A stretch of DNA of 64,000 nt from Bacteroidales bacterium. Its GTDB lineage: Bacteria > Bacteroidota > Bacteroidia > Bacteroidales > F082. This document shows positions 1 to 64,000 of the stretch, in pieces. Under the pieces are notes generated by a model. It was not told the origin of the DNA, did not search any database, and saw only the letters and a list, made by a program, of their open reading frames with translations. The stretch is taken from contig JAGBQJ010000030.1 in assembly GCA_017632935.1 (NCBI GenBank), forward strand, positions 19,516 to 83,515, given 5' to 3'. Both the position numbers and the translations under genes were made by a program. Positions within the stretch are counted from its first letter, which is position 1. Each line of letters opens with the position of its first letter.

Positions 1-2
1 AC

Positions 3-3000
3 TTGACGGTTACTGGGGAGATGGAGTATGGGGATAATCAAGGCCTTTCTGTCTCGGTCAGCTCGTATTCCTATGAATATACACCAACCTATACCACATA
101 CGTTTTCGAAGGCGGTACGCACAACTACTATAACAACGGCGACCAAGGCACCAACACGCCAGGCCAGCAATCCAGCAGCGGTAACACCGTTCAGTCGTAT
201 GAGTGGACCATCTCGGGCGATGGAGAGTATTACCTTTCCTTTGATGAAACAGAGCATTACACAACCTCCGAGGCTATAAGTCCGAGGCTTTATTACAACC
301 GTCCGAACAACAGCGGACACTCCACGGCTACATTGACGCTTGTTTTGACATACGAAAATAGTAATGGTGAGACGTCCACCCAGGTGCGTACTGCCTCCAT
401 CTTGGTGAAGGCGGTGTGCGGTAACCCGGAGCAGTCTGCCGATCCTGTGGTCACCTACGAGGGCGTCACCGTGTCATGGTATCCTACCGCTTCCCATTAT
501 AAGGTGTATTTGACTACCGACTATACATGGACGGAATTTACGGAATATGATGAAGTGGGCGATGTCACCTCATATACTTTCACCGGGTTGGAGAACAATA
601 CTCATTATTATTACAAGATTGTGGCCAATTGTAATGGTTCATACGATTTTGAGAATGCCTATTCGCTTGATTTTACCACCAAAGGTGAAGCAGGTCTGCT
701 GGTCTACGGCGCCGTCTTTGGCGGCGGCCGCATGGCTAATGTGAGTGGCAAGACCGAGGTGGCCATCATCAACTGCGACAGCATCCACGCCGTGTATGGC
801 GGCAACGACATTGCCGGTGTCGTGCAAGGCGCCGATGGCGCCACCATTACGATAGGTGTTGCAGCTAATGACCCTAACCACTTTGACGACTATGGTACCA
901 CCGACGCAGACATAAGGATTTGTGATGTCTATGGCGGTGGCAACGGCTATTATGCCTACAACGGCACCTCGTTTGAGGCAGCTTCCTATAATACGGTATA
1001 CCACGTCGAACCCAATGCCAGTATCTTGGAAATGACGCAATTGCATCAACTAGGCGATGCGGTTTGGACCAATACAACTAGTTCGACAGCGGATCTCGTT
1101 TGCCCCACCATCACAAAGGCAAAAATCACGGTGACCAACGACTATGTCAAGATCGATTCCCTTTTCGGTGGTGCCAAAAACGCCATTCTGAATGACGGGA
1201 CCAAGGACGTGGACATCACCATTGATGGTGGTACCATCTTCACCGTCTTTGGCGGCAACAACTTCGGCGGCTCATTGGGTTACAAATCCAACGAGTATAT
1301 CCGTGTCACTCACACTACCACCGCAACAACAGGCGATGACTACCATGACGGCACATTGGGCCGCGACTTCGGCATCGGCTATCTCTTCGGCGGCGGCAAC
1401 AAGGTGTACGGGCAACATGCCCACATCACGATAGCGGGCGGTCAGATGGACACCGTCTTCGGCGGCGGCAACCACGAAGACCTGCGTTCCACAGAGGTGA
1501 CGGTCAACTGTCTTCTTGGCACATACAGCAGCGAAACCGGCGCGTTTGGCAGCGTTTACTCCGATGCCATCAGCAGCTATTCGAGTGGAAATTTGGCTGC
1601 CAGCAACATCGATGGCGATTATAAATGGGACCGTTCTGGCATCTACAATATACGCACCCTCTTTGGCGGCAACAACAAGGCGGCCATGGAAGGCGTGCCG
1701 ACCCTTACCTTGACTTCGGGAGGCATAGGTACCGTTTACGGTGGCGGTAACGAGGGCGACATGTTGGCTCAGGAAGAGACCACGCTTGCCATTCCGAACA
1801 GTTACGGCAATGCTCCCGACAACGCTACTATCAAATACGGTACCCATGTGCAGTTGAACAGCTCCGATATTCTGATTGACTACCTCTATGGCGGTTGCCA
1901 GAAGAGCAATGTGGACTACAGTACATGGTTGGAACTCCTTAATGGCCATGCCGGCATCGTCTATGGTGGCTGCAACATCAGTGGCGATGTGGGTAGCACG
2001 CGCGTTAACCCTGATGTCGCACCCAATCCTCCTTCGGTACTGTATCAGGAAGTGCAAGGCGGCACTTATGTCTGGGCTTCGGGAGGCACCGTCTATAAAA
2101 ACCTCTTCGCAGGCAGCAACGGTTTCTACCACTGCAACGATGGTATCCATTACATCGAGGGTATTGACTATTGTTCTCCTGAGAACTATGTTGGATTGGC
2201 CATCCCCACCCACAACGAGACTCATGTCATTGTTACTGGAAACGCTTTAATCAAGGGTAACGTCTATGCCGGCGGCAACATGTCGCCCGTAGGTTTTACG
2301 GATGCTACGGTGGGCGATAGGACATTCCCTCAATTCGTAGGCTTGGCCTCATTGCGCATGAATGGAGGTGTGGTGCATGGCAATGTGTTTGGTGGTGGCA
2401 ACATGGCCTCTATCTTGGGTAGCAACGAAGTGATGGTGTCGGGTGGTTCCATCGGCATGTCGGGCACATTTGACGGAGCCCTCTATGGTGGCAACGACCG
2501 TTCGGGACAGGTAGGCCAGATTTCCAACCGTGTCTTCCCATCAGGTTCTGACGTCGCCTCCGATGGCCATACTTCGCTGACAGATGTAAGCACCTATGTC
2601 AGTCTCACGGGCACACCTGATATCAACACTGTATATGGTGGCGGTAATGGCTTCTATGACTATGCGAATGGTGACGAGGTCATCCCTGCAGGTCACTACT
2701 GCTCTTATGATTCAAACAATGAGTTCAATGACAAACCCATTCAAACCAACACTTTCGTTGACATCAATATCAATGGTTTCCCCGCAGAAGGTGGCGGACA
2801 TATTAATACGGTGTATGGCGGCGGCGATGGCGTGACTGTGTACGGCAGCATCCAAGTCTTACTCAACGTAAAGGGTGAAAGTGGTGCATTGCCGTTAGCT
2901 TACGATCATGTGGGCACCATCTTTGGCGGCAACAACAGGGATAATGTGGTGGAACATGACAATGCACCCTTGGTGCCTGATATTATCCTGCTGCAAGGGC

Positions 3001-6000
3001 AGGTAGGCACCGTGTATGGCGGTTGCAACATGGGCGCCATGACCACAGGCAAGAACTTTACCATTGGTGGCAACACCTATGAAAATGTGGGTAGTATGGT
3101 GCGCTTGCGCAGTACCTACACCACTGAGGATGGTCACACGGCAACGCCCACTGCCGTGGTGAGCAATGCTGTTTACGGCGGATGTCGCATGAACGACGTG
3201 ACCTACAACAGCCTCGTCATCGTGGAAGGCGGCACACATCCTGCCAACATGTTCGGCGGCAGCGACATCAGCGGCACCATCAATGGTACCTCGCAGGTGG
3301 TCGTCACGGGCGGCACTACGGGCAACATCTATGGTGGCGGCAATGGTGACTACATCTATACCAACAATAATGTTTATACTACAAATAATGATCTGATTGC
3401 TTCAGGCACGGCTGCCAATCCTATCACGGCTCCCATCTGCGCCAATTCTCAGGTCGACATCCTAGGTGGACAGATTGGAACCACTGGAGATGGCAACGGA
3501 AGAGATGTCTTCGGCGGCGGCTACGGTCATGAAACCAGTATCACAGGTAATGTTGTGGTCAATGTGACCGAGACGGGCTCCAATGCAACTCATGTCTTTG
3601 GCAACGTCTACGGTGGCTCTGCCCTCGGCAGCGTCAACACCTATAATAATAATAACACCACCACGGTTAACATCCTCGGTGGCACCTTGCATGGCGACAT
3701 CTTCGGTGGCGGACTGGGACAGAAGACTGGATACAACGGAGATGCTAACATTTTGGCCACCGTCAACGGTAAAGTGTATGTCAACATCGGCGCTACTGAC
3801 GGTGCAGCCAACCCCACTTATACCGGCGATGCCATCCTTCAGGGCAACGTTTATGGCTGCAACAACTACAATGGCTCGCCGAAGGATGAGGTGTATGTGA
3901 ATGTCTATGCCACGCACCACGGCAACACCGTTGAAACCAATCACTATCCGACTACTGCTCCTACTGAAGGATGGAATGTCACGACACTTGCCGCGAATGC
4001 AGAAATCCAGAAATATGCCATTAATGCCGTCTTTGGCGGCGGCAACTTGGCGGCCTATCAACCTGAGGCCGATAAGAAATCCACTGTGCATGTGTACGGT
4101 TGCTTGAATACCGTTAAGAATGTTTTTGGCGGTGGCAATGCCGCTGACGTGGGTACGGGTAATGCCTCAACCCTTGAAGTGACACGGCGTACCGACACTT
4201 ATGTGATTATTGAAGGCGGACGCTTCAATCGTGTGATTGGCGGCGGCAACGGTGAGGACTTGAACAAGCCTGCAGCCAACATCTTCGGTACTGCCAACAC
4301 CACGGTCTATGCCGGTCTGATTGATGAAGTATACGGAGGCGCCAATATACAAGGCTCCGTCGATGCCATCAACTTGGTGATGTCCAATGCGGGCAACTCT
4401 TCATTGAGTAATTGTACCGATGAAGTGTATGGCAAGGTATTCGGCTGCGCCAATGCCGCTGACCACAACCGTAGCGTCACCACCACCGTTTTGTGCGGAG
4501 TGGGAGAGATTGGCGAACTCTACGGAGGCTCCAACTTGGCTAATATAGGCACTGTAGACCAATATAATGCGGATGTCACGCTGAATCTCTACGGTGGCGA
4601 GCATACACAAGTGTTCGCTGGCTCGAAGGGCGACTTGGAAACCTTGCCCGGTAATGGACATACCAACAAGGCATCCAATATCTATGGCAACGTTACCCTC
4701 AACCTATACGGCGGTAAGGTCATCGATGCCTACGGCGGCTGCAACTACAACGGTAACATCGCTGGTAAGATTACCGTCAACGTGATTGACGTTGTGAATC
4801 AAAACTGTACATACGGAAAACTTGATGTCACCAATGTTTATGGTGCCAGCAACTTGGCGGAATACAATCCCACATTTACACCCACATCGGGTACTGAACG
4901 TATCTCTCCCGTGGTCAACGTGATACATATTGATCAAACCGATGGTATCAAGGGCAATGTCTATGGCGGTGGCAACGCGGCTAAGGTAACCAATGCCAGC
5001 CCGCAGGTCAATATCGGTGACTACACCGGCATGATTATTCCTACTCCTATTGGCTACACTGAATATCCGATAGCGGCGGCCAATCGTCGTGGCTATGTCA
5101 AAGGCAATGTCTTCGGTGGTGGCAACAGGGAAGGCGTGACAGGCAATCCAGTCATCAACATGAGAGCCAAAGGCACGGTGGTCTCTGGCATCTACGGCGG
5201 CTGCAACGATGTAGGTACTGTCACGGGCAACATCAATGTCAACATCTATGGTGGCACTTTGGGCACCAGCACCTCGTCAAGGATGACGGAAGGTATCTTC
5301 GGCGGCGGTAAGGGCCATGCCACAGCCACTGATGGTTACATCACGGTGACAGTAGATAAGGAGACCAGTGGAGCTACGGCGCCCACCATCTACGCCGACA
5401 TCTACGGCGGCTCTGCTTTAGGTGAGGTGGGTGCTGCCAACACGACCGCAAAGATCGACTTCAAGGACGGCACACTCTATGGCACGCTCTATGGCGGCGG
5501 CATGGGTGAGGGCACAACGGCTGCTACAGCTGCCACGGTCACAGGCAATACCGAAGTGGCCATCTCCGGCGGTACTGTGAAGACAGACGTGTCCACGGTG
5601 AAGACGGGCGTATACGGCGGCTGTAATGTCAACGGCATCGTGTTGGGCAAGACTAAGGTCAACCTCACGGGCGGCACTGTCGGTGCGGCAGCTGAGGGCA
5701 CAGAGGGCGAGCCAGGCTATGTGGCCGAGGTGCGCGCCAATGTCTACGGCGGTGGTTTAGGAGAGATCACCAAGGTGAAAGGCGATGTCGAAGTTACCGT
5801 CGACGGCGCTTCGGTGAATGTCTACGGCGACGTCTACGGCGGCTCGGCCAAGGGTAAGGTCAACTGCAACGAGAACGGAGACGGAGCCAATGAAGGCTCC
5901 AAGACCGAGGTCACCCTGACCAACGGCACCATCCACGGCGACCTCTACGGTGGCGGCCATGGCCCTGACGGTGAGAATGCCCATGTGTATGGCCCTGTCA

Positions 6001-8465
6001 CCGTTGCAGTGAATGGCAGCGGTGCTGAGGTCGAAAATGTGTTTGGCTGCAACAACCAGAGCGGCGCTCCGCAGAACACCGTCACGGTGAACATCAGTGA
6101 CGGTACTATCAACAGTGTGTTTGGCGGTGGTAATGTAGCGGCCTACACTTACACGACGGGCACTTACCCGAGAATCAACATCACTGGCGGTGAAGTCACT
6201 CACAAAGTGGTGGGCGGCGGCAGTGCGGCCAACGTGACCGGCAATCCGTATGTCAACATCAGTGGCGGCATCTTGTGTACCAGCACCACTGGCTCAGGCG
6301 TCTATGGCGGCTGCTATTCAACAGGCATTGTTGACGGTAATATCCTTATTGACATTACCGGCAGCACCACTTCGCAGACCCAAATCGGTACCCAGGTCGC
6401 GATTAATGAAAACAAGCCTGTCAGCGTACACGGCGGCGGCTACGGAGACGGAACAAGCACTACTGGCAACGTCACTGTCAATTTCGGCTTTGATGACGGC
6501 AGCGCAAACGCTGAATGTGACTACCCGATGCTCTATGGCGACCTCTACGGCGGCTCGGCCCTCGGCACTGTCAATGATGGTGTGGGAGACGACAGAACCA
6601 CGGTTAACGTTTGCAATGGCTCATTCGTATATAATAGAGTGAGTAATAATGTTCAATATGGCGGCAACATCTATGGCGGCGGCTTGGGTTTGGCAGGAAC
6701 TTCCAATGTGGACAAGGGTCAAGTCAACGGTGAGGTACATGTCAACATCGGCAATGAAGTCGATGGAAACCCAAGAGGCAAGGCCAACCTTAAGGGATGT
6801 AATGTCTTCGGCTGTAACAACACGAACGGGTCACCAAAAAAGAACGTGTATGTGGATGTGTATCAAACGAAACACACTAACATTGACTTGGTTGATTTTG
6901 AAGGTGACCAGCCACAAAACTATGCCATCCGAAACGTGTACGGCGGCGGCAACCAGGCACACTATAATCCAAACAATGCCGGTGGCATCAAGAAAGTCCA
7001 TAATACGATTCATTATTGCGATAATACCATAGAAAACGTTTATGGCGGCGGCAATGCCGCTGATACCTATGGCACGGAGGTTGTTGTGGAAGGTGGTCGT
7101 TTCAAATACATTTTTGGCGGTGGTAACGGCCAAAGCGTTGCGGCCAACATTGGCGATGGAGGCGTTACTATCACCATTTATAGCGGTCACGTCGGATGGT
7201 ACTTTAGCGGCTGCAACCTGCATGGTACGATTGGTGGAGGTGATCCTGTCGAACACTACGGCTGTGAGGGTGATGACTGCCCTTGTAATAATGCGCCGCT
7301 CGAGGTTGAGAGGTATTACTTCGGCGCCAATGAAGCCTTGACCGTTTCTGGTTTGAACCACACCATCAACTGCGGTGACCAAATGGATTTCAAATATGTT
7401 TATGCAGGCAGCCGTTTGGCAGTCGTCTATGGCGACATCACACTCACGGTAAGAGGTGGAAATATCGAGAACCTGTTCGGCGGAAATGAAGGCTCTGACG
7501 AGGTAAAGGCAGATGTCAGAAAGTATCCCGAAGATTGGCGAACTAATCCTGGTGACTATGATTCAGAGTTGATAGCTTATTTGAATGAGGTTTGGAATAA
7601 TGGTACAGACCTCGCAGGTACGGGCGGCAACGTCACCCTCATACTGGAAGGTGGTACACTCGGCAATGTGTATGGCGGTAATGATTTCCGTGGCAACATT
7701 GAGGGTGACATCACCATCATTGTCGATTCCACTCAAACGAGTTGTCGTCTTGACATCGACTATATTTACGGCGGCAACAGATTGGCGGCTTATGTACCCG
7801 ACAGCGTCACCGTTAACGGACAGAATCAAGCTTATCTGACGAACCGCATTTCGCCAAAAGTGTACCTCAAAAACGGTCATGTCAACTACGATGTGTTTGG
7901 CGGCAGTGCAGGTGGCGATACTGATCACCATTATGGCAACGGCTTTATTATGACGAATCCTTTGGTGGTTATTGGAGACAGTGACAACAGCCATCCGGAG
8001 CATAAAGCTCGGGTGGGTCGAGACGTTTTCGGCGGCGGTAGCGCGGCTGATATGGAAGGCAACACTAAAGTCGTATTGCAAGGCAAGGCCACCGTGGGCA
8101 ACAACGTGTTCGGTGGTGCCAAGAGTGGTAATGTTGAAGGCAATACCGATGTCGATATTGCTCCAGCAACCCCGGAACCCACTCCAGCAACCCCGATACC
8201 CACCTATTCCTTCAGATATACTCAAGCAGAACACGGTACCATCACGGTAACCAACAATGGTAATCCAGTGACCAGCGGAACGGCATTTACGGAAGGCACG
8301 GTTCTTACTATTGTGGCCACGCCTGATATTGGGTATTACTTTAGTGAATGGATTGCTCCCCAAGGAGGTGTTGCGGACCAGCATAATTCCAGCACCACCT
8401 TTACAATAGGAAGAACAAATGCTACTTTGACAGCAATTTTCACGGATACAGCACCAACTCCATAA
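3..8465 (+). CDS. giant VYGGG-repeat surface protein, 5'-truncated
   Basis: At least 2,820 residues; the reading frame is open to the window edge, so the true start and any signal peptide lie upstream. Residues ~1-135 look like an Ig/PKD-type beta domain and ~140-228 like a fibronectin type III domain (pattern VTVSWYP...YKIVANC). From ~230 to ~2,720 there is a Gly/Asn/Thr-rich array in which [VIL][FY]GG[GSCN] recurs about 55 times by hand count, roughly every 46 residues, between strands of the type V-x-I-x-GG-x-I. A Pro/Thr linker (PEPTPATP) follows, then a C-terminal divergent InlB B-repeat-like domain (~2,735-2,820, ending FTDTAPTP). No T9SS sorting domain or membrane anchor is visible. 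The next giant gene starts 70 bases downstream. A beta-solenoid fold and an adhesive or structural surface role are inferences; no enzyme motif was recognised. Confidence 0.85.
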   Translation: MTVTGEMEYGDNQGLSVSVSSYSYEYTPTYTTYVFEGGTHNYYNNGDQGTNTPGQQSSSGNTVQSYEWTISGDGEYYLSFDETEHYTTSEAISPRLYYNRPNNSGHSTATLTLVLTYENSNGETSTQVRTASILVKAVCGNPEQSADPVVTYEGVTVSWYPTASHYKVYLTTDYTWTEFTEYDEVGDVTSYTFTGLENNTHYYYKIVANCNGSYDFENAYSLDFTTKGEAGLLVYGAVFGGGRMANVSGKTEVAIINCDSIHAVYGGNDIAGVVQGADGATITIGVAANDPNHFDDYGTTDADIRICDVYGGGNGYYAYNGTSFEAASYNTVYHVEPNASILEMTQLHQLGDAVWTNTTSSTADLVCPTITKAKITVTNDYVKIDSLFGGAKNAILNDGTKDVDITIDGGTIFTVFGGNNFGGSLGYKSNEYIRVTHTTTATTGDDYHDGTLGRDFGIGYLFGGGNKVYGQHAHITIAGGQMDTVFGGGNHEDLRSTEVTVNCLLGTYSSETGAFGSVYSDAISSYSSGNLAASNIDGDYKWDRSGIYNIRTLFGGNNKAAMEGVPTLTLTSGGIGTVYGGGNEGDMLAQEETTLAIPNSYGNAPDNATIKYGTHVQLNSSDILIDYLYGGCQKSNVDYSTWLELLNGHAGIVYGGCNISGDVGSTRVNPDVAPNPPSVLYQEVQGGTYVWASGGTVYKNLFAGSNGFYHCNDGIHYIEGIDYCSPENYVGLAIPTHNETHVIVTGNALIKGNVYAGGNMSPVGFTDATVGDRTFPQFVGLASLRMNGGVVHGNVFGGGNMASILGSNEVMVSGGSIGMSGTFDGALYGGNDRSGQVGQISNRVFPSGSDVASDGHTSLTDVSTYVSLTGTPDINTVYGGGNGFYDYANGDEVIPAGHYCSYDSNNEFNDKPIQTNTFVDININGFPAEGGGHINTVYGGGDGVTVYGSIQVLLNVKGESGALPLAYDHVGTIFGGNNRDNVVEHDNAPLVPDIILLQGQVGTVYGGCNMGAMTTGKNFTIGGNTYENVGSMVRLRSTYTTEDGHTATPTAVVSNAVYGGCRMNDVTYNSLVIVEGGTHPANMFGGSDISGTINGTSQVVVTGGTTGNIYGGGNGDYIYTNNNVYTTNNDLIASGTAANPITAPICANSQVDILGGQIGTTGDGNGRDVFGGGYGHETSITGNVVVNVTETGSNATHVFGNVYGGSALGSVNTYNNNNTTTVNILGGTLHGDIFGGGLGQKTGYNGDANILATVNGKVYVNIGATDGAANPTYTGDAILQGNVYGCNNYNGSPKDEVYVNVYATHHGNTVETNHYPTTAPTEGWNVTTLAANAEIQKYAINAVFGGGNLAAYQPEADKKSTVHVYGCLNTVKNVFGGGNAADVGTGNASTLEVTRRTDTYVIIEGGRFNRVIGGGNGEDLNKPAANIFGTANTTVYAGLIDEVYGGANIQGSVDAINLVMSNAGNSSLSNCTDEVYGKVFGCANAADHNRSVTTTVLCGVGEIGELYGGSNLANIGTVDQYNADVTLNLYGGEHTQVFAGSKGDLETLPGNGHTNKASNIYGNVTLNLYGGKVIDAYGGCNYNGNIAGKITVNVIDVVNQNCTYGKLDVTNVYGASNLAEYNPTFTPTSGTERISPVVNVIHIDQTDGIKGNVYGGGNAAKVTNASPQVNIGDYTGMIIPTPIGYTEYPIAAANRRGYVKGNVFGGGNREGVTGNPVINMRAKGTVVSGIYGGCNDVGTVTGNINVNIYGGTLGTSTSSRMTEGIFGGGKGHATATDGYITVTVDKETSGATAPTIYADIYGGSALGEVGAANTTAKIDFKDGTLYGTLYGGGMGEGTTAATAATVTGNTEVAISGGTVKTDVSTVKTGVYGGCNVNGIVLGKTKVNLTGGTVGAAAEGTEGEPGYVAEVRANVYGGGLGEITKVKGDVEVTVDGASVNVYGDVYGGSAKGKVNCNENGDGANEGSKTEVTLTNGTIHGDLYGGGHGPDGENAHVYGPVTVAVNGSGAEVENVFGCNNQSGAPQNTVTVNISDGTINSVFGGGNVAAYTYTTGTYPRINITGGEVTHKVVGGGSAANVTGNPYVNISGGILCTSTTGSGVYGGCYSTGIVDGNILIDITGSTTSQTQIGTQVAINENKPVSVHGGGYGDGTSTTGNVTVNFGFDDGSANAECDYPMLYGDLYGGSALGTVNDGVGDDRTTVNVCNGSFVYNRVSNNVQYGGNIYGGGLGLAGTSNVDKGQVNGEVHVNIGNEVDGNPRGKANLKGCNVFGCNNTNGSPKKNVYVDVYQTKHTNIDLVDFEGDQPQNYAIRNVYGGGNQAHYNPNNAGGIKKVHNTIHYCDNTIENVYGGGNAADTYGTEVVVEGGRFKYIFGGGNGQSVAANIGDGGVTITIYSGHVGWYFSGCNLHGTIGGGDPVEHYGCEGDDCPCNNAPLEVERYYFGANEALTVSGLNHTINCGDQMDFKYVYAGSRLAVVYGDITLTVRGGNIENLFGGNEGSDEVKADVRKYPEDWRTNPGDYDSELIAYLNEVWNNGTDLAGTGGNVTLILEGGTLGNVYGGNDFRGNIEGDITIIVDSTQTSCRLDIDYIYGGNRLAAYVPDSVTVNGQNQAYLTNRISPKVYLKNGHVNYDVFGGSAGGDTDHHYGNGFIMTNPLVVIGDSDNSHPEHKARVGRDVFGGGSAADMEGNTKVVLQGKATVGNNVFGGAKSGNVEGNTDVDIAPATPEPTPATPIPTYSFRYTQAEHGTITVTNNGNPVTSGTAFTEGTVLTIVATPDIGYYFSEWIAPQGGVADQHNSSTTFTIGRTNATLTAIFTDTAPTP
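3510..5170 (+). repeat. large module A, copy 1
   Basis: Ordered landmarks: FGGGYGHETS, VYGGSALGSV, IFGGGLGQ, VYGCNN.NGSPKDEV, a Y.T.H segment, YAINAVFGGGNLAAY, VFGGGNAADV, EGGRFNRV, GGGNGE, PAN, a C/L strand pair, and ISPVVNVIHI followed by GNVYGGGN. The same order recurs at 6425-8140 in this gene and at 16190-17760 in the next one. A shorter version lies around 5290-6290. Ends are approximate. Confidence 0.7.
6425..8140 (+). repeat. large module A, copy 2
   Basis: Same landmark order as the copy at 3510: GGGYGDGTS, LYGGSALGTV, IYGGGLGLAG, VFGCNNTNGSPKKNV, YQTKH, YAIRNVYGGGNQAHY, CDNTIENVYGGGNAAD, EGGRFKYI and ISPKVYL. It carries an inserted Cys-rich stretch (CEGDDCPC, near 7265-7295). Boundaries are approximate. 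Confidence 0.65.
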
Positions 8466-8535
8466 TAAAGAGCGTAACAAACATAGCATATACAGAAACC
8501 TCATCACATAATAAGCATAAAACGTATCGTTAAAG

Positions 8536-11500
8536 ATGGAATATACATATAAGCGACAATATCGAATGAAGTTTTGGAAAGCGAGACGGAAAACGTTTCT
8601 CCTGATGGCCATGCTACTCAGTGGCGGCGTGGCGTCGGCGCAGGTTGTCGTCAAAGGCAACGTCTACGGCGGCTGCGAATATGGAGAAGTGGTAGGAAAC
8701 ACTACCGAGAAGGGAAACACCTCTGTCAACATCAACGGGGGCACGATTGGCGATCCTTTGAGCTTGAAAGCCCGTGTACTTGACAATAACGCCCAATTCT
8801 CGGAACGTGTCAACCAAGGCAACGTGTATGGCGGCGGCGATGGCTATAAAATAACGGGTCATACCGGTGATAATAATGACATCCCTGTCTTTGATCCGAA
8901 TGCGGGCCGCGTGCAGCGCAACACTGAAGTCATTATAGGTGGTAACGCGGTGGTGCGCCGCGCCGTGTATGGCGGCGGCAACATCGCCACGGTGGGCATG
9001 TGCTCGGTGAACGAAACCACAGGTGTCGCCACCTATACCTCTGGCGGTCAGACTAATGTCACCATCACGGACAATGCCCTTGTCGGTCCCAAGAAAACAG
9101 ATCTTACCGCGCCTTCTGAGGCAGCTTTGACACAAGCTTCGACAGATTTTGGCGAAACCATAAGCCAGTCAATGTATATTGACACCGCTTTCAAGTACCT
9201 TGGCGGTAACGAAGGTTGGGTGTTTGGCGGTAGCCGAGGCGTTTCTGGTGAGGAACTCAAGCATCTCTCTTTTGTGAATACCACCATCGTCGCCATCAAT
9301 GGCAACGCCCAACTGATGACTGTGTTTGGCGGCGGCGAGAATGGCCACGTGCAAACCAGCACCAACGTCACCATCGGTGGCAACGCGGTTGTTGGCGGTA
9401 TCCCGTTACATGGCTCGGGTAGCATCACCATTCCATCGGGAAGCGGTGAGTATTCTGGCGCTACCTTTACTGCGGCTGTGAACGAGACTTACGAAGACGG
9501 TTTCGGCGTAGGCTCTATGGTCTATCGTGGCAGCGTGTTCGGCGGGGGTAAAGGTACCGATTTTGTGTCTTGGCTCTCTCCAAAGTTGTATGATTATGAT
9601 GCCGGTCGCGTGTATGGCAACTCCAATGTCACTGTTGAAGAGACTCCTACGATATACAACCGTGTATATGGCGGCGGTGCCATTGCTTCGGTGGGTACTT
9701 TTACCTATGCTTCGAATAGCCATACCGTCACAGGCATTTCAGGCAATACGGGTCATACCTATGTCACCGTCACGGGTGGTACCATCGGTACCGACGGCCA
9801 TAATAATGGCGAAGTGTATGGTGGTGGTCGTGGCTATCCTGGCCGAGCCCAAAAAGCGACAGAAACAACAACTACGACTTTGCATCAGGCACCTGACTTG
9901 GCCTATGTGGGTCATACCCATGTCACCGTGGAAGGCGGTGCTGTCAAGAATAGCGTTTACGGCGGCGGCGCCAACGGCCATGTGCAGGGCGATGCCACTG
10001 TGCTTATCAAGCAGACCAACTCGTCGATTCCCACTACCATCGGCATTGAAGATTTGGGCACTTGGCACAGTAATGTGTATGGCGCAGGCGGCGGCACGGC
10101 TCAATACAAAGATACGAAAATCGTTAACGGTAACCCTGAAGAGTTCACGCACCACAGCATCACTGCAGGCCGTGTGTTCGGCGACGTCAACCTCACCATC
10201 GAGGGCGGCAAAATCTGGCACAATGTGTATGGCGGCGGATCCTTGGCTTCGGTGGGTACATACCTTGCAAAGGATTCCAATAACCAGACTATCCCCTATG
10301 TAGGCGGCGGCAACATCACCATCAACATCACGGGTGGCGAAATCGGCAAAGACGGCAACGACAACGGCATGGTGTTCGGCTCGGGCCGAGGCGAAGTGGT
10401 CGCCCCTGGCGCGTTCTTGGACAGCTTGACCTACGCGGCCTATACTACCGTCAATATCGGTAGTGGCACCGTCAACCAGGAAACGGGCGAGGCCACCAAT
10501 CTTTCTGGCTCTGCCAAAATCAACGGATCGGTGTACGGCTCCGGCGAAAACGGCCACGTCTATCTGCAATCCACCATCAACATCTTTGGAGGCACCATCG
10601 GTATTGCTGCTGCAGATTATGACCCTGCCAACCCAGATCCGCATTTTACCCATCGCGGCAACGTGTACGGCGCGGGTTGCGGTACCGACAAATACGACTC
10701 CGACAACGACACCCACGGCGATACCTACAGTCCCAACTCGGGTTACGTATGGGGCAACACCTTTATTAATATATATGGCGGCTACATCAGCCGCAACGTG
10801 TACGGTGGCGGCGCCATAGGCTCGGTGGGTGTCCTCGGCGGTACAGTGCCACATACTAACACCAGTACCCAAGCTGCCCTCAGTTGGCCTTACGACTTGT
10901 CGTTTGGCTCTATCCCAAATGAATCCGGTACAATGGTGAGCACGGGTAAAGCCACCATCAACATCCGTGGCGGTCACATCGGCACCAAGGCGGCACCCAT
11001 GACGAGCGGCAATGTGTTTGGCTCGTGCCGTGGCGATGTGGGTCCGTTAGGTGTCATGGAAGACTTGGCCTTCGCGCGTGAAACCGAGGTGACGGTCAAC
11101 TTCACGCCGACGGTCACCAGCATGGACGATGTAGATGAAAATAATACCATCACTCCCAATGTCATCATCGGCTCGGTGTATGGCTCGGGCGAGGACGGCT
11201 CGGTGTATGAAAACACCAAGGTCACCGTCACCAACGGCCTCATCGGAGGCTCGGTGTTCGGCGGCGGCTCGGGAACGACTACTTACAAAGGCCGTCTGAA
11301 GAGCACCAATGGCACTGATGATAATCCAAACGATGATTATTGGATGGAAAATGTCGATTTGCGAAGCATCACCGCAGGCAAGGTGTACGGCAACACCGTA
11401 GTTGAAATCAACGGCGGCTATGTTTTGCACAATGTGTACGGTGGTGGCAATTTGGCTTCGGTAGGCAAGGGTAACTATATCGGTTATGGCGAGATGACCA

Positions 11501-14500
11501 GCTCCACTTCCGGTCCTGTTGATCCTCCCGGGAACAGTGGCAAGTGCACTGTTACCCTCAAGGGCGGCACCATCGGCACTACTGGCCTTCCCGATGAAAA
11601 TGGCAACCTCAACGGCTATGTGTACGGCTCGTCGAGGGGCACCACCTTCCCCGTGGTCAACAATCCTCAGGGAACGCCGCGCTACGACTACAGCCGCGAC
11701 TTCTTCCTCGGCTATGCCAACAAGACTGAGGTCAACATCGGTGACGCTAACACAGGACCGACCATTATGGGATCGGTGTTTGGCGGCGGTGATAACGGCC
11801 ACGTGCGCTGGCACACCAATGTCACCGTTACGAATGGCGAGATTGGCGTGGCTTATGAACCTGAGCAGGACGAACACATCACAGACGACAAATGGGTCTA
11901 TCGCGGTAACGTGCACGGCGCAGGCCGAGGCATCGACAAGATTGTCGGCTCTACCACAGACTACTGCCAGTCAGCTGGTTCCGTTACCTTGAACACCACG
12001 GTGACGGTCAACGGCGGCATCATCCACCGTAATGTGTATGGTGGCGGATTGTTGTCCACCATAGGCCCGCCTCCAACGGGTTATAACCCGGGCACTTCGA
12101 CCTGTTATGTGAACATCAACGGCGGCACCATCGGCGAAGAACTCACTTCGGGCGATGAGCCTCTTTACGGCGGCGACATCTTCGGCGGCAGCCGTGGCAT
12201 CTTGGACATGCAACACGCCAATCTGAACAGCTTCGCGAGTGCCAGCAATACGGAGGTGAACATCGACAATAATGCCAATGTGCTCGGCAATGTGTATGGT
12301 GGCGGCGAGTTGGGTCAAGTGAAATTGGAATCCCAGGTCAACCTAATCGCTGGCACTACCAAAGGCTCCGTCTTTGGCGGCGGCAAGGGTGATGTCACCG
12401 AAGTCATTGCCGGCGCGGTGAAGGGAAACAGCACAGTCGACATGACGGGCGGCACCGTGGAACGCAGTATCTACGGCGGCGGCAAGATGGGCTCGGTGGG
12501 TACCTTCACGGCGCATACCACATACAACTACACCTCGGGAACTCATTCAGGCTCCAGCGTTGATGTTCCCACGGCTTGTGAGGATGATACAGGCTTGGCA
12601 ACTGTGATCGTTAAGGGTGGCTTTGTGGGCAAGGATGGCTCGTTGATGCCCTGGACAAACCACAACATTGAGGATGATGACCGTGGTTGGATTTTCTGCG
12701 GTGCCCAAGGTGTAGCCGACTCCATTACATACTACAAGGCTCCCGCGCTCGGCGTGGTGGGCAGCACCTATTTGGAAATCAATAAAGCTACAGGCGAGAA
12801 TCCACCAGCTGCACCAGTCATCACGGCCTCTGTGTATGGCGGCTCCGAAAACGGTTTGGTGCTGGGTAATACCCATGTGGTGATTGCGGACGGACAGATT
12901 GGTACAGGACATTACGTGGAAAATGGCGTCCACAAATGGGATCCCGCCTATAACGAAACCAAATGGACCAATGCCATTGCAGCCATTGGCAATCCTACCT
13001 CCATCAATACCATCGCTGCTCAATTCCACGAGTGCGATGCATGGACTTATGCCAGTCCTTACCAGGTATATGACATCTATGCCAATGAAACTTCGCACCC
13101 GAATAACGATTCTGGCCACGCAGACTATCAAATGGCTGCCCTCGAAGCCACCAACGGCCAATCGTTCTTCGGCAACGTGTTTGGCGGCGGCTCGGGCTAC
13201 TATCCCATTGCGACCGGTGTGTGGCGTCGCACGGCGGGTCAGGTGAACGGCAATGCCGTCGTCGACATCACGGGCGGCCACATTCTCACCAACGTGTTTG
13301 GCGGCAACGAGATGACGGACGTTAAGGGTAAATGCACCATCAACATGAGTGGCGGCACCGTCGGCATACCGCGTACCGTGACACAGATTCAGAATAACCC
13401 AACCCAAGGCAACATCTATGGTGCAGGCATGGGCGACTTCCGCTCCATGTTCGATACCTATACCGACGTGAATGAAACAGAAGTGAACGTCACGGGCGGC
13501 ACCGTTTTTGGCTCCGTCTTCGGCGGCAGCGAGGAAGGCCACGTTTTGGGTCACGCTGTGGTGAACATCGGTCAGGGTGAAGGCAAGACAACCCGTATCG
13601 GCACTACAGGCTATTCGGGTTACGATGGCCATGTGTTTGGCGGTGGTAGGGGTAATGCGAAAAAACTCAACCGTAAAGATCCTGATCCTGAAAAGGACTA
13701 TAACATCGCCAACTTCGCCTCGGGTCGTGTGGGCGGTAAAGCCACAGTCACGATGACGAATGGCACCGTTATGGGCAACCTCTATGGCGGCGGCCTTGTG
13801 GCCCGCACCGGCGTCGGCGAGACAGGCTCTTTCGACACCTACGTGACCGGCACCAGCTATGACTCCCAAAATCACGGCGTGACAACGGTTGCACTGAGTG
13901 GAGGCATTGTAGGCAACCCCACCAGCAATAATGGCACCGATGCCAACAAGGGTTATTACTTGTTGTTGAGTGAAGAACAAATGGGTAACGTCTATGGCGG
14001 TGGCCGTGGCGACAAAGCCGACTTCATAGAGGATGACTTGGGTCGTGCGGCCAAGGCTGTCGTCAACATCACCAGCACTTCTTCCGGCTATCCTACCATT
14101 TATGGCTCCGTCTTTGGTGGCGGCCAGATGGCGAATGTGGGCCATTGGCGTGGCTACGGTGCTAATCAGGGGTATGCGGAGGGCACCAGCCTCACTACGG
14201 TGACCATTACAGGCTCTCCCATTATTGGAACGGCGCGTGAGTTCAGCAATGATTATGCAACAAGTAGCCACCCACAGACCGAGTTTGAAACTATCAACGA
14301 AAAGACAAGGCTCCACCACACCCGCACGGGTAATGTGTTTGGTAGTGGTCAGGGTGCCGTGAGGCTGAAACATAATGAACAAGGAAACCTTATTGGAACT
14401 GGACACCCTGAAGGCCTTGAACATGGTCACTGCGGCCAGACACAAGTCGACATTAGCGGCAGTCCCACCATCATGAGTTCTGTCTATGGCGGTGCAGACC

Positions 14501-17500
14501 GTGGTGTTGTGTGGGGCAATACCGATGTGCGCATTGCTGGCGGCACCATCGGAACGTTGGCTAATGCCGATGACACCAATAACGATAACAAATACTATTA
14601 CGGCAGCGTCTACGGCGGCTGCTATGGTATGGACGCTTACTACCACATGCATCTGCCCACTGATACCCCTGAACAGGTTGTTGACTCCATTAACAAAAAG
14701 GTGGGTCATGTCTACGGCAAAACATACGTGGAACTCACGGGTGGCACCGTTCATGGCAACGTCTTTGGCGGCGGCAATCTGGGTACTGTCGATGGCTTGT
14801 GCGAGGTCAAGATTAGCAAAACGGGCTCGGGCACGGGACCGGAGATTGGCCCGCTTGAGTCTGGCACCAGCATGAACGCTTCAGTATATGGCGGCGGCAA
14901 GGGATTCTATGAAGATCCTAATGAGTTGCGTAAGAAATATGCCAACGTTGGCAGTACTAAGGTCACTGTTGAGGGAGGCAATATTAAGGGCTCGGTCTTC
15001 GGTGGCGGCTCCGAAAGTCATACGTTGGGCAATACTGAAGTTATAGTCCACAATGGCGCCAACATCGGCACCGACGGCCTCTCTACCTGGGACGGCAACA
15101 TCTTTGGTGGCGGCCGTAACTTCCTCAACACCAACAATACCAACGGCCGTGTGGCCGGTAATGTTACCATCACCATGGACGGTGGCTCCATCCAAGGCTC
15201 CATCTTTGGCGGCGGTCGTATGGCCCTCACAGGCGTGGATGAAGATGGCAATTTCCCGACCACGAGTTGGACTGTTGCCGACCACGGCAACGTGACCATC
15301 AACGTCAGCGGAACGACCTCGGGCAGTGACAACAACATCACCTATAACACTGTCATCGGTAACGGTAGCGACCAAGGCATCCACCTGCTGACGGGAAGCG
15401 ATGAGAGCGTGGGCGACATCTTCGGCTCGGGCAAGGGCGACACCAAGGAATATGATGATATTCTGGCGGGTTGTGTGACCAACACCACCATCAACATCAC
15501 CGGCAGTCCCCGTATCCATGGCGCCGTGTTCGGTGGCGGCGAAATGGCCAGCATCGGCTGGTTGGACAGCGACAACAATATTATTGACGGCACTGGCGAG
15601 GCCACCATCAAGATTGGAGATTCGGAAGCCGACAAGCCTGTCATCGGCACGTATTTGGAACTGAACCACGATTACCTTGATGGCAGTATTACCATCAATG
15701 GTCACGGCTACCCGCGTAGCCCCTGGACGATCATCGAAACCGAGGGTGGAGTGGAGAGGCTTGTCCATACCTGCACAGGCAACGTGTTTGGCGGTTGCCA
15801 GGGTGATGTGGATTTTGAAGATTGGGATGACGAAGTTTCCTCCACATGGAACAACTGGCCTTACATGGGCCGTTCCAAAAAGTCAACCATCACCGTCAAC
15901 GGCGGTACCATCATGGGCAATGTGTTTGGTGGCCCTGAACAAGGCACGATGGATGGTAATACAACAATCACCATCAACGGTGGCACTATCGGCACACAAG
16001 TGACCGCTTCAAACAACGATAAATACTACTTCGGTGGCGTTTACGGCGCTGGTTACGGTAGTGATGATTCAAATGAAGACAATCACGCAATCACCGTGAA
16101 TGGAGTCGCTACAACAGCTAAAATGAGGGCCGGTCGTGTGTATGGCAACGTCCATACGGACGTGTTCGGTGGCACTATAAACGGCGATGTGTATGGCGGC
16201 GCTTCATTCGCCTACGTCGGCGGCGAAGGCACCAGTCCCAATGGCGATGTTGAGCTTAACATCGGCTACAAGACCACCACCACTGATTCTGAGACGGATG
16301 AGGAGGTTGACAACTTCTATGGCGAGGCCAAAATCCTTGGCAGTGTGTATGGTGCCAACAACCGCAGCGGCACACCTTACGGCAAAGTGGAGGTCAATGT
16401 GTATAAGACGAAACATTGGGTGGACGAGCAGTTGGGCAGCAATTACGCTCCAGAGACACCCGAGGACGGTTGGACGCATGAATTGCTGATGGATAATACC
16501 AACGGAGGAACCACTGCCTATCCGAAACCGCAGCAATATGCCCTTAGAGAGGTGTTTGGCGGCGGCAACCGTGCCAGCTTTACGCCTAACCAAACGGGTA
16601 GAGAATTCAGCACCAATGGCAGAAGGACCACGGTGCATATTTGGAGTTGCGAAAACACCATCAGGGACCTTTACGGCGGCGGTAACGCAGCCGACATTGG
16701 CACCAGTGCCAACAACGCCGACATCGATCTCATCGTTGATGGCGGCCGTTTCTATCGTGTCTTCAGCGGCGGTAACGGCGAAAGCGGCACACCCGCCAAC
16801 ATCTACGGCTGGGCCAACAACACCATCAACAGCGGTGTCATTAATGAGTTGTATGGTGGCGGCAACCAGGCAGGCAACATCCTTCACACCAACCTCACCA
16901 TCAACGAAGAGCCCAATGGCTGTGCCGAGTTCATCGACAACACTTTCGGCGGCAGTAACGAAGCTCCCATCATTGGCGATGTCGAAACTGACCTGTTGTG
17001 CGGTGAAGGCTCTGCCTACGAATTCTATGGCGGTACCAACAATGCCGATATTTATGGCAATGTCACCCTCAACGTGCATGGCGGTTTCACTGAAAACCTC
17101 TACGGCGGCTCGAAGGGTTCGGAACGCCCTGCCAACATCAAGAAATTCCCCACCATTCCCGATCCGAGGCCAGAACCCGGACAGGAAGGTTATGATGCAA
17201 TGTTGGATCGAGTGTACCAATATATGATAGACCACCATATTGAAGCTGGCTATGGCGGAAACGTCATCGTCAACCTCTATGGCGGTACCATCAAAAATGT
17301 GTTTGGCGGTAGCAATATCAGCGGCAACATCGAAGGCAATATCTGGGTCAACGTGATTGACATAGAGAATGCTGATTGCCCGTTGGACATCACTAACCTC
17401 TATGGCGGCTGCAACAACACGGACTACGAGCCTGTAGACCACACGGCTGCCAATCCCGTCATTTCTCCCGTTGTCAATGTGGTGCACATCAAGGAAACCA

Positions 17501-20500
17501 ACACGACTCCTGGCTATATCCGACACAATGTGTTTGGTGGCTCGTTAGGTCATAACTCTGATGTCGTGGCCAACCCCGTGGTCAACATCGGTTACGATGC
17601 CACCACGATGGCGGGCTATATTCCTGCGGGCTATACGGTGAAACCCGCAGCCCAACGCAATGTCAAAGTGGCGGGCAACGTGTACGGTGGCGGTGAAGAG
17701 GGCATAGTGAACGGCAGTACAACCGTGAATGTCTTTGAAGGCGAAGTGGGTTTGATGGAATATTTCGACAGCGACGAGGATGACGAGGATCCTACTTTAG
17801 ATGTTGTCAACCATGTGAAATACGATGGCACCAACTATGGCGGCTCGGTGTTTGGCGGTGGCATGGGCAGTAAGGAAGATGCCGACCATGGTCGCGTGAA
17901 AGGCAATTCTACCGTCAACATCAAGGGCGGTCATGTGCAGTACAATGTGTATGGCGGCGGCGAGCTGGCCAGCGTGGGTGAGCATACTCCGGTCTATGAA
18001 ACCGTAAACGAGGAACCTGTACTCGTCGATTTCGTTCCCGATGAGGACAATGGCTTGGCCACGGTGAACGTCACTGGCGGTCAGGTGGGTCCCGCCCCAA
18101 TGGTGGGAACCTTTGGTGGCAAGACATACAACATCCCCATTGCCTTGAATGGCTACGACGGCTACGTCTTTGGCGGCGGCAAGGGCGAGGGCGATGATGC
18201 AGCTACTGCTTACAAGACTTTCGCCAACGTGAACAGCACCAGTGTCACGGTTCAGATGCCCATGGACGACGGCAACCATGCCAACCGCATCTGGGGCAGC
18301 ATCTTCGGCGGTGCCGAAGACGGCCACGTGTTGGGCGATGCCTATACCTATTTTAGGAGCGGTCTCATGGGCACGGACGGCACCACGAGTTACGACGGCA
18401 ACATCTTCGGCGGCGGACGTAACTACAGCAGAAAGAACACCACTGCAGGCCGCGTGGGTGGCAACACTCACGTGGAGATGACCAACGGACAAATCTATGG
18501 CAACATCTATGGTGGCGGTCGTTTGGCCCTCACCGGAACGGCCTTGAACGGCATTAAGCCGTTGGGCGAAGGCAGATACCAAGCCCTGAGAGATGACCCT
18601 GATGCCAATACCAAGAAATACGGCCATACCTTCGTCTATGTGAAAGGAGGCACGGTGGGCAACGATACCAAGGTGGATGTAGCGGTGGGTAATAATCAAA
18701 CGGTCAAAATGCCGCTCATCGAAACCTTCTCCACCTATAGCATGGGCAACGTGTATGGCGGCGGCAAAGGCTCTGAAGAGGGCTTGGTGGATTACCCGAA
18801 AACCTCGGCTTTGCTCGTCTCCTTGACTAAGAACACCACGGTGGAAATCTCGCAAGAGGACGACGATGTGCCCACCCGTATTTGGGGCATCGTGTTTGGC
18901 GGTGGTGAGACAGCCAACGTGGGCCAATTCAGTTGGCACCAAGTAGGAGACAACCACGGCACCGTTAGCGACATCAGGATTTCTGAAGGCTTGGCCAAGG
19001 TCAGGATTCACGGCGGCATCATCGGTGCCGACAGGGCGAAGATGCGTTATGAGAAAGATCCCGACTATCCCTATTATCCCAGGTTCAACGACGACCTCGG
19101 CTATGTGTATGGTGGCTGCGAAGGCATTTCTGACGACCCTGACAAAGTTGACGACGACAATAATCCTGTCTACCCAGATGTTCAGGCTGGACCTACGTCA
19201 GCGTCTACCACCAGCCTTATCAACCTCTTGGCAACGGTCAACAACACCGATGTGAGAATCACCGGTGGTTGGGTGAAGGCCTCCGTGTTTGGCGGTGGCG
19301 AAAGCGGTCACGTCAGAGGCAACACTAAGGTGACCCTCAAGGGCGGACAAATCGGCGCGGGCTACGACGAAAATGAGGATGAGGATGAGCAGCCCTACAC
19401 CGATGGCATTGGCGACACCCCCAACCAGTTCGTCAACCCAGCCACAACTGAGATCATTACCTCGAACAGCTTGAAAGGAACTTATCACTGGGACTATGGT
19501 GAAACCCTTCACCCTGGAGAGGAAAATGAAGTTACCATTTACAGCCCATACGACCCGGTGGATGTGATGAACGGCACCAAACCTTCCGACGGCAAGTCAT
19601 GGTTTGGCAACGTGTTTGGCGGCGGCTCGGGCTGGTTCCCATATATAAAGAATGAAGGCACTGCACAAGACCCTGACTACAAATCATACTGGAATCCGGA
19701 ATCGGGTAAGGTATGGGGTAACACCGAGGTAATCATTGCCGACTCCATCAGAAATGGAAACATTGTTTCGAAGCCCCACATCCTTAACAACGTGTATGGT
19801 GGCAATGAGATGACTGACGTGGGCGGCAACGCCATCGTCACGATGAACGGCGGCACCATCGGTGTGCCGCGCATCTCCGATGATATCAACACTCTTCCCA
19901 CCTTCGGCTACCTCTTCGGCGGCGGCTGCGGCGACCCGCGAGCTGAGTCGCTTGCACTCAACAACGTGGGCGGCAAGACCGTCGTCACCGTCACGGGCGG
20001 TATAATCTACGGTTCCGTGTATGGCGGCGCCGAGGACGGCCACGTGATAGGCAACACTGAGGTATATGTAGGCCAAGGGGAGGGAAAGACCACCATCATT
20101 GGCTGCGCAGGCACCTCGTATGACGACGGCAACATCTTCGGCAGCGGTCGTAACTACCTCTTGAAGAACTACACGGGAGGCCGCGTGGGCGGCAATACCC
20201 TCGTTGAGATGACGGGCGGACTCGCTTTAGGCTCCGTCTACGGCGGCGGACGTAATGCCATGGTCGGCCTTGACGAAGATTTGATTGAGATTGATTCTGA
20301 TACACATGAAGTGCAAGCCCTGCAAAACGGCCCCGCTCACGGTAAGACTACTGTTAGGGTGAAGGGCGGCACCGTAGGCAATCTTGCCAAAATGAGGGAG
20401 ACTGGACACACCATCGGTTACGTGTATGGCGGCGGCAAGGGCAGCAAGGTAGGCCCTGCCGGTCACCCTGCGGCATCACCTCTGCTCATCTCTTTGGTGA

Positions 20501-23500
20501 AGAACACCGAAGTTTTCATTTCGCAAGACGCTGCTGATGTGCCCACCCGCATCTACGGACGAGTGTATGGCGGCGGCGAGGTGGCCAATGTGGGCAATTA
20601 CGGATGGAAACCGGTCGCAACTGCGCCTAATATCAGCGAAATACAACTCTTATCCGACGGCCAGGCCGGCCAGGCCAAAGTTGATGTCAGCGGAGGCGTC
20701 ATCGGCTTGGACAACATGCAGATGAAGACCGCTTCGGGCATTCCCGACGACTTCGGCCATGTGTTTGGCGGCGGCGAAGGCTGGACGCAAAAACTTTCTG
20801 ATTCTCCCGTCATCGATGTGGAGGGCAACCACCTTGTGGAACTCATGGCCACCGTGGGCAATACCGACGTGACCATTGATGGCAGTGCCTTTGTGCTCGG
20901 CTCTGTATATGGCGGCAGTAGTGAAGGCCATGTACTGACCAATACCTTGGTGAAAATCAAGGGCGGACAAATTGGTGCGGGCAACGGTGTCGTTGACAGT
21001 GAAGGTCACAACAGGCCTTACACCGACGACGAATGGGACTATGCCCAATACCAGTCCTTGCCCGAATGTGCCCAATGGGACTATGAAGAGGGCGGCGCCC
21101 CCTATGACCCCAACATCATTGAAGGCGGCAAGCCCAAACCCGGTAAAAACGGAGCCACTTTCTACGGCAACGTGTTTGGCGGCGGTTCGGGCTATTATCC
21201 TTATGGCGTGGATACTGACGGCAACAGCCAATGGCTGCGCTCGGCAGGGCAGGTGAGGGGCAACACCCGCGTGGAAGTCACCGGCGGCCACATCCTTACC
21301 AGCCTTTATGGTGGCTGTGAAACCACCGACGTGGGCACATATAGATATAGTAATGTAATCCATGGAGAAGATCATGTTTCAGGTGGTCAGTCCACCGTCA
21401 TCATGAGCGGCGGCACCCTCGGTGTGCCGCGCACTTTGGCAGAAATCCAGGCTCACCCCGTCACCTGTTATGTGTTCGGCTCTGGAAAGGGCGACCCGCG
21501 CTTCTACTTCAACACTTGGACCAACGTTTGGAACTCCAAGGTGGAAATCAAGGGCACGGCCTGGGTGTATGGCTCGGTGTTTGGCGGCGGCGAGGAAGCC
21601 CACGTGCTCAACGACGTTGACCTCGACGTGAGCGGCAACGCCAAGATAGGCACCTTGGGGTATTCCTATGTGGACGGCAATATCTTCGGTGGAGGCCGCG
21701 GCTTTACGGGCAAGGCCCTCACGGCAGGCACTGTGGGCGGCAACATCGACATCACCATTACGGGCGGCACCATGCTAGGCTCCGTGTATGGCGGTGGCCG
21801 ATTAGCTTCGGTGGGCACCTATCTTGTGGATAAGGAATATAACAACGGCAGCGGCATGGTTCCGAATCCTTACTACGGCCATTTCCAACCCGGCGACGAC
21901 CATGGCAAGATTACCATCAACATTACTGGCGGTACCATCGGCAACGACTATGAAACCGCCACGCTCACCCATACTAATTCCGATACCTACGGCGGCAACG
22001 TCTTTGGCGGCTGCATGGGTAAGTACATCGCATGGAGCGGTAGCGGTGACAAGCCCATTTGGCCTTCCTTGGCCCGTGCCAAACAAACCGTGGTGACCAT
22101 CTCCGGAACGGCAAAAATTAAGAACTCGGTATATGGCGGTGGCGAAATCGGCACCGTGCGTGACAACACCACGGTCAACATCAATGGCGGCACCATTGGC
22201 GCCGACTATGGCACCTCGCCCAACAAGATGTACTGCGGCAGTGTGTTTGGCGGCGGCAAGGGCATTATGGAGATGAGTACTGACAACGACTCCACCATGG
22301 TGGCAGCCTATCTCGCTGGCCGCGTGTATGGCAACACCTATGTCAACATCAACGGTGGACAAGTGTATGAGAACGTGTTTGGTGGCGGCAAGGTGGCCAG
22401 CGTGGGCTGGGTGAAAACTGACGGCACCTTCGTGAATGGCGAAGCCACGGTCAAGATGACAGGCGGCATCATCGGGCCTTTGGACTACTCTGGTGTCAAC
22501 GCTTACATCTTCGGCGGTCCAAAGGGTGGACAGAATGACGACATGAAGCCTTATTGCAATGTGAATAGCACTTCTGTCGAGGTGGATTATACTGACAGCA
22601 ATGCCAACCGTGTTTGGGGCTCGCTGTTCGGCGGTGGTAGCGATGGTCATGTGTTAGGCAATGCCTCGGTAACGCTCAAGAACGGCACCGTTGGCACGGA
22701 AGGTGCCACAGGTTACGATGGTAATATTTTCGGCGGTGGCCGCAACTACCACGAATTGAGCCTCACCGCAGGCCGCGTGGGCGGCAACATCACCGTCAAT
22801 ATGCAAGGCGGCCAGCTTATGGGCTGCATCTTCGGCGGTGGTCGTCAAGGCTTGACGGGCATCGATATGAACGGCACGGCAGTGGATGACAACAACCACG
22901 GCAATGTCACCGTCACCATGAGCAGCGGCACCATCGGCAAGTCGACAGAAGCCCATAGTTATATGGGACAGGTGTTTGGTGGCGGCAAGGGTGACAACAC
23001 CAAAGATGACGATGATGTGGACTTCTACAAGCGTATGGGTGAGACGAGGAGCACCAACGTCACCATCAGCGGTGGCAAGGTCTACGGCAATGTGTATGGC
23101 GGCAGCGAGAACGGTCGAGTGCTTCAAAACGCCGAAGTCACTATTAACGGAAGCGCGCTCATCGGCGCAGAATCGAGCGAAAGTGCGTTTCAAGGCAATG
23201 TGTATGGCGGCGGACTCGGTATGGAGCCCTACGCAGGCACCGACCCGGCGGAAGACAATCCTAATGCTGGCCATGTGTTTGGCCTGTCAAGGGTCAACAT
23301 CAAGGGCGGCACCGTTACCAAGAGCGTGTTTGGCGGTGGCAATAAGGGCCTTGTCAATGTGGCAAGAATCGTCAACGTCGAGGCAGGTACAGTGTATGAA
23401 GACGTGTTCGGCGGCAACCGCACCATTCCGGATGCGGAGGGCGTTGTAAACAACAGCCTGAAGACGGTGAATATACGTGGTGGCCAAATCAATGGCAATG

Positions 23501-26500
23501 TGTACGGAAGTAGCTACGACGCTACGGAAGGCAATGCCCCCGACCCCGATGTCACGCCTTGGCCTTCGGGCGAGACCTATTGGTCTTCGTTCGTCAACAT
23601 CACGGGCGGCACCATCGGTGAAGACGTGTATGGCGCTGGCTATGGCGGCACCGTCTATGGCTCTAACTGCGTCCTTATCGGTCTCGAAGCCATCAAGAAA
23701 GCACCTACCTACGTTAATTTGAATGGTTCCCATAACGATGAAAATCAAGCCAACAAGTACGCCAAAGACGGCATTTCTGGAAATGGCTATCCAACGCCTG
23801 CCAAGATCAAGATCATGGGTAACGTCTACGACGGCTCCGACCACTTCGGCTCTGGTGAAGAACCCATGTGGAACAACTTCGACATCAGAGGCTACAGCCA
23901 GACCTTCCTTGACGGCACGGGCTATAACACCGCCGATGATAATGAAGGCTCTACAGACAAGCCTTACATGAACATCGAAGGCGGTCTCTACGGCTGCGGT
24001 ACGTTGTGTGAATCGGGTAAGAAAGGCCGTCAAATCCTCGTCAGGAATTACGGCGAGCGCATCACCAAGGGCGGCGAAGGTGCCGACAAAGACAACATGG
24101 AGGATGCCACCCGCACCCTGACCACCATCCAGCGTGGCGGTTATGTCTTGCTCGACAACTCGAATATCCACTTGTCTGGTGCCATCGACATCAGTAAGAA
24201 GTTCCCCGACAGAAAGTTTGGCGTCCTTCAGGTGGACAACGGCTTCTATGCAACCAACGCCAGCGGCCTGGTGCTTGGTGAAGTCGGTGCTCCGGCTTGG
24301 ATGGACTCCATCACGGAAGTCAGGAGCTTGTATCTGAGAGGCACCAACACCACTTCCTATGACCATATCGACGCCATGCAGAATAGTGACTACTGGGAGA
24401 TGGTTGGCATCAATTACAGCAACAATCGTCTGTATCGTACGGTAACCAGCACCGGACAGGATGATTTCTTGGCAGTCGATAAAGAAAATGTCATCATCTT
24501 CAACGGCAACTCGAAGCTTTGGGTGCGCAATTACAATACAACAGCAGATAAGATTTTATACGGACAGTTGTACGGTTTCTTCCGCGTGAAAGCTGATTAC
24601 TACCAGCCCGAAGGCACGGAGACCTTTGCATACGCCCGCCCGAAACTGAGCCCGCATGTGAATCGCATCGATATCTCAGATATCGTTCCTGGTTTCAATC
24701 CTGACCAAGACAGGCTCAACCCGGACGATGGCGGCTTCCTGAGTTACAATACCAGCCACAACACCTTCGTGAAAGGAGGCATTACTGTCTTGGGATGGGA
24801 ATATCTCAATGCATGGGATGGCGATGATGGCGGTAATACTTTTACCAACACGAAGCAATATCCTTATTTCAATATCAGTCAAGTTTCGAAGTCTGATGTC
24901 AATTCGCTGAATACAGAGGATTATCGTGTATGGATGCTGCCCTACACGCTGGGTAATAAGTGGTATGTTGACGGCCGCGGCATCGGCAACGGTGGCTGGG
25001 GCCAAGACAAGGACCACCAAAACAATTGGGGCGATTATCCTGACATGCCTAAGCTGAGCATTAGCGGAGCCAATGGCATCTGCAATGACGAAACTATTAA
25101 CCTGTCGCGTCCCAAGTTTAATCCTGCGGAAGATGTCATCTTTGTGGTGGGTCCTGTCAGCGCACTCGCGGAAAACGAAAACCTGAACAAATGGCCTACT
25201 GAGCATCCTTTGAAGTTGTACCGTTATCCTGGCGGCCATCCGATGAGTAATGGTCAAAAAGATGCCACCCACATAGGCAGTTCTCCATATCCTTCGACAC
25301 CTCCTGCCGATACCGACTATGCTGGCTTGGTTGGAAATGAAGAGACCGCCTTATCTACCGCAGGCCCGGGTCCCAACTATGGCGCAATAATCAATGCCAA
25401 CAGGACGGATAAACCTATGGTGATGGACAATGTCGTCGTGAATGGATTGTATACCTACGATGCAGTGGACATGCAGGAGTTGGACATTCCTGCAGCCGCA
25501 ACGCATCCCATCAACTTCGCTGATGAAAAGGTGAAGGTCCACATGCCGATGGTGGTCACCACGCCAGGTGCCAAACTTACCCTGAAGGGTGGCACGGTTT
25601 TGGAAGGAGGCTACAACAACACCGATGCTTCTGGAACCTTTACCATTGGTGACAACAGTGTGAAGAACTTCTATCTGAATCCTGACTTCAATGATCTTGC
25701 CTTCAATGCGACGGGTAAGTACAATGGCGGCGCCCTGTATGTGGCTACTGACCAACCGGCTGTTGGAGAGGATCCCGCTGTTCCCACTACGGTGAACGTG
25801 GAAGGCAAGGTGACCATTACGGGTAATTTGCAGAAGAACGGCAGTTCGACGATCAAGAGCAACGTGTATCTGCCCACCTTCGACAAGAGCCTTACCATAA
25901 CGGCTCCATTGGCTGTCGGTACAGAAATCGGCGTGACCAGCCCCATCAGGAACACGTCGGACGATTATAGGGATAACACCTTGTCGCCGGTGGCTATGGT
26001 CGAAAAGAGCGAAGCCACGCCTGCAGCTAATGGTGATATCGCATCGACGGTATGGTCGCAAGGCAACTTCCTCGACGACCAAGACTGGTTCTTCGGCAAC
26101 GGTGGCCACACCACCTATTATGATAACTTAGGTTACGAAGGTGCTGGTAACGAGTATCGTTCGCTGTACTTCGGCTGGACCTGGGCCAATGTGGTCAGGG
26201 AAGCACCTTCGGGATTCGACGTTAGCAACATCGACTCGAAAGAAGACTTGGCCTGGCTCATCAGCCTGAATACGGGCATGAATGGCGCGACCGCTACCAA
26301 CTTCTCCGGTCAAGACCTCTTGCAGAAGACGGACCTCGACATGAAGCAGTACGTCTGGGTGCCGATAGGTGATGACAGCCATAATGGTTTCGAGCACAAA
26401 TCCTTTGCCGGTCACTTCGATGGTCAGGGTCACCTGATTAAGAATATTAATATTGATTATATCGGTAGGGGAGACACCCGCTATGAGCATCAGGACTACG

Positions 26501-29301
26501 GATTGTTTGGTCATGTCAATGGCTCTGTTGAGCGCACCTTCGTGGTGAGCGGCACGGTCAGTCCCAAGGTTTCGATCGATCTCCTCAACACCGATATGTT
26601 CAACATCGGTGGTTTGGCCGGCGGCCTCCAGAACGCAACGCTGGCCAACAGCGAAGCTGCGCTTCATATCTATGCTCCAGACGAGGCCAATTACCATGTT
26701 GCTGCAGGCGGCTTGGTGGCCAAGGTGATGCCAGGTGGCGAGATACACTCGTCGATGGCCATGCCTGTGATGGAGACTACTGACAAAACCGTTGAAAATG
26801 CTACTGGAGCGTCAGTGGGTGGTCTGGTAGGTAATGCCGCGGGTGGCAATGTCTACAATTCGTTCGTGAATGCGCAATTCAATGTGTATGGTAATCCCAA
26901 GGCGGGTGGCTTGATGGGCAGCAATGATGGAGCGAAGGTGGAGAACTGTTATGTGGCCTTTAATAATACCCCTACAGAGGATCTGAACTTTGACGGCCTT
27001 GTAAGTGATGGGTACAGTGACTTCGACAGCTGCTATGTCCAGACTGGCTATCCATACATGGGCGTGACAGAAGACCGCGGTCACCACTTTACGGCCACCA
27101 ACAGCTCCGACTTGTATGGTTACATGTATAAGGACAACACGGTGAAGAAGAGTGCGACCGTCGCAGGTGCTACAGTCGACACGGCCATGTTCCGGATGCT
27201 GAACCACTGGGTGGACGGAAGGAACAAGACGGGGAACAAATACGCCCGTTGGTCGCGTCCGGGCTTGTCGGAAATCAACGGCGACTATCCTGTGCTGTTG
27301 CTCGACGACATTGATGGTACTACGGCTCACCAAGGTGACTTCAGCACGGTGGCTACCATCCATGGTACTAATGTTTTGCAGTATGGCGGTACGGTACGCG
27401 ATGGTAAACAGCTTGACGGTGCTATTGAACGAATGGTTGCAGGCAGTGCAAAAGATGCAGGCGATGCCCTCTTCGTTTATGGCGACATCACAGAGACACC
27501 GAGCAAGAATCCGGCCTCGAATACCAAGATTAGCATCCAGGAGGATGTGGCCATCATGAATCCGGGTACCCTGAGTGCCTATGACAACACCTATGTCGGT
27601 ATCACCTTCGACAACTCGTTTGGTAAGGCGACGGCGACGCCGGGCATGAACGATGGCCTCTTCGGGTCGGATAACCTGGATCTGCCCCGCGACTGGCACA
27701 TGTTCTCCACACCGCTGAGCAATGCGCCGCTGGGATTCGATTATCTCGGCGACAATGTGGCTGGCAGCCAACACAAAAACAACCCGTGGGAGAATCCTGA
27801 TGGTGAGTTCAGCTGGATTACCACACGGCCCAACAACGAGGTTTCTGATGCTGATGGTTTGGGTTACCGTTACTGGATGAAGTCTTATGAAACGGCAGAC
27901 GGCTATTTCCCGACCACGCGTGGTTATGACTTGACTGGCAACGTGAGCGACTGGTTCATTGAGAACAGTGACGAATGTCCTTCCTCAGGCAACACGTTCC
28001 TCAACCGCTATCCCTACGGTATGGACTTCTACACTTGGAACGAGCCGGAATACCACTGGATCAACTTCAAGCGCAACGGTCCTAACCACTGGCACAGCGA
28101 TACGCCACATGTCCATCTGGACTATAAGCCTGCTGAGGTGAAGGAAGGACAGACTCCATACACCACGAACCAGAATGAGGACAACCTTATTGTGGGACGT
28201 GGCTATATGGCCGCCATCGCTACCGAGACCTTCATGCAGAGCCACGGCTTGCTGAATGCAGGAGACCAGAGCATTATACTGACGAATAATGGCTGGAAAA
28301 TCAAAGGCTGGAACATGGTGGGCAATCCTTTCCATGGCTATCTTGACTTCAATGAACTTGGTAAAGCTGACGGACCCAATGAAGATGTACTGACGCATCA
28401 CGATAATAATGGAGAGGATGAAGGCGCGTTCTATGTGATTTATGATGCCGACAAATACCAGAACAGGAATGCCAGTACAGCCTACAGGTACTATCCTGTG
28501 AAAGGATCCCCAGAAGGAGCCGACTATGCCGACCGCTTCCTGCATCCGCACCAAGGCTTCTATGTGAAGACAGACACGCATTTGAGTGAGTTGAAGATTA
28601 ATGAGAATATGTTGGTGACGCGCGACTTTGTTGAGAAAAATGGTGGCAGCCATTTCCGCGCTACACAACCGTCCTATCCTTTGGTCAACCTTTACTTGAA
28701 CAGCGACAAGGGCTGCGCCGACGTGACGGTCATCGAGTTTGAACGTCCCGAGTGGGGTGGTGCACGCAAGGTGAAGGAGCTGCGCGTGGGTGATGGCTTG
28801 TTCTACGCCCACCACGGAGACACCTATTATGCCGCGCTCTTCGCCAAGGAAGGCATCGACCGCGTGCCGCTGTGGTTTGAGGCCAAGGAAGACGACATCT
28901 TCACCATGAAGTGGAACATGGCCAACGGCAACTTCCACAGCATGTACCTCATCGACAACATCACGGGCGTGCAGTACGACATGTTGCGGAACGACACCTA
29001 CACCTTCGAGGGCCACAAGGAGGACTATCCTTCGCGCTTCCTCATCGTCTTTGACTTGACCGATGTGGAAGAGTTTGAGGATGACAACGAGCATCCGTTT
29101 GCCTTCTTCAATGGCTCCGAGTGGGTGGTCACCGGCGAGGGTGATTTGGAATTCATCGACATGCTTGGCCGCGTGTTGGCCAAATCGCATATCAGCGGAC
29201 AAAACAGGATCACGTTGCCTATGGTGGCTGACGGTCCTTATCTGTTCCGCCTGACCAACCATAAGGAAACTAGAATTCAAAAAGTCATCGTAACAAAATA
29301 G
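8536..29301 (+). CDS. 6,921-aa VYGGG-repeat giant protein with T9SS type A sorting domain
   Basis: A Sec signal peptide ends ASA|Q near residue 36. An ATG at 8566 (MKFWKAR) is an alternative start that still keeps the signal peptide. Residues ~37-5,155 are the aromatic-GG repeat array. Residues ~5,155-5,985 are non-repetitive, with a short beta-helix-like stretch near 5,680-5,880 (GGALYV, KVTITGN). GLUG-like motifs follow (~5,985-6,150: GLFGHVNG, GGLVGNAAGG, GGLMGSNDG). Then come two 'W-x-M-x-(S/G)-x-P' segments typical of T9SS substrates (DWHMFSTPL ~6,385; GWNMVGNPF ~6,590). A C-terminal beta domain (~6,850-6,921: IDMLGRVL ... GPYLFRLTNH ... KVIVTK) matches type A sorting domains. The inferred route is Sec, then T9SS, then attachment to or release from the cell surface. 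A solenoid fibre or adhesin is the best guess; substrate and partner are unknown. The mass is roughly 0.7 MDa, which is extreme for a bacterial protein. Confidence 0.88.
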   Translation: MEYTYKRQYRMKFWKARRKTFLLMAMLLSGGVASAQVVVKGNVYGGCEYGEVVGNTTEKGNTSVNINGGTIGDPLSLKARVLDNNAQFSERVNQGNVYGGGDGYKITGHTGDNNDIPVFDPNAGRVQRNTEVIIGGNAVVRRAVYGGGNIATVGMCSVNETTGVATYTSGGQTNVTITDNALVGPKKTDLTAPSEAALTQASTDFGETISQSMYIDTAFKYLGGNEGWVFGGSRGVSGEELKHLSFVNTTIVAINGNAQLMTVFGGGENGHVQTSTNVTIGGNAVVGGIPLHGSGSITIPSGSGEYSGATFTAAVNETYEDGFGVGSMVYRGSVFGGGKGTDFVSWLSPKLYDYDAGRVYGNSNVTVEETPTIYNRVYGGGAIASVGTFTYASNSHTVTGISGNTGHTYVTVTGGTIGTDGHNNGEVYGGGRGYPGRAQKATETTTTTLHQAPDLAYVGHTHVTVEGGAVKNSVYGGGANGHVQGDATVLIKQTNSSIPTTIGIEDLGTWHSNVYGAGGGTAQYKDTKIVNGNPEEFTHHSITAGRVFGDVNLTIEGGKIWHNVYGGGSLASVGTYLAKDSNNQTIPYVGGGNITINITGGEIGKDGNDNGMVFGSGRGEVVAPGAFLDSLTYAAYTTVNIGSGTVNQETGEATNLSGSAKINGSVYGSGENGHVYLQSTINIFGGTIGIAAADYDPANPDPHFTHRGNVYGAGCGTDKYDSDNDTHGDTYSPNSGYVWGNTFINIYGGYISRNVYGGGAIGSVGVLGGTVPHTNTSTQAALSWPYDLSFGSIPNESGTMVSTGKATINIRGGHIGTKAAPMTSGNVFGSCRGDVGPLGVMEDLAFARETEVTVNFTPTVTSMDDVDENNTITPNVIIGSVYGSGEDGSVYENTKVTVTNGLIGGSVFGGGSGTTTYKGRLKSTNGTDDNPNDDYWMENVDLRSITAGKVYGNTVVEINGGYVLHNVYGGGNLASVGKGNYIGYGEMTSSTSGPVDPPGNSGKCTVTLKGGTIGTTGLPDENGNLNGYVYGSSRGTTFPVVNNPQGTPRYDYSRDFFLGYANKTEVNIGDANTGPTIMGSVFGGGDNGHVRWHTNVTVTNGEIGVAYEPEQDEHITDDKWVYRGNVHGAGRGIDKIVGSTTDYCQSAGSVTLNTTVTVNGGIIHRNVYGGGLLSTIGPPPTGYNPGTSTCYVNINGGTIGEELTSGDEPLYGGDIFGGSRGILDMQHANLNSFASASNTEVNIDNNANVLGNVYGGGELGQVKLESQVNLIAGTTKGSVFGGGKGDVTEVIAGAVKGNSTVDMTGGTVERSIYGGGKMGSVGTFTAHTTYNYTSGTHSGSSVDVPTACEDDTGLATVIVKGGFVGKDGSLMPWTNHNIEDDDRGWIFCGAQGVADSITYYKAPALGVVGSTYLEINKATGENPPAAPVITASVYGGSENGLVLGNTHVVIADGQIGTGHYVENGVHKWDPAYNETKWTNAIAAIGNPTSINTIAAQFHECDAWTYASPYQVYDIYANETSHPNNDSGHADYQMAALEATNGQSFFGNVFGGGSGYYPIATGVWRRTAGQVNGNAVVDITGGHILTNVFGGNEMTDVKGKCTINMSGGTVGIPRTVTQIQNNPTQGNIYGAGMGDFRSMFDTYTDVNETEVNVTGGTVFGSVFGGSEEGHVLGHAVVNIGQGEGKTTRIGTTGYSGYDGHVFGGGRGNAKKLNRKDPDPEKDYNIANFASGRVGGKATVTMTNGTVMGNLYGGGLVARTGVGETGSFDTYVTGTSYDSQNHGVTTVALSGGIVGNPTSNNGTDANKGYYLLLSEEQMGNVYGGGRGDKADFIEDDLGRAAKAVVNITSTSSGYPTIYGSVFGGGQMANVGHWRGYGANQGYAEGTSLTTVTITGSPIIGTAREFSNDYATSSHPQTEFETINEKTRLHHTRTGNVFGSGQGAVRLKHNEQGNLIGTGHPEGLEHGHCGQTQVDISGSPTIMSSVYGGADRGVVWGNTDVRIAGGTIGTLANADDTNNDNKYYYGSVYGGCYGMDAYYHMHLPTDTPEQVVDSINKKVGHVYGKTYVELTGGTVHGNVFGGGNLGTVDGLCEVKISKTGSGTGPEIGPLESGTSMNASVYGGGKGFYEDPNELRKKYANVGSTKVTVEGGNIKGSVFGGGSESHTLGNTEVIVHNGANIGTDGLSTWDGNIFGGGRNFLNTNNTNGRVAGNVTITMDGGSIQGSIFGGGRMALTGVDEDGNFPTTSWTVADHGNVTINVSGTTSGSDNNITYNTVIGNGSDQGIHLLTGSDESVGDIFGSGKGDTKEYDDILAGCVTNTTINITGSPRIHGAVFGGGEMASIGWLDSDNNIIDGTGEATIKIGDSEADKPVIGTYLELNHDYLDGSITINGHGYPRSPWTIIETEGGVERLVHTCTGNVFGGCQGDVDFEDWDDEVSSTWNNWPYMGRSKKSTITVNGGTIMGNVFGGPEQGTMDGNTTITINGGTIGTQVTASNNDKYYFGGVYGAGYGSDDSNEDNHAITVNGVATTAKMRAGRVYGNVHTDVFGGTINGDVYGGASFAYVGGEGTSPNGDVELNIGYKTTTTDSETDEEVDNFYGEAKILGSVYGANNRSGTPYGKVEVNVYKTKHWVDEQLGSNYAPETPEDGWTHELLMDNTNGGTTAYPKPQQYALREVFGGGNRASFTPNQTGREFSTNGRRTTVHIWSCENTIRDLYGGGNAADIGTSANNADIDLIVDGGRFYRVFSGGNGESGTPANIYGWANNTINSGVINELYGGGNQAGNILHTNLTINEEPNGCAEFIDNTFGGSNEAPIIGDVETDLLCGEGSAYEFYGGTNNADIYGNVTLNVHGGFTENLYGGSKGSERPANIKKFPTIPDPRPEPGQEGYDAMLDRVYQYMIDHHIEAGYGGNVIVNLYGGTIKNVFGGSNISGNIEGNIWVNVIDIENADCPLDITNLYGGCNNTDYEPVDHTAANPVISPVVNVVHIKETNTTPGYIRHNVFGGSLGHNSDVVANPVVNIGYDATTMAGYIPAGYTVKPAAQRNVKVAGNVYGGGEEGIVNGSTTVNVFEGEVGLMEYFDSDEDDEDPTLDVVNHVKYDGTNYGGSVFGGGMGSKEDADHGRVKGNSTVNIKGGHVQYNVYGGGELASVGEHTPVYETVNEEPVLVDFVPDEDNGLATVNVTGGQVGPAPMVGTFGGKTYNIPIALNGYDGYVFGGGKGEGDDAATAYKTFANVNSTSVTVQMPMDDGNHANRIWGSIFGGAEDGHVLGDAYTYFRSGLMGTDGTTSYDGNIFGGGRNYSRKNTTAGRVGGNTHVEMTNGQIYGNIYGGGRLALTGTALNGIKPLGEGRYQALRDDPDANTKKYGHTFVYVKGGTVGNDTKVDVAVGNNQTVKMPLIETFSTYSMGNVYGGGKGSEEGLVDYPKTSALLVSLTKNTTVEISQEDDDVPTRIWGIVFGGGETANVGQFSWHQVGDNHGTVSDIRISEGLAKVRIHGGIIGADRAKMRYEKDPDYPYYPRFNDDLGYVYGGCEGISDDPDKVDDDNNPVYPDVQAGPTSASTTSLINLLATVNNTDVRITGGWVKASVFGGGESGHVRGNTKVTLKGGQIGAGYDENEDEDEQPYTDGIGDTPNQFVNPATTEIITSNSLKGTYHWDYGETLHPGEENEVTIYSPYDPVDVMNGTKPSDGKSWFGNVFGGGSGWFPYIKNEGTAQDPDYKSYWNPESGKVWGNTEVIIADSIRNGNIVSKPHILNNVYGGNEMTDVGGNAIVTMNGGTIGVPRISDDINTLPTFGYLFGGGCGDPRAESLALNNVGGKTVVTVTGGIIYGSVYGGAEDGHVIGNTEVYVGQGEGKTTIIGCAGTSYDDGNIFGSGRNYLLKNYTGGRVGGNTLVEMTGGLALGSVYGGGRNAMVGLDEDLIEIDSDTHEVQALQNGPAHGKTTVRVKGGTVGNLAKMRETGHTIGYVYGGGKGSKVGPAGHPAASPLLISLVKNTEVFISQDAADVPTRIYGRVYGGGEVANVGNYGWKPVATAPNISEIQLLSDGQAGQAKVDVSGGVIGLDNMQMKTASGIPDDFGHVFGGGEGWTQKLSDSPVIDVEGNHLVELMATVGNTDVTIDGSAFVLGSVYGGSSEGHVLTNTLVKIKGGQIGAGNGVVDSEGHNRPYTDDEWDYAQYQSLPECAQWDYEEGGAPYDPNIIEGGKPKPGKNGATFYGNVFGGGSGYYPYGVDTDGNSQWLRSAGQVRGNTRVEVTGGHILTSLYGGCETTDVGTYRYSNVIHGEDHVSGGQSTVIMSGGTLGVPRTLAEIQAHPVTCYVFGSGKGDPRFYFNTWTNVWNSKVEIKGTAWVYGSVFGGGEEAHVLNDVDLDVSGNAKIGTLGYSYVDGNIFGGGRGFTGKALTAGTVGGNIDITITGGTMLGSVYGGGRLASVGTYLVDKEYNNGSGMVPNPYYGHFQPGDDHGKITINITGGTIGNDYETATLTHTNSDTYGGNVFGGCMGKYIAWSGSGDKPIWPSLARAKQTVVTISGTAKIKNSVYGGGEIGTVRDNTTVNINGGTIGADYGTSPNKMYCGSVFGGGKGIMEMSTDNDSTMVAAYLAGRVYGNTYVNINGGQVYENVFGGGKVASVGWVKTDGTFVNGEATVKMTGGIIGPLDYSGVNAYIFGGPKGGQNDDMKPYCNVNSTSVEVDYTDSNANRVWGSLFGGGSDGHVLGNASVTLKNGTVGTEGATGYDGNIFGGGRNYHELSLTAGRVGGNITVNMQGGQLMGCIFGGGRQGLTGIDMNGTAVDDNNHGNVTVTMSSGTIGKSTEAHSYMGQVFGGGKGDNTKDDDDVDFYKRMGETRSTNVTISGGKVYGNVYGGSENGRVLQNAEVTINGSALIGAESSESAFQGNVYGGGLGMEPYAGTDPAEDNPNAGHVFGLSRVNIKGGTVTKSVFGGGNKGLVNVARIVNVEAGTVYEDVFGGNRTIPDAEGVVNNSLKTVNIRGGQINGNVYGSSYDATEGNAPDPDVTPWPSGETYWSSFVNITGGTIGEDVYGAGYGGTVYGSNCVLIGLEAIKKAPTYVNLNGSHNDENQANKYAKDGISGNGYPTPAKIKIMGNVYDGSDHFGSGEEPMWNNFDIRGYSQTFLDGTGYNTADDNEGSTDKPYMNIEGGLYGCGTLCESGKKGRQILVRNYGERITKGGEGADKDNMEDATRTLTTIQRGGYVLLDNSNIHLSGAIDISKKFPDRKFGVLQVDNGFYATNASGLVLGEVGAPAWMDSITEVRSLYLRGTNTTSYDHIDAMQNSDYWEMVGINYSNNRLYRTVTSTGQDDFLAVDKENVIIFNGNSKLWVRNYNTTADKILYGQLYGFFRVKADYYQPEGTETFAYARPKLSPHVNRIDISDIVPGFNPDQDRLNPDDGGFLSYNTSHNTFVKGGITVLGWEYLNAWDGDDGGNTFTNTKQYPYFNISQVSKSDVNSLNTEDYRVWMLPYTLGNKWYVDGRGIGNGGWGQDKDHQNNWGDYPDMPKLSISGANGICNDETINLSRPKFNPAEDVIFVVGPVSALAENENLNKWPTEHPLKLYRYPGGHPMSNGQKDATHIGSSPYPSTPPADTDYAGLVGNEETALSTAGPGPNYGAIINANRTDKPMVMDNVVVNGLYTYDAVDMQELDIPAAATHPINFADEKVKVHMPMVVTTPGAKLTLKGGTVLEGGYNNTDASGTFTIGDNSVKNFYLNPDFNDLAFNATGKYNGGALYVATDQPAVGEDPAVPTTVNVEGKVTITGNLQKNGSSTIKSNVYLPTFDKSLTITAPLAVGTEIGVTSPIRNTSDDYRDNTLSPVAMVEKSEATPAANGDIASTVWSQGNFLDDQDWFFGNGGHTTYYDNLGYEGAGNEYRSLYFGWTWANVVREAPSGFDVSNIDSKEDLAWLISLNTGMNGATATNFSGQDLLQKTDLDMKQYVWVPIGDDSHNGFEHKSFAGHFDGQGHLIKNINIDYIGRGDTRYEHQDYGLFGHVNGSVERTFVVSGTVSPKVSIDLLNTDMFNIGGLAGGLQNATLANSEAALHIYAPDEANYHVAAGGLVAKVMPGGEIHSSMAMPVMETTDKTVENATGASVGGLVGNAAGGNVYNSFVNAQFNVYGNPKAGGLMGSNDGAKVENCYVAFNNTPTEDLNFDGLVSDGYSDFDSCYVQTGYPYMGVTEDRGHHFTATNSSDLYGYMYKDNTVKKSATVAGATVDTAMFRMLNHWVDGRNKTGNKYARWSRPGLSEINGDYPVLLLDDIDGTTAHQGDFSTVATIHGTNVLQYGGTVRDGKQLDGAIERMVAGSAKDAGDALFVYGDITETPSKNPASNTKISIQEDVAIMNPGTLSAYDNTYVGITFDNSFGKATATPGMNDGLFGSDNLDLPRDWHMFSTPLSNAPLGFDYLGDNVAGSQHKNNPWENPDGEFSWITTRPNNEVSDADGLGYRYWMKSYETADGYFPTTRGYDLTGNVSDWFIENSDECPSSGNTFLNRYPYGMDFYTWNEPEYHWINFKRNGPNHWHSDTPHVHLDYKPAEVKEGQTPYTTNQNEDNLIVGRGYMAAIATETFMQSHGLLNAGDQSIILTNNGWKIKGWNMVGNPFHGYLDFNELGKADGPNEDVLTHHDNNGEDEGAFYVIYDADKYQNRNASTAYRYYPVKGSPEGADYADRFLHPHQGFYVKTDTHLSELKINENMLVTRDFVEKNGGSHFRATQPSYPLVNLYLNSDKGCADVTVIEFERPEWGGARKVKELRVGDGLFYAHHGDTYYAALFAKEGIDRVPLWFEAKEDDIFTMKWNMANGNFHSMYLIDNITGVQYDMLRNDTYTFEGHKEDYPSRFLIVFDLTDVEEFEDDNEHPFAFFNGSEWVVTGEGDLEFIDMLGRVLAKSHISGQNRITLPMVADGPYLFRLTNHKETRIQKVIVTK
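12828..14150 (+). repeat. long super-repeat B, copy 1
   Basis: Landmark order: VYGGSENGLVLGNT, GQIGTG, a Trp/Tyr-rich insert, FGNVFGGGSGYYP, GGHILTNVFGGNEMTDV, GGTVGIPRT, GMGDFR, GHVLG, GQGEGKTT, YDGHVFGGGRG, GRVGG, GNLYGGG and VFGGGQMANVG. Two further copies start at 19279 and 20896. Ends are approximate. Confidence 0.7.
16190..17760 (+). repeat. large module A, copy in second giant gene
   Basis: Matches the modules at 3510 and 6425 of the upstream gene in order and spacing: SVYGANNRSGTPYGKV, YKTKH, YALREVFGGGNRASF, CENTIRDLYGGGNAADI, GGRFYRVFSGGNGE, PANIYG, ISPVVNVVHI, GNVYGGGEEG. This indicates module exchange or duplication between the two genes. Confidence 0.7.
19279..20610 (+). repeat. 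long super-repeat B, copy 2
   Basis: Same order as the copy at 12828: VFGGGESGHVRGNT, GQIGAG, FGNVFGGGSGWFP, NNVYGGNEMTDV, GGTIGVPR, GCGDPR, GHVIGNT, GQGEGKTT, DGNIFGSGRN, GRVGGNT, SVYGGGR and VYGGGEVANVG. Confidence 0.7.
20896..22160 (+). repeat. long super-repeat B, copy 3
   Basis: Same order as the two earlier copies: VYGGSSEGHVLTNT, GQIGAG, YGNVFGGGSGYYP, GGHILTSLYGGCETTDV, GGTLGVPRT, KGDPR, AHVLND, DGNIFGGGRG, GTVGGN, SVYGGGRLASVG. It follows almost directly on the tail of copy 2. Confidence 0.7.
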
Positions 29302-29306
29302 GGAGG
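29302..29306 (+). promoter_or_regulatory. strong Shine-Dalgarno site before small exported protein
   Basis: GGAGG lies 8 bases before the ATG at 29315, immediately after the stop of the 6,921-aa gene. Most genes here have no such site, so this one stands out. It supports translation of the short downstream gene from the same message. Confidence 0.6.
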
Positions 29307-29314
29307 AATAAGTT

Positions 29315-29581
29315 ATGAAGAGTTTGAATAGAAAAATAGTCTTGTTTGTAGTTGTCCTGCTCATGTTGGCAGGGCCGCTTAAGGCGCAAGTGTACATCAT
29401 GGAAGATGAGTTCGAGGGTACACTGCGCTCGGGTTACGAGGACTTTGAATTGACAACGCCTTATGAAGGTGGTGATTCGGACCAGCAGTATGCACCTGTT
29501 GGCAACGGCCTGTTGGCTTTGACCTTGCTGGGTGGTGCCTATCTGTTGACAAAACGAAAGAAAAAAGATGAAGAATGTTGA
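29315..29581 (+). CDS. small exported protein with C-terminal hydrophobic segment and basic tail
   Basis: This 88-aa protein has a Sec signal peptide (cleavage LKA|Q near residue 25). A short acidic middle follows (EDEFEGTL, EDFEL, GGDSDQQY), then a C-terminal Pro-Val-Gly-Asn-Gly, a hydrophobic stretch of about 13 residues (LLALTLLGGAYLL) and the tail TKRKKKDEEC. The layout of motif, membrane segment and basic tail resembles proteobacterial PEP-CTERM and Gram-positive LPXTG sorting signals, but no catalogued signal was matched. It sits 13 bases after the giant T9SS protein with its own GGAGG, so co-transcription is likely. It may be an inner-membrane partner, a chaperone or anchor for the giants, or a very short substrate of an unknown sortase-like enzyme. 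The gene call is firm; the function is unknown. Confidence 0.75.
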   Translation: MKSLNRKIVLFVVVLLMLAGPLKAQVYIMEDEFEGTLRSGYEDFELTTPYEGGDSDQQYAPVGNGLLALTLLGGAYLLTKRKKKDEEC

Positions 29582-29630
29582 TTTTTTCCCTGTTTTCAGT
29601 GTAAAAATGAGAGGATAAATGGTTTTTTCC

Positions 29631-29638
29631 TATTTTTG
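29631..29638 (+). promoter_or_regulatory. Bacteroidota -7 box before acyl-CoA synthetase
   Basis: TATTTTTG fits the TAnnTTTG consensus of the Bacteroidota primary sigma factor and lies 20 bases before the start codon at 29659. No good -33 TTG was found at the expected distance. Confidence 0.5.
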
Positions 29639-29658
29639 TGCAAGATTGAAAGAACAAT

Positions 29659-31428
29659 ATGGAAATAAAAAGAGTATTCGACCTTCTCGACCATTACGTT
29701 GAGAAATACCCCAACCAACAGGAAGCCATAGCCGGAAAAAAGAACGGCCAATGGGTGAAATACAGCTCCACATCCTATAAAGAACACGCCGATGCGCTGA
29801 GTTATGCCCTCATCGAGCTGGGCATCGAGAAAGGCGACAAGGTGGCGATGATCCTCACCAATCGCCCCGAATGGAACATGCTCGACATGGCCGTCAGCCA
29901 AGTCGGTGCCATCACCGTGCCGGTGTATCCCACCATCAGCGAGGAGGACTACCGTTACATCCTTCACGACTGCGATGCCAAGATGGTCATCATCGACGGC
30001 CTCAGCGTGATGAACAAGGTGACGAACATCCTTCCCGATGCGCCCAACGTGAAGCTGGTCTACACCATGGTTGACCGCGAGAAATATCCCTATTTCGACC
30101 AACTGCTGCAACTCGGTAGGGAACATCCTCACATCGAGGAGCTGGCTGCCCGCAAGGCCGCCGTCGACGAGATGGAATGCGCCACTATCATCTATACTTC
30201 TGGTACCACTGGGACGCCTAAGGGCGTGATGCTCTCGCACCACAACCTGATGAACCAGTTCCCGAACTTCCACTACACCATCAGCGACACGTCCAACAAG
30301 GCCTTCAGCTTCCTGCCGGTGTGCCATGCCTACGAGCGCGCGCTGAATTATTGCTACCAGTATCGCGGCATGTCCATCTACTATGCCGAGAGTCTGGGCA
30401 CCATCGCCAGCGACATGCGTGACGTGCATCCCACGATGATGTGCGCTGTGCCGCGTGTGTTGGAGCGTTTCTACGATGCAATTGTGCAGTCGGGCAAGAA
30501 GCAGAAAGGTATCAAGAAGCGCATCTTCTTCTGGGCTGTGCGCCTTGGCGAGCGTTACAAGATCGAAGCCGAAAGCCGCAATTGGTTCTATGACAGAAAA
30601 CTGGCACTTGCCGACAAGCTGGTGTATGCCAAGATCAGGGAAGGCATCGGCGCCGACAACTTCGACATCATCGTGTCGGGCGCCGCTGCCATCTCGCAGA
30701 AGATTGCAGGCTTCTTCTCGGCCATCAAGATGCCGGTGTTCGAGGGTTACGGTCTGACCGAGACTTCTCCCGTGATCGCCGTCAGTAACCGCAACCCGCA
30801 TGGTCGCGAGGTGGGTTATGTGGGACAACCTTTGCCTGGCACTGAGGTGAAGATTGCCGAGAACGGCGAAATCCTTTGCCGTGGTCACAACGTGATGATG
30901 GGCTACTACAAGCAGCCCGAGCTGACCAAGGAAGTCATCGACGAGGAAGGTTGGTTCCACACGGGCGACATGGGCGAGTTCAACCAATACAACCAGCTGA
31001 AGATCACGGGTCGTATCAAGAGCCTGTTCAAGACCTCAGGCGGTAAGTACATCAACCCCGACATGATTGAAGCCAAGTTCTGCGCCTCCAAGCTGATTGA
31101 ACAGATTTTGGTGGTGGGCGAAAACCAGAAATTCGCCGGAGCCCTCATCATCCCGAGCTTTGCCGACCTGAAGGCCTGGTGTGCCGAGGAGAACATCCCT
31201 TACACGACCAATGAGGAGATGATTCAGAATCCCGAAGTACTGAAGCGCTTCGCCGCCGAAGTCACCGAGCTAAACAAGGGTTTGGGTGAGACTGAGAAGA
31301 TCAAGAAGCACGTGCTGCTCGCCGACGAGTGGAGCATCAACAATGGTTTGCTGACGCCCACGCTTAAGGCGAAACGCAAAATCATCATTGCCAAGTATAA
31401 GGATACTATCGAGAAGATGTTTGCGTAA
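29659..31428 (+). CDS. fadD: long-chain fatty acid--CoA ligase (AMP-forming)
   Basis: At 589 aa it has the usual length for this family. It activates a fatty acid to acyl-AMP and then acyl-CoA. The AMP-binding P-loop signature YTSGTTGTPKG is at residues ~179-189. GYGLTETSP, GWFHTGDMGE and the hinge segment ITGRIKSLFKTSGGKYI follow in the order of ANL-superfamily enzymes. There is no signal peptide, so the enzyme is cytoplasmic or peripheral on the membrane. It is a single-gene unit with its own -7 box, converging on speA. The long-chain preference is inferred from overall similarity to FadD/FAA-type proteins and was not tested. Confidence 0.9.
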   Translation: MEIKRVFDLLDHYVEKYPNQQEAIAGKKNGQWVKYSSTSYKEHADALSYALIELGIEKGDKVAMILTNRPEWNMLDMAVSQVGAITVPVYPTISEEDYRYILHDCDAKMVIIDGLSVMNKVTNILPDAPNVKLVYTMVDREKYPYFDQLLQLGREHPHIEELAARKAAVDEMECATIIYTSGTTGTPKGVMLSHHNLMNQFPNFHYTISDTSNKAFSFLPVCHAYERALNYCYQYRGMSIYYAESLGTIASDMRDVHPTMMCAVPRVLERFYDAIVQSGKKQKGIKKRIFFWAVRLGERYKIEAESRNWFYDRKLALADKLVYAKIREGIGADNFDIIVSGAAAISQKIAGFFSAIKMPVFEGYGLTETSPVIAVSNRNPHGREVGYVGQPLPGTEVKIAENGEILCRGHNVMMGYYKQPELTKEVIDEEGWFHTGDMGEFNQYNQLKITGRIKSLFKTSGGKYINPDMIEAKFCASKLIEQILVVGENQKFAGALIIPSFADLKAWCAEENIPYTTNEEMIQNPEVLKRFAAEVTELNKGLGETEKIKKHVLLADEWSINNGLLTPTLKAKRKIIIAKYKDTIEKMFA

Positions 31429-31433
31429 TAATT

Positions 31434-31461
31434 GTAGAGACGGTGCATGCACCGTCTCTAC
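31434..31461. terminator. 28-bp perfect palindrome between convergent genes
   Basis: Arms GTAGAGACGGTGCA and its exact complement meet without a spacer. Flanking AATAATT/AATTATT extends the stem with a 1-base offset. It sits 6 bases after the acyl-CoA ligase stop and 4 bases before the speA stop, so it can act as a bidirectional terminator. A related palindrome at 34101 shows that it belongs to an interspersed family. Confidence 0.65.
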
Positions 31462-31464
31462 TAA

Positions 31465-33351
31465 TTATTCAAGATAGGTATACCCGTACAATCCCGACCG
31501 ATAGTTGGAAAGGAATTCCTTACCCTCCTCAACGGAAATCTTGCCTTCCTTGACGCACTTGGTGACCCAGGTCTCCACCGTCCGGACGAGTTTCTTCGGG
31601 CTGTACTGCACGTATTCCAGCACGTCGGCCACGGTCTCGCCATCGATGACCTGGTCGATGTAGTATCCCTTTTCGTCCACCGAGACGTGAACGGCGTTGG
31701 TGTCGCCGAACAGGTTGTGTAAGTCACCCAAGATTTCCTGATAGGCACCTACAAGGAACACACCGATATAATAATGTTCCTTGTCAGTGAATGAGTGCAG
31801 CGGTATGGTGTGTTGTGTCGACTTGGCGACGAAGTTCGTGATCTTGCCGTCGCTGTCGCACGTGATCTCTTGCAAGGTGGCTAAATGGGTCGGGTTTTCA
31901 TCCAGCCTTTGGATGGGGATGATGGGGAAGAGCTGGTCGATGGCCCAGAGGTCGGGCAGCGACTGGAACAACGAGAAGTTGCAGAAGTACTTGTCGGCAA
32001 GCAGCTTCGGCAGTGAGGTGAAGTCCTCAGGCACACGCTTCAGGCTGTTGGCGATGTGGTTCACCTCGCGGGCGATGCTCCAGAAAAGCCTTTCAATCTT
32101 GGCGCGCGACTTGAGGTCGAGCAGGCCGAGGCTAAACAGGTTAAGGGCTTCTTCGCGGATCTCCTGGGCATCGTGCCAGATTTCCAAAGAGGAGCTTTTG
32201 GTCAGTTCGTCCCAAGAATCATAGAGTTCCTTGATGAGTTCGTGGTCATCTTCTTCGGGTTCCTCGTTGTCGTCCCATTCGGGCAGGGAGGTCTTCTCCA
32301 GCACTTCGAAAATGAGTACAGAGTGATGCGCTGTCAGGGCGCGACCCGATTCACAGATGACGTTGGGGTGGGGGAGCTCATTCTTGTCGCAGGCATCCAC
32401 GATGGTATAGATAGCATTGTTGGCGTATTCCTGGATGCTATAGTTGACCGAGCTGGCGCTGCTGGAGCTGGTGCCGTCGTAGTCGACGCCAAGGCCGCCA
32501 CCCATATCCACATATTCGATATGGTAGCCCATCTTGTAGAGCTGCACATAGAACTGTGCCGCCTCACGCAGGGCCACGTTGATTTTCTTGATCTTGCTAA
32601 CCTGGCTGCCGATGTGGTAGTGCACCAGTTTCAGGCAGTCCTTCATGTCGTGCTCCTCAAGGAAATCGAGGGCTTCAAGCAGTTCGGAAGAGGTGAGGCC
32701 GAACTTGCTGCCGTCGCCACCCGATTCCTCCCATTTGCCTGAGCCGGAGCTGGCCAGCTTGATGCGGACACCCAGGTTGGGTGTCACTTTCAGCCGACGG
32801 GCGATCTTAGCCGTGGTCTTCAACTCGTTGAGCTTCTCGATGACGATGATGATTTTACGGCCCATCTTCTGGGCGAGCAAGGCTAGTTCGATGAATTCCT
32901 CGTCCTTGTAGCCGTTGCACACGATGAGTGAGTCAGAGTCGGTGCCGAGGGCGATGATGGCGTGGAGCTCAGGTTTGGAGCCGGCTTCCAGACCTATGTT
33001 GCATTTCTTGCCGTGGCTGACGATCTCTTCGACCACGGGGCGCATCTGGTTCACCTTGATGGGCATCACCACGAAGTTCTGGCCGTGGAACTCGTATTCC
33101 TTGGCAGCCTCCTTGAAACAGGAGTCAATCTTGTTGATGCGGTCGTCAAGGATGTCGGGGAAACGGATCAGCATGGGTGCCGAGACGTCTCTCAGCGACA
33201 GCTCGTCAACCAGTTCCGGCAGGTCAACGGAGGCACAGCCTTCCTTGGGTGTCACGACCATGTGGCCTTTCTCGTTGATGGAAAAATAGTTTCCGCCCCA
33301 GCCTTTCACGTTGTAAAGGTCCTCGGAGTCTTCAATGCGCCATTTTCTCAT
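31465..33351 (-). CDS. speA: biosynthetic arginine decarboxylase
   Basis: This 628-aa PLP-dependent fold-III decarboxylase converts arginine to agmatine, the entry to polyamine synthesis. The likely PLP lysine is K99 in MPIKVNQ. Family landmarks follow: GLEAGSKPEL, HYHIGSQ, the phosphate-binding VDMGGGLGVDYDG and CESGRALTAHHSVL. The length matches bacterial SpeA (about 630-660 aa), including the C-terminal helical insert. No other polyamine gene is in the window, so the downstream route (agmatine deiminase or agmatinase) cannot be told. The leader contains an interspersed repeat at 33377-33400. Confidence 0.93.
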   Translation of the reverse strand: MRKWRIEDSEDLYNVKGWGGNYFSINEKGHMVVTPKEGCASVDLPELVDELSLRDVSAPMLIRFPDILDDRINKIDSCFKEAAKEYEFHGQNFVVMPIKVNQMRPVVEEIVSHGKKCNIGLEAGSKPELHAIIALGTDSDSLIVCNGYKDEEFIELALLAQKMGRKIIIVIEKLNELKTTAKIARRLKVTPNLGVRIKLASSGSGKWEESGGDGSKFGLTSSELLEALDFLEEHDMKDCLKLVHYHIGSQVSKIKKINVALREAAQFYVQLYKMGYHIEYVDMGGGLGVDYDGTSSSSASSVNYSIQEYANNAIYTIVDACDKNELPHPNVICESGRALTAHHSVLIFEVLEKTSLPEWDDNEEPEEDDHELIKELYDSWDELTKSSSLEIWHDAQEIREEALNLFSLGLLDLKSRAKIERLFWSIAREVNHIANSLKRVPEDFTSLPKLLADKYFCNFSLFQSLPDLWAIDQLFPIIPIQRLDENPTHLATLQEITCDSDGKITNFVAKSTQHTIPLHSFTDKEHYYIGVFLVGAYQEILGDLHNLFGDTNAVHVSVDEKGYYIDQVIDGETVADVLEYVQYSPKKLVRTVETWVTKCVKEGKISVEEGKEFLSNYRSGLYGYTYLE

Positions 33352-33376
33352 GTCTATGTTTTTTTAATTTGTTTGA

Positions 33377-33400
33377 GGTCCCTGAGCCTGTCGAAGGGCC
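33377..33400. repeat. interspersed CCTGAGCCTGTCGAAGG-type element
   Basis: A 24-base element, GGTCCCTGAG followed by CCTGTCGAAGGGCC. Its ends are imperfectly complementary, so it could fold as a small hairpin in the speA leader. A longer relative forms the 3' end of gyrA coding sequence at 43229-43278. Confidence 0.6.
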
Positions 33401-33422
33401 GTATTCATTATCAAATGGGCTG

Positions 33423-33430
33423 CAAAACTA
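33423..33430 (-). promoter_or_regulatory. possible -7 box for speA
   Basis: On the minus strand this reads TAGTTTTG, a match to TAnnTTTG, about 70 bases upstream of the speA start codon. The -33 element is weak. If used, the transcript leader includes the repeat at 33377-33400. Confidence 0.4.
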
Positions 33431-33472
33431 TTAAAAATATTGATTGTTGGTGTGGTATTTGCAAATATTGTC

Positions 33473-33480
33473 TATTTTTG
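33473..33480 (+). promoter_or_regulatory. -7 box for the DUF4160/DUF2442/kinase operon
   Basis: TATTTTTG matches the consensus 17 bases before the ATG at 33498, with a TTG at 33447-33449 as possible -33 element. It decides for the shorter DUF4160 start, because an upstream in-frame TTG (33444) would lie before the promoter. Confidence 0.5.
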
Positions 33481-33497
33481 CAGTAAATATAGTTTAT

Positions 33498-33749
33498 ATG
33501 AGTCCTGTTTTTGGTAGAGAAAGCGGCTATGTGTTCAAGATATTTTCCAATGAGGAAGAAAGGATGCATATCCATGTTATGGGTGATGGTAATGAGGCTA
33601 AGTTTTGGTTGGAACCCAAAATAGAGTTGGCAAAAAACAGCGGTTTTTCTAAGCACGAATTGAATGACATACAAAAAATTATAGAACAAAATGCAGAACG
33701 ATTCAAGGAACAATACAAACAACACATCGGTAAGCGTCTTGATGATTAA
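33498..33749 (+). CDS. DUF4160 family protein
   Basis: This 83-aa protein starts MSPVFGRESGYVFKIFSNE and contains ERMHIHVMGDGNEAKFWLEP, the conserved core of DUF4160. The family is small, cytoplasmic, of unknown function, and commonly found next to DUF2442. The next gene starts inside its last codons (8-base overlap). Such pairs have been suggested to be toxin-antitoxin-like, but no biochemical proof is known to me. The start was chosen by the promoter at 33473 and the family's usual N terminus. Confidence 0.75.
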   Translation: MSPVFGRESGYVFKIFSNEEERMHIHVMGDGNEAKFWLEPKIELAKNSGFSKHELNDIQKIIEQNAERFKEQYKQHIGKRLDD

Positions 33750-33981
33750 TGGTCAGGGCATTATGATAAGCGTTGGTGGACAGGATTATTTTTTGTCTTA
33801 CAACCGTATTCCATGGATGCGTGATGCATCTATAAATGACGTGCTGAACATTCAAATGTGCGGTAATGAAGCTATTGAATGGCCGGCTCTTGATGTTGAT
33901 TTGGAAATAGACAGCCTTCGACATCCTGAACGCTATCCATTGCTCATTAAGCGTAACGCTTCTGAATCAGTGATGGCATGA
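33742..33981 (+). CDS. DUF2442 family protein
   Basis: This 79-aa protein starts MINGQGIMISVGGQDYFLSY and contains IPWMRDASINDVLNIQ and an IEWPALDVDLEIDSL segment typical of DUF2442. It overlaps the DUF4160 stop by 8 bases, and its own stop overlaps the kinase start as ATGA, so all three are probably translationally coupled. An upstream ATG at 33691 is possible but would overlap the preceding gene by 59 bases. Function is unknown; the pairing suggests a two-component module. Confidence 0.7.
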   Translation: MINGQGIMISVGGQDYFLSYNRIPWMRDASINDVLNIQMCGNEAIEWPALDVDLEIDSLRHPERYPLLIKRNASESVMA

Positions 33982-34814
33982 AATTGATCATCGACGCTGG
34001 CTCAACCAAGATGGAATGGATTCTCCTCGACGGAAACGTTGTCAAACAGCGTTTCCAAACCGAAGGATTCAACCCGAATTATTCCGACAGGCAATGCCTT
34101 GTAGAGACGTGCCGCGGCGCGTCTCTACCCAATGGAATCCAATCCATCCATTATTACGGCACCGGTTGCGGCAACGAACAGAATTGCCAAATCATCAAGG
34201 AGGTCTTTCAAGGTCGCTTCCCCGATGCGGAAATCCACGTCACCCATGACCTGATGGCGGCCTGCCATGCCGTTCTGGGTCACGAAAAAGGCATCGCTTG
34301 TATCCTCGGAACGGGTTCTAACTCCTGCCATTACGATGGGGAAAACATCACGGAGAAAGCTGTTTCATTGGGCTATATGGTCGGCGACGAAGGCAGCGGC
34401 ATGCACATCGGTAGGGAAATGGTAAGAGCGTATTTCTATGGCTTCATGCCTAAGGACTTGCGGCAACGATTCGATGCGGAATACCATTTGGAACTGAAGG
34501 ATTTCATCCAGCATTTGTACCACGAGGCGCAGCCTTCGAAGTATCTGGCCACCTTTGCCAAATTTGCGGGTGAAAACCAGTCACATCCTTATATAAACGG
34601 CTTAGTTAAAGGATGCTTCAAGGACTTCATAGAGGCTTTCATCCTTCGCTATGAAAACTGCGAATCAATGAAGATTTGTTTTATAGGCTCAGTAGCTTTC
34701 CATTTCCAGGACATCTTGAAGGAAAGCCTCAGGGAGTATGGTCTCACTTTAGAGGAGGTTATGCAAGCGCCTGCTGAAGGGCTGATAAAGTATTATCAAA
34801 GTCTTCCGGCATAA
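33978..34814 (+). CDS. BadF/BadG-type ATPase, probable N-acetylglucosamine-type sugar kinase
   Basis: A 278-aa actin-fold (ASKHA) protein. The phosphate-1 loop is DAGSTK (residues 6-11), phosphate-2 is ILGTGSNS, and a GYMVGDEGSG segment follows, as in eukaryotic-type GlcNAc kinases and BadF ATPases. It is probably cytoplasmic and phosphorylates an amino sugar or related substrate; the substrate is an inference. Residues ~42-50 (VETCRGASL) are encoded by a 28-base interspersed palindrome at 34101-34128 and are probably an extra loop. The start overlaps the DUF2442 stop (ATGA). The 3' end overlaps convergent miaA by 56 bases. Confidence 0.82.
   Translation: MKLIIDAGSTKMEWILLDGNVVKQRFQTEGFNPNYSDRQCLVETCRGASLPNGIQSIHYYGTGCGNEQNCQIIKEVFQGRFPDAEIHVTHDLMAACHAVLGHEKGIACILGTGSNSCHYDGENITEKAVSLGYMVGDEGSGMHIGREMVRAYFYGFMPKDLRQRFDAEYHLELKDFIQHLYHEAQPSKYLATFAKFAGENQSHPYINGLVKGCFKDFIEAFILRYENCESMKICFIGSVAFHFQDILKESLREYGLTLEEVMQAPAEGLIKYYQSLPA
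34101..34128. repeat. interspersed palindrome inside kinase gene
   Basis: GTAGAGACGTGCCG faces CGGCGCGTCTCTAC with a single mismatched pair. It shares the outer arms GTAGAGACG/CGTCTCTAC with the palindrome at 31434-31461 but has a different centre. Here it is translated in frame. Confidence 0.7.
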
Positions 34815-35658
34815 TCCAATGATAACTGGTGTCCTTCCTCAACCACGTCATCTGTCGCTTGGCATATTGTCGTGTGTGGATCTTGATTTGCTCCACAGCT
34901 TCAGCCAAGGTGCAATTTCCCTCGAAATAGGCGAATAGTTCTTTGTAACCTACCGTGTTCAGCGCATTCAAATGTCGCTTGGGATACAAGGCTTTAGCTT
35001 CTTCCAGAAGACCTTGCTCCATCATCATGTCCACACGCTTGTCGATGCGCTCGATGAGCTGCAGACGGTCCCAAAGTATCGCGTATTTCTTGATAGCAAA
35101 GTCGCGTTGGGCAGCTTGGCCTTGGCGGAAGGAAGAAAAAGGCAGTCCCGTCTGGTAGCAAACTTCCAAGGCGCGTTGTAACCTTCGGGGATTCTGTTGA
35201 TCGACGAGAGCGAAATACGCTGGGTCGAGGCGCTGCACTGCATCCTGCAAGGCTTTTAAGCCGCCTTCGTCATAGAGTTTCTGAACCTTTTCTCGGATTT
35301 CAGGCTCCACGTCGGGCATGGCATCGATGCCGTTGCAAACGGCGTCGATGAATAGGCCTGAACCGCCTGTCATGATTACGGCGTCGTGGGTCTTGAAAAG
35401 CTCGTCCAACAAGGCGATGGCATCGCGCTCATAGTCGGCGACGTCGTATTTGTCCTCGATACTAATGTGATGCACAAAGTGATGCTTGACTTGGCTTAGT
35501 TCTTCCTCTGTGGGTGCTGCCGTGCCGATGCTCATCTCCTTGTAAAACTGACGGCTGTCGGCGGAGAGGATGACGGTATTCAAGGCCTTGGCCAATTTGA
35601 TGGCGAAAGCGGTCTTGCCCGATGCCGTTGGTCCAGCTATGACGATTAAGGTTTTCAT
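34759..35658 (-). CDS. miaA: tRNA dimethylallyltransferase
   Basis: This 299-aa enzyme transfers the dimethylallyl group from DMAPP to N6 of A37 in tRNAs reading codons that start with U. Seen: P-loop GPTASGKT (residues 9-16), DSRQFYKEMSIGTAAPT and GGSGLFIDAVCNGID, all MiaA hallmarks. The length is typical. The reading frame could be extended to 35700, but those extra 14 codons are made of the interspersed repeat at 35683-35757, and MKTLIVIAGPT is the canonical N terminus, so 35658 was chosen. The C-terminal 18 codons overlap the convergent kinase gene. Confidence 0.95.
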   Translation of the reverse strand: MKTLIVIAGPTASGKTAFAIKLAKALNTVILSADSRQFYKEMSIGTAAPTEEELSQVKHHFVHHISIEDKYDVADYERDAIALLDELFKTHDAVIMTGGSGLFIDAVCNGIDAMPDVEPEIREKVQKLYDEGGLKALQDAVQRLDPAYFALVDQQNPRRLQRALEVCYQTGLPFSSFRQGQAAQRDFAIKKYAILWDRLQLIERIDKRVDMMMEQGLLEEAKALYPKRHLNALNTVGYKELFAYFEGNCTLAEAVEQIKIHTRQYAKRQMTWLRKDTSYHWIMPEDFDNTLSALQQALA

Positions 35659-35682
35659 AAAAGAGTTGTAGTGCCGCTTCGC

Positions 35683-35757
35683 GTCATTGCGAGGAGGCAC
35701 GACGAAGCAATCCAGAAATTAGCTTGTTCTCTGGACTGCTTCGTTCCTCGCAGTGAC
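35683..35757. repeat. CGTCATTGCGAGGA-type inverted repeat element
   Basis: Arms GTCATTGCGAGGA plus ACGAAGCAATCCAGA (35683-35716) and TCTGGACTGCTTCGTTCC plus TCGCAGTGAC (35729-35757) pair around a short AT-rich loop. Elements of this sequence type are dispersed in many bacterial genomes. It fills most of the gap between cca and miaA and could end or process the cca transcript. Confidence 0.7.
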
Positions 35758-35776
35758 ATAAAACGTGTCATAAACA

Positions 35777-37252
35777 TTACACTTTATTCGGCACAGGTCC
35801 ATTATTAGCAACCACAATTGGTTCTTCGATTTCCTTCATCACGTTCAGGCCGAGTTTCTTGCCCTCTTCTTTCATAAAGGCATATGCCTCGGCGAAGTTG
35901 TTGCCGATGACACCATCCAAAATGGCCTCGCGGATGGCGTTTTTGATGACGCCGACCTCGCGTCCCTCTGGGATGCCGAAGGTCTCCATGATGGCGATGC
36001 CGTCGATGGGCGGCTGCCAGTTGCGTAGGTGATCCTTGGCCTCGATTTCTTTCAGCTTCTCCTGCACGATCTCGAAGTTGTGGTGGAACTTCTTCACCTT
36101 CTCCTCGTTCTTCGAGGTGATGTCGGCGTGGCAGAGCAACATGAGGTCGTCGATGTCGTCGCCGGCGTCAAACAGCAGCCTTCTTACAGCGGAGTCGGTG
36201 ACGATGTCCTCGGCCAACACGATGGGGCGGAGGTGAAGCAACACCAATTTCTCCACATATTTCATCTTTTCGTTCAAGGGCAACTTCATGGCGGCGAAAA
36301 TCTTGGGCACCATCTTGGAGCCTTTGAACTCATGGCCGTGGAAGGTCCAGCCGATTCCGTCTTCCCAACGTTTGGTCTGTGGTTTGGCGATGTCGTGCAA
36401 CAAAGCTGCCCAACGAAGCCAGAGGTCGTCGCTCTTTTCGGCCACCTGGTCGAGCACCTGCAAAGTGTGTAGGAAGTTGTCCTTATGGCCACGGCCTTGG
36501 ACGACTTCCACCCCTTTTAACTGAGATAGTTGTGGAAAGATGAGTTTCAGTAAACCACTTTCGTCCAACAACTTAAAACCAATGGAGGGTTTAGGCGAGA
36601 GAATGATTTTGTTCAGTTCCTCGGTGACGCGCTCCATCGAGACGATTTTGATGCGGTGAGCATTGCGTTTGATGGCCTCAAACGACTCGGGTTCGATGTA
36701 GAACTTGAGCTGCGAGGCAAACCTAATGGCGCGCATCATGCGCAATGGGTCGTCGGAGTAAGTGATATCAGGGTCGAGTGGCGTCCTCAACAGCAGTTCC
36801 TCCATGTCGGCCATGCCGTTGTAGCGGTCGATGAGGGTGCCGAAGTCCTCCGGATTGAGGCTGAGGGCCATGGCGTTGATGGTGAAGTCGCGGCGGCTGA
36901 TGTCGTCTTCCAGCGTGCCGTTTTCCACAACGGGTTTACGGCTGTTGCGGTCGTACGATTCTTTCCTTGCCCCCACAAACTCCACTTCCATGCCGTCGAA
37001 GCGGATCATGGCCGTGCCGAAGGCACCGTAGTATTTGGCTTCCTTGTGGCCAGGTAGGAGAGAGGCAACTTTCTTGGCTAGGGTGATGCCACTGCCCACG
37101 GTGACCACGTCGATGTCATTCGAGGGGCGGTGCAACAATATGTCGCGCACATAGCCGCCGATGACATAGCTCTTGTAGCCCAACTCCGCGCTGGCGTAAG
37201 CGATCACCTTAAAAATCTTGCTGCTGATATGTTTCTTGAAGTCGTAGTTCAT
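35777..37252 (-). CDS. cca: CCA tRNA nucleotidyltransferase / poly(A) polymerase family with HD domain
   Basis: This 491-aa protein adds or repairs the 3' CCA of tRNA. The nucleotidyltransferase core has GGYVRD (32-37) and the metal-binding DID (46-48). RRDFTINAMA and DDPLRMMRAIRFASQL follow, as in class II enzymes. An HD phosphohydrolase-type region (AALLHDIAKPQT) lies in the C-terminal half. The start ATG shares its A with the clpC stop, so the two are translationally coupled. A TTG one codon upstream is less likely. Whether it is a full CCA enzyme or an A-adding partner cannot be told from sequence alone. Confidence 0.88.
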   Translation of the reverse strand: MNYDFKKHISSKIFKVIAYASAELGYKSYVIGGYVRDILLHRPSNDIDVVTVGSGITLAKKVASLLPGHKEAKYYGAFGTAMIRFDGMEVEFVGARKESYDRNSRKPVVENGTLEDDISRRDFTINAMALSLNPEDFGTLIDRYNGMADMEELLLRTPLDPDITYSDDPLRMMRAIRFASQLKFYIEPESFEAIKRNAHRIKIVSMERVTEELNKIILSPKPSIGFKLLDESGLLKLIFPQLSQLKGVEVVQGRGHKDNFLHTLQVLDQVAEKSDDLWLRWAALLHDIAKPQTKRWEDGIGWTFHGHEFKGSKMVPKIFAAMKLPLNEKMKYVEKLVLLHLRPIVLAEDIVTDSAVRRLLFDAGDDIDDLMLLCHADITSKNEEKVKKFHHNFEIVQEKLKEIEAKDHLRNWQPPIDGIAIMETFGIPEGREVGVIKNAIREAILDGVIGNNFAEAYAFMKEEGKKLGLNVMKEIEEPIVVANNGPVPNKV

Positions 37253-39837
37253 CAAACTTTAGCTTCTTCAAGGACTTTCTTCTCGTTCGGGATGATGTTG
37301 ACGACGGTCTCTTCGCCGCTTTCGGCCAAATCGATGCTGATGGTGTCGCCGATATGCATCTCGGCGGAGATGATGGCCTCGGCCAAGACGTCTTCCACGT
37401 ATTTTTGGACGGCACGCTTCAGCGGACGGGCGCCGTATTGCTCGTCCCAGCCCTTCTCGGCGAGGAAGTCCATGGCCTTCTCGGTGAGCTCGATCTTGTA
37501 GCCCATCTCTTCGACGCGCTTCACCACCTGACGGATCTCGATGCCGATAATCTTCTGGATGTCCTTCTTCTCCAAGGCATTGAACATCACCACGTCGTCG
37601 ACGCGGTTGAGGAACTCGGGGGCGAAGGTGCGCTTCAGGGCGTTGTCGATGACGCTCTGCGAGTACTCGTTCTTTGAGTTGAGCTTGGCCTGCGTGCCGA
37701 AGCCCACACCCTGACCGAAGTCCTTCAGCTGGCGTGAGCCGATGTTGGAGGTCATGATGATGATGGTGTTCTTGAAGTCGACCTTGCGACCCAGGCTGTC
37801 AGTCAGCTGGCCGTCGTCAAGGACTTGCAAGAGCAAGTTGAATACATCGGGGTGAGCTTTCTCGATTTCGTCAAGGAGGACGATGGAGTAGGGTTTGCGG
37901 CGTACCTTCTCGGTGAGCTGACCGCCTTCTTCGTAACCGACATAGCCTGGAGGCGCTCCCACGAGGCGCGACACGGCGAACTTCTCCATGTATTCGCTCA
38001 TGTCGATGCGGATAAGGGCGTCTTCGCTGTCAAAGAGGAACTTGGCTAACACCTTGGCAAGGTAGGTCTTACCGACACCGGTGGGACCAAGGAAGATGAA
38101 CGAGCCGATGGGTTTGTTCGGGTCTTTCAGTCCGGCGCGGTTGCGGCGGATGGCGCGGGTCACCTTCTTGATGGCCTCGTCCTGACCGATGACAGTGCCT
38201 GCCAGCTCGGTCTCCATGTGCATCAGGCGGTCGCCCTCGTTCTTGGCGATACGCTGCACGGGTACGCCGGTCATCATGGCCACCACCTCAGCCACATTCT
38301 GTTCCGTGACCTCTTGACGATGCGCCACAGCGTTGCTTTCCCAAGCTTTCTTGGCGTCTTCAAGTTGTGCCATGAGCTTCACTTCCTCGTTGCGGTACAT
38401 GCCCGCTTCCTCGAACTTCTGCTCGGCGATGGCGGCTTTCTTGTCCTTGCGAACCTCGTCCAAGCGTTTCTCAAATTCAGTGATTTCGCTCGGCACGTCG
38501 ATGTTCTTGATGTGCACACGCGCACCAGCCTCGTCCAAGGCGTCGATGGCCTTGTCGGGCAAATGACGGTCGCTGAGGTAACGGTCGGTGAGCTTCACGC
38601 AAGCTTCGATGGCCTTAGGTGTATAAGTGACCAAGTGATGGTCTTCGTATCTCGGTTTGATGTTGTTCAAAATCTCAACCGTCTCGGCGGGTGTGGTCGG
38701 CTCGACGAGAATCTTCTGGAAACGGCGTTCCAAGGCACCGTCTTTCTCAATATATTGGCGGTATTCGTCAAGCGTTGTCGAGCCGATGCATTGCAATTCG
38801 CCGCGTGCCAAAGCAGGCTTGAACATGTTGCTGGCATCCAAGGAGCCGTTGGCGTTGCCTGCGCCAACCAAGGTGTGAATCTCGTCAACAAAGAGGATGA
38901 TGTCGCGGTTGTTCTCCAGCTCGTTGAGGATGGCCTTGATGCGTTCCTCAAACTGGCCGCGGTATTTGGTGCCGGCCACGATGGAACCGATGTCGAGCAT
39001 GACGACACGCTTATTAAATAAGGTGCGCGGCACACGGTGCTGCACGATTCGGATGGCCAAACCTTCGGCAATGGCTGACTTGCCCACGCCAGGCTCACCA
39101 ATCAAGATAGGGTTGTTCTTCTTGCGGCGGCTGAGAATCTGGGCGATGCGTTCCAGCTCGCGCTCACGGCCCACAATGGGGTCGAGGCGGTTTTCCTCGG
39201 CAGCCTTGGTGAGGTCGCGGCCAAAGTTGTCCAACACAGGTGTCTTGCTCTTGATGTTACTGGTCTTCTTGGGCTTCTCCTGCTGCGGCTGGATGTCGTT
39301 CATCAAGTCGTCGTCTTCCTCGTCGTCATCATCGTCGTTGAAGATGTTGGAAGCATAGCCTTGTTGGCCTTCGGGAGCCTCTTCCTGCTGGTCTGCGTTT
39401 TCCTTCAGATAGCGCATCATTTCCACCTTGAAGTTGTCGTAGTTGATGCCTTCAAACTCAAGGTTTTGCGAGATGATGTTGTTCTTCTCGTGCAGGATAG
39501 CCAACATGAGGTGCTCGGAGCGGACAATCTCTGAATGGAACTCCTTGGCGATGATATAGGTGAACTTCAGCACGCGCTCGGCCTGCTTGGTCAAAGGCAA
39601 GGCCAACACGGGGTTTTGGTTAGTGTTGGCGGTACGTACCGAGGCCTCCAGTTTTTTCGAGAAGACTTCGATGTTCAGGTTGAGGTTTTCCAAAATGCGG
39701 ATGGCAGCACTGCCGCCTTCCTTCAACATGCCCAAAAAAAGGTGCTCCAACCCGACGTATGCATTCCCCAAACGCTGCGCTTCCTGATGGCTAAGTGACA
39801 AAATGGCACGAACGCGGGGCGAAAATTTTGCATCCAT
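37252..39837 (-). CDS. clpC: ATP-dependent Clp protease ATP-binding subunit ClpC
   Basis: This 861-aa AAA+ unfoldase feeds proteins to ClpP. Order: double Clp_N repeat (1-145); an acidic linker ([14 protein letters not shown], ~165-180); AAA+ D1 with Walker A GEPGVGKS (~247-254); a UVR-like coiled coil (~430-470), which separates ClpC from ClpA; D2 with GPTGVGKT (~584-591); and a ClpB-D2-type C-terminal domain. It lies at the head of a clpC-cca unit. A TACCTTTG -7 box on the minus strand is at 39919-39912. No CtsR-type operator was recognised, as expected for this phylum. Confidence 0.95.
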
Positions 39838-39911
39838 ATAGTTACAATTCGTTTATTATCAATAAATTAAATAAATATCCAACTTTTCTCTTGTCTGATT
39901 CGTTCAAAGTG

Positions 39912-39919
39912 CAAAGGTA
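39912..39919 (-). promoter_or_regulatory. -7 box for clpC
   Basis: Minus strand TACCTTTG matches TAnnTTTG, about 75 bases before the clpC ATG. The 233-base gap 39838-40070 holds this and the divergent promoter at 39986-40018; nothing else was recognised in it. Confidence 0.5.
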
Positions 39920-39985
39920 CAAACAAAAACCGAGCCGCGCCACTGCCAAGATGAGATTCTTTAAAAATGGACAAAATCCGCCTTT

Positions 39986-40018
39986 TTGACAAAACCAAAC
40001 AAAAAATTCCTATTTTTG
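39986..40018 (+). promoter_or_regulatory. promoter of small lipoprotein gene
   Basis: TTG at 39986-39988 and TATTTTTG at 40011-40018 are 22 bases apart, a good fit to the Bacteroidota -33/-7 pattern. Confidence 0.55.
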
Positions 40019-40070
40019 CAGCCTTAAAGAAAGCAACAAGTTTGACATATTTATGTAAGACTTTGGGCTT

Positions 40071-40589
40071 ATGATATTTAGGAGGTTTATCAATATATTA
40101 TTCCTATTTATATCACTGTTGTTTTGTGGTTGTACGACGACCACAACACGAGAGTTTAATGGCGGCTATTTTAAGGTTACCCCGACTTCCATTAGGTTGG
40201 TGGATCAGAATTATTTTTGGGCACTGAAGCAGCATTATTTGGAAGGGACGGGCTTGGATGTTTTGTTGACTAAAGACCAGTTCGACAATTTGATGCGGCA
40301 TGGGGAAATTGATTTCTCCACCGCCGAGTTGATTGACGACGACTTCTTTGTCGCCAACGTCAGTTTCTATGGATCCGATTTGGATTTGCATCTGTCGTTT
40401 GGTACAGCTACAGTTAAGTTCAAAATGGAAAACAATAGAATTGAATTCTATGCCTTTAGGGACACTTATAATTTTGATCCCAAGCCCTGGGGCGAGCGAG
40501 GCACAGTGAATGAGCTGATTGTCAGGGCATACAACAAACTGTCGAATGGGACGCAGTTCGGCATCTATTACAACAAAACGCTGTTTTGA
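40071..40589 (+). CDS. putative lipoprotein, unknown function
   Basis: This 172-aa protein has a lipoprotein signal peptide: a hydrophobic run and then the lipobox LFCG|C with Cys at residue 20, followed by TTTTTREF. The rest is a beta-rich globular region without a recognised domain (FWALKQHY, DLDLHLSFGTATVKFK). The residues after Cys include no clear surface-export signal (K/S-D/E-rich), so it is probably periplasm-facing. It is monocistronic, with a good promoter upstream and the gyrA promoter downstream. Confidence 0.75.
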   Translation: MIFRRFINILFLFISLLFCGCTTTTTREFNGGYFKVTPTSIRLVDQNYFWALKQHYLEGTGLDVLLTKDQFDNLMRHGEIDFSTAELIDDDFFVANVSFYGSDLDLHLSFGTATVKFKMENNRIEFYAFRDTYNFDPKPWGERGTVNELIVRAYNKLSNGTQFGIYYNKTLF

Positions 40590-40676
40590 GCCAACAACGG
40601 AAATCTTTCTTTTTTGTTTGTAGAAAATGGAATGAACAAAATCGAACCTTTTTATAAAAGGTATCGAAAAAATTCC

Positions 40677-40684
40677 TATCTTTG
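40677..40684 (+). promoter_or_regulatory. -7 box for gyrA
   Basis: TATCTTTG matches TAnnTTTG 36 bases before the gyrA start. The -33 region is AT-rich without a clear TTG. Confidence 0.5.
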
Positions 40685-40720
40685 CACACTTATTTGTGAA
40701 TTTGAAACTAAAACCAGAAA

Positions 40721-43312
<2,592 letters not shown>

Positions 43313-43365
43313 TTGCAAGTAAAACATAACCAACGAGAATTGTCAAACTTTAAATAATTGGAAAA

Positions 43366-44544
43366 ATGAAAAAAGTAATGATTTTGCTGGCCGTCCTTCT
43401 CACTGCCAATGTGATGATGGCTCAGAAGTATGACAGAACAAACGCTTTCAATTACAACCGAAATGGCCAATATGAAAAGGCCATGGCTTCAATTGAAAAG
43501 TGCATCAACCATGAGCAGTTTCTTGGCATGAAGGCCAATGACCAAGCTCAAGCTTGGTATTATCGTGCTCAGATCTATCAGAACATCCTCAGTTCGGGCG
43601 ACGCAGATTTGATTGCCAAGGTGCCGAATGCTTTGGAGCTTATCTACGAGTCGTTGATGAACTGCATGAAGAATTCCGAGTTCCTCGAGGATCCTCAGAT
43701 TAAGGCTGATATTTACCAGCGTGTGGGTATCGTGATGGGCAACTATTGCGAGCAAGGTTATGCCTTGGTCGACGCCAAAAATTTTGCCGACGCCTCACCG
43801 ATGTTCAAGAAGGCTTACGACATTGCCAAGTCATTGGGTCTTCCTGACGCCAACGATTGGCTGAACAACGCGGCCATGTCGAGCCTGCTGGCTAAGGACT
43901 ATAACACCGCTCTCGCTTACTACACCCAGCTGAAGGAAAATGGCCTGGAGACTGGCGACATTTACCATCATCTTGCCGTTTGCTACGAGGCTTTGGGCAA
44001 TTCCGAACAAGCCATGGCCATGGTCAATGCTGGTCTGGAGAAAGAGCCCAGCAACCCCGACCTCATTCTTGAAAAGGTGAATTCCTACCTGAAGGACGGC
44101 AAGGGTGCCGAAGCTGTCGAAGACCTCAACAAACTTCTTGCACTCGACCCCGAAAATGCTCAGCTGCTCTTCGTGCTCGGCACCATCTATGGCAACGAGG
44201 ATAACAAGGAATTGTTTGACACCGACAAGGCCCGTCAGTACTATGAGGAGGCACTCAAGGTTAAGCCCGACTATTACGATGCCACCTACAACATCGGTGT
44301 GCTCTATACGGTCATGGCCAACAAATACATTGAGCAAGCCAACGAAATCACTGGTTTCTCGAAGAAGGAACAAGAGCAGTACAACGGCCTGATTGAACAA
44401 GCCAACGAGTTACTGCGTACGGGTCTTCCTTATCTGAAACAGGCCTACGATGCCCAACCTTCAGACGATGTGAAGAACGTGCTGAAATCCATCTATGTGA
44501 AACTGAACATGATGGAAGAGGTGAAAGCGTTGATGGCTGAGTAA
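43366..44544 (+). CDS. periplasmic tetratricopeptide-repeat protein
   Basis: This 392-aa protein has a Sec signal peptide (NVMMA|Q near residue 19). At least four TPR-like helical pairs are visible (AFNYNRNGQYEKAMASIEK, YYTQLKENGLETGD, LAVCYEALGNSEQAMAMVN, ALKVKPDYYDATYNIGVLY). It is likely a periplasmic scaffold; the partner is unknown. It lies 53 bases after gyrA without a clear promoter, so it may be read from the gyrA message. A strong terminator follows at 44566-44598. Confidence 0.85.
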   Translation: MKKVMILLAVLLTANVMMAQKYDRTNAFNYNRNGQYEKAMASIEKCINHEQFLGMKANDQAQAWYYRAQIYQNILSSGDADLIAKVPNALELIYESLMNCMKNSEFLEDPQIKADIYQRVGIVMGNYCEQGYALVDAKNFADASPMFKKAYDIAKSLGLPDANDWLNNAAMSSLLAKDYNTALAYYTQLKENGLETGDIYHHLAVCYEALGNSEQAMAMVNAGLEKEPSNPDLILEKVNSYLKDGKGAEAVEDLNKLLALDPENAQLLFVLGTIYGNEDNKELFDTDKARQYYEEALKVKPDYYDATYNIGVLYTVMANKYIEQANEITGFSKKEQEQYNGLIEQANELLRTGLPYLKQAYDAQPSDDVKNVLKSIYVKLNMMEEVKALMAE

Positions 44545-44565
44545 GGACATCAAACCTGACGAATC

Positions 44566-44598
44566 AAAAAAGCCCCGAATTTTTTCGGGGCTTTTTTT
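44566..44598 (+). terminator. rho-independent terminator after TPR gene
   Basis: A GC stem, AGCCCCGA/TCGGGGCT, is flanked by an A run and a T run of seven. It is strong in both directions by sequence. Confidence 0.9.
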
Positions 44599-44606
44599 GT
44601 GTTTTG

Positions 44607-44638
44607 TTTGGTGATTCAAGGAAAGTTTCCTAATTTTG
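44607..44638 (+). promoter_or_regulatory. promoter of TerB-Sel1 gene
   Basis: TTTG at 44607-44610, a 20-base spacer and TAATTTTG at 44631-44638 match the Bacteroidota consensus well. The box ends 23 bases before the ATG at 44662 and so sets that start. Confidence 0.65.
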
Positions 44639-44661
44639 CCCTCATCAAACAAAAACCCACC

Positions 44662-47121
44662 ATGACGAAGAACATAAAAATGGGGCATGTCATCAACCTG
44701 ATGTCCATTGCCTTTGCCGACGGTGCCATCACCGACGAGGAGAAAAACCTTATCTATGAGATCGCTGAACACCTGGGGCTTACCGATGAAGAGTTCAACC
44801 ATTGTCTGGCGACTTGGCAGGAAACCGACGAGGATATCCTGAAAGTGTCGATGCCTGAGACTGAGGACGAAAGGATTGCTTTCCTGAAGAACATGACCCT
44901 GCTGATGATGATTGACGGCGAAATCGACGAAAATGAACGCCAATACATCGCCAACGCAGCCGAACAATATGGCTTCAACGGCGAGGAAGCCGTGGATGCC
45001 TTGATTGAAATGATTCATGACGAATATGGTGGTGACAAAGGAGAGGATGAAGGTGAGGACGACGACTTGTTTGAATATGTTGACGAGGAAATCGATATCG
45101 ATGCAGGGAAGGCTTATCTCGAGTCAAAAGAGGTAGAGGAAGCCTTCGATTCGCTGTTTTTGCCTGCTTTGCGCAACGAAGAAGCGGAACGCTATTTCAT
45201 GATTATCCCCAATACCGATACGCGTCTGTTCCGCCTCTCTCAGGAGCAAATCGAATTGGTGCAGAAGGCGGCCGACCGTGGCTATCCTTTGGCAAAGTAT
45301 GTGTTGGGTCGCTACCATCAAGTGGTCAGCCCCGATGATGACTCGATCCACAAAGCTGCGAAGCTGCTTCAGGAAGCCACCGACAACGGCATCGCTGATG
45401 CTTATTGCGCCCTGGCCACCATGCATTGGTACGGCTATTATGGCCCCGCTGTACTTTCGGAATACTATCAACTGATTGACAAAGCCTTGGACGGAGGCAG
45501 CATGATGGCCATCCGGAATCGTTTGCAGGATATGGTCGATGGCAGCCATGGCATGAAGGTCAACCTGAAGAAAGTCATCGATACCATCACCAACAAGATC
45601 CTTACCGACGAGGATTCGGAAAAGTCCTACCCCTTCCTCTATGCCGTGTTGGGCAATGCCTACAGGGCGATGGACAATAGCGCCAAGGCTGACGAATGCT
45701 ATGAGAAAGCCATCGACTTGGGGTATTTCGAGGCCTACGCACCGAGGTTTTTCAACAAGATTGCAGGCCCTGACATCGAATTCTACAGGGAGACCATGAG
45801 CATGTTCCTCGATTTCGGTTGCGACGAGAAAGACCCCGACTGCTTCATGGCAAGAGCCTTGGAGACCATTCATTTCTACGACAAGAAAAAAGACGACCAG
45901 AAAGCGGCTGCCACGGCGAAAATCAAGGAAGACCTTGAAGAGGCGGTGGCCTTGGGACAAGGCAAGGCAGCCTATTATTTGGGTCTATGCTATTACCATA
46001 ATCTCTATGGCTTTGAAGAGGATAATGACAAAGCCTGGCAATGGTTCCGCAAGGGCGTGCAGTTGGAGGACGGTAGCTCGTTTGCCGGCATGGCCATGAT
46101 GGTGGACGACGGCATTTGTCCCGACGGCTTGCCCGAGGACTTCAGCGATACCTGCAAACTCAACGGCTTGCGACGAGGCAACTACGACCTGTTGGAGGAT
46201 GTGTTAAAAGCTTGTCAAGCAGGGAGGCTGAAAGACTTCGCTGAGGAAATCGAATGCATTAAAGATTTGCTCCAAGATGATGAAGAGCCTGCCCCCGTGT
46301 CTACGTTGGTAATTGTCAACACGGAAGGTCAGGCCTTGATTTGTCATGTCGAGAAGAACGAATGGCATGGCGTGCCTGCTCTCATCGATGCGAAACGTCT
46401 GGCTCCTATACGTGTGGATGGACTGGATGAGATAGGGAAGAAGGCTGGCTTGACAGAACGCCTTACTGTTTGGATTGACCTTGAAGCACCAAGAAAGGGA
46501 TTGCCCGTCAACAAGGTGGCGGCACAGTTCTACCCGGGTTACATTGCTGGCGACATCATTTTCACTTTGGCCGACAACCTCTATGACCCCGTGCTTTTCT
46601 ATGGCACCGACGAAGCCGAAGCATTGGTTCGTGCCTTGGGTGTTCAATTGGTGAATCCCGATGTGCAGGAGCTGAATATCGTGGTCAAGGAAAGGACGCA
46701 TATCGAGCCGAAGCGCAATATGCTGATTAACAACGGCTATCTTGCAAGGATTCAACCCGACAACACGGCGCATATTCTGCCTTGCGGCAAGAATTTCTTC
46801 ACCTTGTTTGAAGAGGAAATCTACGACCCGGCAAGACTTCAAAACCTGTACGAGCTTGGGCAAAAACTGGGGCTGCCTGGCCGCCTCACCGTTTGGACCG
46901 ACAACTCGGCTTTGCGCAAACAAATCGTGATGATGAACACCATTCAGGACAACCGGATTGGCTTGAACTTCTATCCCGGCAAAGTAGCCGACAACATCTT
47001 CGTGGGTATGGAAGACGAAATCTTTAACGTCATGATGTTCAGTGATGTTGAACAGCTGAAACAGGTCTGTGTCGCTTTGGGAGTGCAACCAGAGGATGTG
47101 GTTATAGAAACACAACAATAA
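44662..47121 (+). CDS. TerB-like / Sel1-repeat protein with duplicated C-terminal domain
   Basis: This 819-aa protein has no signal peptide and is probably cytoplasmic. Residues ~7-115 are an alpha-helical TerB-like domain (SIAFADGAITDEEKN and LMMIDGEIDENERQYI, acidic metal-binding-type repeats). An acidic linker follows (GEDEGEDDDLFE). Residues ~180-540 carry Sel1-like repeats (GYPLAKYVLGRYHQV, GQGKAAYYLGLCYYH). Residues ~543-672 and ~676-819 are two copies of one unrecognised domain, with the shared pattern LG-K-GL-x-RLTVW-D ... FYPG-x-A-x-x-I-F ... ALGVQ. The frame is open 21 codons further upstream, but the promoter lies within that stretch. It may be co-transcribed with the NfnAB gene 27 bases on. 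Function is unknown; a scaffold or stress-linked role is a guess. Confidence 0.8.
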   Translation: MTKNIKMGHVINLMSIAFADGAITDEEKNLIYEIAEHLGLTDEEFNHCLATWQETDEDILKVSMPETEDERIAFLKNMTLLMMIDGEIDENERQYIANAAEQYGFNGEEAVDALIEMIHDEYGGDKGEDEGEDDDLFEYVDEEIDIDAGKAYLESKEVEEAFDSLFLPALRNEEAERYFMIIPNTDTRLFRLSQEQIELVQKAADRGYPLAKYVLGRYHQVVSPDDDSIHKAAKLLQEATDNGIADAYCALATMHWYGYYGPAVLSEYYQLIDKALDGGSMMAIRNRLQDMVDGSHGMKVNLKKVIDTITNKILTDEDSEKSYPFLYAVLGNAYRAMDNSAKADECYEKAIDLGYFEAYAPRFFNKIAGPDIEFYRETMSMFLDFGCDEKDPDCFMARALETIHFYDKKKDDQKAAATAKIKEDLEEAVALGQGKAAYYLGLCYYHNLYGFEEDNDKAWQWFRKGVQLEDGSSFAGMAMMVDDGICPDGLPEDFSDTCKLNGLRRGNYDLLEDVLKACQAGRLKDFAEEIECIKDLLQDDEEPAPVSTLVIVNTEGQALICHVEKNEWHGVPALIDAKRLAPIRVDGLDEIGKKAGLTERLTVWIDLEAPRKGLPVNKVAAQFYPGYIAGDIIFTLADNLYDPVLFYGTDEAEALVRALGVQLVNPDVQELNIVVKERTHIEPKRNMLINNGYLARIQPDNTAHILPCGKNFFTLFEEEIYDPARLQNLYELGQKLGLPGRLTVWTDNSALRKQIVMMNTIQDNRIGLNFYPGKVADNIFVGMEDEIFNVMMFSDVEQLKQVCVALGVQPEDVVIETQQ

Positions 47122-47148
47122 TAGAAACTAACTCATTATTACATAATT

Positions 47149-49419
47149 ATGTTCGAGATTTTACACAAAGAAACCTTCGCGGCTGAGACCTATCTCATGG
47201 ACGTCTATGCGCCGCGTATCGCTCATTCGGCCTTGCCAGGCCAGTTCCTCATCGTCAAGATGGAGGAGAACTCTGAGCGTATCCCGTTGACCATCAGCGA
47301 TTACCATCGTGTCAGGGGCACAGTGACCCTCGTTTTCAAGGCCATCGGTGAATCGACCAAGAAAATGGCTCAGTTCAAGGAAGGCGACCGTTTTGCTGAT
47401 ATCGTCGGCCCTTTGGGCAAGCCTTCTGAGTTTGCCACGATGACGGCTGAGGAACTGCGTAAGCGTTCGTTTGTCTTCATCGGCGGCGGCGTGGGCATCG
47501 CTCCAATCTATCCTCAGGTGAAATGGTTGAACGACCACGGCGCTACTGCCGACTGCATCATCGGTGCCCGTACCAAGGACTTGCTCATCTTCGAAAAGGA
47601 ATTGGCTGAAGTCAGTAACTTGTATGTCACCTCCGATGACGGCTCAACTGGTCGTAAGGGCTTGGTGACCGATGTGTTGCGCCAACTCGTGGCCAGCGGC
47701 AAGCAGTATGACGAAGCTGTCGCCATCGGCCCGATGATCATGATGAAGTTCGCCACCAAGACCTGCGAAGAGCTGGGCATCCGTTGTACGGTGTCGCTCA
47801 ACTCGATTATGGTTGACGGCACAGGCATGTGCGGCGCCTGCCGTGTGAGCATCGGCGGCAAGACCAAGTTCACCTGCATCGATGGTCCCGAGTTCTTGGG
47901 TCGCGACGTCGACTTTGACGAAGCCATGAAACGTCAAGCCATGTATAACAATGTGGTGACGCGCAAACAACTCCAAGCCGAGGAGAAAGCTGAAGGCCAC
48001 GAGTGCCATATCGGCGGCATCAGCGAAGAAACCTTCGACAAGAAGAAACGTGTGCCGGTGCCGGAACAGAAGCCTGAGGTCCGTGCCCATAATTTCGACG
48101 AGGTCTGCTTGGGCTATTCGGCTGAGATGGCTATGATGGAGGCCCAGCGTTGCCTCAACTGCAAGAACCCGCAGTGTGTAGCGCATTGCCCCGTCAACGT
48201 GAACATCCCTGGCTTCATCGCCCGTGTCGCCCAAGGCGACTTCGAAGGCGCTGCCGGCGTCATCAGCTGCGACTCGGCATTGCCTGCTGTCTGTGGCCGT
48301 GTGTGCCCGCAGGAGACCCAATGTGAAGGCAGTTGCGTGATGGGCAAGAAGTTCGAGCCTATCGCTATCGGTAAGCTGGAGCGTTTCGTCGGCGACTATG
48401 CCATCGAACACGACCTGCATTTCGACAGCCAAAGCATCCCGAACGGTCACAAGGTGGCCATCATTGGTAGCGGTCCTTCCGGACTGACTTGCGCCAAGGA
48501 CTTGCTTTCGATGGGTTACGATGTCACCATCTTCGAGGCCTTGCACGAGATGGGCGGCGTGTTGATGTATGGCATCCCGTCGTTCCGTCTACCGAAAGAC
48601 ACCGTTGTGAAGAAGGAAGTGGAGAGTGTACGCCGCTTGGGTGCCAAGTTCGAGAAGGACGTGGTCGTGGGCCGCACCATCACCATCGATGAGCTGATGC
48701 ACCGTGAAGGCTTCGAGGCTGTCTTCGTAGGCTCGGGCGCTGGTTTCCCGATGATGCTCAACGTGCCGGGCGAGAACCTCTGTGGTGTGGTCTCAGCCAA
48801 CGAGTTCCTGACCCGTAACAACCTGCTCTTCGCCTATAAGGAAGGCTATGAGACCCCGAACTTCGTGGGTAAGAAGGTCGCTGTGGTCGGTGGTGGCAAC
48901 GTGGCCATGGATGCCGCGCGTACTGCCTTGCGTCTCGGTGCCGAGGTGCATATCGTCTACCGTCGTTCCGAGGCCGAATTGCCTGCGAGAGTGGAGGAGG
49001 TGCACCATGCCAAGGAAGAAGGCGTTTTGTTCGACCTGCTGACGGCTCCCGTCGAGGTGCTGGGCGATGAAAACGGCTGGGTGAAAGGCTTCAAGTGCGT
49101 GAAATGCGAGCTGGGCGAACCCGATGCCTCTGGCCGTAGAAGCCCCGTCCCGATCAAGGATTCGGAGTTCATCCTTGATGTCGACATGATTATCATGGCT
49201 CTCGGTACTTCGCCTAATCCGCTCATTGGAAGCACGACGCGCAATCTCGACTTGAACAAGAAGGGCTGCATCGTGGCCGACGAGGTAGGCACGACCTCAC
49301 GTCCCGGCATCTTCGCGGGTGGCGATGCGGTGAGTGGCGCTGCCACAGTCATCCTCGCCATGGGGGCTGGAAAGAAGGCCGCGAAAGCCATTGACAAGTA
49401 CATTAAGAGCCTGCATTGA
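47149..49419 (+). CDS. fused NfnA-NfnB NADH-dependent ferredoxin:NADP+ oxidoreductase / SudB-SudA
   Basis: This 756-aa protein has two parts. Residues ~1-280 are a PyrK/NfnA-like FAD-NAD module with GGGVGIAPIYPQ and a [2Fe-2S] motif at Cys228, Cys231 and Cys243 (MCGACR ... FTC); Asp223 could be the fourth ligand as in NfnA. Residues ~290-756 are an NfnB / glutamate-synthase-small-chain module with N-terminal 4Fe-4S cysteines (CLNCKNPQC, CGRVCPQETQCEGSC), the FAD site GSGPSGLTCAKDL and the NADP site VVGGGNVAMDAARTAL. The separate-subunit homologues carry out flavin-based electron bifurcation between ferredoxin, NADH and NADP. Fusion of the two is common in Bacteroidales. Sulfide dehydrogenase or glutamate synthase roles are less likely, as no large GltB subunit is nearby. 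Confidence 0.88.
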   Translation: MFEILHKETFAAETYLMDVYAPRIAHSALPGQFLIVKMEENSERIPLTISDYHRVRGTVTLVFKAIGESTKKMAQFKEGDRFADIVGPLGKPSEFATMTAEELRKRSFVFIGGGVGIAPIYPQVKWLNDHGATADCIIGARTKDLLIFEKELAEVSNLYVTSDDGSTGRKGLVTDVLRQLVASGKQYDEAVAIGPMIMMKFATKTCEELGIRCTVSLNSIMVDGTGMCGACRVSIGGKTKFTCIDGPEFLGRDVDFDEAMKRQAMYNNVVTRKQLQAEEKAEGHECHIGGISEETFDKKKRVPVPEQKPEVRAHNFDEVCLGYSAEMAMMEAQRCLNCKNPQCVAHCPVNVNIPGFIARVAQGDFEGAAGVISCDSALPAVCGRVCPQETQCEGSCVMGKKFEPIAIGKLERFVGDYAIEHDLHFDSQSIPNGHKVAIIGSGPSGLTCAKDLLSMGYDVTIFEALHEMGGVLMYGIPSFRLPKDTVVKKEVESVRRLGAKFEKDVVVGRTITIDELMHREGFEAVFVGSGAGFPMMLNVPGENLCGVVSANEFLTRNNLLFAYKEGYETPNFVGKKVAVVGGGNVAMDAARTALRLGAEVHIVYRRSEAELPARVEEVHHAKEEGVLFDLLTAPVEVLGDENGWVKGFKCVKCELGEPDASGRRSPVPIKDSEFILDVDMIIMALGTSPNPLIGSTTRNLDLNKKGCIVADEVGTTSRPGIFAGGDAVSGAATVILAMGAGKKAAKAIDKYIKSLH

Positions 49420-49516
49420 ATGCAGAATTAAGAATGCAGAATTAAGAATGCAGAATTGGGGTGAAGCCAAGCGTCGCTTTGCGCCATTCTGCATTCTGCA
49501 TTCTACATTCAGCATT
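49419..49516. repeat. AATGCAGAATTAAG direct repeats facing inverted copies
   Basis: About three copies of AATGCAGAATTAAG (49419-49458) face ATTCTGCATTCTGCATTC and ATTCAGCATT (49486-49516), separated by a GC-rich centre. The whole can fold into one long hairpin between convergent genes and probably ends both transcripts. Confidence 0.65.
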
Positions 49517-49814
49517 ATTCTTTGATTTCTACATAGAACACAGTCGGATCATCGTCCTCGTCGAACGACTCATCCGTGTAGTATTGTCCGGGCTTGCCAT
49601 CGTCTTGGAAGAGGATGAGCGTCACCTTCTTGAAAGGAATGGGTTGTCCGTTTTTGCTGTAACGCTCGATGTCGGCTTCGGTGAGACCTTCCATGTGCAT
49701 CATTTTGAGCATCATGGCGAGGTCAAGGTTGACATTCAGCAGCTCCTGCTTCCACTCGATGCTGATAACCGCTGTGGTGTAGAGTTTAAAATTCTTGACT
49801 TCTACCTTTTTCAT
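49515..49814 (-). CDS. conserved hypothetical protein, 99 aa
   Basis: The protein starts MKKVEVKNFKLYTTAVISIE and ends in an acidic DESFDEDDDPTVFYVEIKE. No signal peptide or membrane segment is visible and no family was recognised. The start at 49814 was preferred over a further-upstream ATG at 49874, because the latter would run over the divergent promoter of the MORN gene. A weak -7-like CATCTTTG lies upstream on the minus strand. The codon pattern is like its neighbours, so it is probably real, but no function can be proposed. Confidence 0.65.
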   Translation of the reverse strand: MKKVEVKNFKLYTTAVISIEWKQELLNVNLDLAMMLKMMHMEGLTEADIERYSKNGQPIPFKKVTLILFQDDGKPGQYYTDESFDEDDDPTVFYVEIKE

Positions 49815-49854
49815 GGCTTGAATTTTTCTGCAAAGATGAGAAATTTGCATGAAG

Positions 49855-49888
49855 TTTGCAGCCATTTGCAGCAAAATTTATACTTTTG
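49855..49888 (+). promoter_or_regulatory. promoter of MORN-repeat gene
   Basis: TTTG at 49855-49858 and TACTTTTG at 49881-49888 are separated by 22 bases and fit the -33/-7 pattern. The ATG follows at 49912. Confidence 0.55.
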
Positions 49889-49911
49889 TACAAATTTTAA
49901 AATCTAAAACG

Positions 49912-50571
49912 ATGCGTAAGACTTTGATTATTATCATGATGGCGCTTTTTGCCATGCCGATGTTCGCACAAACGATAGAAAACGTTGATGTCTCGAAAGC
50001 CCCCAACGGCAAATTCACGACCACGATAGGTGAGACTGTCATTGAAGGCAACGTGTTGAATGGCAAGAAGGAAGGTACCTGGATGGAGTATTTCAACAAC
50101 AACTCATACATCCCAAAGAAGTTGGTGAGCTATATCAACGGCAAGCGGAACGGCGTTTATATTGAGATTGATAAGACTGGCTCGATTACGAAAAAGGCTG
50201 AATACAGGAACGATGAACTCGATGGACAGTACAGCGAATGGTATCGTGGCGGTCGCCTCTCGAAGATGCACACCTATAAAAATGGTGTCATGCATGGGAA
50301 ACAGATTCTTTGCTATGAGAAAGGCGGAAACCTTGAGGTGTCGGAATATTTGAATGGCTACCGTAACGGTCTGACGACCTGGTTCTACGAGAATGGTGTC
50401 AAGAAGATGACCATCGAATACAAGGACGGACAATTCAATGGCCTGCAGCAGGCATTCTATGAGGACGGCTCGCTCAAGAAAGAGGCCACTTACAAAAACG
50501 GCAAGCTGCAAGGCAAAGAGAAGACCTATGCCGAGCCCACAGTAAAGAAAACGGTAGAAAAGAAGAATTGA
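49912..50571 (+). CDS. exported MORN-variant repeat protein
   Basis: This 219-aa protein has a signal peptide (MPMFA|Q near residue 19). About six MORN_2-type repeats follow, of the form G-x-x-x-G-x-W-x-x-Y-x-x-x-G (GKKEGTWMEYF, GYRNGLTTWFYENG, GQFNGLQQAFYEDG). Homologues are often labelled YwqK-type antitoxins, which does not fit an exported protein without a toxin partner. It is more likely a periplasmic or surface beta-repeat protein. Its stop overlaps the TTG start of the TonB-dependent receptor, so the two are coupled. The start is set by the promoter at 49855-49888. Confidence 0.8.
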   Translation: MRKTLIIIMMALFAMPMFAQTIENVDVSKAPNGKFTTTIGETVIEGNVLNGKKEGTWMEYFNNNSYIPKKLVSYINGKRNGVYIEIDKTGSITKKAEYRNDELDGQYSEWYRGGRLSKMHTYKNGVMHGKQILCYEKGGNLEVSEYLNGYRNGLTTWFYENGVKKMTIEYKDGQFNGLQQAFYEDGSLKKEATYKNGKLQGKEKTYAEPTVKKTVEKKN

Positions 50572-52496
50572 AACGCGGTTTCAACATTCTGATTCTGTTT
50601 CTGTTGGGCTTGTTGCCTCGGCTTCAGGCCCAAGATACGATAATGCTGCAATCCGTTGAGATTACAGCAGAAAAGAGCGACATCGAGGCACTGAAACCTC
50701 TGGTAGCTAAGAAACTGGATACACTGGTACTGCAATCCAAAAGCACGTCCAACTTATCGGATTTGCTCATCCAGCATAGCCCTGTCTTTATCAAAACCTA
50801 TGGTCCTGGTGGCGTTTCCACGGCTTCGTTTCGTGGCACGACGGCCAGCCATACTCTGGTGCTTTGGAACGGTTTCCAACTCAATGCCCCGAGCCTGGGA
50901 CAGGTGGATTTCAGCACTATACCTGTGTTTTTGGCTGACGACGTCAGCCTCAACTGGGGCAGTGGTACCTCCAACAACAGCGGTGGCTTGGGCGGTGCGG
51001 TCAACATCGATAATACGCACCATTTCGGCGACGGCTTTTTGCTTGATTTGAAACAGACGTACGGCAGTTTCAACACTTTGGGAAGCTTCGTTACCGTGGG
51101 CAACTATGGCAAGAAGTTTTCCTTCCGAGTGAAAGCCTATCGCAACTCGTCCGACAACGATTTTGAATACGAAAACCTCGCCACCATCCCGCACCAGAAG
51201 ATGAAACAACGCAACGCCGATTTCGTCGACTATGGTGTGATGCCAGAGATGAGCGTATTGTTGGGCAAGAGCGTCATTTCCGTCTCATCGTGGAATCAGT
51301 GGAACAACCGTAACTTACCGCCCATCATGCCCAACGTGTTCAATGTGAATTCTGAAGAGTGGACACGCGACAACTTCTCCCGTAACTTCGTCTCTTTCAA
51401 GACCTTTTGGGAGACAGGAAGCCTGCAGTTGAAGTCGGCAGCCTTTGTCGAAAATCAACGCTATTTCCTTTTAACACGTAACCCTGTCACGGATGACACC
51501 GTCACCTTTATTAATTCAGAAAACCATGCCTTGGTTCTGCATCAGATTGCCAATTTGGAGCAGCATCTCTACAAAAGCTGGACCTTGAAGGCCAAGTTGC
51601 AATGGGACAACGAGCAGGTGAGGAGTAACAACTACGAAGGCCAGAAACGTCGTAATTTGGTGTCAGCCTACACGGCACTCAGCGGTGAGCCTTTCAACTG
51701 TGCCCAACTCAACCTCACAGCCCGTTACGACTGGACCGACGGAAAAGGCATGGGCCTGTTCCCGACGGCCACTTTCTCGTATCAGTTGCCGTTTTACAAA
51801 GCAATGAGTTTCACTTTGGGTTACAGCCACAACTACAGGAATCCCTCCTTGAACGACCTCTATTGGTATCCTGGTGGCAACCCCGACCTCTTGCCTGAAA
51901 ATGGTCGCGCCGTAGATTTGGCCCTGAAATATGGCTTGCAAAAAGGCCCCTTCAAGTTTGATTTGCGCACTGGTGGCTATTTCTCCAACGTGAAGAACTG
52001 GATCCAATGGATGCCGACTTCGTACCGTTTTTGGGTGCCGGAGAACGTGGCCAAGGTCTTTGCTCGTGGTATAGAAAACCACATTGACGCTGCCTTCGTC
52101 ATGGAGAATTGGAAAGTCACACTCTCGGGCAACTATGTCTTCACCGTCACCACCGACGAGAGCGAGAAGGCCTACGCCCAAGGCACCAATGGCAAGCAAC
52201 TCATCTATATCCCGCGCCACCATGCCAACTTATTCCTTAATACACGATGGAAGACTTGGAACATAAGCTACACAATGGAGTATACGGGGCGTCGCAGCAC
52301 TTCTTATAACGAACAAGAATTCTTTGCCTACGACCTGCCCTCGTATGTGTTGCACCATGTAGCCCTCGGCAAGCAACTCAAGAAGTTCCGCATTGAGTTG
52401 CGCTGCAACAACCTCTTCGACACAGACTACCAGAATGTCATCTGGCGCGCCATGCCTGGGCGGAGTTTTGAGGTGATGGGGGAATTTAGGTATTAG
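50568..52496 (+). CDS. TonB-dependent outer-membrane receptor
   Basis: At 642 aa it has a signal peptide (RLQA|Q near residue 21). A plug domain follows (LSDLLIQHSPVFIKTYGPGGVSTASFRG, then LWNGFQLNAP and GGLGGAVNID), and then a 22-strand-type barrel ending in an aromatic FEVMGEFRY. There is no N-terminal carboxypeptidase-regulatory-like domain and no SusD neighbour, so it is BtuB/FecA-like rather than SusC-like. The substrate may be a cobalamin, siderophore or metal complex and cannot be told. The start codon is TTG, overlapping the preceding stop as TTGA; no in-frame ATG keeps the signal peptide. Confidence 0.85.
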   Translation: MKRGFNILILFLLGLLPRLQAQDTIMLQSVEITAEKSDIEALKPLVAKKLDTLVLQSKSTSNLSDLLIQHSPVFIKTYGPGGVSTASFRGTTASHTLVLWNGFQLNAPSLGQVDFSTIPVFLADDVSLNWGSGTSNNSGGLGGAVNIDNTHHFGDGFLLDLKQTYGSFNTLGSFVTVGNYGKKFSFRVKAYRNSSDNDFEYENLATIPHQKMKQRNADFVDYGVMPEMSVLLGKSVISVSSWNQWNNRNLPPIMPNVFNVNSEEWTRDNFSRNFVSFKTFWETGSLQLKSAAFVENQRYFLLTRNPVTDDTVTFINSENHALVLHQIANLEQHLYKSWTLKAKLQWDNEQVRSNNYEGQKRRNLVSAYTALSGEPFNCAQLNLTARYDWTDGKGMGLFPTATFSYQLPFYKAMSFTLGYSHNYRNPSLNDLYWYPGGNPDLLPENGRAVDLALKYGLQKGPFKFDLRTGGYFSNVKNWIQWMPTSYRFWVPENVAKVFARGIENHIDAAFVMENWKVTLSGNYVFTVTTDESEKAYAQGTNGKQLIYIPRHHANLFLNTRWKTWNISYTMEYTGRRSTSYNEQEFFAYDLPSYVLHHVALGKQLKKFRIELRCNNLFDTDYQNVIWRAMPGRSFEVMGEFRY

Positions 52497-52527
52497 TTGG
52501 CAGTTGATAATTAGCAGTTAGTAGTTA
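52497..52527. repeat. short GCAGTT(A/G)-type tandem repeat
   Basis: TTGGCAGTTGATAATTAGC is followed by AGTTAGTAGTTA, a degenerate 7-9 base tandem repeat directly after the receptor stop. The rest of the 115-base gap to 52612 shows no clear promoter. Confidence 0.5.
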
Positions 52528-52611
52528 TGTACTAAAAAAGTCTTTCAAGGCAGGATTGTGGTACGATTGTTGCAGGAACAAAGACAAACCTAACAAAAAC
52601 AATTGAGCATT

Positions 52612-52809
52612 ATGTGGATCATCATCGCATCGATACTTGTGGCCCTGGTCATCATCGCCATTATGGTGATAAAAGCTACCGGTCGTCCTATCATGAACAA
52701 ACCCACCTGGAAGGGTGGAATCATCTCCTTTTTTATAGGAATGCTTCCGCTTTATTTCTTGCTCTGCCTCTTCGGTGTCATGGGCGTGGTACGCGAAGAG
52801 GAGTTCTGA
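52612..52809 (+). CDS. small two-helix membrane protein
   Basis: This 65-aa protein has hydrophobic segments at ~2-22 and ~39-58, joined by a basic linker (KATGRPIMNKPTWKGG), and ends VVREEEF. Both ends are probably on the same side of the inner membrane. A TTG at 52603 is an alternative start three codons up. No family was recognised. It ends 3 bases before the convergent band-7 gene stop. Confidence 0.6.
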   Translation: MWIIIASILVALVIIAIMVIKATGRPIMNKPTWKGGIISFFIGMLPLYFLLCLFGVMGVVREEEF

Positions 52810-52812
52810 CCC

Positions 52813-53631
52813 TTACTTCAAATCGATGAAAGGCACTGAGTTGCCCAGCATGTACTGCGGCATCTTGCCGTCCCATTTTTGCACGGCCTCGTAGTTCACC
52901 AGCTTGGGGTTGCTCTCCAAAGCTGCAGCCTTGATGCTCATGGCTTCAGCTTCGGCTTGGGCCTTGATCTTGGTTTGCTTGGCCTGTTCTTCCACTTGGA
53001 TAGTGACGTTTTTCGCCTTCAGGGCATTCTGCTCCGCCACCTGCTTCTCCTTGATGGCGGTCTCAAAGTCGTCGTCGAAGTCGATGTTAGTGATTTGGAA
53101 TTGAACATTCATGAAATAGTTGCTGTCCAACGTCTCACGCAATGATGCTTCTATCTCACGACGGACGGCGTCACGGTTCTCAACGATTTCAGTGGCTGCA
53201 AAATTACCGAAGCTTTGTTTCATGGCCGAACGGATGAACGGCACCACGATACGGTTGTGGTAGTCGTCGCCGACGTTCTTCATCAATTTGCTGACATTTT
53301 CGCGCACTAAGTCGTAGTTGATGGTATATTCCACTTCTGAAGTTTGCACATCACGTGTGTAGCTGTTTTCCTTGCCGTCAAACTTCTTTTGTTGCACGTT
53401 CACGCGCTTGATGGTCTGGATGAAAGGGATCTTCATGTGCAGGCCGTCTCCAATCACTTCGTCGCTCATCTTGCCGAAGGTGGCGAGTACGCCACGCTCC
53501 GACGAGCGGATAGTATAGAACGATGAGAAGAATACGAGGATGGCGAAGAGTGCCACAATGCCCCAAAGGATATAGCGTCCGATTTTCTTTCTGTTGGGGT
53601 TGATGTTGATGTTGGTGTAAGGTTGATTCAT
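52813..53631 (-). CDS. SPFH/band-7 (prohibitin-like) membrane protein
   Basis: This 272-aa protein has one N-terminal transmembrane helix (~18-40), then the band-7 domain (RSSERGVLATFGKM ... GDGLHMKIPFIQTIKRVN) and an Ala/Glu/Lys/Gln coiled coil (AEQNALKAKNVTIQVEEQ, KAQAEAEAMSIKAAALE), as in prohibitins and HflK/HflC. It probably forms large membrane rings that organise the bilayer or regulate FtsH-type proteolysis. It occurs alone here, without an NfeD or second SPFH gene. MNQPYTN (53631) is preferred over an ATG 11 codons upstream because the -7 box TACTTTTG (minus strand, 53669-53662) overlaps that longer start. Confidence 0.85.
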   Translation of the reverse strand: MNQPYTNININPNRKKIGRYILWGIVALFAILVFFSSFYTIRSSERGVLATFGKMSDEVIGDGLHMKIPFIQTIKRVNVQQKKFDGKENSYTRDVQTSEVEYTINYDLVRENVSKLMKNVGDDYHNRIVVPFIRSAMKQSFGNFAATEIVENRDAVRREIEASLRETLDSNYFMNVQFQITNIDFDDDFETAIKEKQVAEQNALKAKNVTIQVEEQAKQTKIKAQAEAEAMSIKAAALESNPKLVNYEAVQKWDGKMPQYMLGNSVPFIDLK

Positions 53632-53661
53632 TGTAGTATTGTTTTGACATGTTTTGTTGGG

Positions 53662-53669
53662 CAAAAGTA
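53662..53669 (-). promoter_or_regulatory. -7 box for band-7 gene
   Basis: Minus strand TACTTTTG matches TAnnTTTG, 30 bases before the ATG at 53631. Confidence 0.5.
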
Positions 53670-53700
53670 CACAATAATTTGAAATGTTGGCCTTTTTCTG

Positions 53701-53727
53701 TTTGTGTCGGATTTTTGTTTATCTTTG
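53701..53727 (+). promoter_or_regulatory. promoter of ahcY
   Basis: TTTG at 53701-53704 and TATCTTTG at 53720-53727 are close to the -33/-7 pattern with a slightly short spacer. They place the start at ATG 53765 and exclude an in-frame TTG/ATG region further upstream. Confidence 0.5.
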
Positions 53728-53764
53728 CCTTTTCATAGAAAACGAAAACAAAATTTTTAAATCA

Positions 53765-55195
<1,431 letters not shown>

Positions 55196-55204
55196 GCTAC
55201 CGCT

Positions 55205-56329
55205 ATGAAAATTGCGGTAAATACGCGCTTGTTGCTGAAAGACAAGCTGGAAGGCATCGGCTGGGTGGCCTATGAGACTTTGCGTCGCATGGTGAAAGAC
55301 CATCCCGAGGTGGAGTTTTATTTCCTTTTCGACCGCGAGCCTGACCCGATGTTCCTTTTCGGCGACAACGTGAAACCCGTAGTGCTGTTTCCACAGGCCA
55401 GACATCCATTCCTTTTCATCTGGTTCTTCGAGTTCTCTGTGAAGAAAGCCTTGAAAAAGATCCAGCCTGACTTGTTTTTCTCGCCTGACGGCTATTTGAG
55501 CCTCCGCTCCGATGTGCCGCAAGTGGCGCAGTTCCACGACCTTAACTTTGAGCATTTCCCGAAGGACATGCCGAAGATTCATCTGTGGCACTACAAGAAA
55601 TATTTCCCGAAGTTTGCCCGCAAGGCCAAGCGCATCGTGACGGTGTCGGAATTCTCAAAGCAGGACATTGTGGAATGCTATGGCATTGAGCCAGGAAAGA
55701 TTGATGTGGCCTATAATGGTGTGAATGAGAAGTTTGCGCCCATCTCTGACGAGGGACAAGAGGCTATCAGGGCGAAATACACTGACGGCAACCCTTACTT
55801 TATGTTCGTCGGCTCACTGCATCCGCGCAAGAACTTGGCACGTTTGTTCACGGCGTTCGACTTGTTCAAGAGCCAGACACCTTCCAACGTCAAGTTGTTG
55901 ATTGTAGGGGAGAAGCGCTGGTGGTCGGAGCCTATTGAGCAGGCATACAGCCAGATGCGCTTCAAGGATGAGGTGGTCTTTGCCGGTCGCCTGAGTGCCG
56001 AGGACCTGCATTTGGTGACGGCAGCGGCCTTGGCATCGGTGTATGTGTCGTATTTCGAGGGTTTTGGCATCCCGATACTAGAGGCTTTCCGCTGCGACAC
56101 GCCCGTCATCACCTCCAATGTGACCTCCATGCCTGAGGTGGCCGACGACGCAGCATTGCTCGTTGATCCTTTCAGCGAGGCATCCATCGCCGAAGGCATG
56201 ACGGAGATGTTGGACGAGAACGTGCGTGAAGCCTTAATAGAAAAAGGCAGGGAACGCGCCAAGGACTTCTCATGGGACAAGGCAGCGGATGACATTTGGA
56301 ATTCATTAATGAAAGCAATAAACGAATAA
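55205..56329 (+). CDS. GT4-family (GT-B) glycosyltransferase
   Basis: This 374-aa protein has the GT-B fold pattern: RIVTVSEFSKQDIVECYGI in the N-terminal half, VGSLHPRKNLARL in the hinge, and the nucleotide-sugar E-x7-E motif EGFGIPILE (Glu285-Glu293), followed by DTPVITSNVTSMPEVA. It is cytoplasmic and retaining. The donor and acceptor are not identifiable; a cell-surface polysaccharide or lipid is the usual target. It is placed between ahcY and purD, 3 bases before the latter, without a polysaccharide cluster nearby. Confidence 0.87.
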   Translation: MKIAVNTRLLLKDKLEGIGWVAYETLRRMVKDHPEVEFYFLFDREPDPMFLFGDNVKPVVLFPQARHPFLFIWFFEFSVKKALKKIQPDLFFSPDGYLSLRSDVPQVAQFHDLNFEHFPKDMPKIHLWHYKKYFPKFARKAKRIVTVSEFSKQDIVECYGIEPGKIDVAYNGVNEKFAPISDEGQEAIRAKYTDGNPYFMFVGSLHPRKNLARLFTAFDLFKSQTPSNVKLLIVGEKRWWSEPIEQAYSQMRFKDEVVFAGRLSAEDLHLVTAAALASVYVSYFEGFGIPILEAFRCDTPVITSNVTSMPEVADDAALLVDPFSEASIAEGMTEMLDENVREALIEKGRERAKDFSWDKAADDIWNSLMKAINE

Positions 56330-56332
56330 GCT

Positions 56333-57703
56333 ATGGCAAAAATCATCATGTACCCTGGTGAAGCCAGAAAAGACACCGTGGATTGGAAAGCAGTCCAAGG
56401 GCAACATATCACCGCCGTAAAACGCAACATTTTGGTGATGGGCTCGGGTGGCCGTGAACATGCTTTGGCGTGGAAGTTGGCTCAAAGCGAAGGTGCGCAT
56501 GTCTTCATCGCTCCAGGCAATGCAGGAACGGCTCAGGCAGGTTTGAATATCGATATTAAAGTATCTGATTTTAAGGCGATAAAAGACTTTTGCTTAAACC
56601 AAAACATTAACCTTGTTGTGGTGGGTCCCGAGCAGCCTTTGGTCGATGGTATTGTTGATTTCTTCAAGCAAGATGAGGCTTTAAAAGCGGTAAAGATTAT
56701 CGGTCCCGACCAGAGCGGTGCACAACTCGAAGGCAGCAAGGCTTATGCCAAGGACTTTATGGCGAAGTACGGCGTGCCAACCGCCAAGTGCTTCAAAGTC
56801 AACAAGGACAACCTCGACGAAGGCTGCAAGTTCCTCGAAAGCGTGAAAGCACCTTATGTGTTGAAGGCCGATGGCTTGGCTGCTGGAAAGGGCGTGTTGA
56901 TTCTCAACGATTTGCAACAAGCCAAGGGCGAATTGTTCAAGATGCTCGACGGCAAATTCGGTGCAGCATCGGCTACGGTGGTCATCGAGGAATTTCTGAA
57001 GGGCATCGAGGTCTCCGTATTCGTGCTGACCGACGGGGAACATTACGTTTTGTTGCCCGAGGCCAAGGACTACAAACGTATCGGCGATGGCGACCAAGGC
57101 CTAAACACGGGTGGCATGGGGGCTGTCTCGCCTGTGCCATTCTGTACGCCCGAGTTCCTGAACAGGGTAGAGGAACGTATCGTGAAACCTACCTTGAAAG
57201 GCTTGAAAGCCGAAGGTATCGACTATAAAGGCTTCATTTTCTTGGGTTTGATGAATGACGGAGGTAATCCTTACGTCATTGAATACAACGTTCGTATGGG
57301 TGACCCGGAGACCGAGGCTGTGATGACCCGTATCGAAGGCGACTTTGCTGATCTGCTGTTTGCATGTGCTGACGGCCGACTGAACGAAGTGCATTATGCC
57401 AAGAGCGACAAGACCGCTGTGACCGTGATGATGGTCTCGGGCGGCTATCCCGAAGCTTACAGGAAAGGCATGATAATGAGCGGATTGGACACTTTAAAAG
57501 ATGTTGTCGCCTTCCATGCTGGCACGGCGTTTGATGCTGATAATAATGTAATTACAGCGGGTGGACGCGTCATCGCGGTGACGGCGCATGGCGACTCGAT
57601 TGAAGAGGCGAGGAGTGTCGCTTATCGCGAGGTGGAGAAGATCCATTTTGAGGGCGTCAACTATCGCCATGACATTGGACTTGACTTGATGAGAATGCAA
57701 TGA
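56333..57703 (+). CDS. purD: phosphoribosylamine--glycine ligase
   Basis: At 456 aa it carries out the second step of purine synthesis: PRA + glycine + ATP gives GAR. The N domain has RNILVMGSGGREHALAWKL and GPEQPLVDG. The ATP-grasp region has VLKADGLAAGKGVL and VIEEFLKGIEVSVF. The C-terminal part contains YNVRMGDPETEAVM. The canonical N terminus would begin near residue 31; about 30 extra residues (MAKIIMYPGEARKDTVDW...) precede it, with no ATG at the usual place. The stop overlaps the next start as ATGA. Confidence 0.94.
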   Translation: MAKIIMYPGEARKDTVDWKAVQGQHITAVKRNILVMGSGGREHALAWKLAQSEGAHVFIAPGNAGTAQAGLNIDIKVSDFKAIKDFCLNQNINLVVVGPEQPLVDGIVDFFKQDEALKAVKIIGPDQSGAQLEGSKAYAKDFMAKYGVPTAKCFKVNKDNLDEGCKFLESVKAPYVLKADGLAAGKGVLILNDLQQAKGELFKMLDGKFGAASATVVIEEFLKGIEVSVFVLTDGEHYVLLPEAKDYKRIGDGDQGLNTGGMGAVSPVPFCTPEFLNRVEERIVKPTLKGLKAEGIDYKGFIFLGLMNDGGNPYVIEYNVRMGDPETEAVMTRIEGDFADLLFACADGRLNEVHYAKSDKTAVTVMMVSGGYPEAYRKGMIMSGLDTLKDVVAFHAGTAFDADNNVITAGGRVIAVTAHGDSIEEARSVAYREVEKIHFEGVNYRHDIGLDLMRMQ

Positions 57704-58683
57704 TAAAGTTTTTCAGACAGAGCTATGCCATTCAGTATGTGGTGCTTGCCTTGATAGCGATTGCCCTTTGGATCCCTGCGTTCGTCTCAGGGAAGGCCAC
57801 CATGGGGTTAGATGAGCCGGTCACGCCGTTTTTCAACCTTATGGACAGGCTGCTCGGTTTTTCGCCTATCGCCCAACATGCCGTTGCTTTTGTGCTGTTG
57901 GTGCTTGAAACCTTGGTTTTCAATGCCATTATGGTGAAACACCAGATTGTTGGCAAGGTCAGTACCATGGGAGCTTTCGTCTTCCTCATGTTGATGAGTC
58001 TCACGATGACGCAGACCAATTTCTATCCTTTTGCTTTCTCTGTTTTCTTTATACTGCAGACTATCAGCAATTTGTTTGATACTTACATATTGCCCAATCC
58101 GGAGATGAATCTGCTGAAGGCGGGCGTATTTGTGGCCTTGGCGTCGTTGTGTTATTTTCCAGCCATCTTGCTGATAGTGTGGGTTATCATCGTCTTGCCC
58201 GTGGCCAAGAAAGGCTCTTTGCGATGGGAGTTGATACCTGTTTTCGGCTTCCTGTTCGTCTACTTCATGTATTTTGTCTGCATCTTCCTCTTTGGCGACT
58301 TCCAGGCCTTGCTGCTCGGTTATAAGGATTATTTCACCGCGTTTCATTTCTCGATAAGCGGGTTTAACTTATGGAGTATCATTTTGTTAGCCCTTTTGAT
58401 TGTGCCGACAGTGCTCATGCTTTTTGGTGGCAACAACGCGGGTCTCGAGAAGACGGTGGCTGTGCGCACCAAGATATCCATGACACTGATACTCACCGCA
58501 TTTGCCGTGCTGACTTTGTTCATAGGCCCTAATGTGCTGATGAACGGCGTGCTCTTTATTGTGCTTTCTATCCTCATGTCATATACCTTCTCTTATATGA
58601 ACAACACGGGTTGGGCCAATTTGTTCCTGATCATCTTTATTCTGTTGGTCTTTGCTAACAAGTATTACTTTAAACTGCTGTAA
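57700..58683 (+). CDS. DUF6427-type polytopic membrane protein
   Basis: At 327 aa it has about eight to ten hydrophobic segments covering most of the chain (YVVLALIAIALWIPAFV, AGVFVALASLCYFPAIL, LWSIILLALLIVPTVLM) with short loops. It resembles the Bacteroidota family DUF6427, found beside purD or rnhB-like genes; function is unknown. It overlaps purD by 4 bases (ATGA), and rnhB starts 3 bases downstream, so it sits inside one operon. Confidence 0.75.
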   Translation: MIKFFRQSYAIQYVVLALIAIALWIPAFVSGKATMGLDEPVTPFFNLMDRLLGFSPIAQHAVAFVLLVLETLVFNAIMVKHQIVGKVSTMGAFVFLMLMSLTMTQTNFYPFAFSVFFILQTISNLFDTYILPNPEMNLLKAGVFVALASLCYFPAILLIVWVIIVLPVAKKGSLRWELIPVFGFLFVYFMYFVCIFLFGDFQALLLGYKDYFTAFHFSISGFNLWSIILLALLIVPTVLMLFGGNNAGLEKTVAVRTKISMTLILTAFAVLTLFIGPNVLMNGVLFIVLSILMSYTFSYMNNTGWANLFLIIFILLVFANKYYFKLL

Positions 58684-58686
58684 ATC

Positions 58687-59283
58687 ATGGGTTTACTGAC
58701 GTGTTATTCAGATTTGATCGAGGCAGGCTGTGACGAGGCTGGACGCGGTTGTCTCGCGGGTCCCGTGGTGGCCGCTGCCGTGATTCTGAAGAAAGGCATT
58801 GATTATCCAGAACTCAATGATTCAAAGCAACTTACGGAGAAAAAGAGAATGAAGTTACGAGAGCTGGTCATGCAAGAGGCTTTGAGTTATGGCATTGGCA
58901 TCGTCACGGCACAGGAGATTGACGAAATCAATATTCTAAATGCCTCATTCTTAGCGATGCACAGGGCTTTAGATCAACTAAAACTTCAACCAGATTTGCT
59001 ACTGATTGACGGCAATCGCTTCAATCCCTACAAGAAGGTGAAGCATGTCTGCATCGTTGGTGGTGATGCCAAATACCAATCCATCGCGGCGGCTTCCATT
59101 TTGGCCAAGACCACGAGGGACATGATGATGGTGGAATATGACGCGAAATATCCTGTTTACAACTGGAAAAAGAACAAAGGCTATCCAACGCCTGAGCACA
59201 AGCAAGCCATCGCCGACCATGGCACATCACCCTTGCATCGCCTGACTTTCAACAGCTCAATTCAGTTAAAGTTAGAGTTTTAA
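58687..59283 (+). CDS. rnhB: ribonuclease HII
   Basis: This 198-aa enzyme removes RNA from RNA-DNA hybrids, including single ribonucleotides. The metal-binding Asp16-Glu17 lies in [27 protein letters not shown] supplies the third acidic residue, and [12 protein letters not shown] followed by [14 protein letters not shown] is the typical C-terminal half. Length is normal. Confidence 0.95.
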
Positions 59284-59306
59284 TGAGATAGTATAAGTAA
59301 AAGAAT

Positions 59307-60137
59307 ATGAAAAAGATAATCCATATCGTTATTTTGTTTAACCTTCTGTTTTCAGCCTTTTTCGCGAAGGCTCAAAACAAGGTGGGCTATTGGGACGATG
59401 TGGATTTCAGCGACACGACTTTGGTGGGCTCAAAAGTCATGTCGGACCGAATGGTCGGCTATTTCTTTTCCTTCACCGATGGTGACGAAAAACACTTCGA
59501 TAGCCTTTCCATTGCGGGCTTGAACGTACTTCTTGACAAGGCAAAAGTCAACATGCGGATGTACGAATACATCCTGGAGTTTACCTTGAACGGCTATGCC
59601 AACATGGGAAGAGATGCGGTCACGAATTATCTGTTGAATTACCCGCAACTTGCTGAGGGTGAGATTACTATGGAGGAAGGGCTGCGTTTAGACTCCATCA
59701 CTGAGCCTTACCAAAAAGTGAAAGTGGGTGCAAAGGCTCCTGATTTCAAGGGCTTTACAATAGAAAACAAGCCTTATGGCATCTATGATTCCAAGGCTCC
59801 GTATACCATCGTTGTTTTCTGGTCAACCGACTGTGAGTACTGCCATGAGTTTCTGGTGCAAATCCGCAAGCATCTTGATTTGACGTCTGATTTTGAACTT
59901 GTTACATTTGCATTGGCCGACGATGAGGCAGAGGTAAGAAAAACGATAAAAAAAATGCGTCTGCCCGGATACCATTTCTACGATGAAATGCGTTGGGATA
60001 GTAAAGCCTTTCTGGATTATCACATCACTTCCACGCCGACGGTGTTTGTCATAGACCAAAACAAGACCATCGTCTGCAAACCCTACGATTGGCAAGACTT
60101 AAAGTATTGGTTGAAATCAAATCATATTTCTTACTGA
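59307..60137 (+). CDS. exported thioredoxin-fold protein (TlpA-like, CEYC)
   Basis: This 276-aa protein has a signal peptide (FFAKA|Q near residue 22). Residues ~30-135 are a helical N-terminal domain seen in Bacteroidota redox proteins of the DUF5106 type. Residues ~140-276 are a thioredoxin fold with VVFWSTDCEYCHEF, the redox pair Cys176/Cys179 and a cis-Pro in TSTPTVFVID. It is probably a periplasmic disulfide reductase or isomerase; the partner is unknown. It is followed 13 bases later by the GH3-fusion gene. Confidence 0.83.
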   Translation: MKKIIHIVILFNLLFSAFFAKAQNKVGYWDDVDFSDTTLVGSKVMSDRMVGYFFSFTDGDEKHFDSLSIAGLNVLLDKAKVNMRMYEYILEFTLNGYANMGRDAVTNYLLNYPQLAEGEITMEEGLRLDSITEPYQKVKVGAKAPDFKGFTIENKPYGIYDSKAPYTIVVFWSTDCEYCHEFLVQIRKHLDLTSDFELVTFALADDEAEVRKTIKKMRLPGYHFYDEMRWDSKAFLDYHITSTPTVFVIDQNKTIVCKPYDWQDLKYWLKSNHISY

Positions 60138-60150
60138 AAATAATATAGTT

Positions 60151-63144
60151 ATGAATATCAAAAATTGTTTATTGGTTTGCCTTGTGTTGGCCTTTTCGGC
60201 TACGCAAGGCTTTGCCCAGGATGCAGAGTCGCGCTGGGTGGATTCGGTGTACAATAGTCTCACTTTGGAGCAGCGTGTGGGTCAGCTGATCTGCATGCGC
60301 GCCAATTTGCCAGACAAGCCATTTGAAGAAAAAGTGGGGAAATACATCAAAAAGTACAACATTGGTGGTGTGTGTTTCTTCCGTGCCGATGCCGAGGCGC
60401 AGGTGAAGAAGACGAACGAATGGCAGGCTTTGGCCCAGACTCCGCTGATGGTCTCCATTGACGCGGAATGGGGCTTGGCCATGCGTGTGAACAAGACCTT
60501 GGCTTATCCCTACCAGATGACCTTGGGAGCCATCAAAGACGACCAACTGATTTATGAGATGGGACAACAGGTGGCTGAGCAGTGCCAACGCATGGGTATC
60601 CATGTGAATTTTGCGCCTGTCGTGGATGTCAACTCCAATGCCGCCAACCCCGTGATTGGGATGCGTAGTTTTGGCGAAGACCCCGAACGCGTGGGTGACA
60701 AGGGCGTGGCCTACGCCTTGGGTATGCAGAGCAAGGGATTGATTACCAGCATGAAACATTTCCCTGGTCATGGCAACACCGCCTCCGACTCCCATCTGAC
60801 GCTGCCTACCGTGACCCGCACGATGGACGAGGTGCGTGACATTGAGTTGGCGCCTTTCCGCAAAATGATTGAAAACAAGGTGAACGGCGCTATGGTGGGG
60901 CATTTGTATTTCCCTGCTATCGAAAAGGTGAAAAACACCTCTTCGTCGCTTTCGCGAGGCGTGGTCACCGAACTGCTGAAAGAAGAGATGGGTTTTGATG
61001 GATTAATCTTTACTGACGGTCTCGACATGAAAGGCGTGTCGGAGAAAGTGCGTCAGGACAGCGTGCCTTATGTGGCCTTCATGGCGGGAAATGACGTGCT
61101 GATCCTCCCAACAGACGTGCCTTTTGCAATCAGGACCATCAAGGCGGCGGCAGAACGCGACCCCAAGGCGGCTGCTAGGTTGGAGGAGAGCTGCAAGAAG
61201 ATTCTGCGTTACAAATATCGCGCTGGACTCAACCATTATAAAGCGGTGTCGACTGAAGACTTGATGACCGACCTGAAGAAGAAAGCCTACACCGACCTGC
61301 GCCAACAGCTGTATGATGAGGCCATCACCATGTTGCGCAACGAAGGCCAGGTGATCCCATTGGTTAACAACAAGAAAATCGCTGTAGTAACCATAGGTAA
61401 CACGAAAAACGATGTGAACAACGGCTTGATTGATCGTGGCTTCAGCACTACCTCTTTTGTGACAAAAAAGGATGAAATCGCTTCGAAATCAGCGGATTGG
61501 CTTAAGAAGTTGGAGACCTACGACTTGGTGGTGGTCAGCATTGAGAAGACCAATATGTTTGCTGATAAGAACTATGGCATCAACGAGGCTACGGTGAAGT
61601 TCTTCAACCGCCTTGTGGCACAAAACGACGTGATTCTCAATCTGTTCGCTTGTCCCTACGCTTTGGATATGTTCCGCATCAACAACAGCGTGAAAGGCAT
61701 TGTCATTGGTTATCAGGATGAGGTGCCTGCCGTGAACGCTGTGGTGAAATTGCTTTCGGGCGAGCTTGAGCCTCATGGCATCTTGCCCGTATCGGTGTCG
61801 AAGTTCAACTGTGGCGATGGCATTGTCATCGGTTGGCCATCGGCGCCGACCTATACCCTTCCGTTCAAGGAACCTCCGGCGAAACCCGAGCCTGAGAAAG
61901 GTCAACTTATGCAGAATGAATCTGTTGAAAATGAGCAAGATATCCCCATGTCCGTGAAGAAGATTGACGAGAAATATGCTCGTCGTTTGGATTCGGTGGC
62001 CAAGTCGGGCATTACCAGATACGCTTATCCTGGTTGTCAAGTCGTGGCGTTGAAAGACGGTCAGATTGTTTACGATACCTGTTTTGGCACCTTCACCTAT
62101 GGCGGTGGGCATAAGGTACAGCCAGACGACCTTTATGACTTGGCTTCCTGCACCAAAATCTTCGCTTCAACCTTGGCTATCATGAAGTTGTATGATGACG
62201 GCTTGATTGACCTCAACAAGACTTTGGGCGATTTTTTCCCCTACCTCAAGAACAAGGCTCATGGTAAGTTGAAGCTCATCGACATCATGTCGCACCAAGC
62301 CGGACTGAAAGCTTGGATACCTTTTTATGTGACGACGATTGACGAGAATGGCCCGATGGCGGAGTTCTATAGCAATGAAATGGATGAAAGCCATACACTT
62401 AGAGTCGCAGAAAACCTGTATATCGTCAACGATTATCCCGACCGCATCTTAGATTCCGTCTCCAAGACCAAGTTGGGAAAGAAGAAATACCTATACAGCG
62501 ACATGGGTTTCTATTATATGCCCAAAATCGTGAAACTGCTTACCAACCAAAACATCGAGGATTATCTGAACGAGAAGTTCTATTTCCCGATGAATCTGTC
62601 ACACATCTGTTATCAACCCTTGAATCACTTCACCCGCGACCATATTGCTCCCACGGAAAACGACACCATCTTTCGTATGCAACAACTTTGGGGCGACGTA
62701 CACGACCAGGCCGCAGCCATGTTTGGTGGCGTGGCGGGTCATGCCGGACTGTTTGGCAATGCCCATGATTTGGCGGCCATCATGCAGATGTTTCTCGATG
62801 GAGGCACTTATAAGGGTGTGCGTTACCTGAAACCCGAGACGATACGCTACTTCACCAAGGCACATTTTGCTGAATCCAACAGCAACCGTCGCGGCATCGG
62901 CTTCGACAAGTTGCCGATCAACAAGAAAGGTCCCAGCACGGCCTCTAAGTCGGGCTCGATGAAAGGCTACGGGCACACGGGATTTACAGGGACTTTCGTT
63001 TGGGCCGACCCCGAAAACAACCTTGTAATCGTTTTCTTGTCAAACAGGGTATGTCCAAATGCCGAAGCCAAGCAACTCATGCAGTTGAACATCCGCTCCA
63101 ATTTGCATGACATCCTTTACGAAGCGTATCCGATCAAGAAATGA
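60151..63144 (+). CDS. GH3 beta-N-acetylglucosaminidase-type / beta-lactamase-fold fusion
   Basis: This 997-aa protein has a signal peptide (GFA|Q near residue 23). Residues ~30-370 are a GH3 N-terminal barrel with NagZ-type KHFPGHG (202-208), the Asp213-x-His215 pair (ASDSH) proposed as the NagZ acid/base dyad, and the nucleophile Asp289 in FTDGLDMKG. Residues ~390-590 are a GH3 C-terminal-like domain. Residues ~610-997 are a class C beta-lactamase/penicillin-binding fold with SCTK (Ser666-Lys669), a YSD in place of the usual YxN, and GHTGFTG in the KTG position. The three features suggest a periplasmic enzyme cutting GlcNAc-MurNAc muropeptides, with the serine-hydrolase half perhaps acting on the peptide or an ester. 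The second activity is an inference. Confidence 0.88.
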   Translation: MNIKNCLLVCLVLAFSATQGFAQDAESRWVDSVYNSLTLEQRVGQLICMRANLPDKPFEEKVGKYIKKYNIGGVCFFRADAEAQVKKTNEWQALAQTPLMVSIDAEWGLAMRVNKTLAYPYQMTLGAIKDDQLIYEMGQQVAEQCQRMGIHVNFAPVVDVNSNAANPVIGMRSFGEDPERVGDKGVAYALGMQSKGLITSMKHFPGHGNTASDSHLTLPTVTRTMDEVRDIELAPFRKMIENKVNGAMVGHLYFPAIEKVKNTSSSLSRGVVTELLKEEMGFDGLIFTDGLDMKGVSEKVRQDSVPYVAFMAGNDVLILPTDVPFAIRTIKAAAERDPKAAARLEESCKKILRYKYRAGLNHYKAVSTEDLMTDLKKKAYTDLRQQLYDEAITMLRNEGQVIPLVNNKKIAVVTIGNTKNDVNNGLIDRGFSTTSFVTKKDEIASKSADWLKKLETYDLVVVSIEKTNMFADKNYGINEATVKFFNRLVAQNDVILNLFACPYALDMFRINNSVKGIVIGYQDEVPAVNAVVKLLSGELEPHGILPVSVSKFNCGDGIVIGWPSAPTYTLPFKEPPAKPEPEKGQLMQNESVENEQDIPMSVKKIDEKYARRLDSVAKSGITRYAYPGCQVVALKDGQIVYDTCFGTFTYGGGHKVQPDDLYDLASCTKIFASTLAIMKLYDDGLIDLNKTLGDFFPYLKNKAHGKLKLIDIMSHQAGLKAWIPFYVTTIDENGPMAEFYSNEMDESHTLRVAENLYIVNDYPDRILDSVSKTKLGKKKYLYSDMGFYYMPKIVKLLTNQNIEDYLNEKFYFPMNLSHICYQPLNHFTRDHIAPTENDTIFRMQQLWGDVHDQAAAMFGGVAGHAGLFGNAHDLAAIMQMFLDGGTYKGVRYLKPETIRYFTKAHFAESNSNRRGIGFDKLPINKKGPSTASKSGSMKGYGHTGFTGTFVWADPENNLVIVFLSNRVCPNAEAKQLMQLNIRSNLHDILYEAYPIKK

Positions 63145-63150
63145 CATAAA

Positions 63151-63180
63151 GAAAAGCGCATCCCTAAAGATGCGCTTTTC
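63151..63180. terminator. bidirectional terminator between convergent genes
   Basis: Perfect 12-base arms GAAAAGCGCATC and GATGCGCTTTTC enclose a CCTAAA loop, with A-rich and T-rich sides. They serve both the GH3-fusion gene (+) and the LolA-like gene (-). Confidence 0.85.
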
Positions 63181-63198
63181 TTGTATCAATCCAACAAC

Positions 63199-63723
63199 TT
63201 ACTTGATTTCGTAAGTGTTGATGATGCCTGCGGCTTCCTCGAGCACCATTTTTACCAAACCGCCATTGGAAGGACGATAAGTCAGCACCACTGATCTATA
63301 GCCGCCCTTCGGCACTTTGCCTTTGGCGTTGAGGGAAATGACTTTCTCGCCTTTTTCTTCGGTGATGGTCGTCTCGGCATTGTTGTCGGCGGCGGCCTGT
63401 TCCCAATTGCCTGAGAGGCAGTTCAGCAGCGTGGAGCGTTGCAATCCCACCATCTTGACCTTATTGGCGTCAAGGTCGGCTTTCTTGCCGTCCATGTTGA
63501 TTTTCACCATGTTACCTTCGATGATAAAATAATCGCCGTCTGGCTTGGTGTAGGTCATTTTGAGTTGGTCTTTTCCGTCAAAAACAATGTGACCGACTTT
63601 GTCGGTAGTCTTTCCCGACACTTTCATCGTCTTGGTTTGGGTGAAATCGGTGTCGAACGTCTGTTGCGCGAATGCTGTAATCGAAAACAGCATTGCAATG
63701 ATAATCAAGGTAATGTGTTTCAT
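63199..63723 (-). CDS. LolA-like outer-membrane lipoprotein carrier family protein
   Basis: This 174-aa protein has a signal peptide (ITAFA|Q near residue 19). The mature part has the unclosed-barrel pattern of LolA-like proteins (FDTDFTQTKTMKVSGKTT, GHIVFDGKDQLKMTYTKPDG, FIIEGNMVKIN). It probably carries lipid-modified or hydrophobic cargo in the periplasm. Its start overlaps the ACP stop (ATGA), which is typical of LolA-like genes within aryl-polyene, flexirubin or related lipid clusters rather than of housekeeping lolA. Confidence 0.75.
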   Translation of the reverse strand: MKHITLIIIAMLFSITAFAQQTFDTDFTQTKTMKVSGKTTDKVGHIVFDGKDQLKMTYTKPDGDYFIIEGNMVKINMDGKKADLDANKVKMVGLQRSTLLNCLSGNWEQAAADNNAETTITEEKGEKVISLNAKGKVPKGGYRSVVLTYRPSNGGLVKMVLEEAAGIINTYEIK

Positions 63724-63947
63724 TTTTTAAGATTGTCCAAATAGGTGACTACATCGTTGACGGTTTCAAACTTGGCCAAAGCCTGGTCGGGGATGGTGAT
63801 GCCGTAATCGTCTTCAAGACGCATCAATAATTGCAAAATGTCCACGGAATCGGCTCCGAGGTCTTTCTTGATTTGTGCGTCGAGCGTGACTTTCTCCGGG
63901 TCGATACGCAATTGACGCGCTAGGGTGGTTTTTACAATTTCGTACAT
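63720..63947 (-). CDS. acyl carrier protein
   Basis: This 75-aa four-helix carrier has the phosphopantetheine attachment Ser34 in GADSVDILQLLMRLEDDYG. Residues before MYEIVKTTLARQL are not part of the family, so the start is 63947, not a further-upstream ATG at 63977. It is not obviously the housekeeping AcpP (DSLD is changed to DSVD, and no fabF follows). It overlaps a LolA-like gene, so a dedicated role in a specialised lipid or polyene pathway is likely; the rest of the cluster would lie beyond the window. Confidence 0.88.
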   Translation of the reverse strand: MYEIVKTTLARQLRIDPEKVTLDAQIKKDLGADSVDILQLLMRLEDDYGITIPDQALAKFETVNDVVTYLDNLKK

Positions 63948-63971
63948 ATTGTTCAGATTCAAAGATTTAAT

Positions 63972-63999
63972 ATTCAAAATTCAAAATTCAAAATTCAAA
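63972..63999. repeat. ATTCAAA tandem repeat at window edge
   Basis: Four exact copies of the 7-base unit ATTCAAA, probably continuing past the end of the window, lie upstream of the ACP gene. They may be a spacer element or hold a promoter region. Confidence 0.7.
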
Positions 64000-64000
64000 A

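What the first reader, a model, noticed from the sequence alone, without database searches (positions are those of the whole stretch)
3..29581. Two adjacent giant VYGGG-repeat proteins and a mini protein: a possible undescribed surface system
About 29.5 kb encodes two proteins of at least 2,820 and 6,921 aa made of one repeat family, followed 13 bases later by an 88-aa exported protein with a C-terminal sorting-like segment. The repeat (aromatic-GG turn, then V-x-I-x-GG strands, about every 46 residues) is not one I can name. If each 20-25 residues forms one solenoid rung, array 2 alone would be on the order of 100 nm long (inference). Gene order, shared modules and the T9SS domain suggest a cell-surface fibre or adhesin with a dedicated partner.
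Basis: partly seen in the sequence, partly recalled or inferred. Interest (0 to 1): 0.85.

Follow-up and report, generated by a model that had tools for sequence, protein, structure and literature searches.

The report
Giant surface fibre with sorting partner
A run of four giant repeat proteins, probably forming one long fibre on the surface of a bacterium related to rumen Bacteroidia, is followed by a tiny protein that looks like the substrate of a second, separate sorting enzyme, a pairing that recurs in many related bacteria and that I did not find described.

Summary
No Pfam or NCBIfam model covers the repeat. AlphaFold models of two slices are confident and beta-rich (pTM 0.86, 0.83) with no significant PDB fold match. 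Relatives carry one to four such chains; three single-chain versions join homologues of the first giant's N-terminus and the last giant's C-terminus, so the chains probably build one fibre. Only the last has a T9SS-type end; 18 of 21 CTD-less chains end in one conserved rung. The mini belongs to a family in 105 of 393 genomes of the order; 95 of these carry an XrtX-like exosortase, against 56 of the other 288. In 27 of 28 testable loci it follows a T9SS cargo gene. Best reading: a multi-chain beta-solenoid fibre secreted by T9SS, with an exosortase-substrate partner. The cargo-mini pairing is the most novel result; stacking, cleavage and adhesion are inferred.

The parts
3..8465 (+). Third giant of the cluster (g3), 3' 2820 of 3050 residues; gene starts upstream of the window at C18:18828. 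N-terminal globular part, VYGGG array, C-terminal InlB-type B-repeat; no T9SS CTD found
714..8120 (+). VYGGG array of g3 (approximate limits from first and last aromatic-GG motif)
5085..6149 (+). 355-residue slice of g3 modelled: beta-rich, pLDDT 80.4, pTM 0.86
8238..8447 (+). PF18998 divergent InlB B-repeat at the end of g3 (44.5 bits, cut-off 23.6)
8536..29301 (+). Fourth giant (g4), 6921 aa: signal peptide, repeats starting directly after it, about 1900-aa C-terminal region, T9SS-like CTD
8536..8640 (+). N-terminal signal peptide region of g4 (by inspection, no predictor run)
8662..23656 (+). VYGGG array of g4 (approximate limits)
12298..13665 (+). Super-repeat copy (456 aa), modelled (pLDDT 73.8, pTM 0.83)
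18739..20154 (+). Second copy of the super-repeat
20551..21705 (+). Third copy of the super-repeat
26806..26874 (+). GLUG motif (PF07581, 21.3 bits, cut-off 20.5)
29131..29292 (+). T9SS type A-like C-terminal sorting domain, N-terminally short (TIGR04183 profile 18-71, 20.4 bits, below cut-off 23)
29315..29581 (+). Mini protein, 88 aa: signal peptide, short acidic middle, PVGNG motif, hydrophobic stretch, basic tail; member of the mini family
29495..29569 (+). Exosortase-like tripartite tail of the mini (P-[LVI]-G-x-G, hydrophobic, KRKKK)

Best explanation
The cluster is probably one operon that builds a very long surface fibre. The last giant (g4) is exported by Sec and the type IX secretion system through its C-terminal domain and fixed to the cell surface; its solenoid begins directly at its mature N-terminus. 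The other chains (g3, g2, g1) extend that solenoid end to end through their conserved terminal rungs, and g1 puts carbohydrate-binding-type domains (ricin-B-like in this genome, Fn3-associated/CHB_HEX_C) at the tip. In three relatives tip and base are one polypeptide. The mini is exported, cut near its P-x-G-x-G motif by the single exosortase of the genus, and acts as the partner of the T9SS cargo encoded just before it, most likely in anchoring or assembling it at the outer membrane. Shown: gene order, homology, recurrence of chain types, fusion, co-occurrence of mini and exosortase, mini-cargo adjacency. Inferred: operon, stacking, cleavage, anchoring, adhesion.
For: Four tandem same-strand genes with 55-71 bp gaps and the mini 13 bp on. 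A 400-aa slice of the repeat finds only this locus in the own genome (15 matches). SprA translocon present (E 8e-165) and 114 PF18962 matches. Models with pTM 0.86 and 0.83. Fusion: N-termini of single-chain G031b, G029 and G010 match g1 (28-35%; G031b 32% over 1217 aa, E 1e-136) and their C-termini match g4 (46-51%); G029 and G031b sit in the same slot between a transporter gene and an acyl-CoA ligase gene. Terminal rung: 18 of 21 CTD-less chains end 22-40 residues after the last GNVYGGG-type motif, ten of these from three other families; the first rungs of seven chains whose array starts near the N-terminus score high with a profile of eight C-terminal rungs (Mann-Whitney p 1.7e-5). Tip domains above Pfam cut-offs: RicinB, Fn3_assoc and CHB_HEX_C_1 in g1, the last two in all four other g1-type tips scanned. 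Mini: behind 8 of the 9 giants read in full; family in 40 of 40 genomes of the genus; exosortase in 44 of 45, Cys, Arg and His invariant in six, own copy TIGR04178 48.6 bits against cut-off 23; order-wide 95 of 105 genomes with mini have it against 56 of 288 without; CTD just upstream in 23 of 26 and 27 of 28 testable loci, control 2 of 29.
Against: No CTD or other known secretion signal was found on g1-g3, so how they cross the outer membrane is open. The CTD of g4 scores below both curated cut-offs. The window's own mini does not match PID-CTERM; only relatives do. Foldseek gives nothing better than E 0.12, TM to the query at most 0.26 in the rows shown, so 'solenoid' rests on the repeat pattern and predicted strands. 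N-rung ranks of two g4-type chains, the window's own among them, are unremarkable (137 and 238 of 679). The repeat is rare: 7 of 393 genomes of the order and 2 of 5 sampled genomes of the genus at E 1e-8, two candidates scored per genome. A fourth single-chain giant (G031a) has an N-terminus unlike g1. G010 has no mini and another neighbourhood. Five of the 11 minis of the own genome do not follow a CTD. Outside the genus no mini was seen beside the VYGGG chains in the stretches read. The co-occurrence statistics are not corrected for phylogeny beyond a count by family.
Confidence: 0.55

Rival explanations
1. Four independent surface adhesins made by tandem duplication, each working alone; the mini only partners g4.
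For: Each giant has its own signal peptide-like N-terminus; g1, g3 and g4 have different N-terminal parts; repeat copies diverge (28-53% identity to the slice used).
Against: Only g4 has a T9SS-type end; g1 and g4 homologues are one protein in G029, G031b and G010; the order of chain types is kept in G000, G024 and G018.
Confidence: 0.25
2. The mini is a bitopic inner-membrane accessory of T9SS (chaperone, plug or regulator of large cargo) that is never cut by an exosortase; the co-occurrence reflects shared ancestry.
For: The window mini matches no curated sorting domain above cut-off; 10 of 105 genomes with mini lack a detected exosortase, among them both mini genomes of family f77.
Against: Odds ratio 39 for co-occurrence, 49 of 50 families with mini; of fifteen out-of-genus minis scanned, three match PID_CTERM above its cut-off of 26 (L154, L164, L223), ten below it at E up to 0.1, two not at all; the enzyme's best subfamily match is XrtX, though far below that cut-off.
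Confidence: 0.25
3. The giant series is a broken-up single gene (sequencing or assembly error or a decaying pseudogene).
For: Repeat regions assemble badly in MAGs (general knowledge); single-chain versions exist.
Against: Each piece has its own start and signal peptide-like N-terminus; three- or four-chain forms recur in G000, G024 and G018; no internal stop in 20.8 kb of g4.
Confidence: 0.04
4. The fibre is a catalytic or scaffold surface for plant-cell-wall digestion rather than an adhesin.
For: Two named relatives are MAGs with RUG isolate names (rumen origin recalled from that naming); CHB_HEX_C, Fn3_assoc and ricin-B domains at the tip; weak Foldseek neighbours include tapirins and pectin-type beta-helices (E 0.12 or worse).
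Against: No catalytic family above cut-off in the four giants. Three g1-type tips of relatives do match Peptidase_M26_N above cut-off, by name a non-catalytic N-terminal region of a peptidase; in g1 itself it is below cut-off.
Confidence: 0.15

Closest known systems
PID-CTERM / exosortase X (NCBIfam NF046080 and NF046081)
   Same: Out-of-genus relatives of the mini match PID_CTERM (three of fifteen above cut-off), and the exosortase is closest to XrtX; same tripartite tail
   Different: The window mini has no PID_CTERM match; the seven enzymes scanned score 72.6-96.9 bits against the XrtX cut-off of 170, so they are not XrtX by that rule. That the two models are a cognate pair is recalled and guessed from adjacent accessions. 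A pairing with T9SS cargo was not found in the paper searches made
T9SS type A cargo (TIGR04183, PF18962), short-CTD form as in Prevotella intermedia (PMC11969387, abstract and passages seen)
   Same: C-terminal domain of the same kind, N-terminally short; short CTDs of P. intermedia are cut and glycosylated
   Different: Score below cut-off in the window; far larger than usual cargo; accompanied by a mini
SprB/SprF and other T9SS type B cargo with a PorP/SprF partner (recalled, not searched)
   Same: Giant repetitive surface protein with a partner gene just downstream
   Different: Here the CTD is type A-like and the partner is a tiny exosortase-like substrate, not a beta-barrel
Beta-helix adhesins (two-partner and autotransporter adhesins such as Ag43, tapirins)
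   Same: Long beta-solenoid stalk; most weak Foldseek neighbours are of this kind
   Different: No significant fold match; T9SS-type end instead of their export routes; several chains
Fibrillar adhesins (survey PMC8286594, passages seen)
   Same: Adhesive domain, repetitive stalk and an anchor; Por_Secre_tail is among the anchors there
   Different: Stalk repeat not in Pfam; tip and anchor lie on different polypeptides in this genome

Membership tests
T9SS type A cargo | C-terminal domain scoring above the curated cut-off | tested here: not met
   g4: TIGR04183 20.4 of 23 bits, PF18962 15.7 of 27 bits
T9SS type A cargo | T9SS translocon in the genome | tested here: met
   SprA_N E 7.7e-165 in G000; 114 PF18962 matches
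T9SS type A cargo | Signal peptide | tested here: inconclusive
   seen by inspection only; no predictor available
T9SS type A cargo | Sortase cleavage and surface attachment | not testable with these tools
   needs an experiment
Exosortase substrate (PEP-CTERM-like) | Exported protein with C-terminal motif, hydrophobic stretch and basic tail | tested here: met
   by inspection of the alignment of 33 minis, invariant P61, L69, Y76
Exosortase substrate (PEP-CTERM-like) | Match to a curated sorting-domain model | tested here: not met
   window mini: PEP_CTERM 11.7 of 16, LPXTG 15.6 of 15.9 bits; relatives: PID_CTERM above cut-off in 3 of 15 scanned
Exosortase substrate (PEP-CTERM-like) | Exosortase in the same genome | tested here: met
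   G000:C7:18264-18893, TIGR04178 48.6 bits, cut-off 23
Exosortase X (XrtX, NF046081) | Score at or above 170 bits | tested here: not met
   72.6 to 96.9 bits in seven enzymes scanned, own genome 72.6
Exosortase/archaeosortase superfamily | TIGR04178 signature, and conserved Cys, Arg, His (their role recalled) | tested here: met
   48.6-63.5 bits in seven, cut-off 23; C105, R146, H165 invariant in six
Known beta-helix repeat families (Pfam) | Match of the arrays to a repeat model | tested here: not met
   none above cut-off in the arrays
Solved beta-helix folds | Significant structural match | tested here: not met
   best Foldseek E 0.12 and 0.28; VIA-align was not available

The most novel reading that the evidence does not exclude
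Bacteroidales run a two-sortase surface pathway: a subset of T9SS cargo is encoded with its own exosortase-processed mini protein, and without the processed mini the cargo is not anchored or assembled. In the genus studied this pathway serves a fibre built from several giant beta-solenoid chains that dock end to end through a conserved C-terminal rung, which may itself be a new export or assembly signal for chains without a CTD.
Probability: 0.35. Interest if true: 0.88.

Novelty: new variant of a known kind. Interest (0 to 1): 0.72.

Why it matters
I know of no proven substrate of a Bacteroidota exosortase (recalled). A 2024 study of Flavobacterium johnsoniae (PMC10936215, passages seen) found xrtF among its surface-colonisation genes and left the substrates to future work. 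The mini family gives a concrete list of candidates and, because most of those tested lie beside a T9SS cargo gene, a concrete hypothesis of what they do. Separately, a fibre made of several stacked giant chains with the tip and the anchor on different polypeptides would be an unusual way to build a very long surface structure, and the conserved terminal rung makes it testable with short recombinant pieces.

Tried and rejected
Pfam and NCBIfam scans of the four giants, and a PDB sequence search with one 355-aa slice, found nothing useful for the repeat (the one PDB hit, filamin-B at E 0.013, was taken as chance). PF09721 as an exosortase probe matched 10 of 20 genomes and not G000; an alignment of the enzymes then matched 44 of 45, G000 included. 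The first general CTD profile was spoilt by a wrong extraction and gave 5 of 28; rebuilt from exact PF18962 matches of G000 plus the ends of nine giants it gave 27 of 28, at a lax threshold, the weakest hit 9.6 bits. A Bacteroidota-type promoter (TTG-N-TAnnTTTG, recalled consensus) starts 90 bp before g1 and none lies between g1 and the mini, but two matches in 43 kb is about what I estimate for chance, so the operon rests on gaps and strand. Papers: nine searches showed no description of the repeat or of the T9SS-mini pairing; the library holds open-licence papers only, and a paper on exosortases that I asked for is not held. Considered and dropped: single broken gene; minis as chance ORFs (family in 40 of 40 genomes).

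Rows set aside or against: 4 of 30 loci start within 110 bp of a contig end and were set aside, 3 of the other 26 have no CTD (L103, L105, L108), and 7 of the 23 positives were seeds (16 of 19 without them). One search saw the best locus of 30 of the 105 genomes with mini: 2 were set aside (L216, L226), 1 of 28 has no CTD (L220), 6 were from seed genomes (21 of 22 without them). In one search, 10 of 11 upstream ORFs were scanned: 9 match TIGR04183, 8 at or above its cut-off; L152 does not, and L150 (below cut-off) has another ORF between. Searches scored at most 14 candidates per genome, two, so counts are lower bounds. The split of G000's CTDs at profile position 18 was chosen after seeing the list. 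The family count takes 120 families in all, the highest number I saw, not a number given by a call.
Full report
What is there. The window is G000:C18:19516-83515 of a 2.86-Mb, 62-contig genome, 92% complete. Fetching the contig to the left shows that the first is cut by the window edge: it starts at C18:18828 and is 3050 aa. Two more proteins of the same family precede it, 1587 aa (C18:13993-18756) and about 1579 aa (C18:9198-13937). I call the four g1 to g4. Gaps are 55, 71, 70 and 13 bp. The repeat is real: 183 aromatic-GG motifs against 4.8 per shuffled set, 102 units with a unit profile against none in 20 shuffled sets. The core reads V-x-I-x-GG-x-I-x-G-N-V-Y-G-G-G. In g4 a longer super-repeat of 385-472 aa occurs at least three times and also in two named relatives.

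What the domains are. The arrays match no Pfam or NCBIfam model above cut-off. g1 has a ricin-B-like domain (39.8 bits, cut-off 25.6) and Fn3_assoc/CHB_HEX_C_1. In the g1-type tips of G018, G024, G031b and, outside the genus, G375, Fn3_assoc and CHB_HEX_C_1 are above cut-off and ricin-B is not; three of these four also match Peptidase_M26_N above cut-off. g3 ends in a B-repeat. g4 has a GLUG motif and a T9SS-type end below the curated cut-offs; the genome has SprA and 114 PF18962 matches.

Fold. A 355-aa slice of g3 gives pLDDT 80.4 and pTM 0.86, and a 456-aa slice of g4 gives 73.8 and 0.83, each with seven sequences; both are beta-rich, the second with short helices in poorly predicted excursions. 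Foldseek finds no PDB match at E 0.001; the best are E 0.12 and 0.28, mostly beta-helices, TM to the query at most 0.26 in the rows shown. I read this as a beta-solenoid without a close solved relative; coordinates could not be inspected here.

Conservation of the locus. Full-length relatives of the g4 end were found in seven other genomes of the genus, G031 having two; one more (G019) is cut by a contig end (60 genomes searched, 36 of the genus, the own one included). In G000, G024, G018, G029 and one G031 locus the cluster sits between a transporter gene (EamA-like by inspection) and an acyl-CoA ligase gene, in G000 with one 136-aa ORF between transporter and g1; in G012 only the ligase side is on the contig; G022, G010 and the other G031 locus have other neighbours. 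The slot holds four chains in G000, three in G024 and G018, one in G029 and G031. Single-chain forms are homologous to g1 at their N-terminus (G031b 32% over 1217 aa, E 1e-136; G029 35%, E 1e-134; G010 28%, E 1e-19) and to g4 at their C-terminus (46-51%). A fourth single-chain giant, G031a, has an unrelated N-terminus. The fusion argument says that g1 and g4 work together.

How the chains may join. g2 and g4 start their array straight after the signal peptide; most CTD-less chains end with a bare rung. In 18 of 21 complete CTD-less chains (CTD judged by eye for those outside G000), ten of them from three other families, the protein ends 22 to 40 residues after the last GNVYGGG-type motif; the other three are g3 types with extra sequence at the end. 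A profile of eight such C-terminal rungs ranks the first rungs of seven chains that start with the array at 10, 11, 17, 43, 83, 137 and 238 of 679 (Mann-Whitney p 1.7e-5 with the eight training rungs left out). That fits end-to-end docking, but the window's own g4 is at 137. How chains without a CTD cross the outer membrane is the weakest point; the constant terminal rung might itself be a signal.

The mini. It has a signal peptide-like start, an acidic middle of about 35 residues, P-V-G-N-G, a short hydrophobic run and KRKKK. A mini lies just downstream in 8 of the 9 giant loci read in full, G010 being the exception. The family is present in 40 of 40 genomes of the genus, 1 to 19 matches each at E 0.001. 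In 30 best-per-genome loci, 23 of the 26 with enough upstream sequence have a T9SS-type CTD on the same strand 12 to 263 bp before the mini. In G000 11 minis are found; 6 follow a CTD, where chance would give about 0.6% each, and 5 do not: four lie just before lipoprotein-like genes and one stands alone. The partner CTDs tend to be the N-terminally short ones: 4 of 8 such CTDs have a mini against 1 of 106 others (Fisher p 5e-5, split chosen afterwards).

The exosortase. Half of 20 genomes gave a weak PF09721 match. The six proteins read are about 200 aa with invariant C105, R146 and H165; three of them match TIGR04178 at 57-62.5 bits, cut-off 23, and their nearest subfamily is XrtX at 85-93 bits, far below its cut-off of 170. 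With that alignment one copy is found in 44 of 45 genomes of the genus, 21 of 21 high-quality ones; the own copy is C7:18264-18893.

The order. In 393 genomes the in-genus mini profile finds 13, of which 8 are outside the genus, and 7 of these 8 have the exosortase. The minis found outside match PID_CTERM: two of nine above its cut-off, one of six more. A profile of nine of them finds minis in 105 of 393 genomes and 64 of 206 genera. The exosortase is found in 151. Both are in 95, mini alone in 10, exosortase alone in 56, neither in 232 (Fisher p 4e-39; outside the genus 90, 10, 56, 232). By family 49 of 50 mini families have the enzyme against 19 of the other 70 (120 families assumed). In 27 of 28 testable loci, taken from the best 30 of the 105 genomes, a CTD lies 24 to 150 bp upstream on the same strand; without the six seed genomes 21 of 22; of 29 exosortase-centred control loci 2 have any CTD. 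The control is not matched for cargo density. So the mini looks like an exosortase-type partner of T9SS cargo well beyond the genus, and its presence behind g4 is one case of that.

Repeat family range. Relatives of g2 were found in 7 of 393 genomes of the order at E 1e-8: two of the five sampled of the genus and five of three other families. There too they often come in tandem without CTDs and end in the terminal rung; no mini was seen beside them in the stretches read (a motif filter by script, not a profile search).

Known and new. T9SS short CTDs (PMC11969387, abstract and passages), fibrillar adhesins with Por_Secre_tail (PMC8286594, passages) and an XrtF effect on colonisation with substrates left open (PMC10936215, passages) are in print. 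The repeat, the multi-chain arrangement and the T9SS-exosortase pairing were not found in nine searches of an open-licence library; that PID-CTERM and XrtX are a cognate pair is recalled. I file the case as a new variant: both sorting systems are known, their coupling and the stacked giants are the new part.

Noticed in passing
L197:4673-5020 (G000:C13:185672-186019) and L198:3315-3620 (G000:C24:5314-5619): Other minis with the same type of tail sit directly before 535-aa lipoprotein-like genes that resemble FISUMP-domain proteins (name recalled); two more (C5:43942, C50:108987) lie just before lipoprotein-like genes of another type.
   Followed up: partly
L129:8535-8864 (G000:C17): A lone mini lies between divergent genes that look like ATP synthase subunits, with no CTD beside it.
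   Followed up: no
G022:C60:9337-10983 (L050) and G375:C2:244002-245540 (L125:4002-5540): In two distant genomes a 510-550-aa ORF of one apparent family (GIQ/GVQ-x-FE near the start, DDW near the end; looks like an AAA-ATPase/PD-(D/E)XK protein, recalled) lies between two VYGGG giants.
   Followed up: no
L150:1480-1791 (G228): Here the mini lies between a T9SS-tail protein plus a 279-aa ORF and a gene that looks like a polysaccharide-export lipoprotein, reminiscent of the exosortase/exopolysaccharide link.
   Followed up: no
window 12298-13665, 18739-20154, 20551-21705: A super-repeat of 385-472 aa inside g4, 38-54% identical between copies and relatives, with long invariant stretches; possibly a functional surface.
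   Followed up: partly
G031:C23:24277-38418 (L056): G031 has a second giant locus with its own mini, at another place and with an N-terminal region unlike g1.
   Followed up: partly
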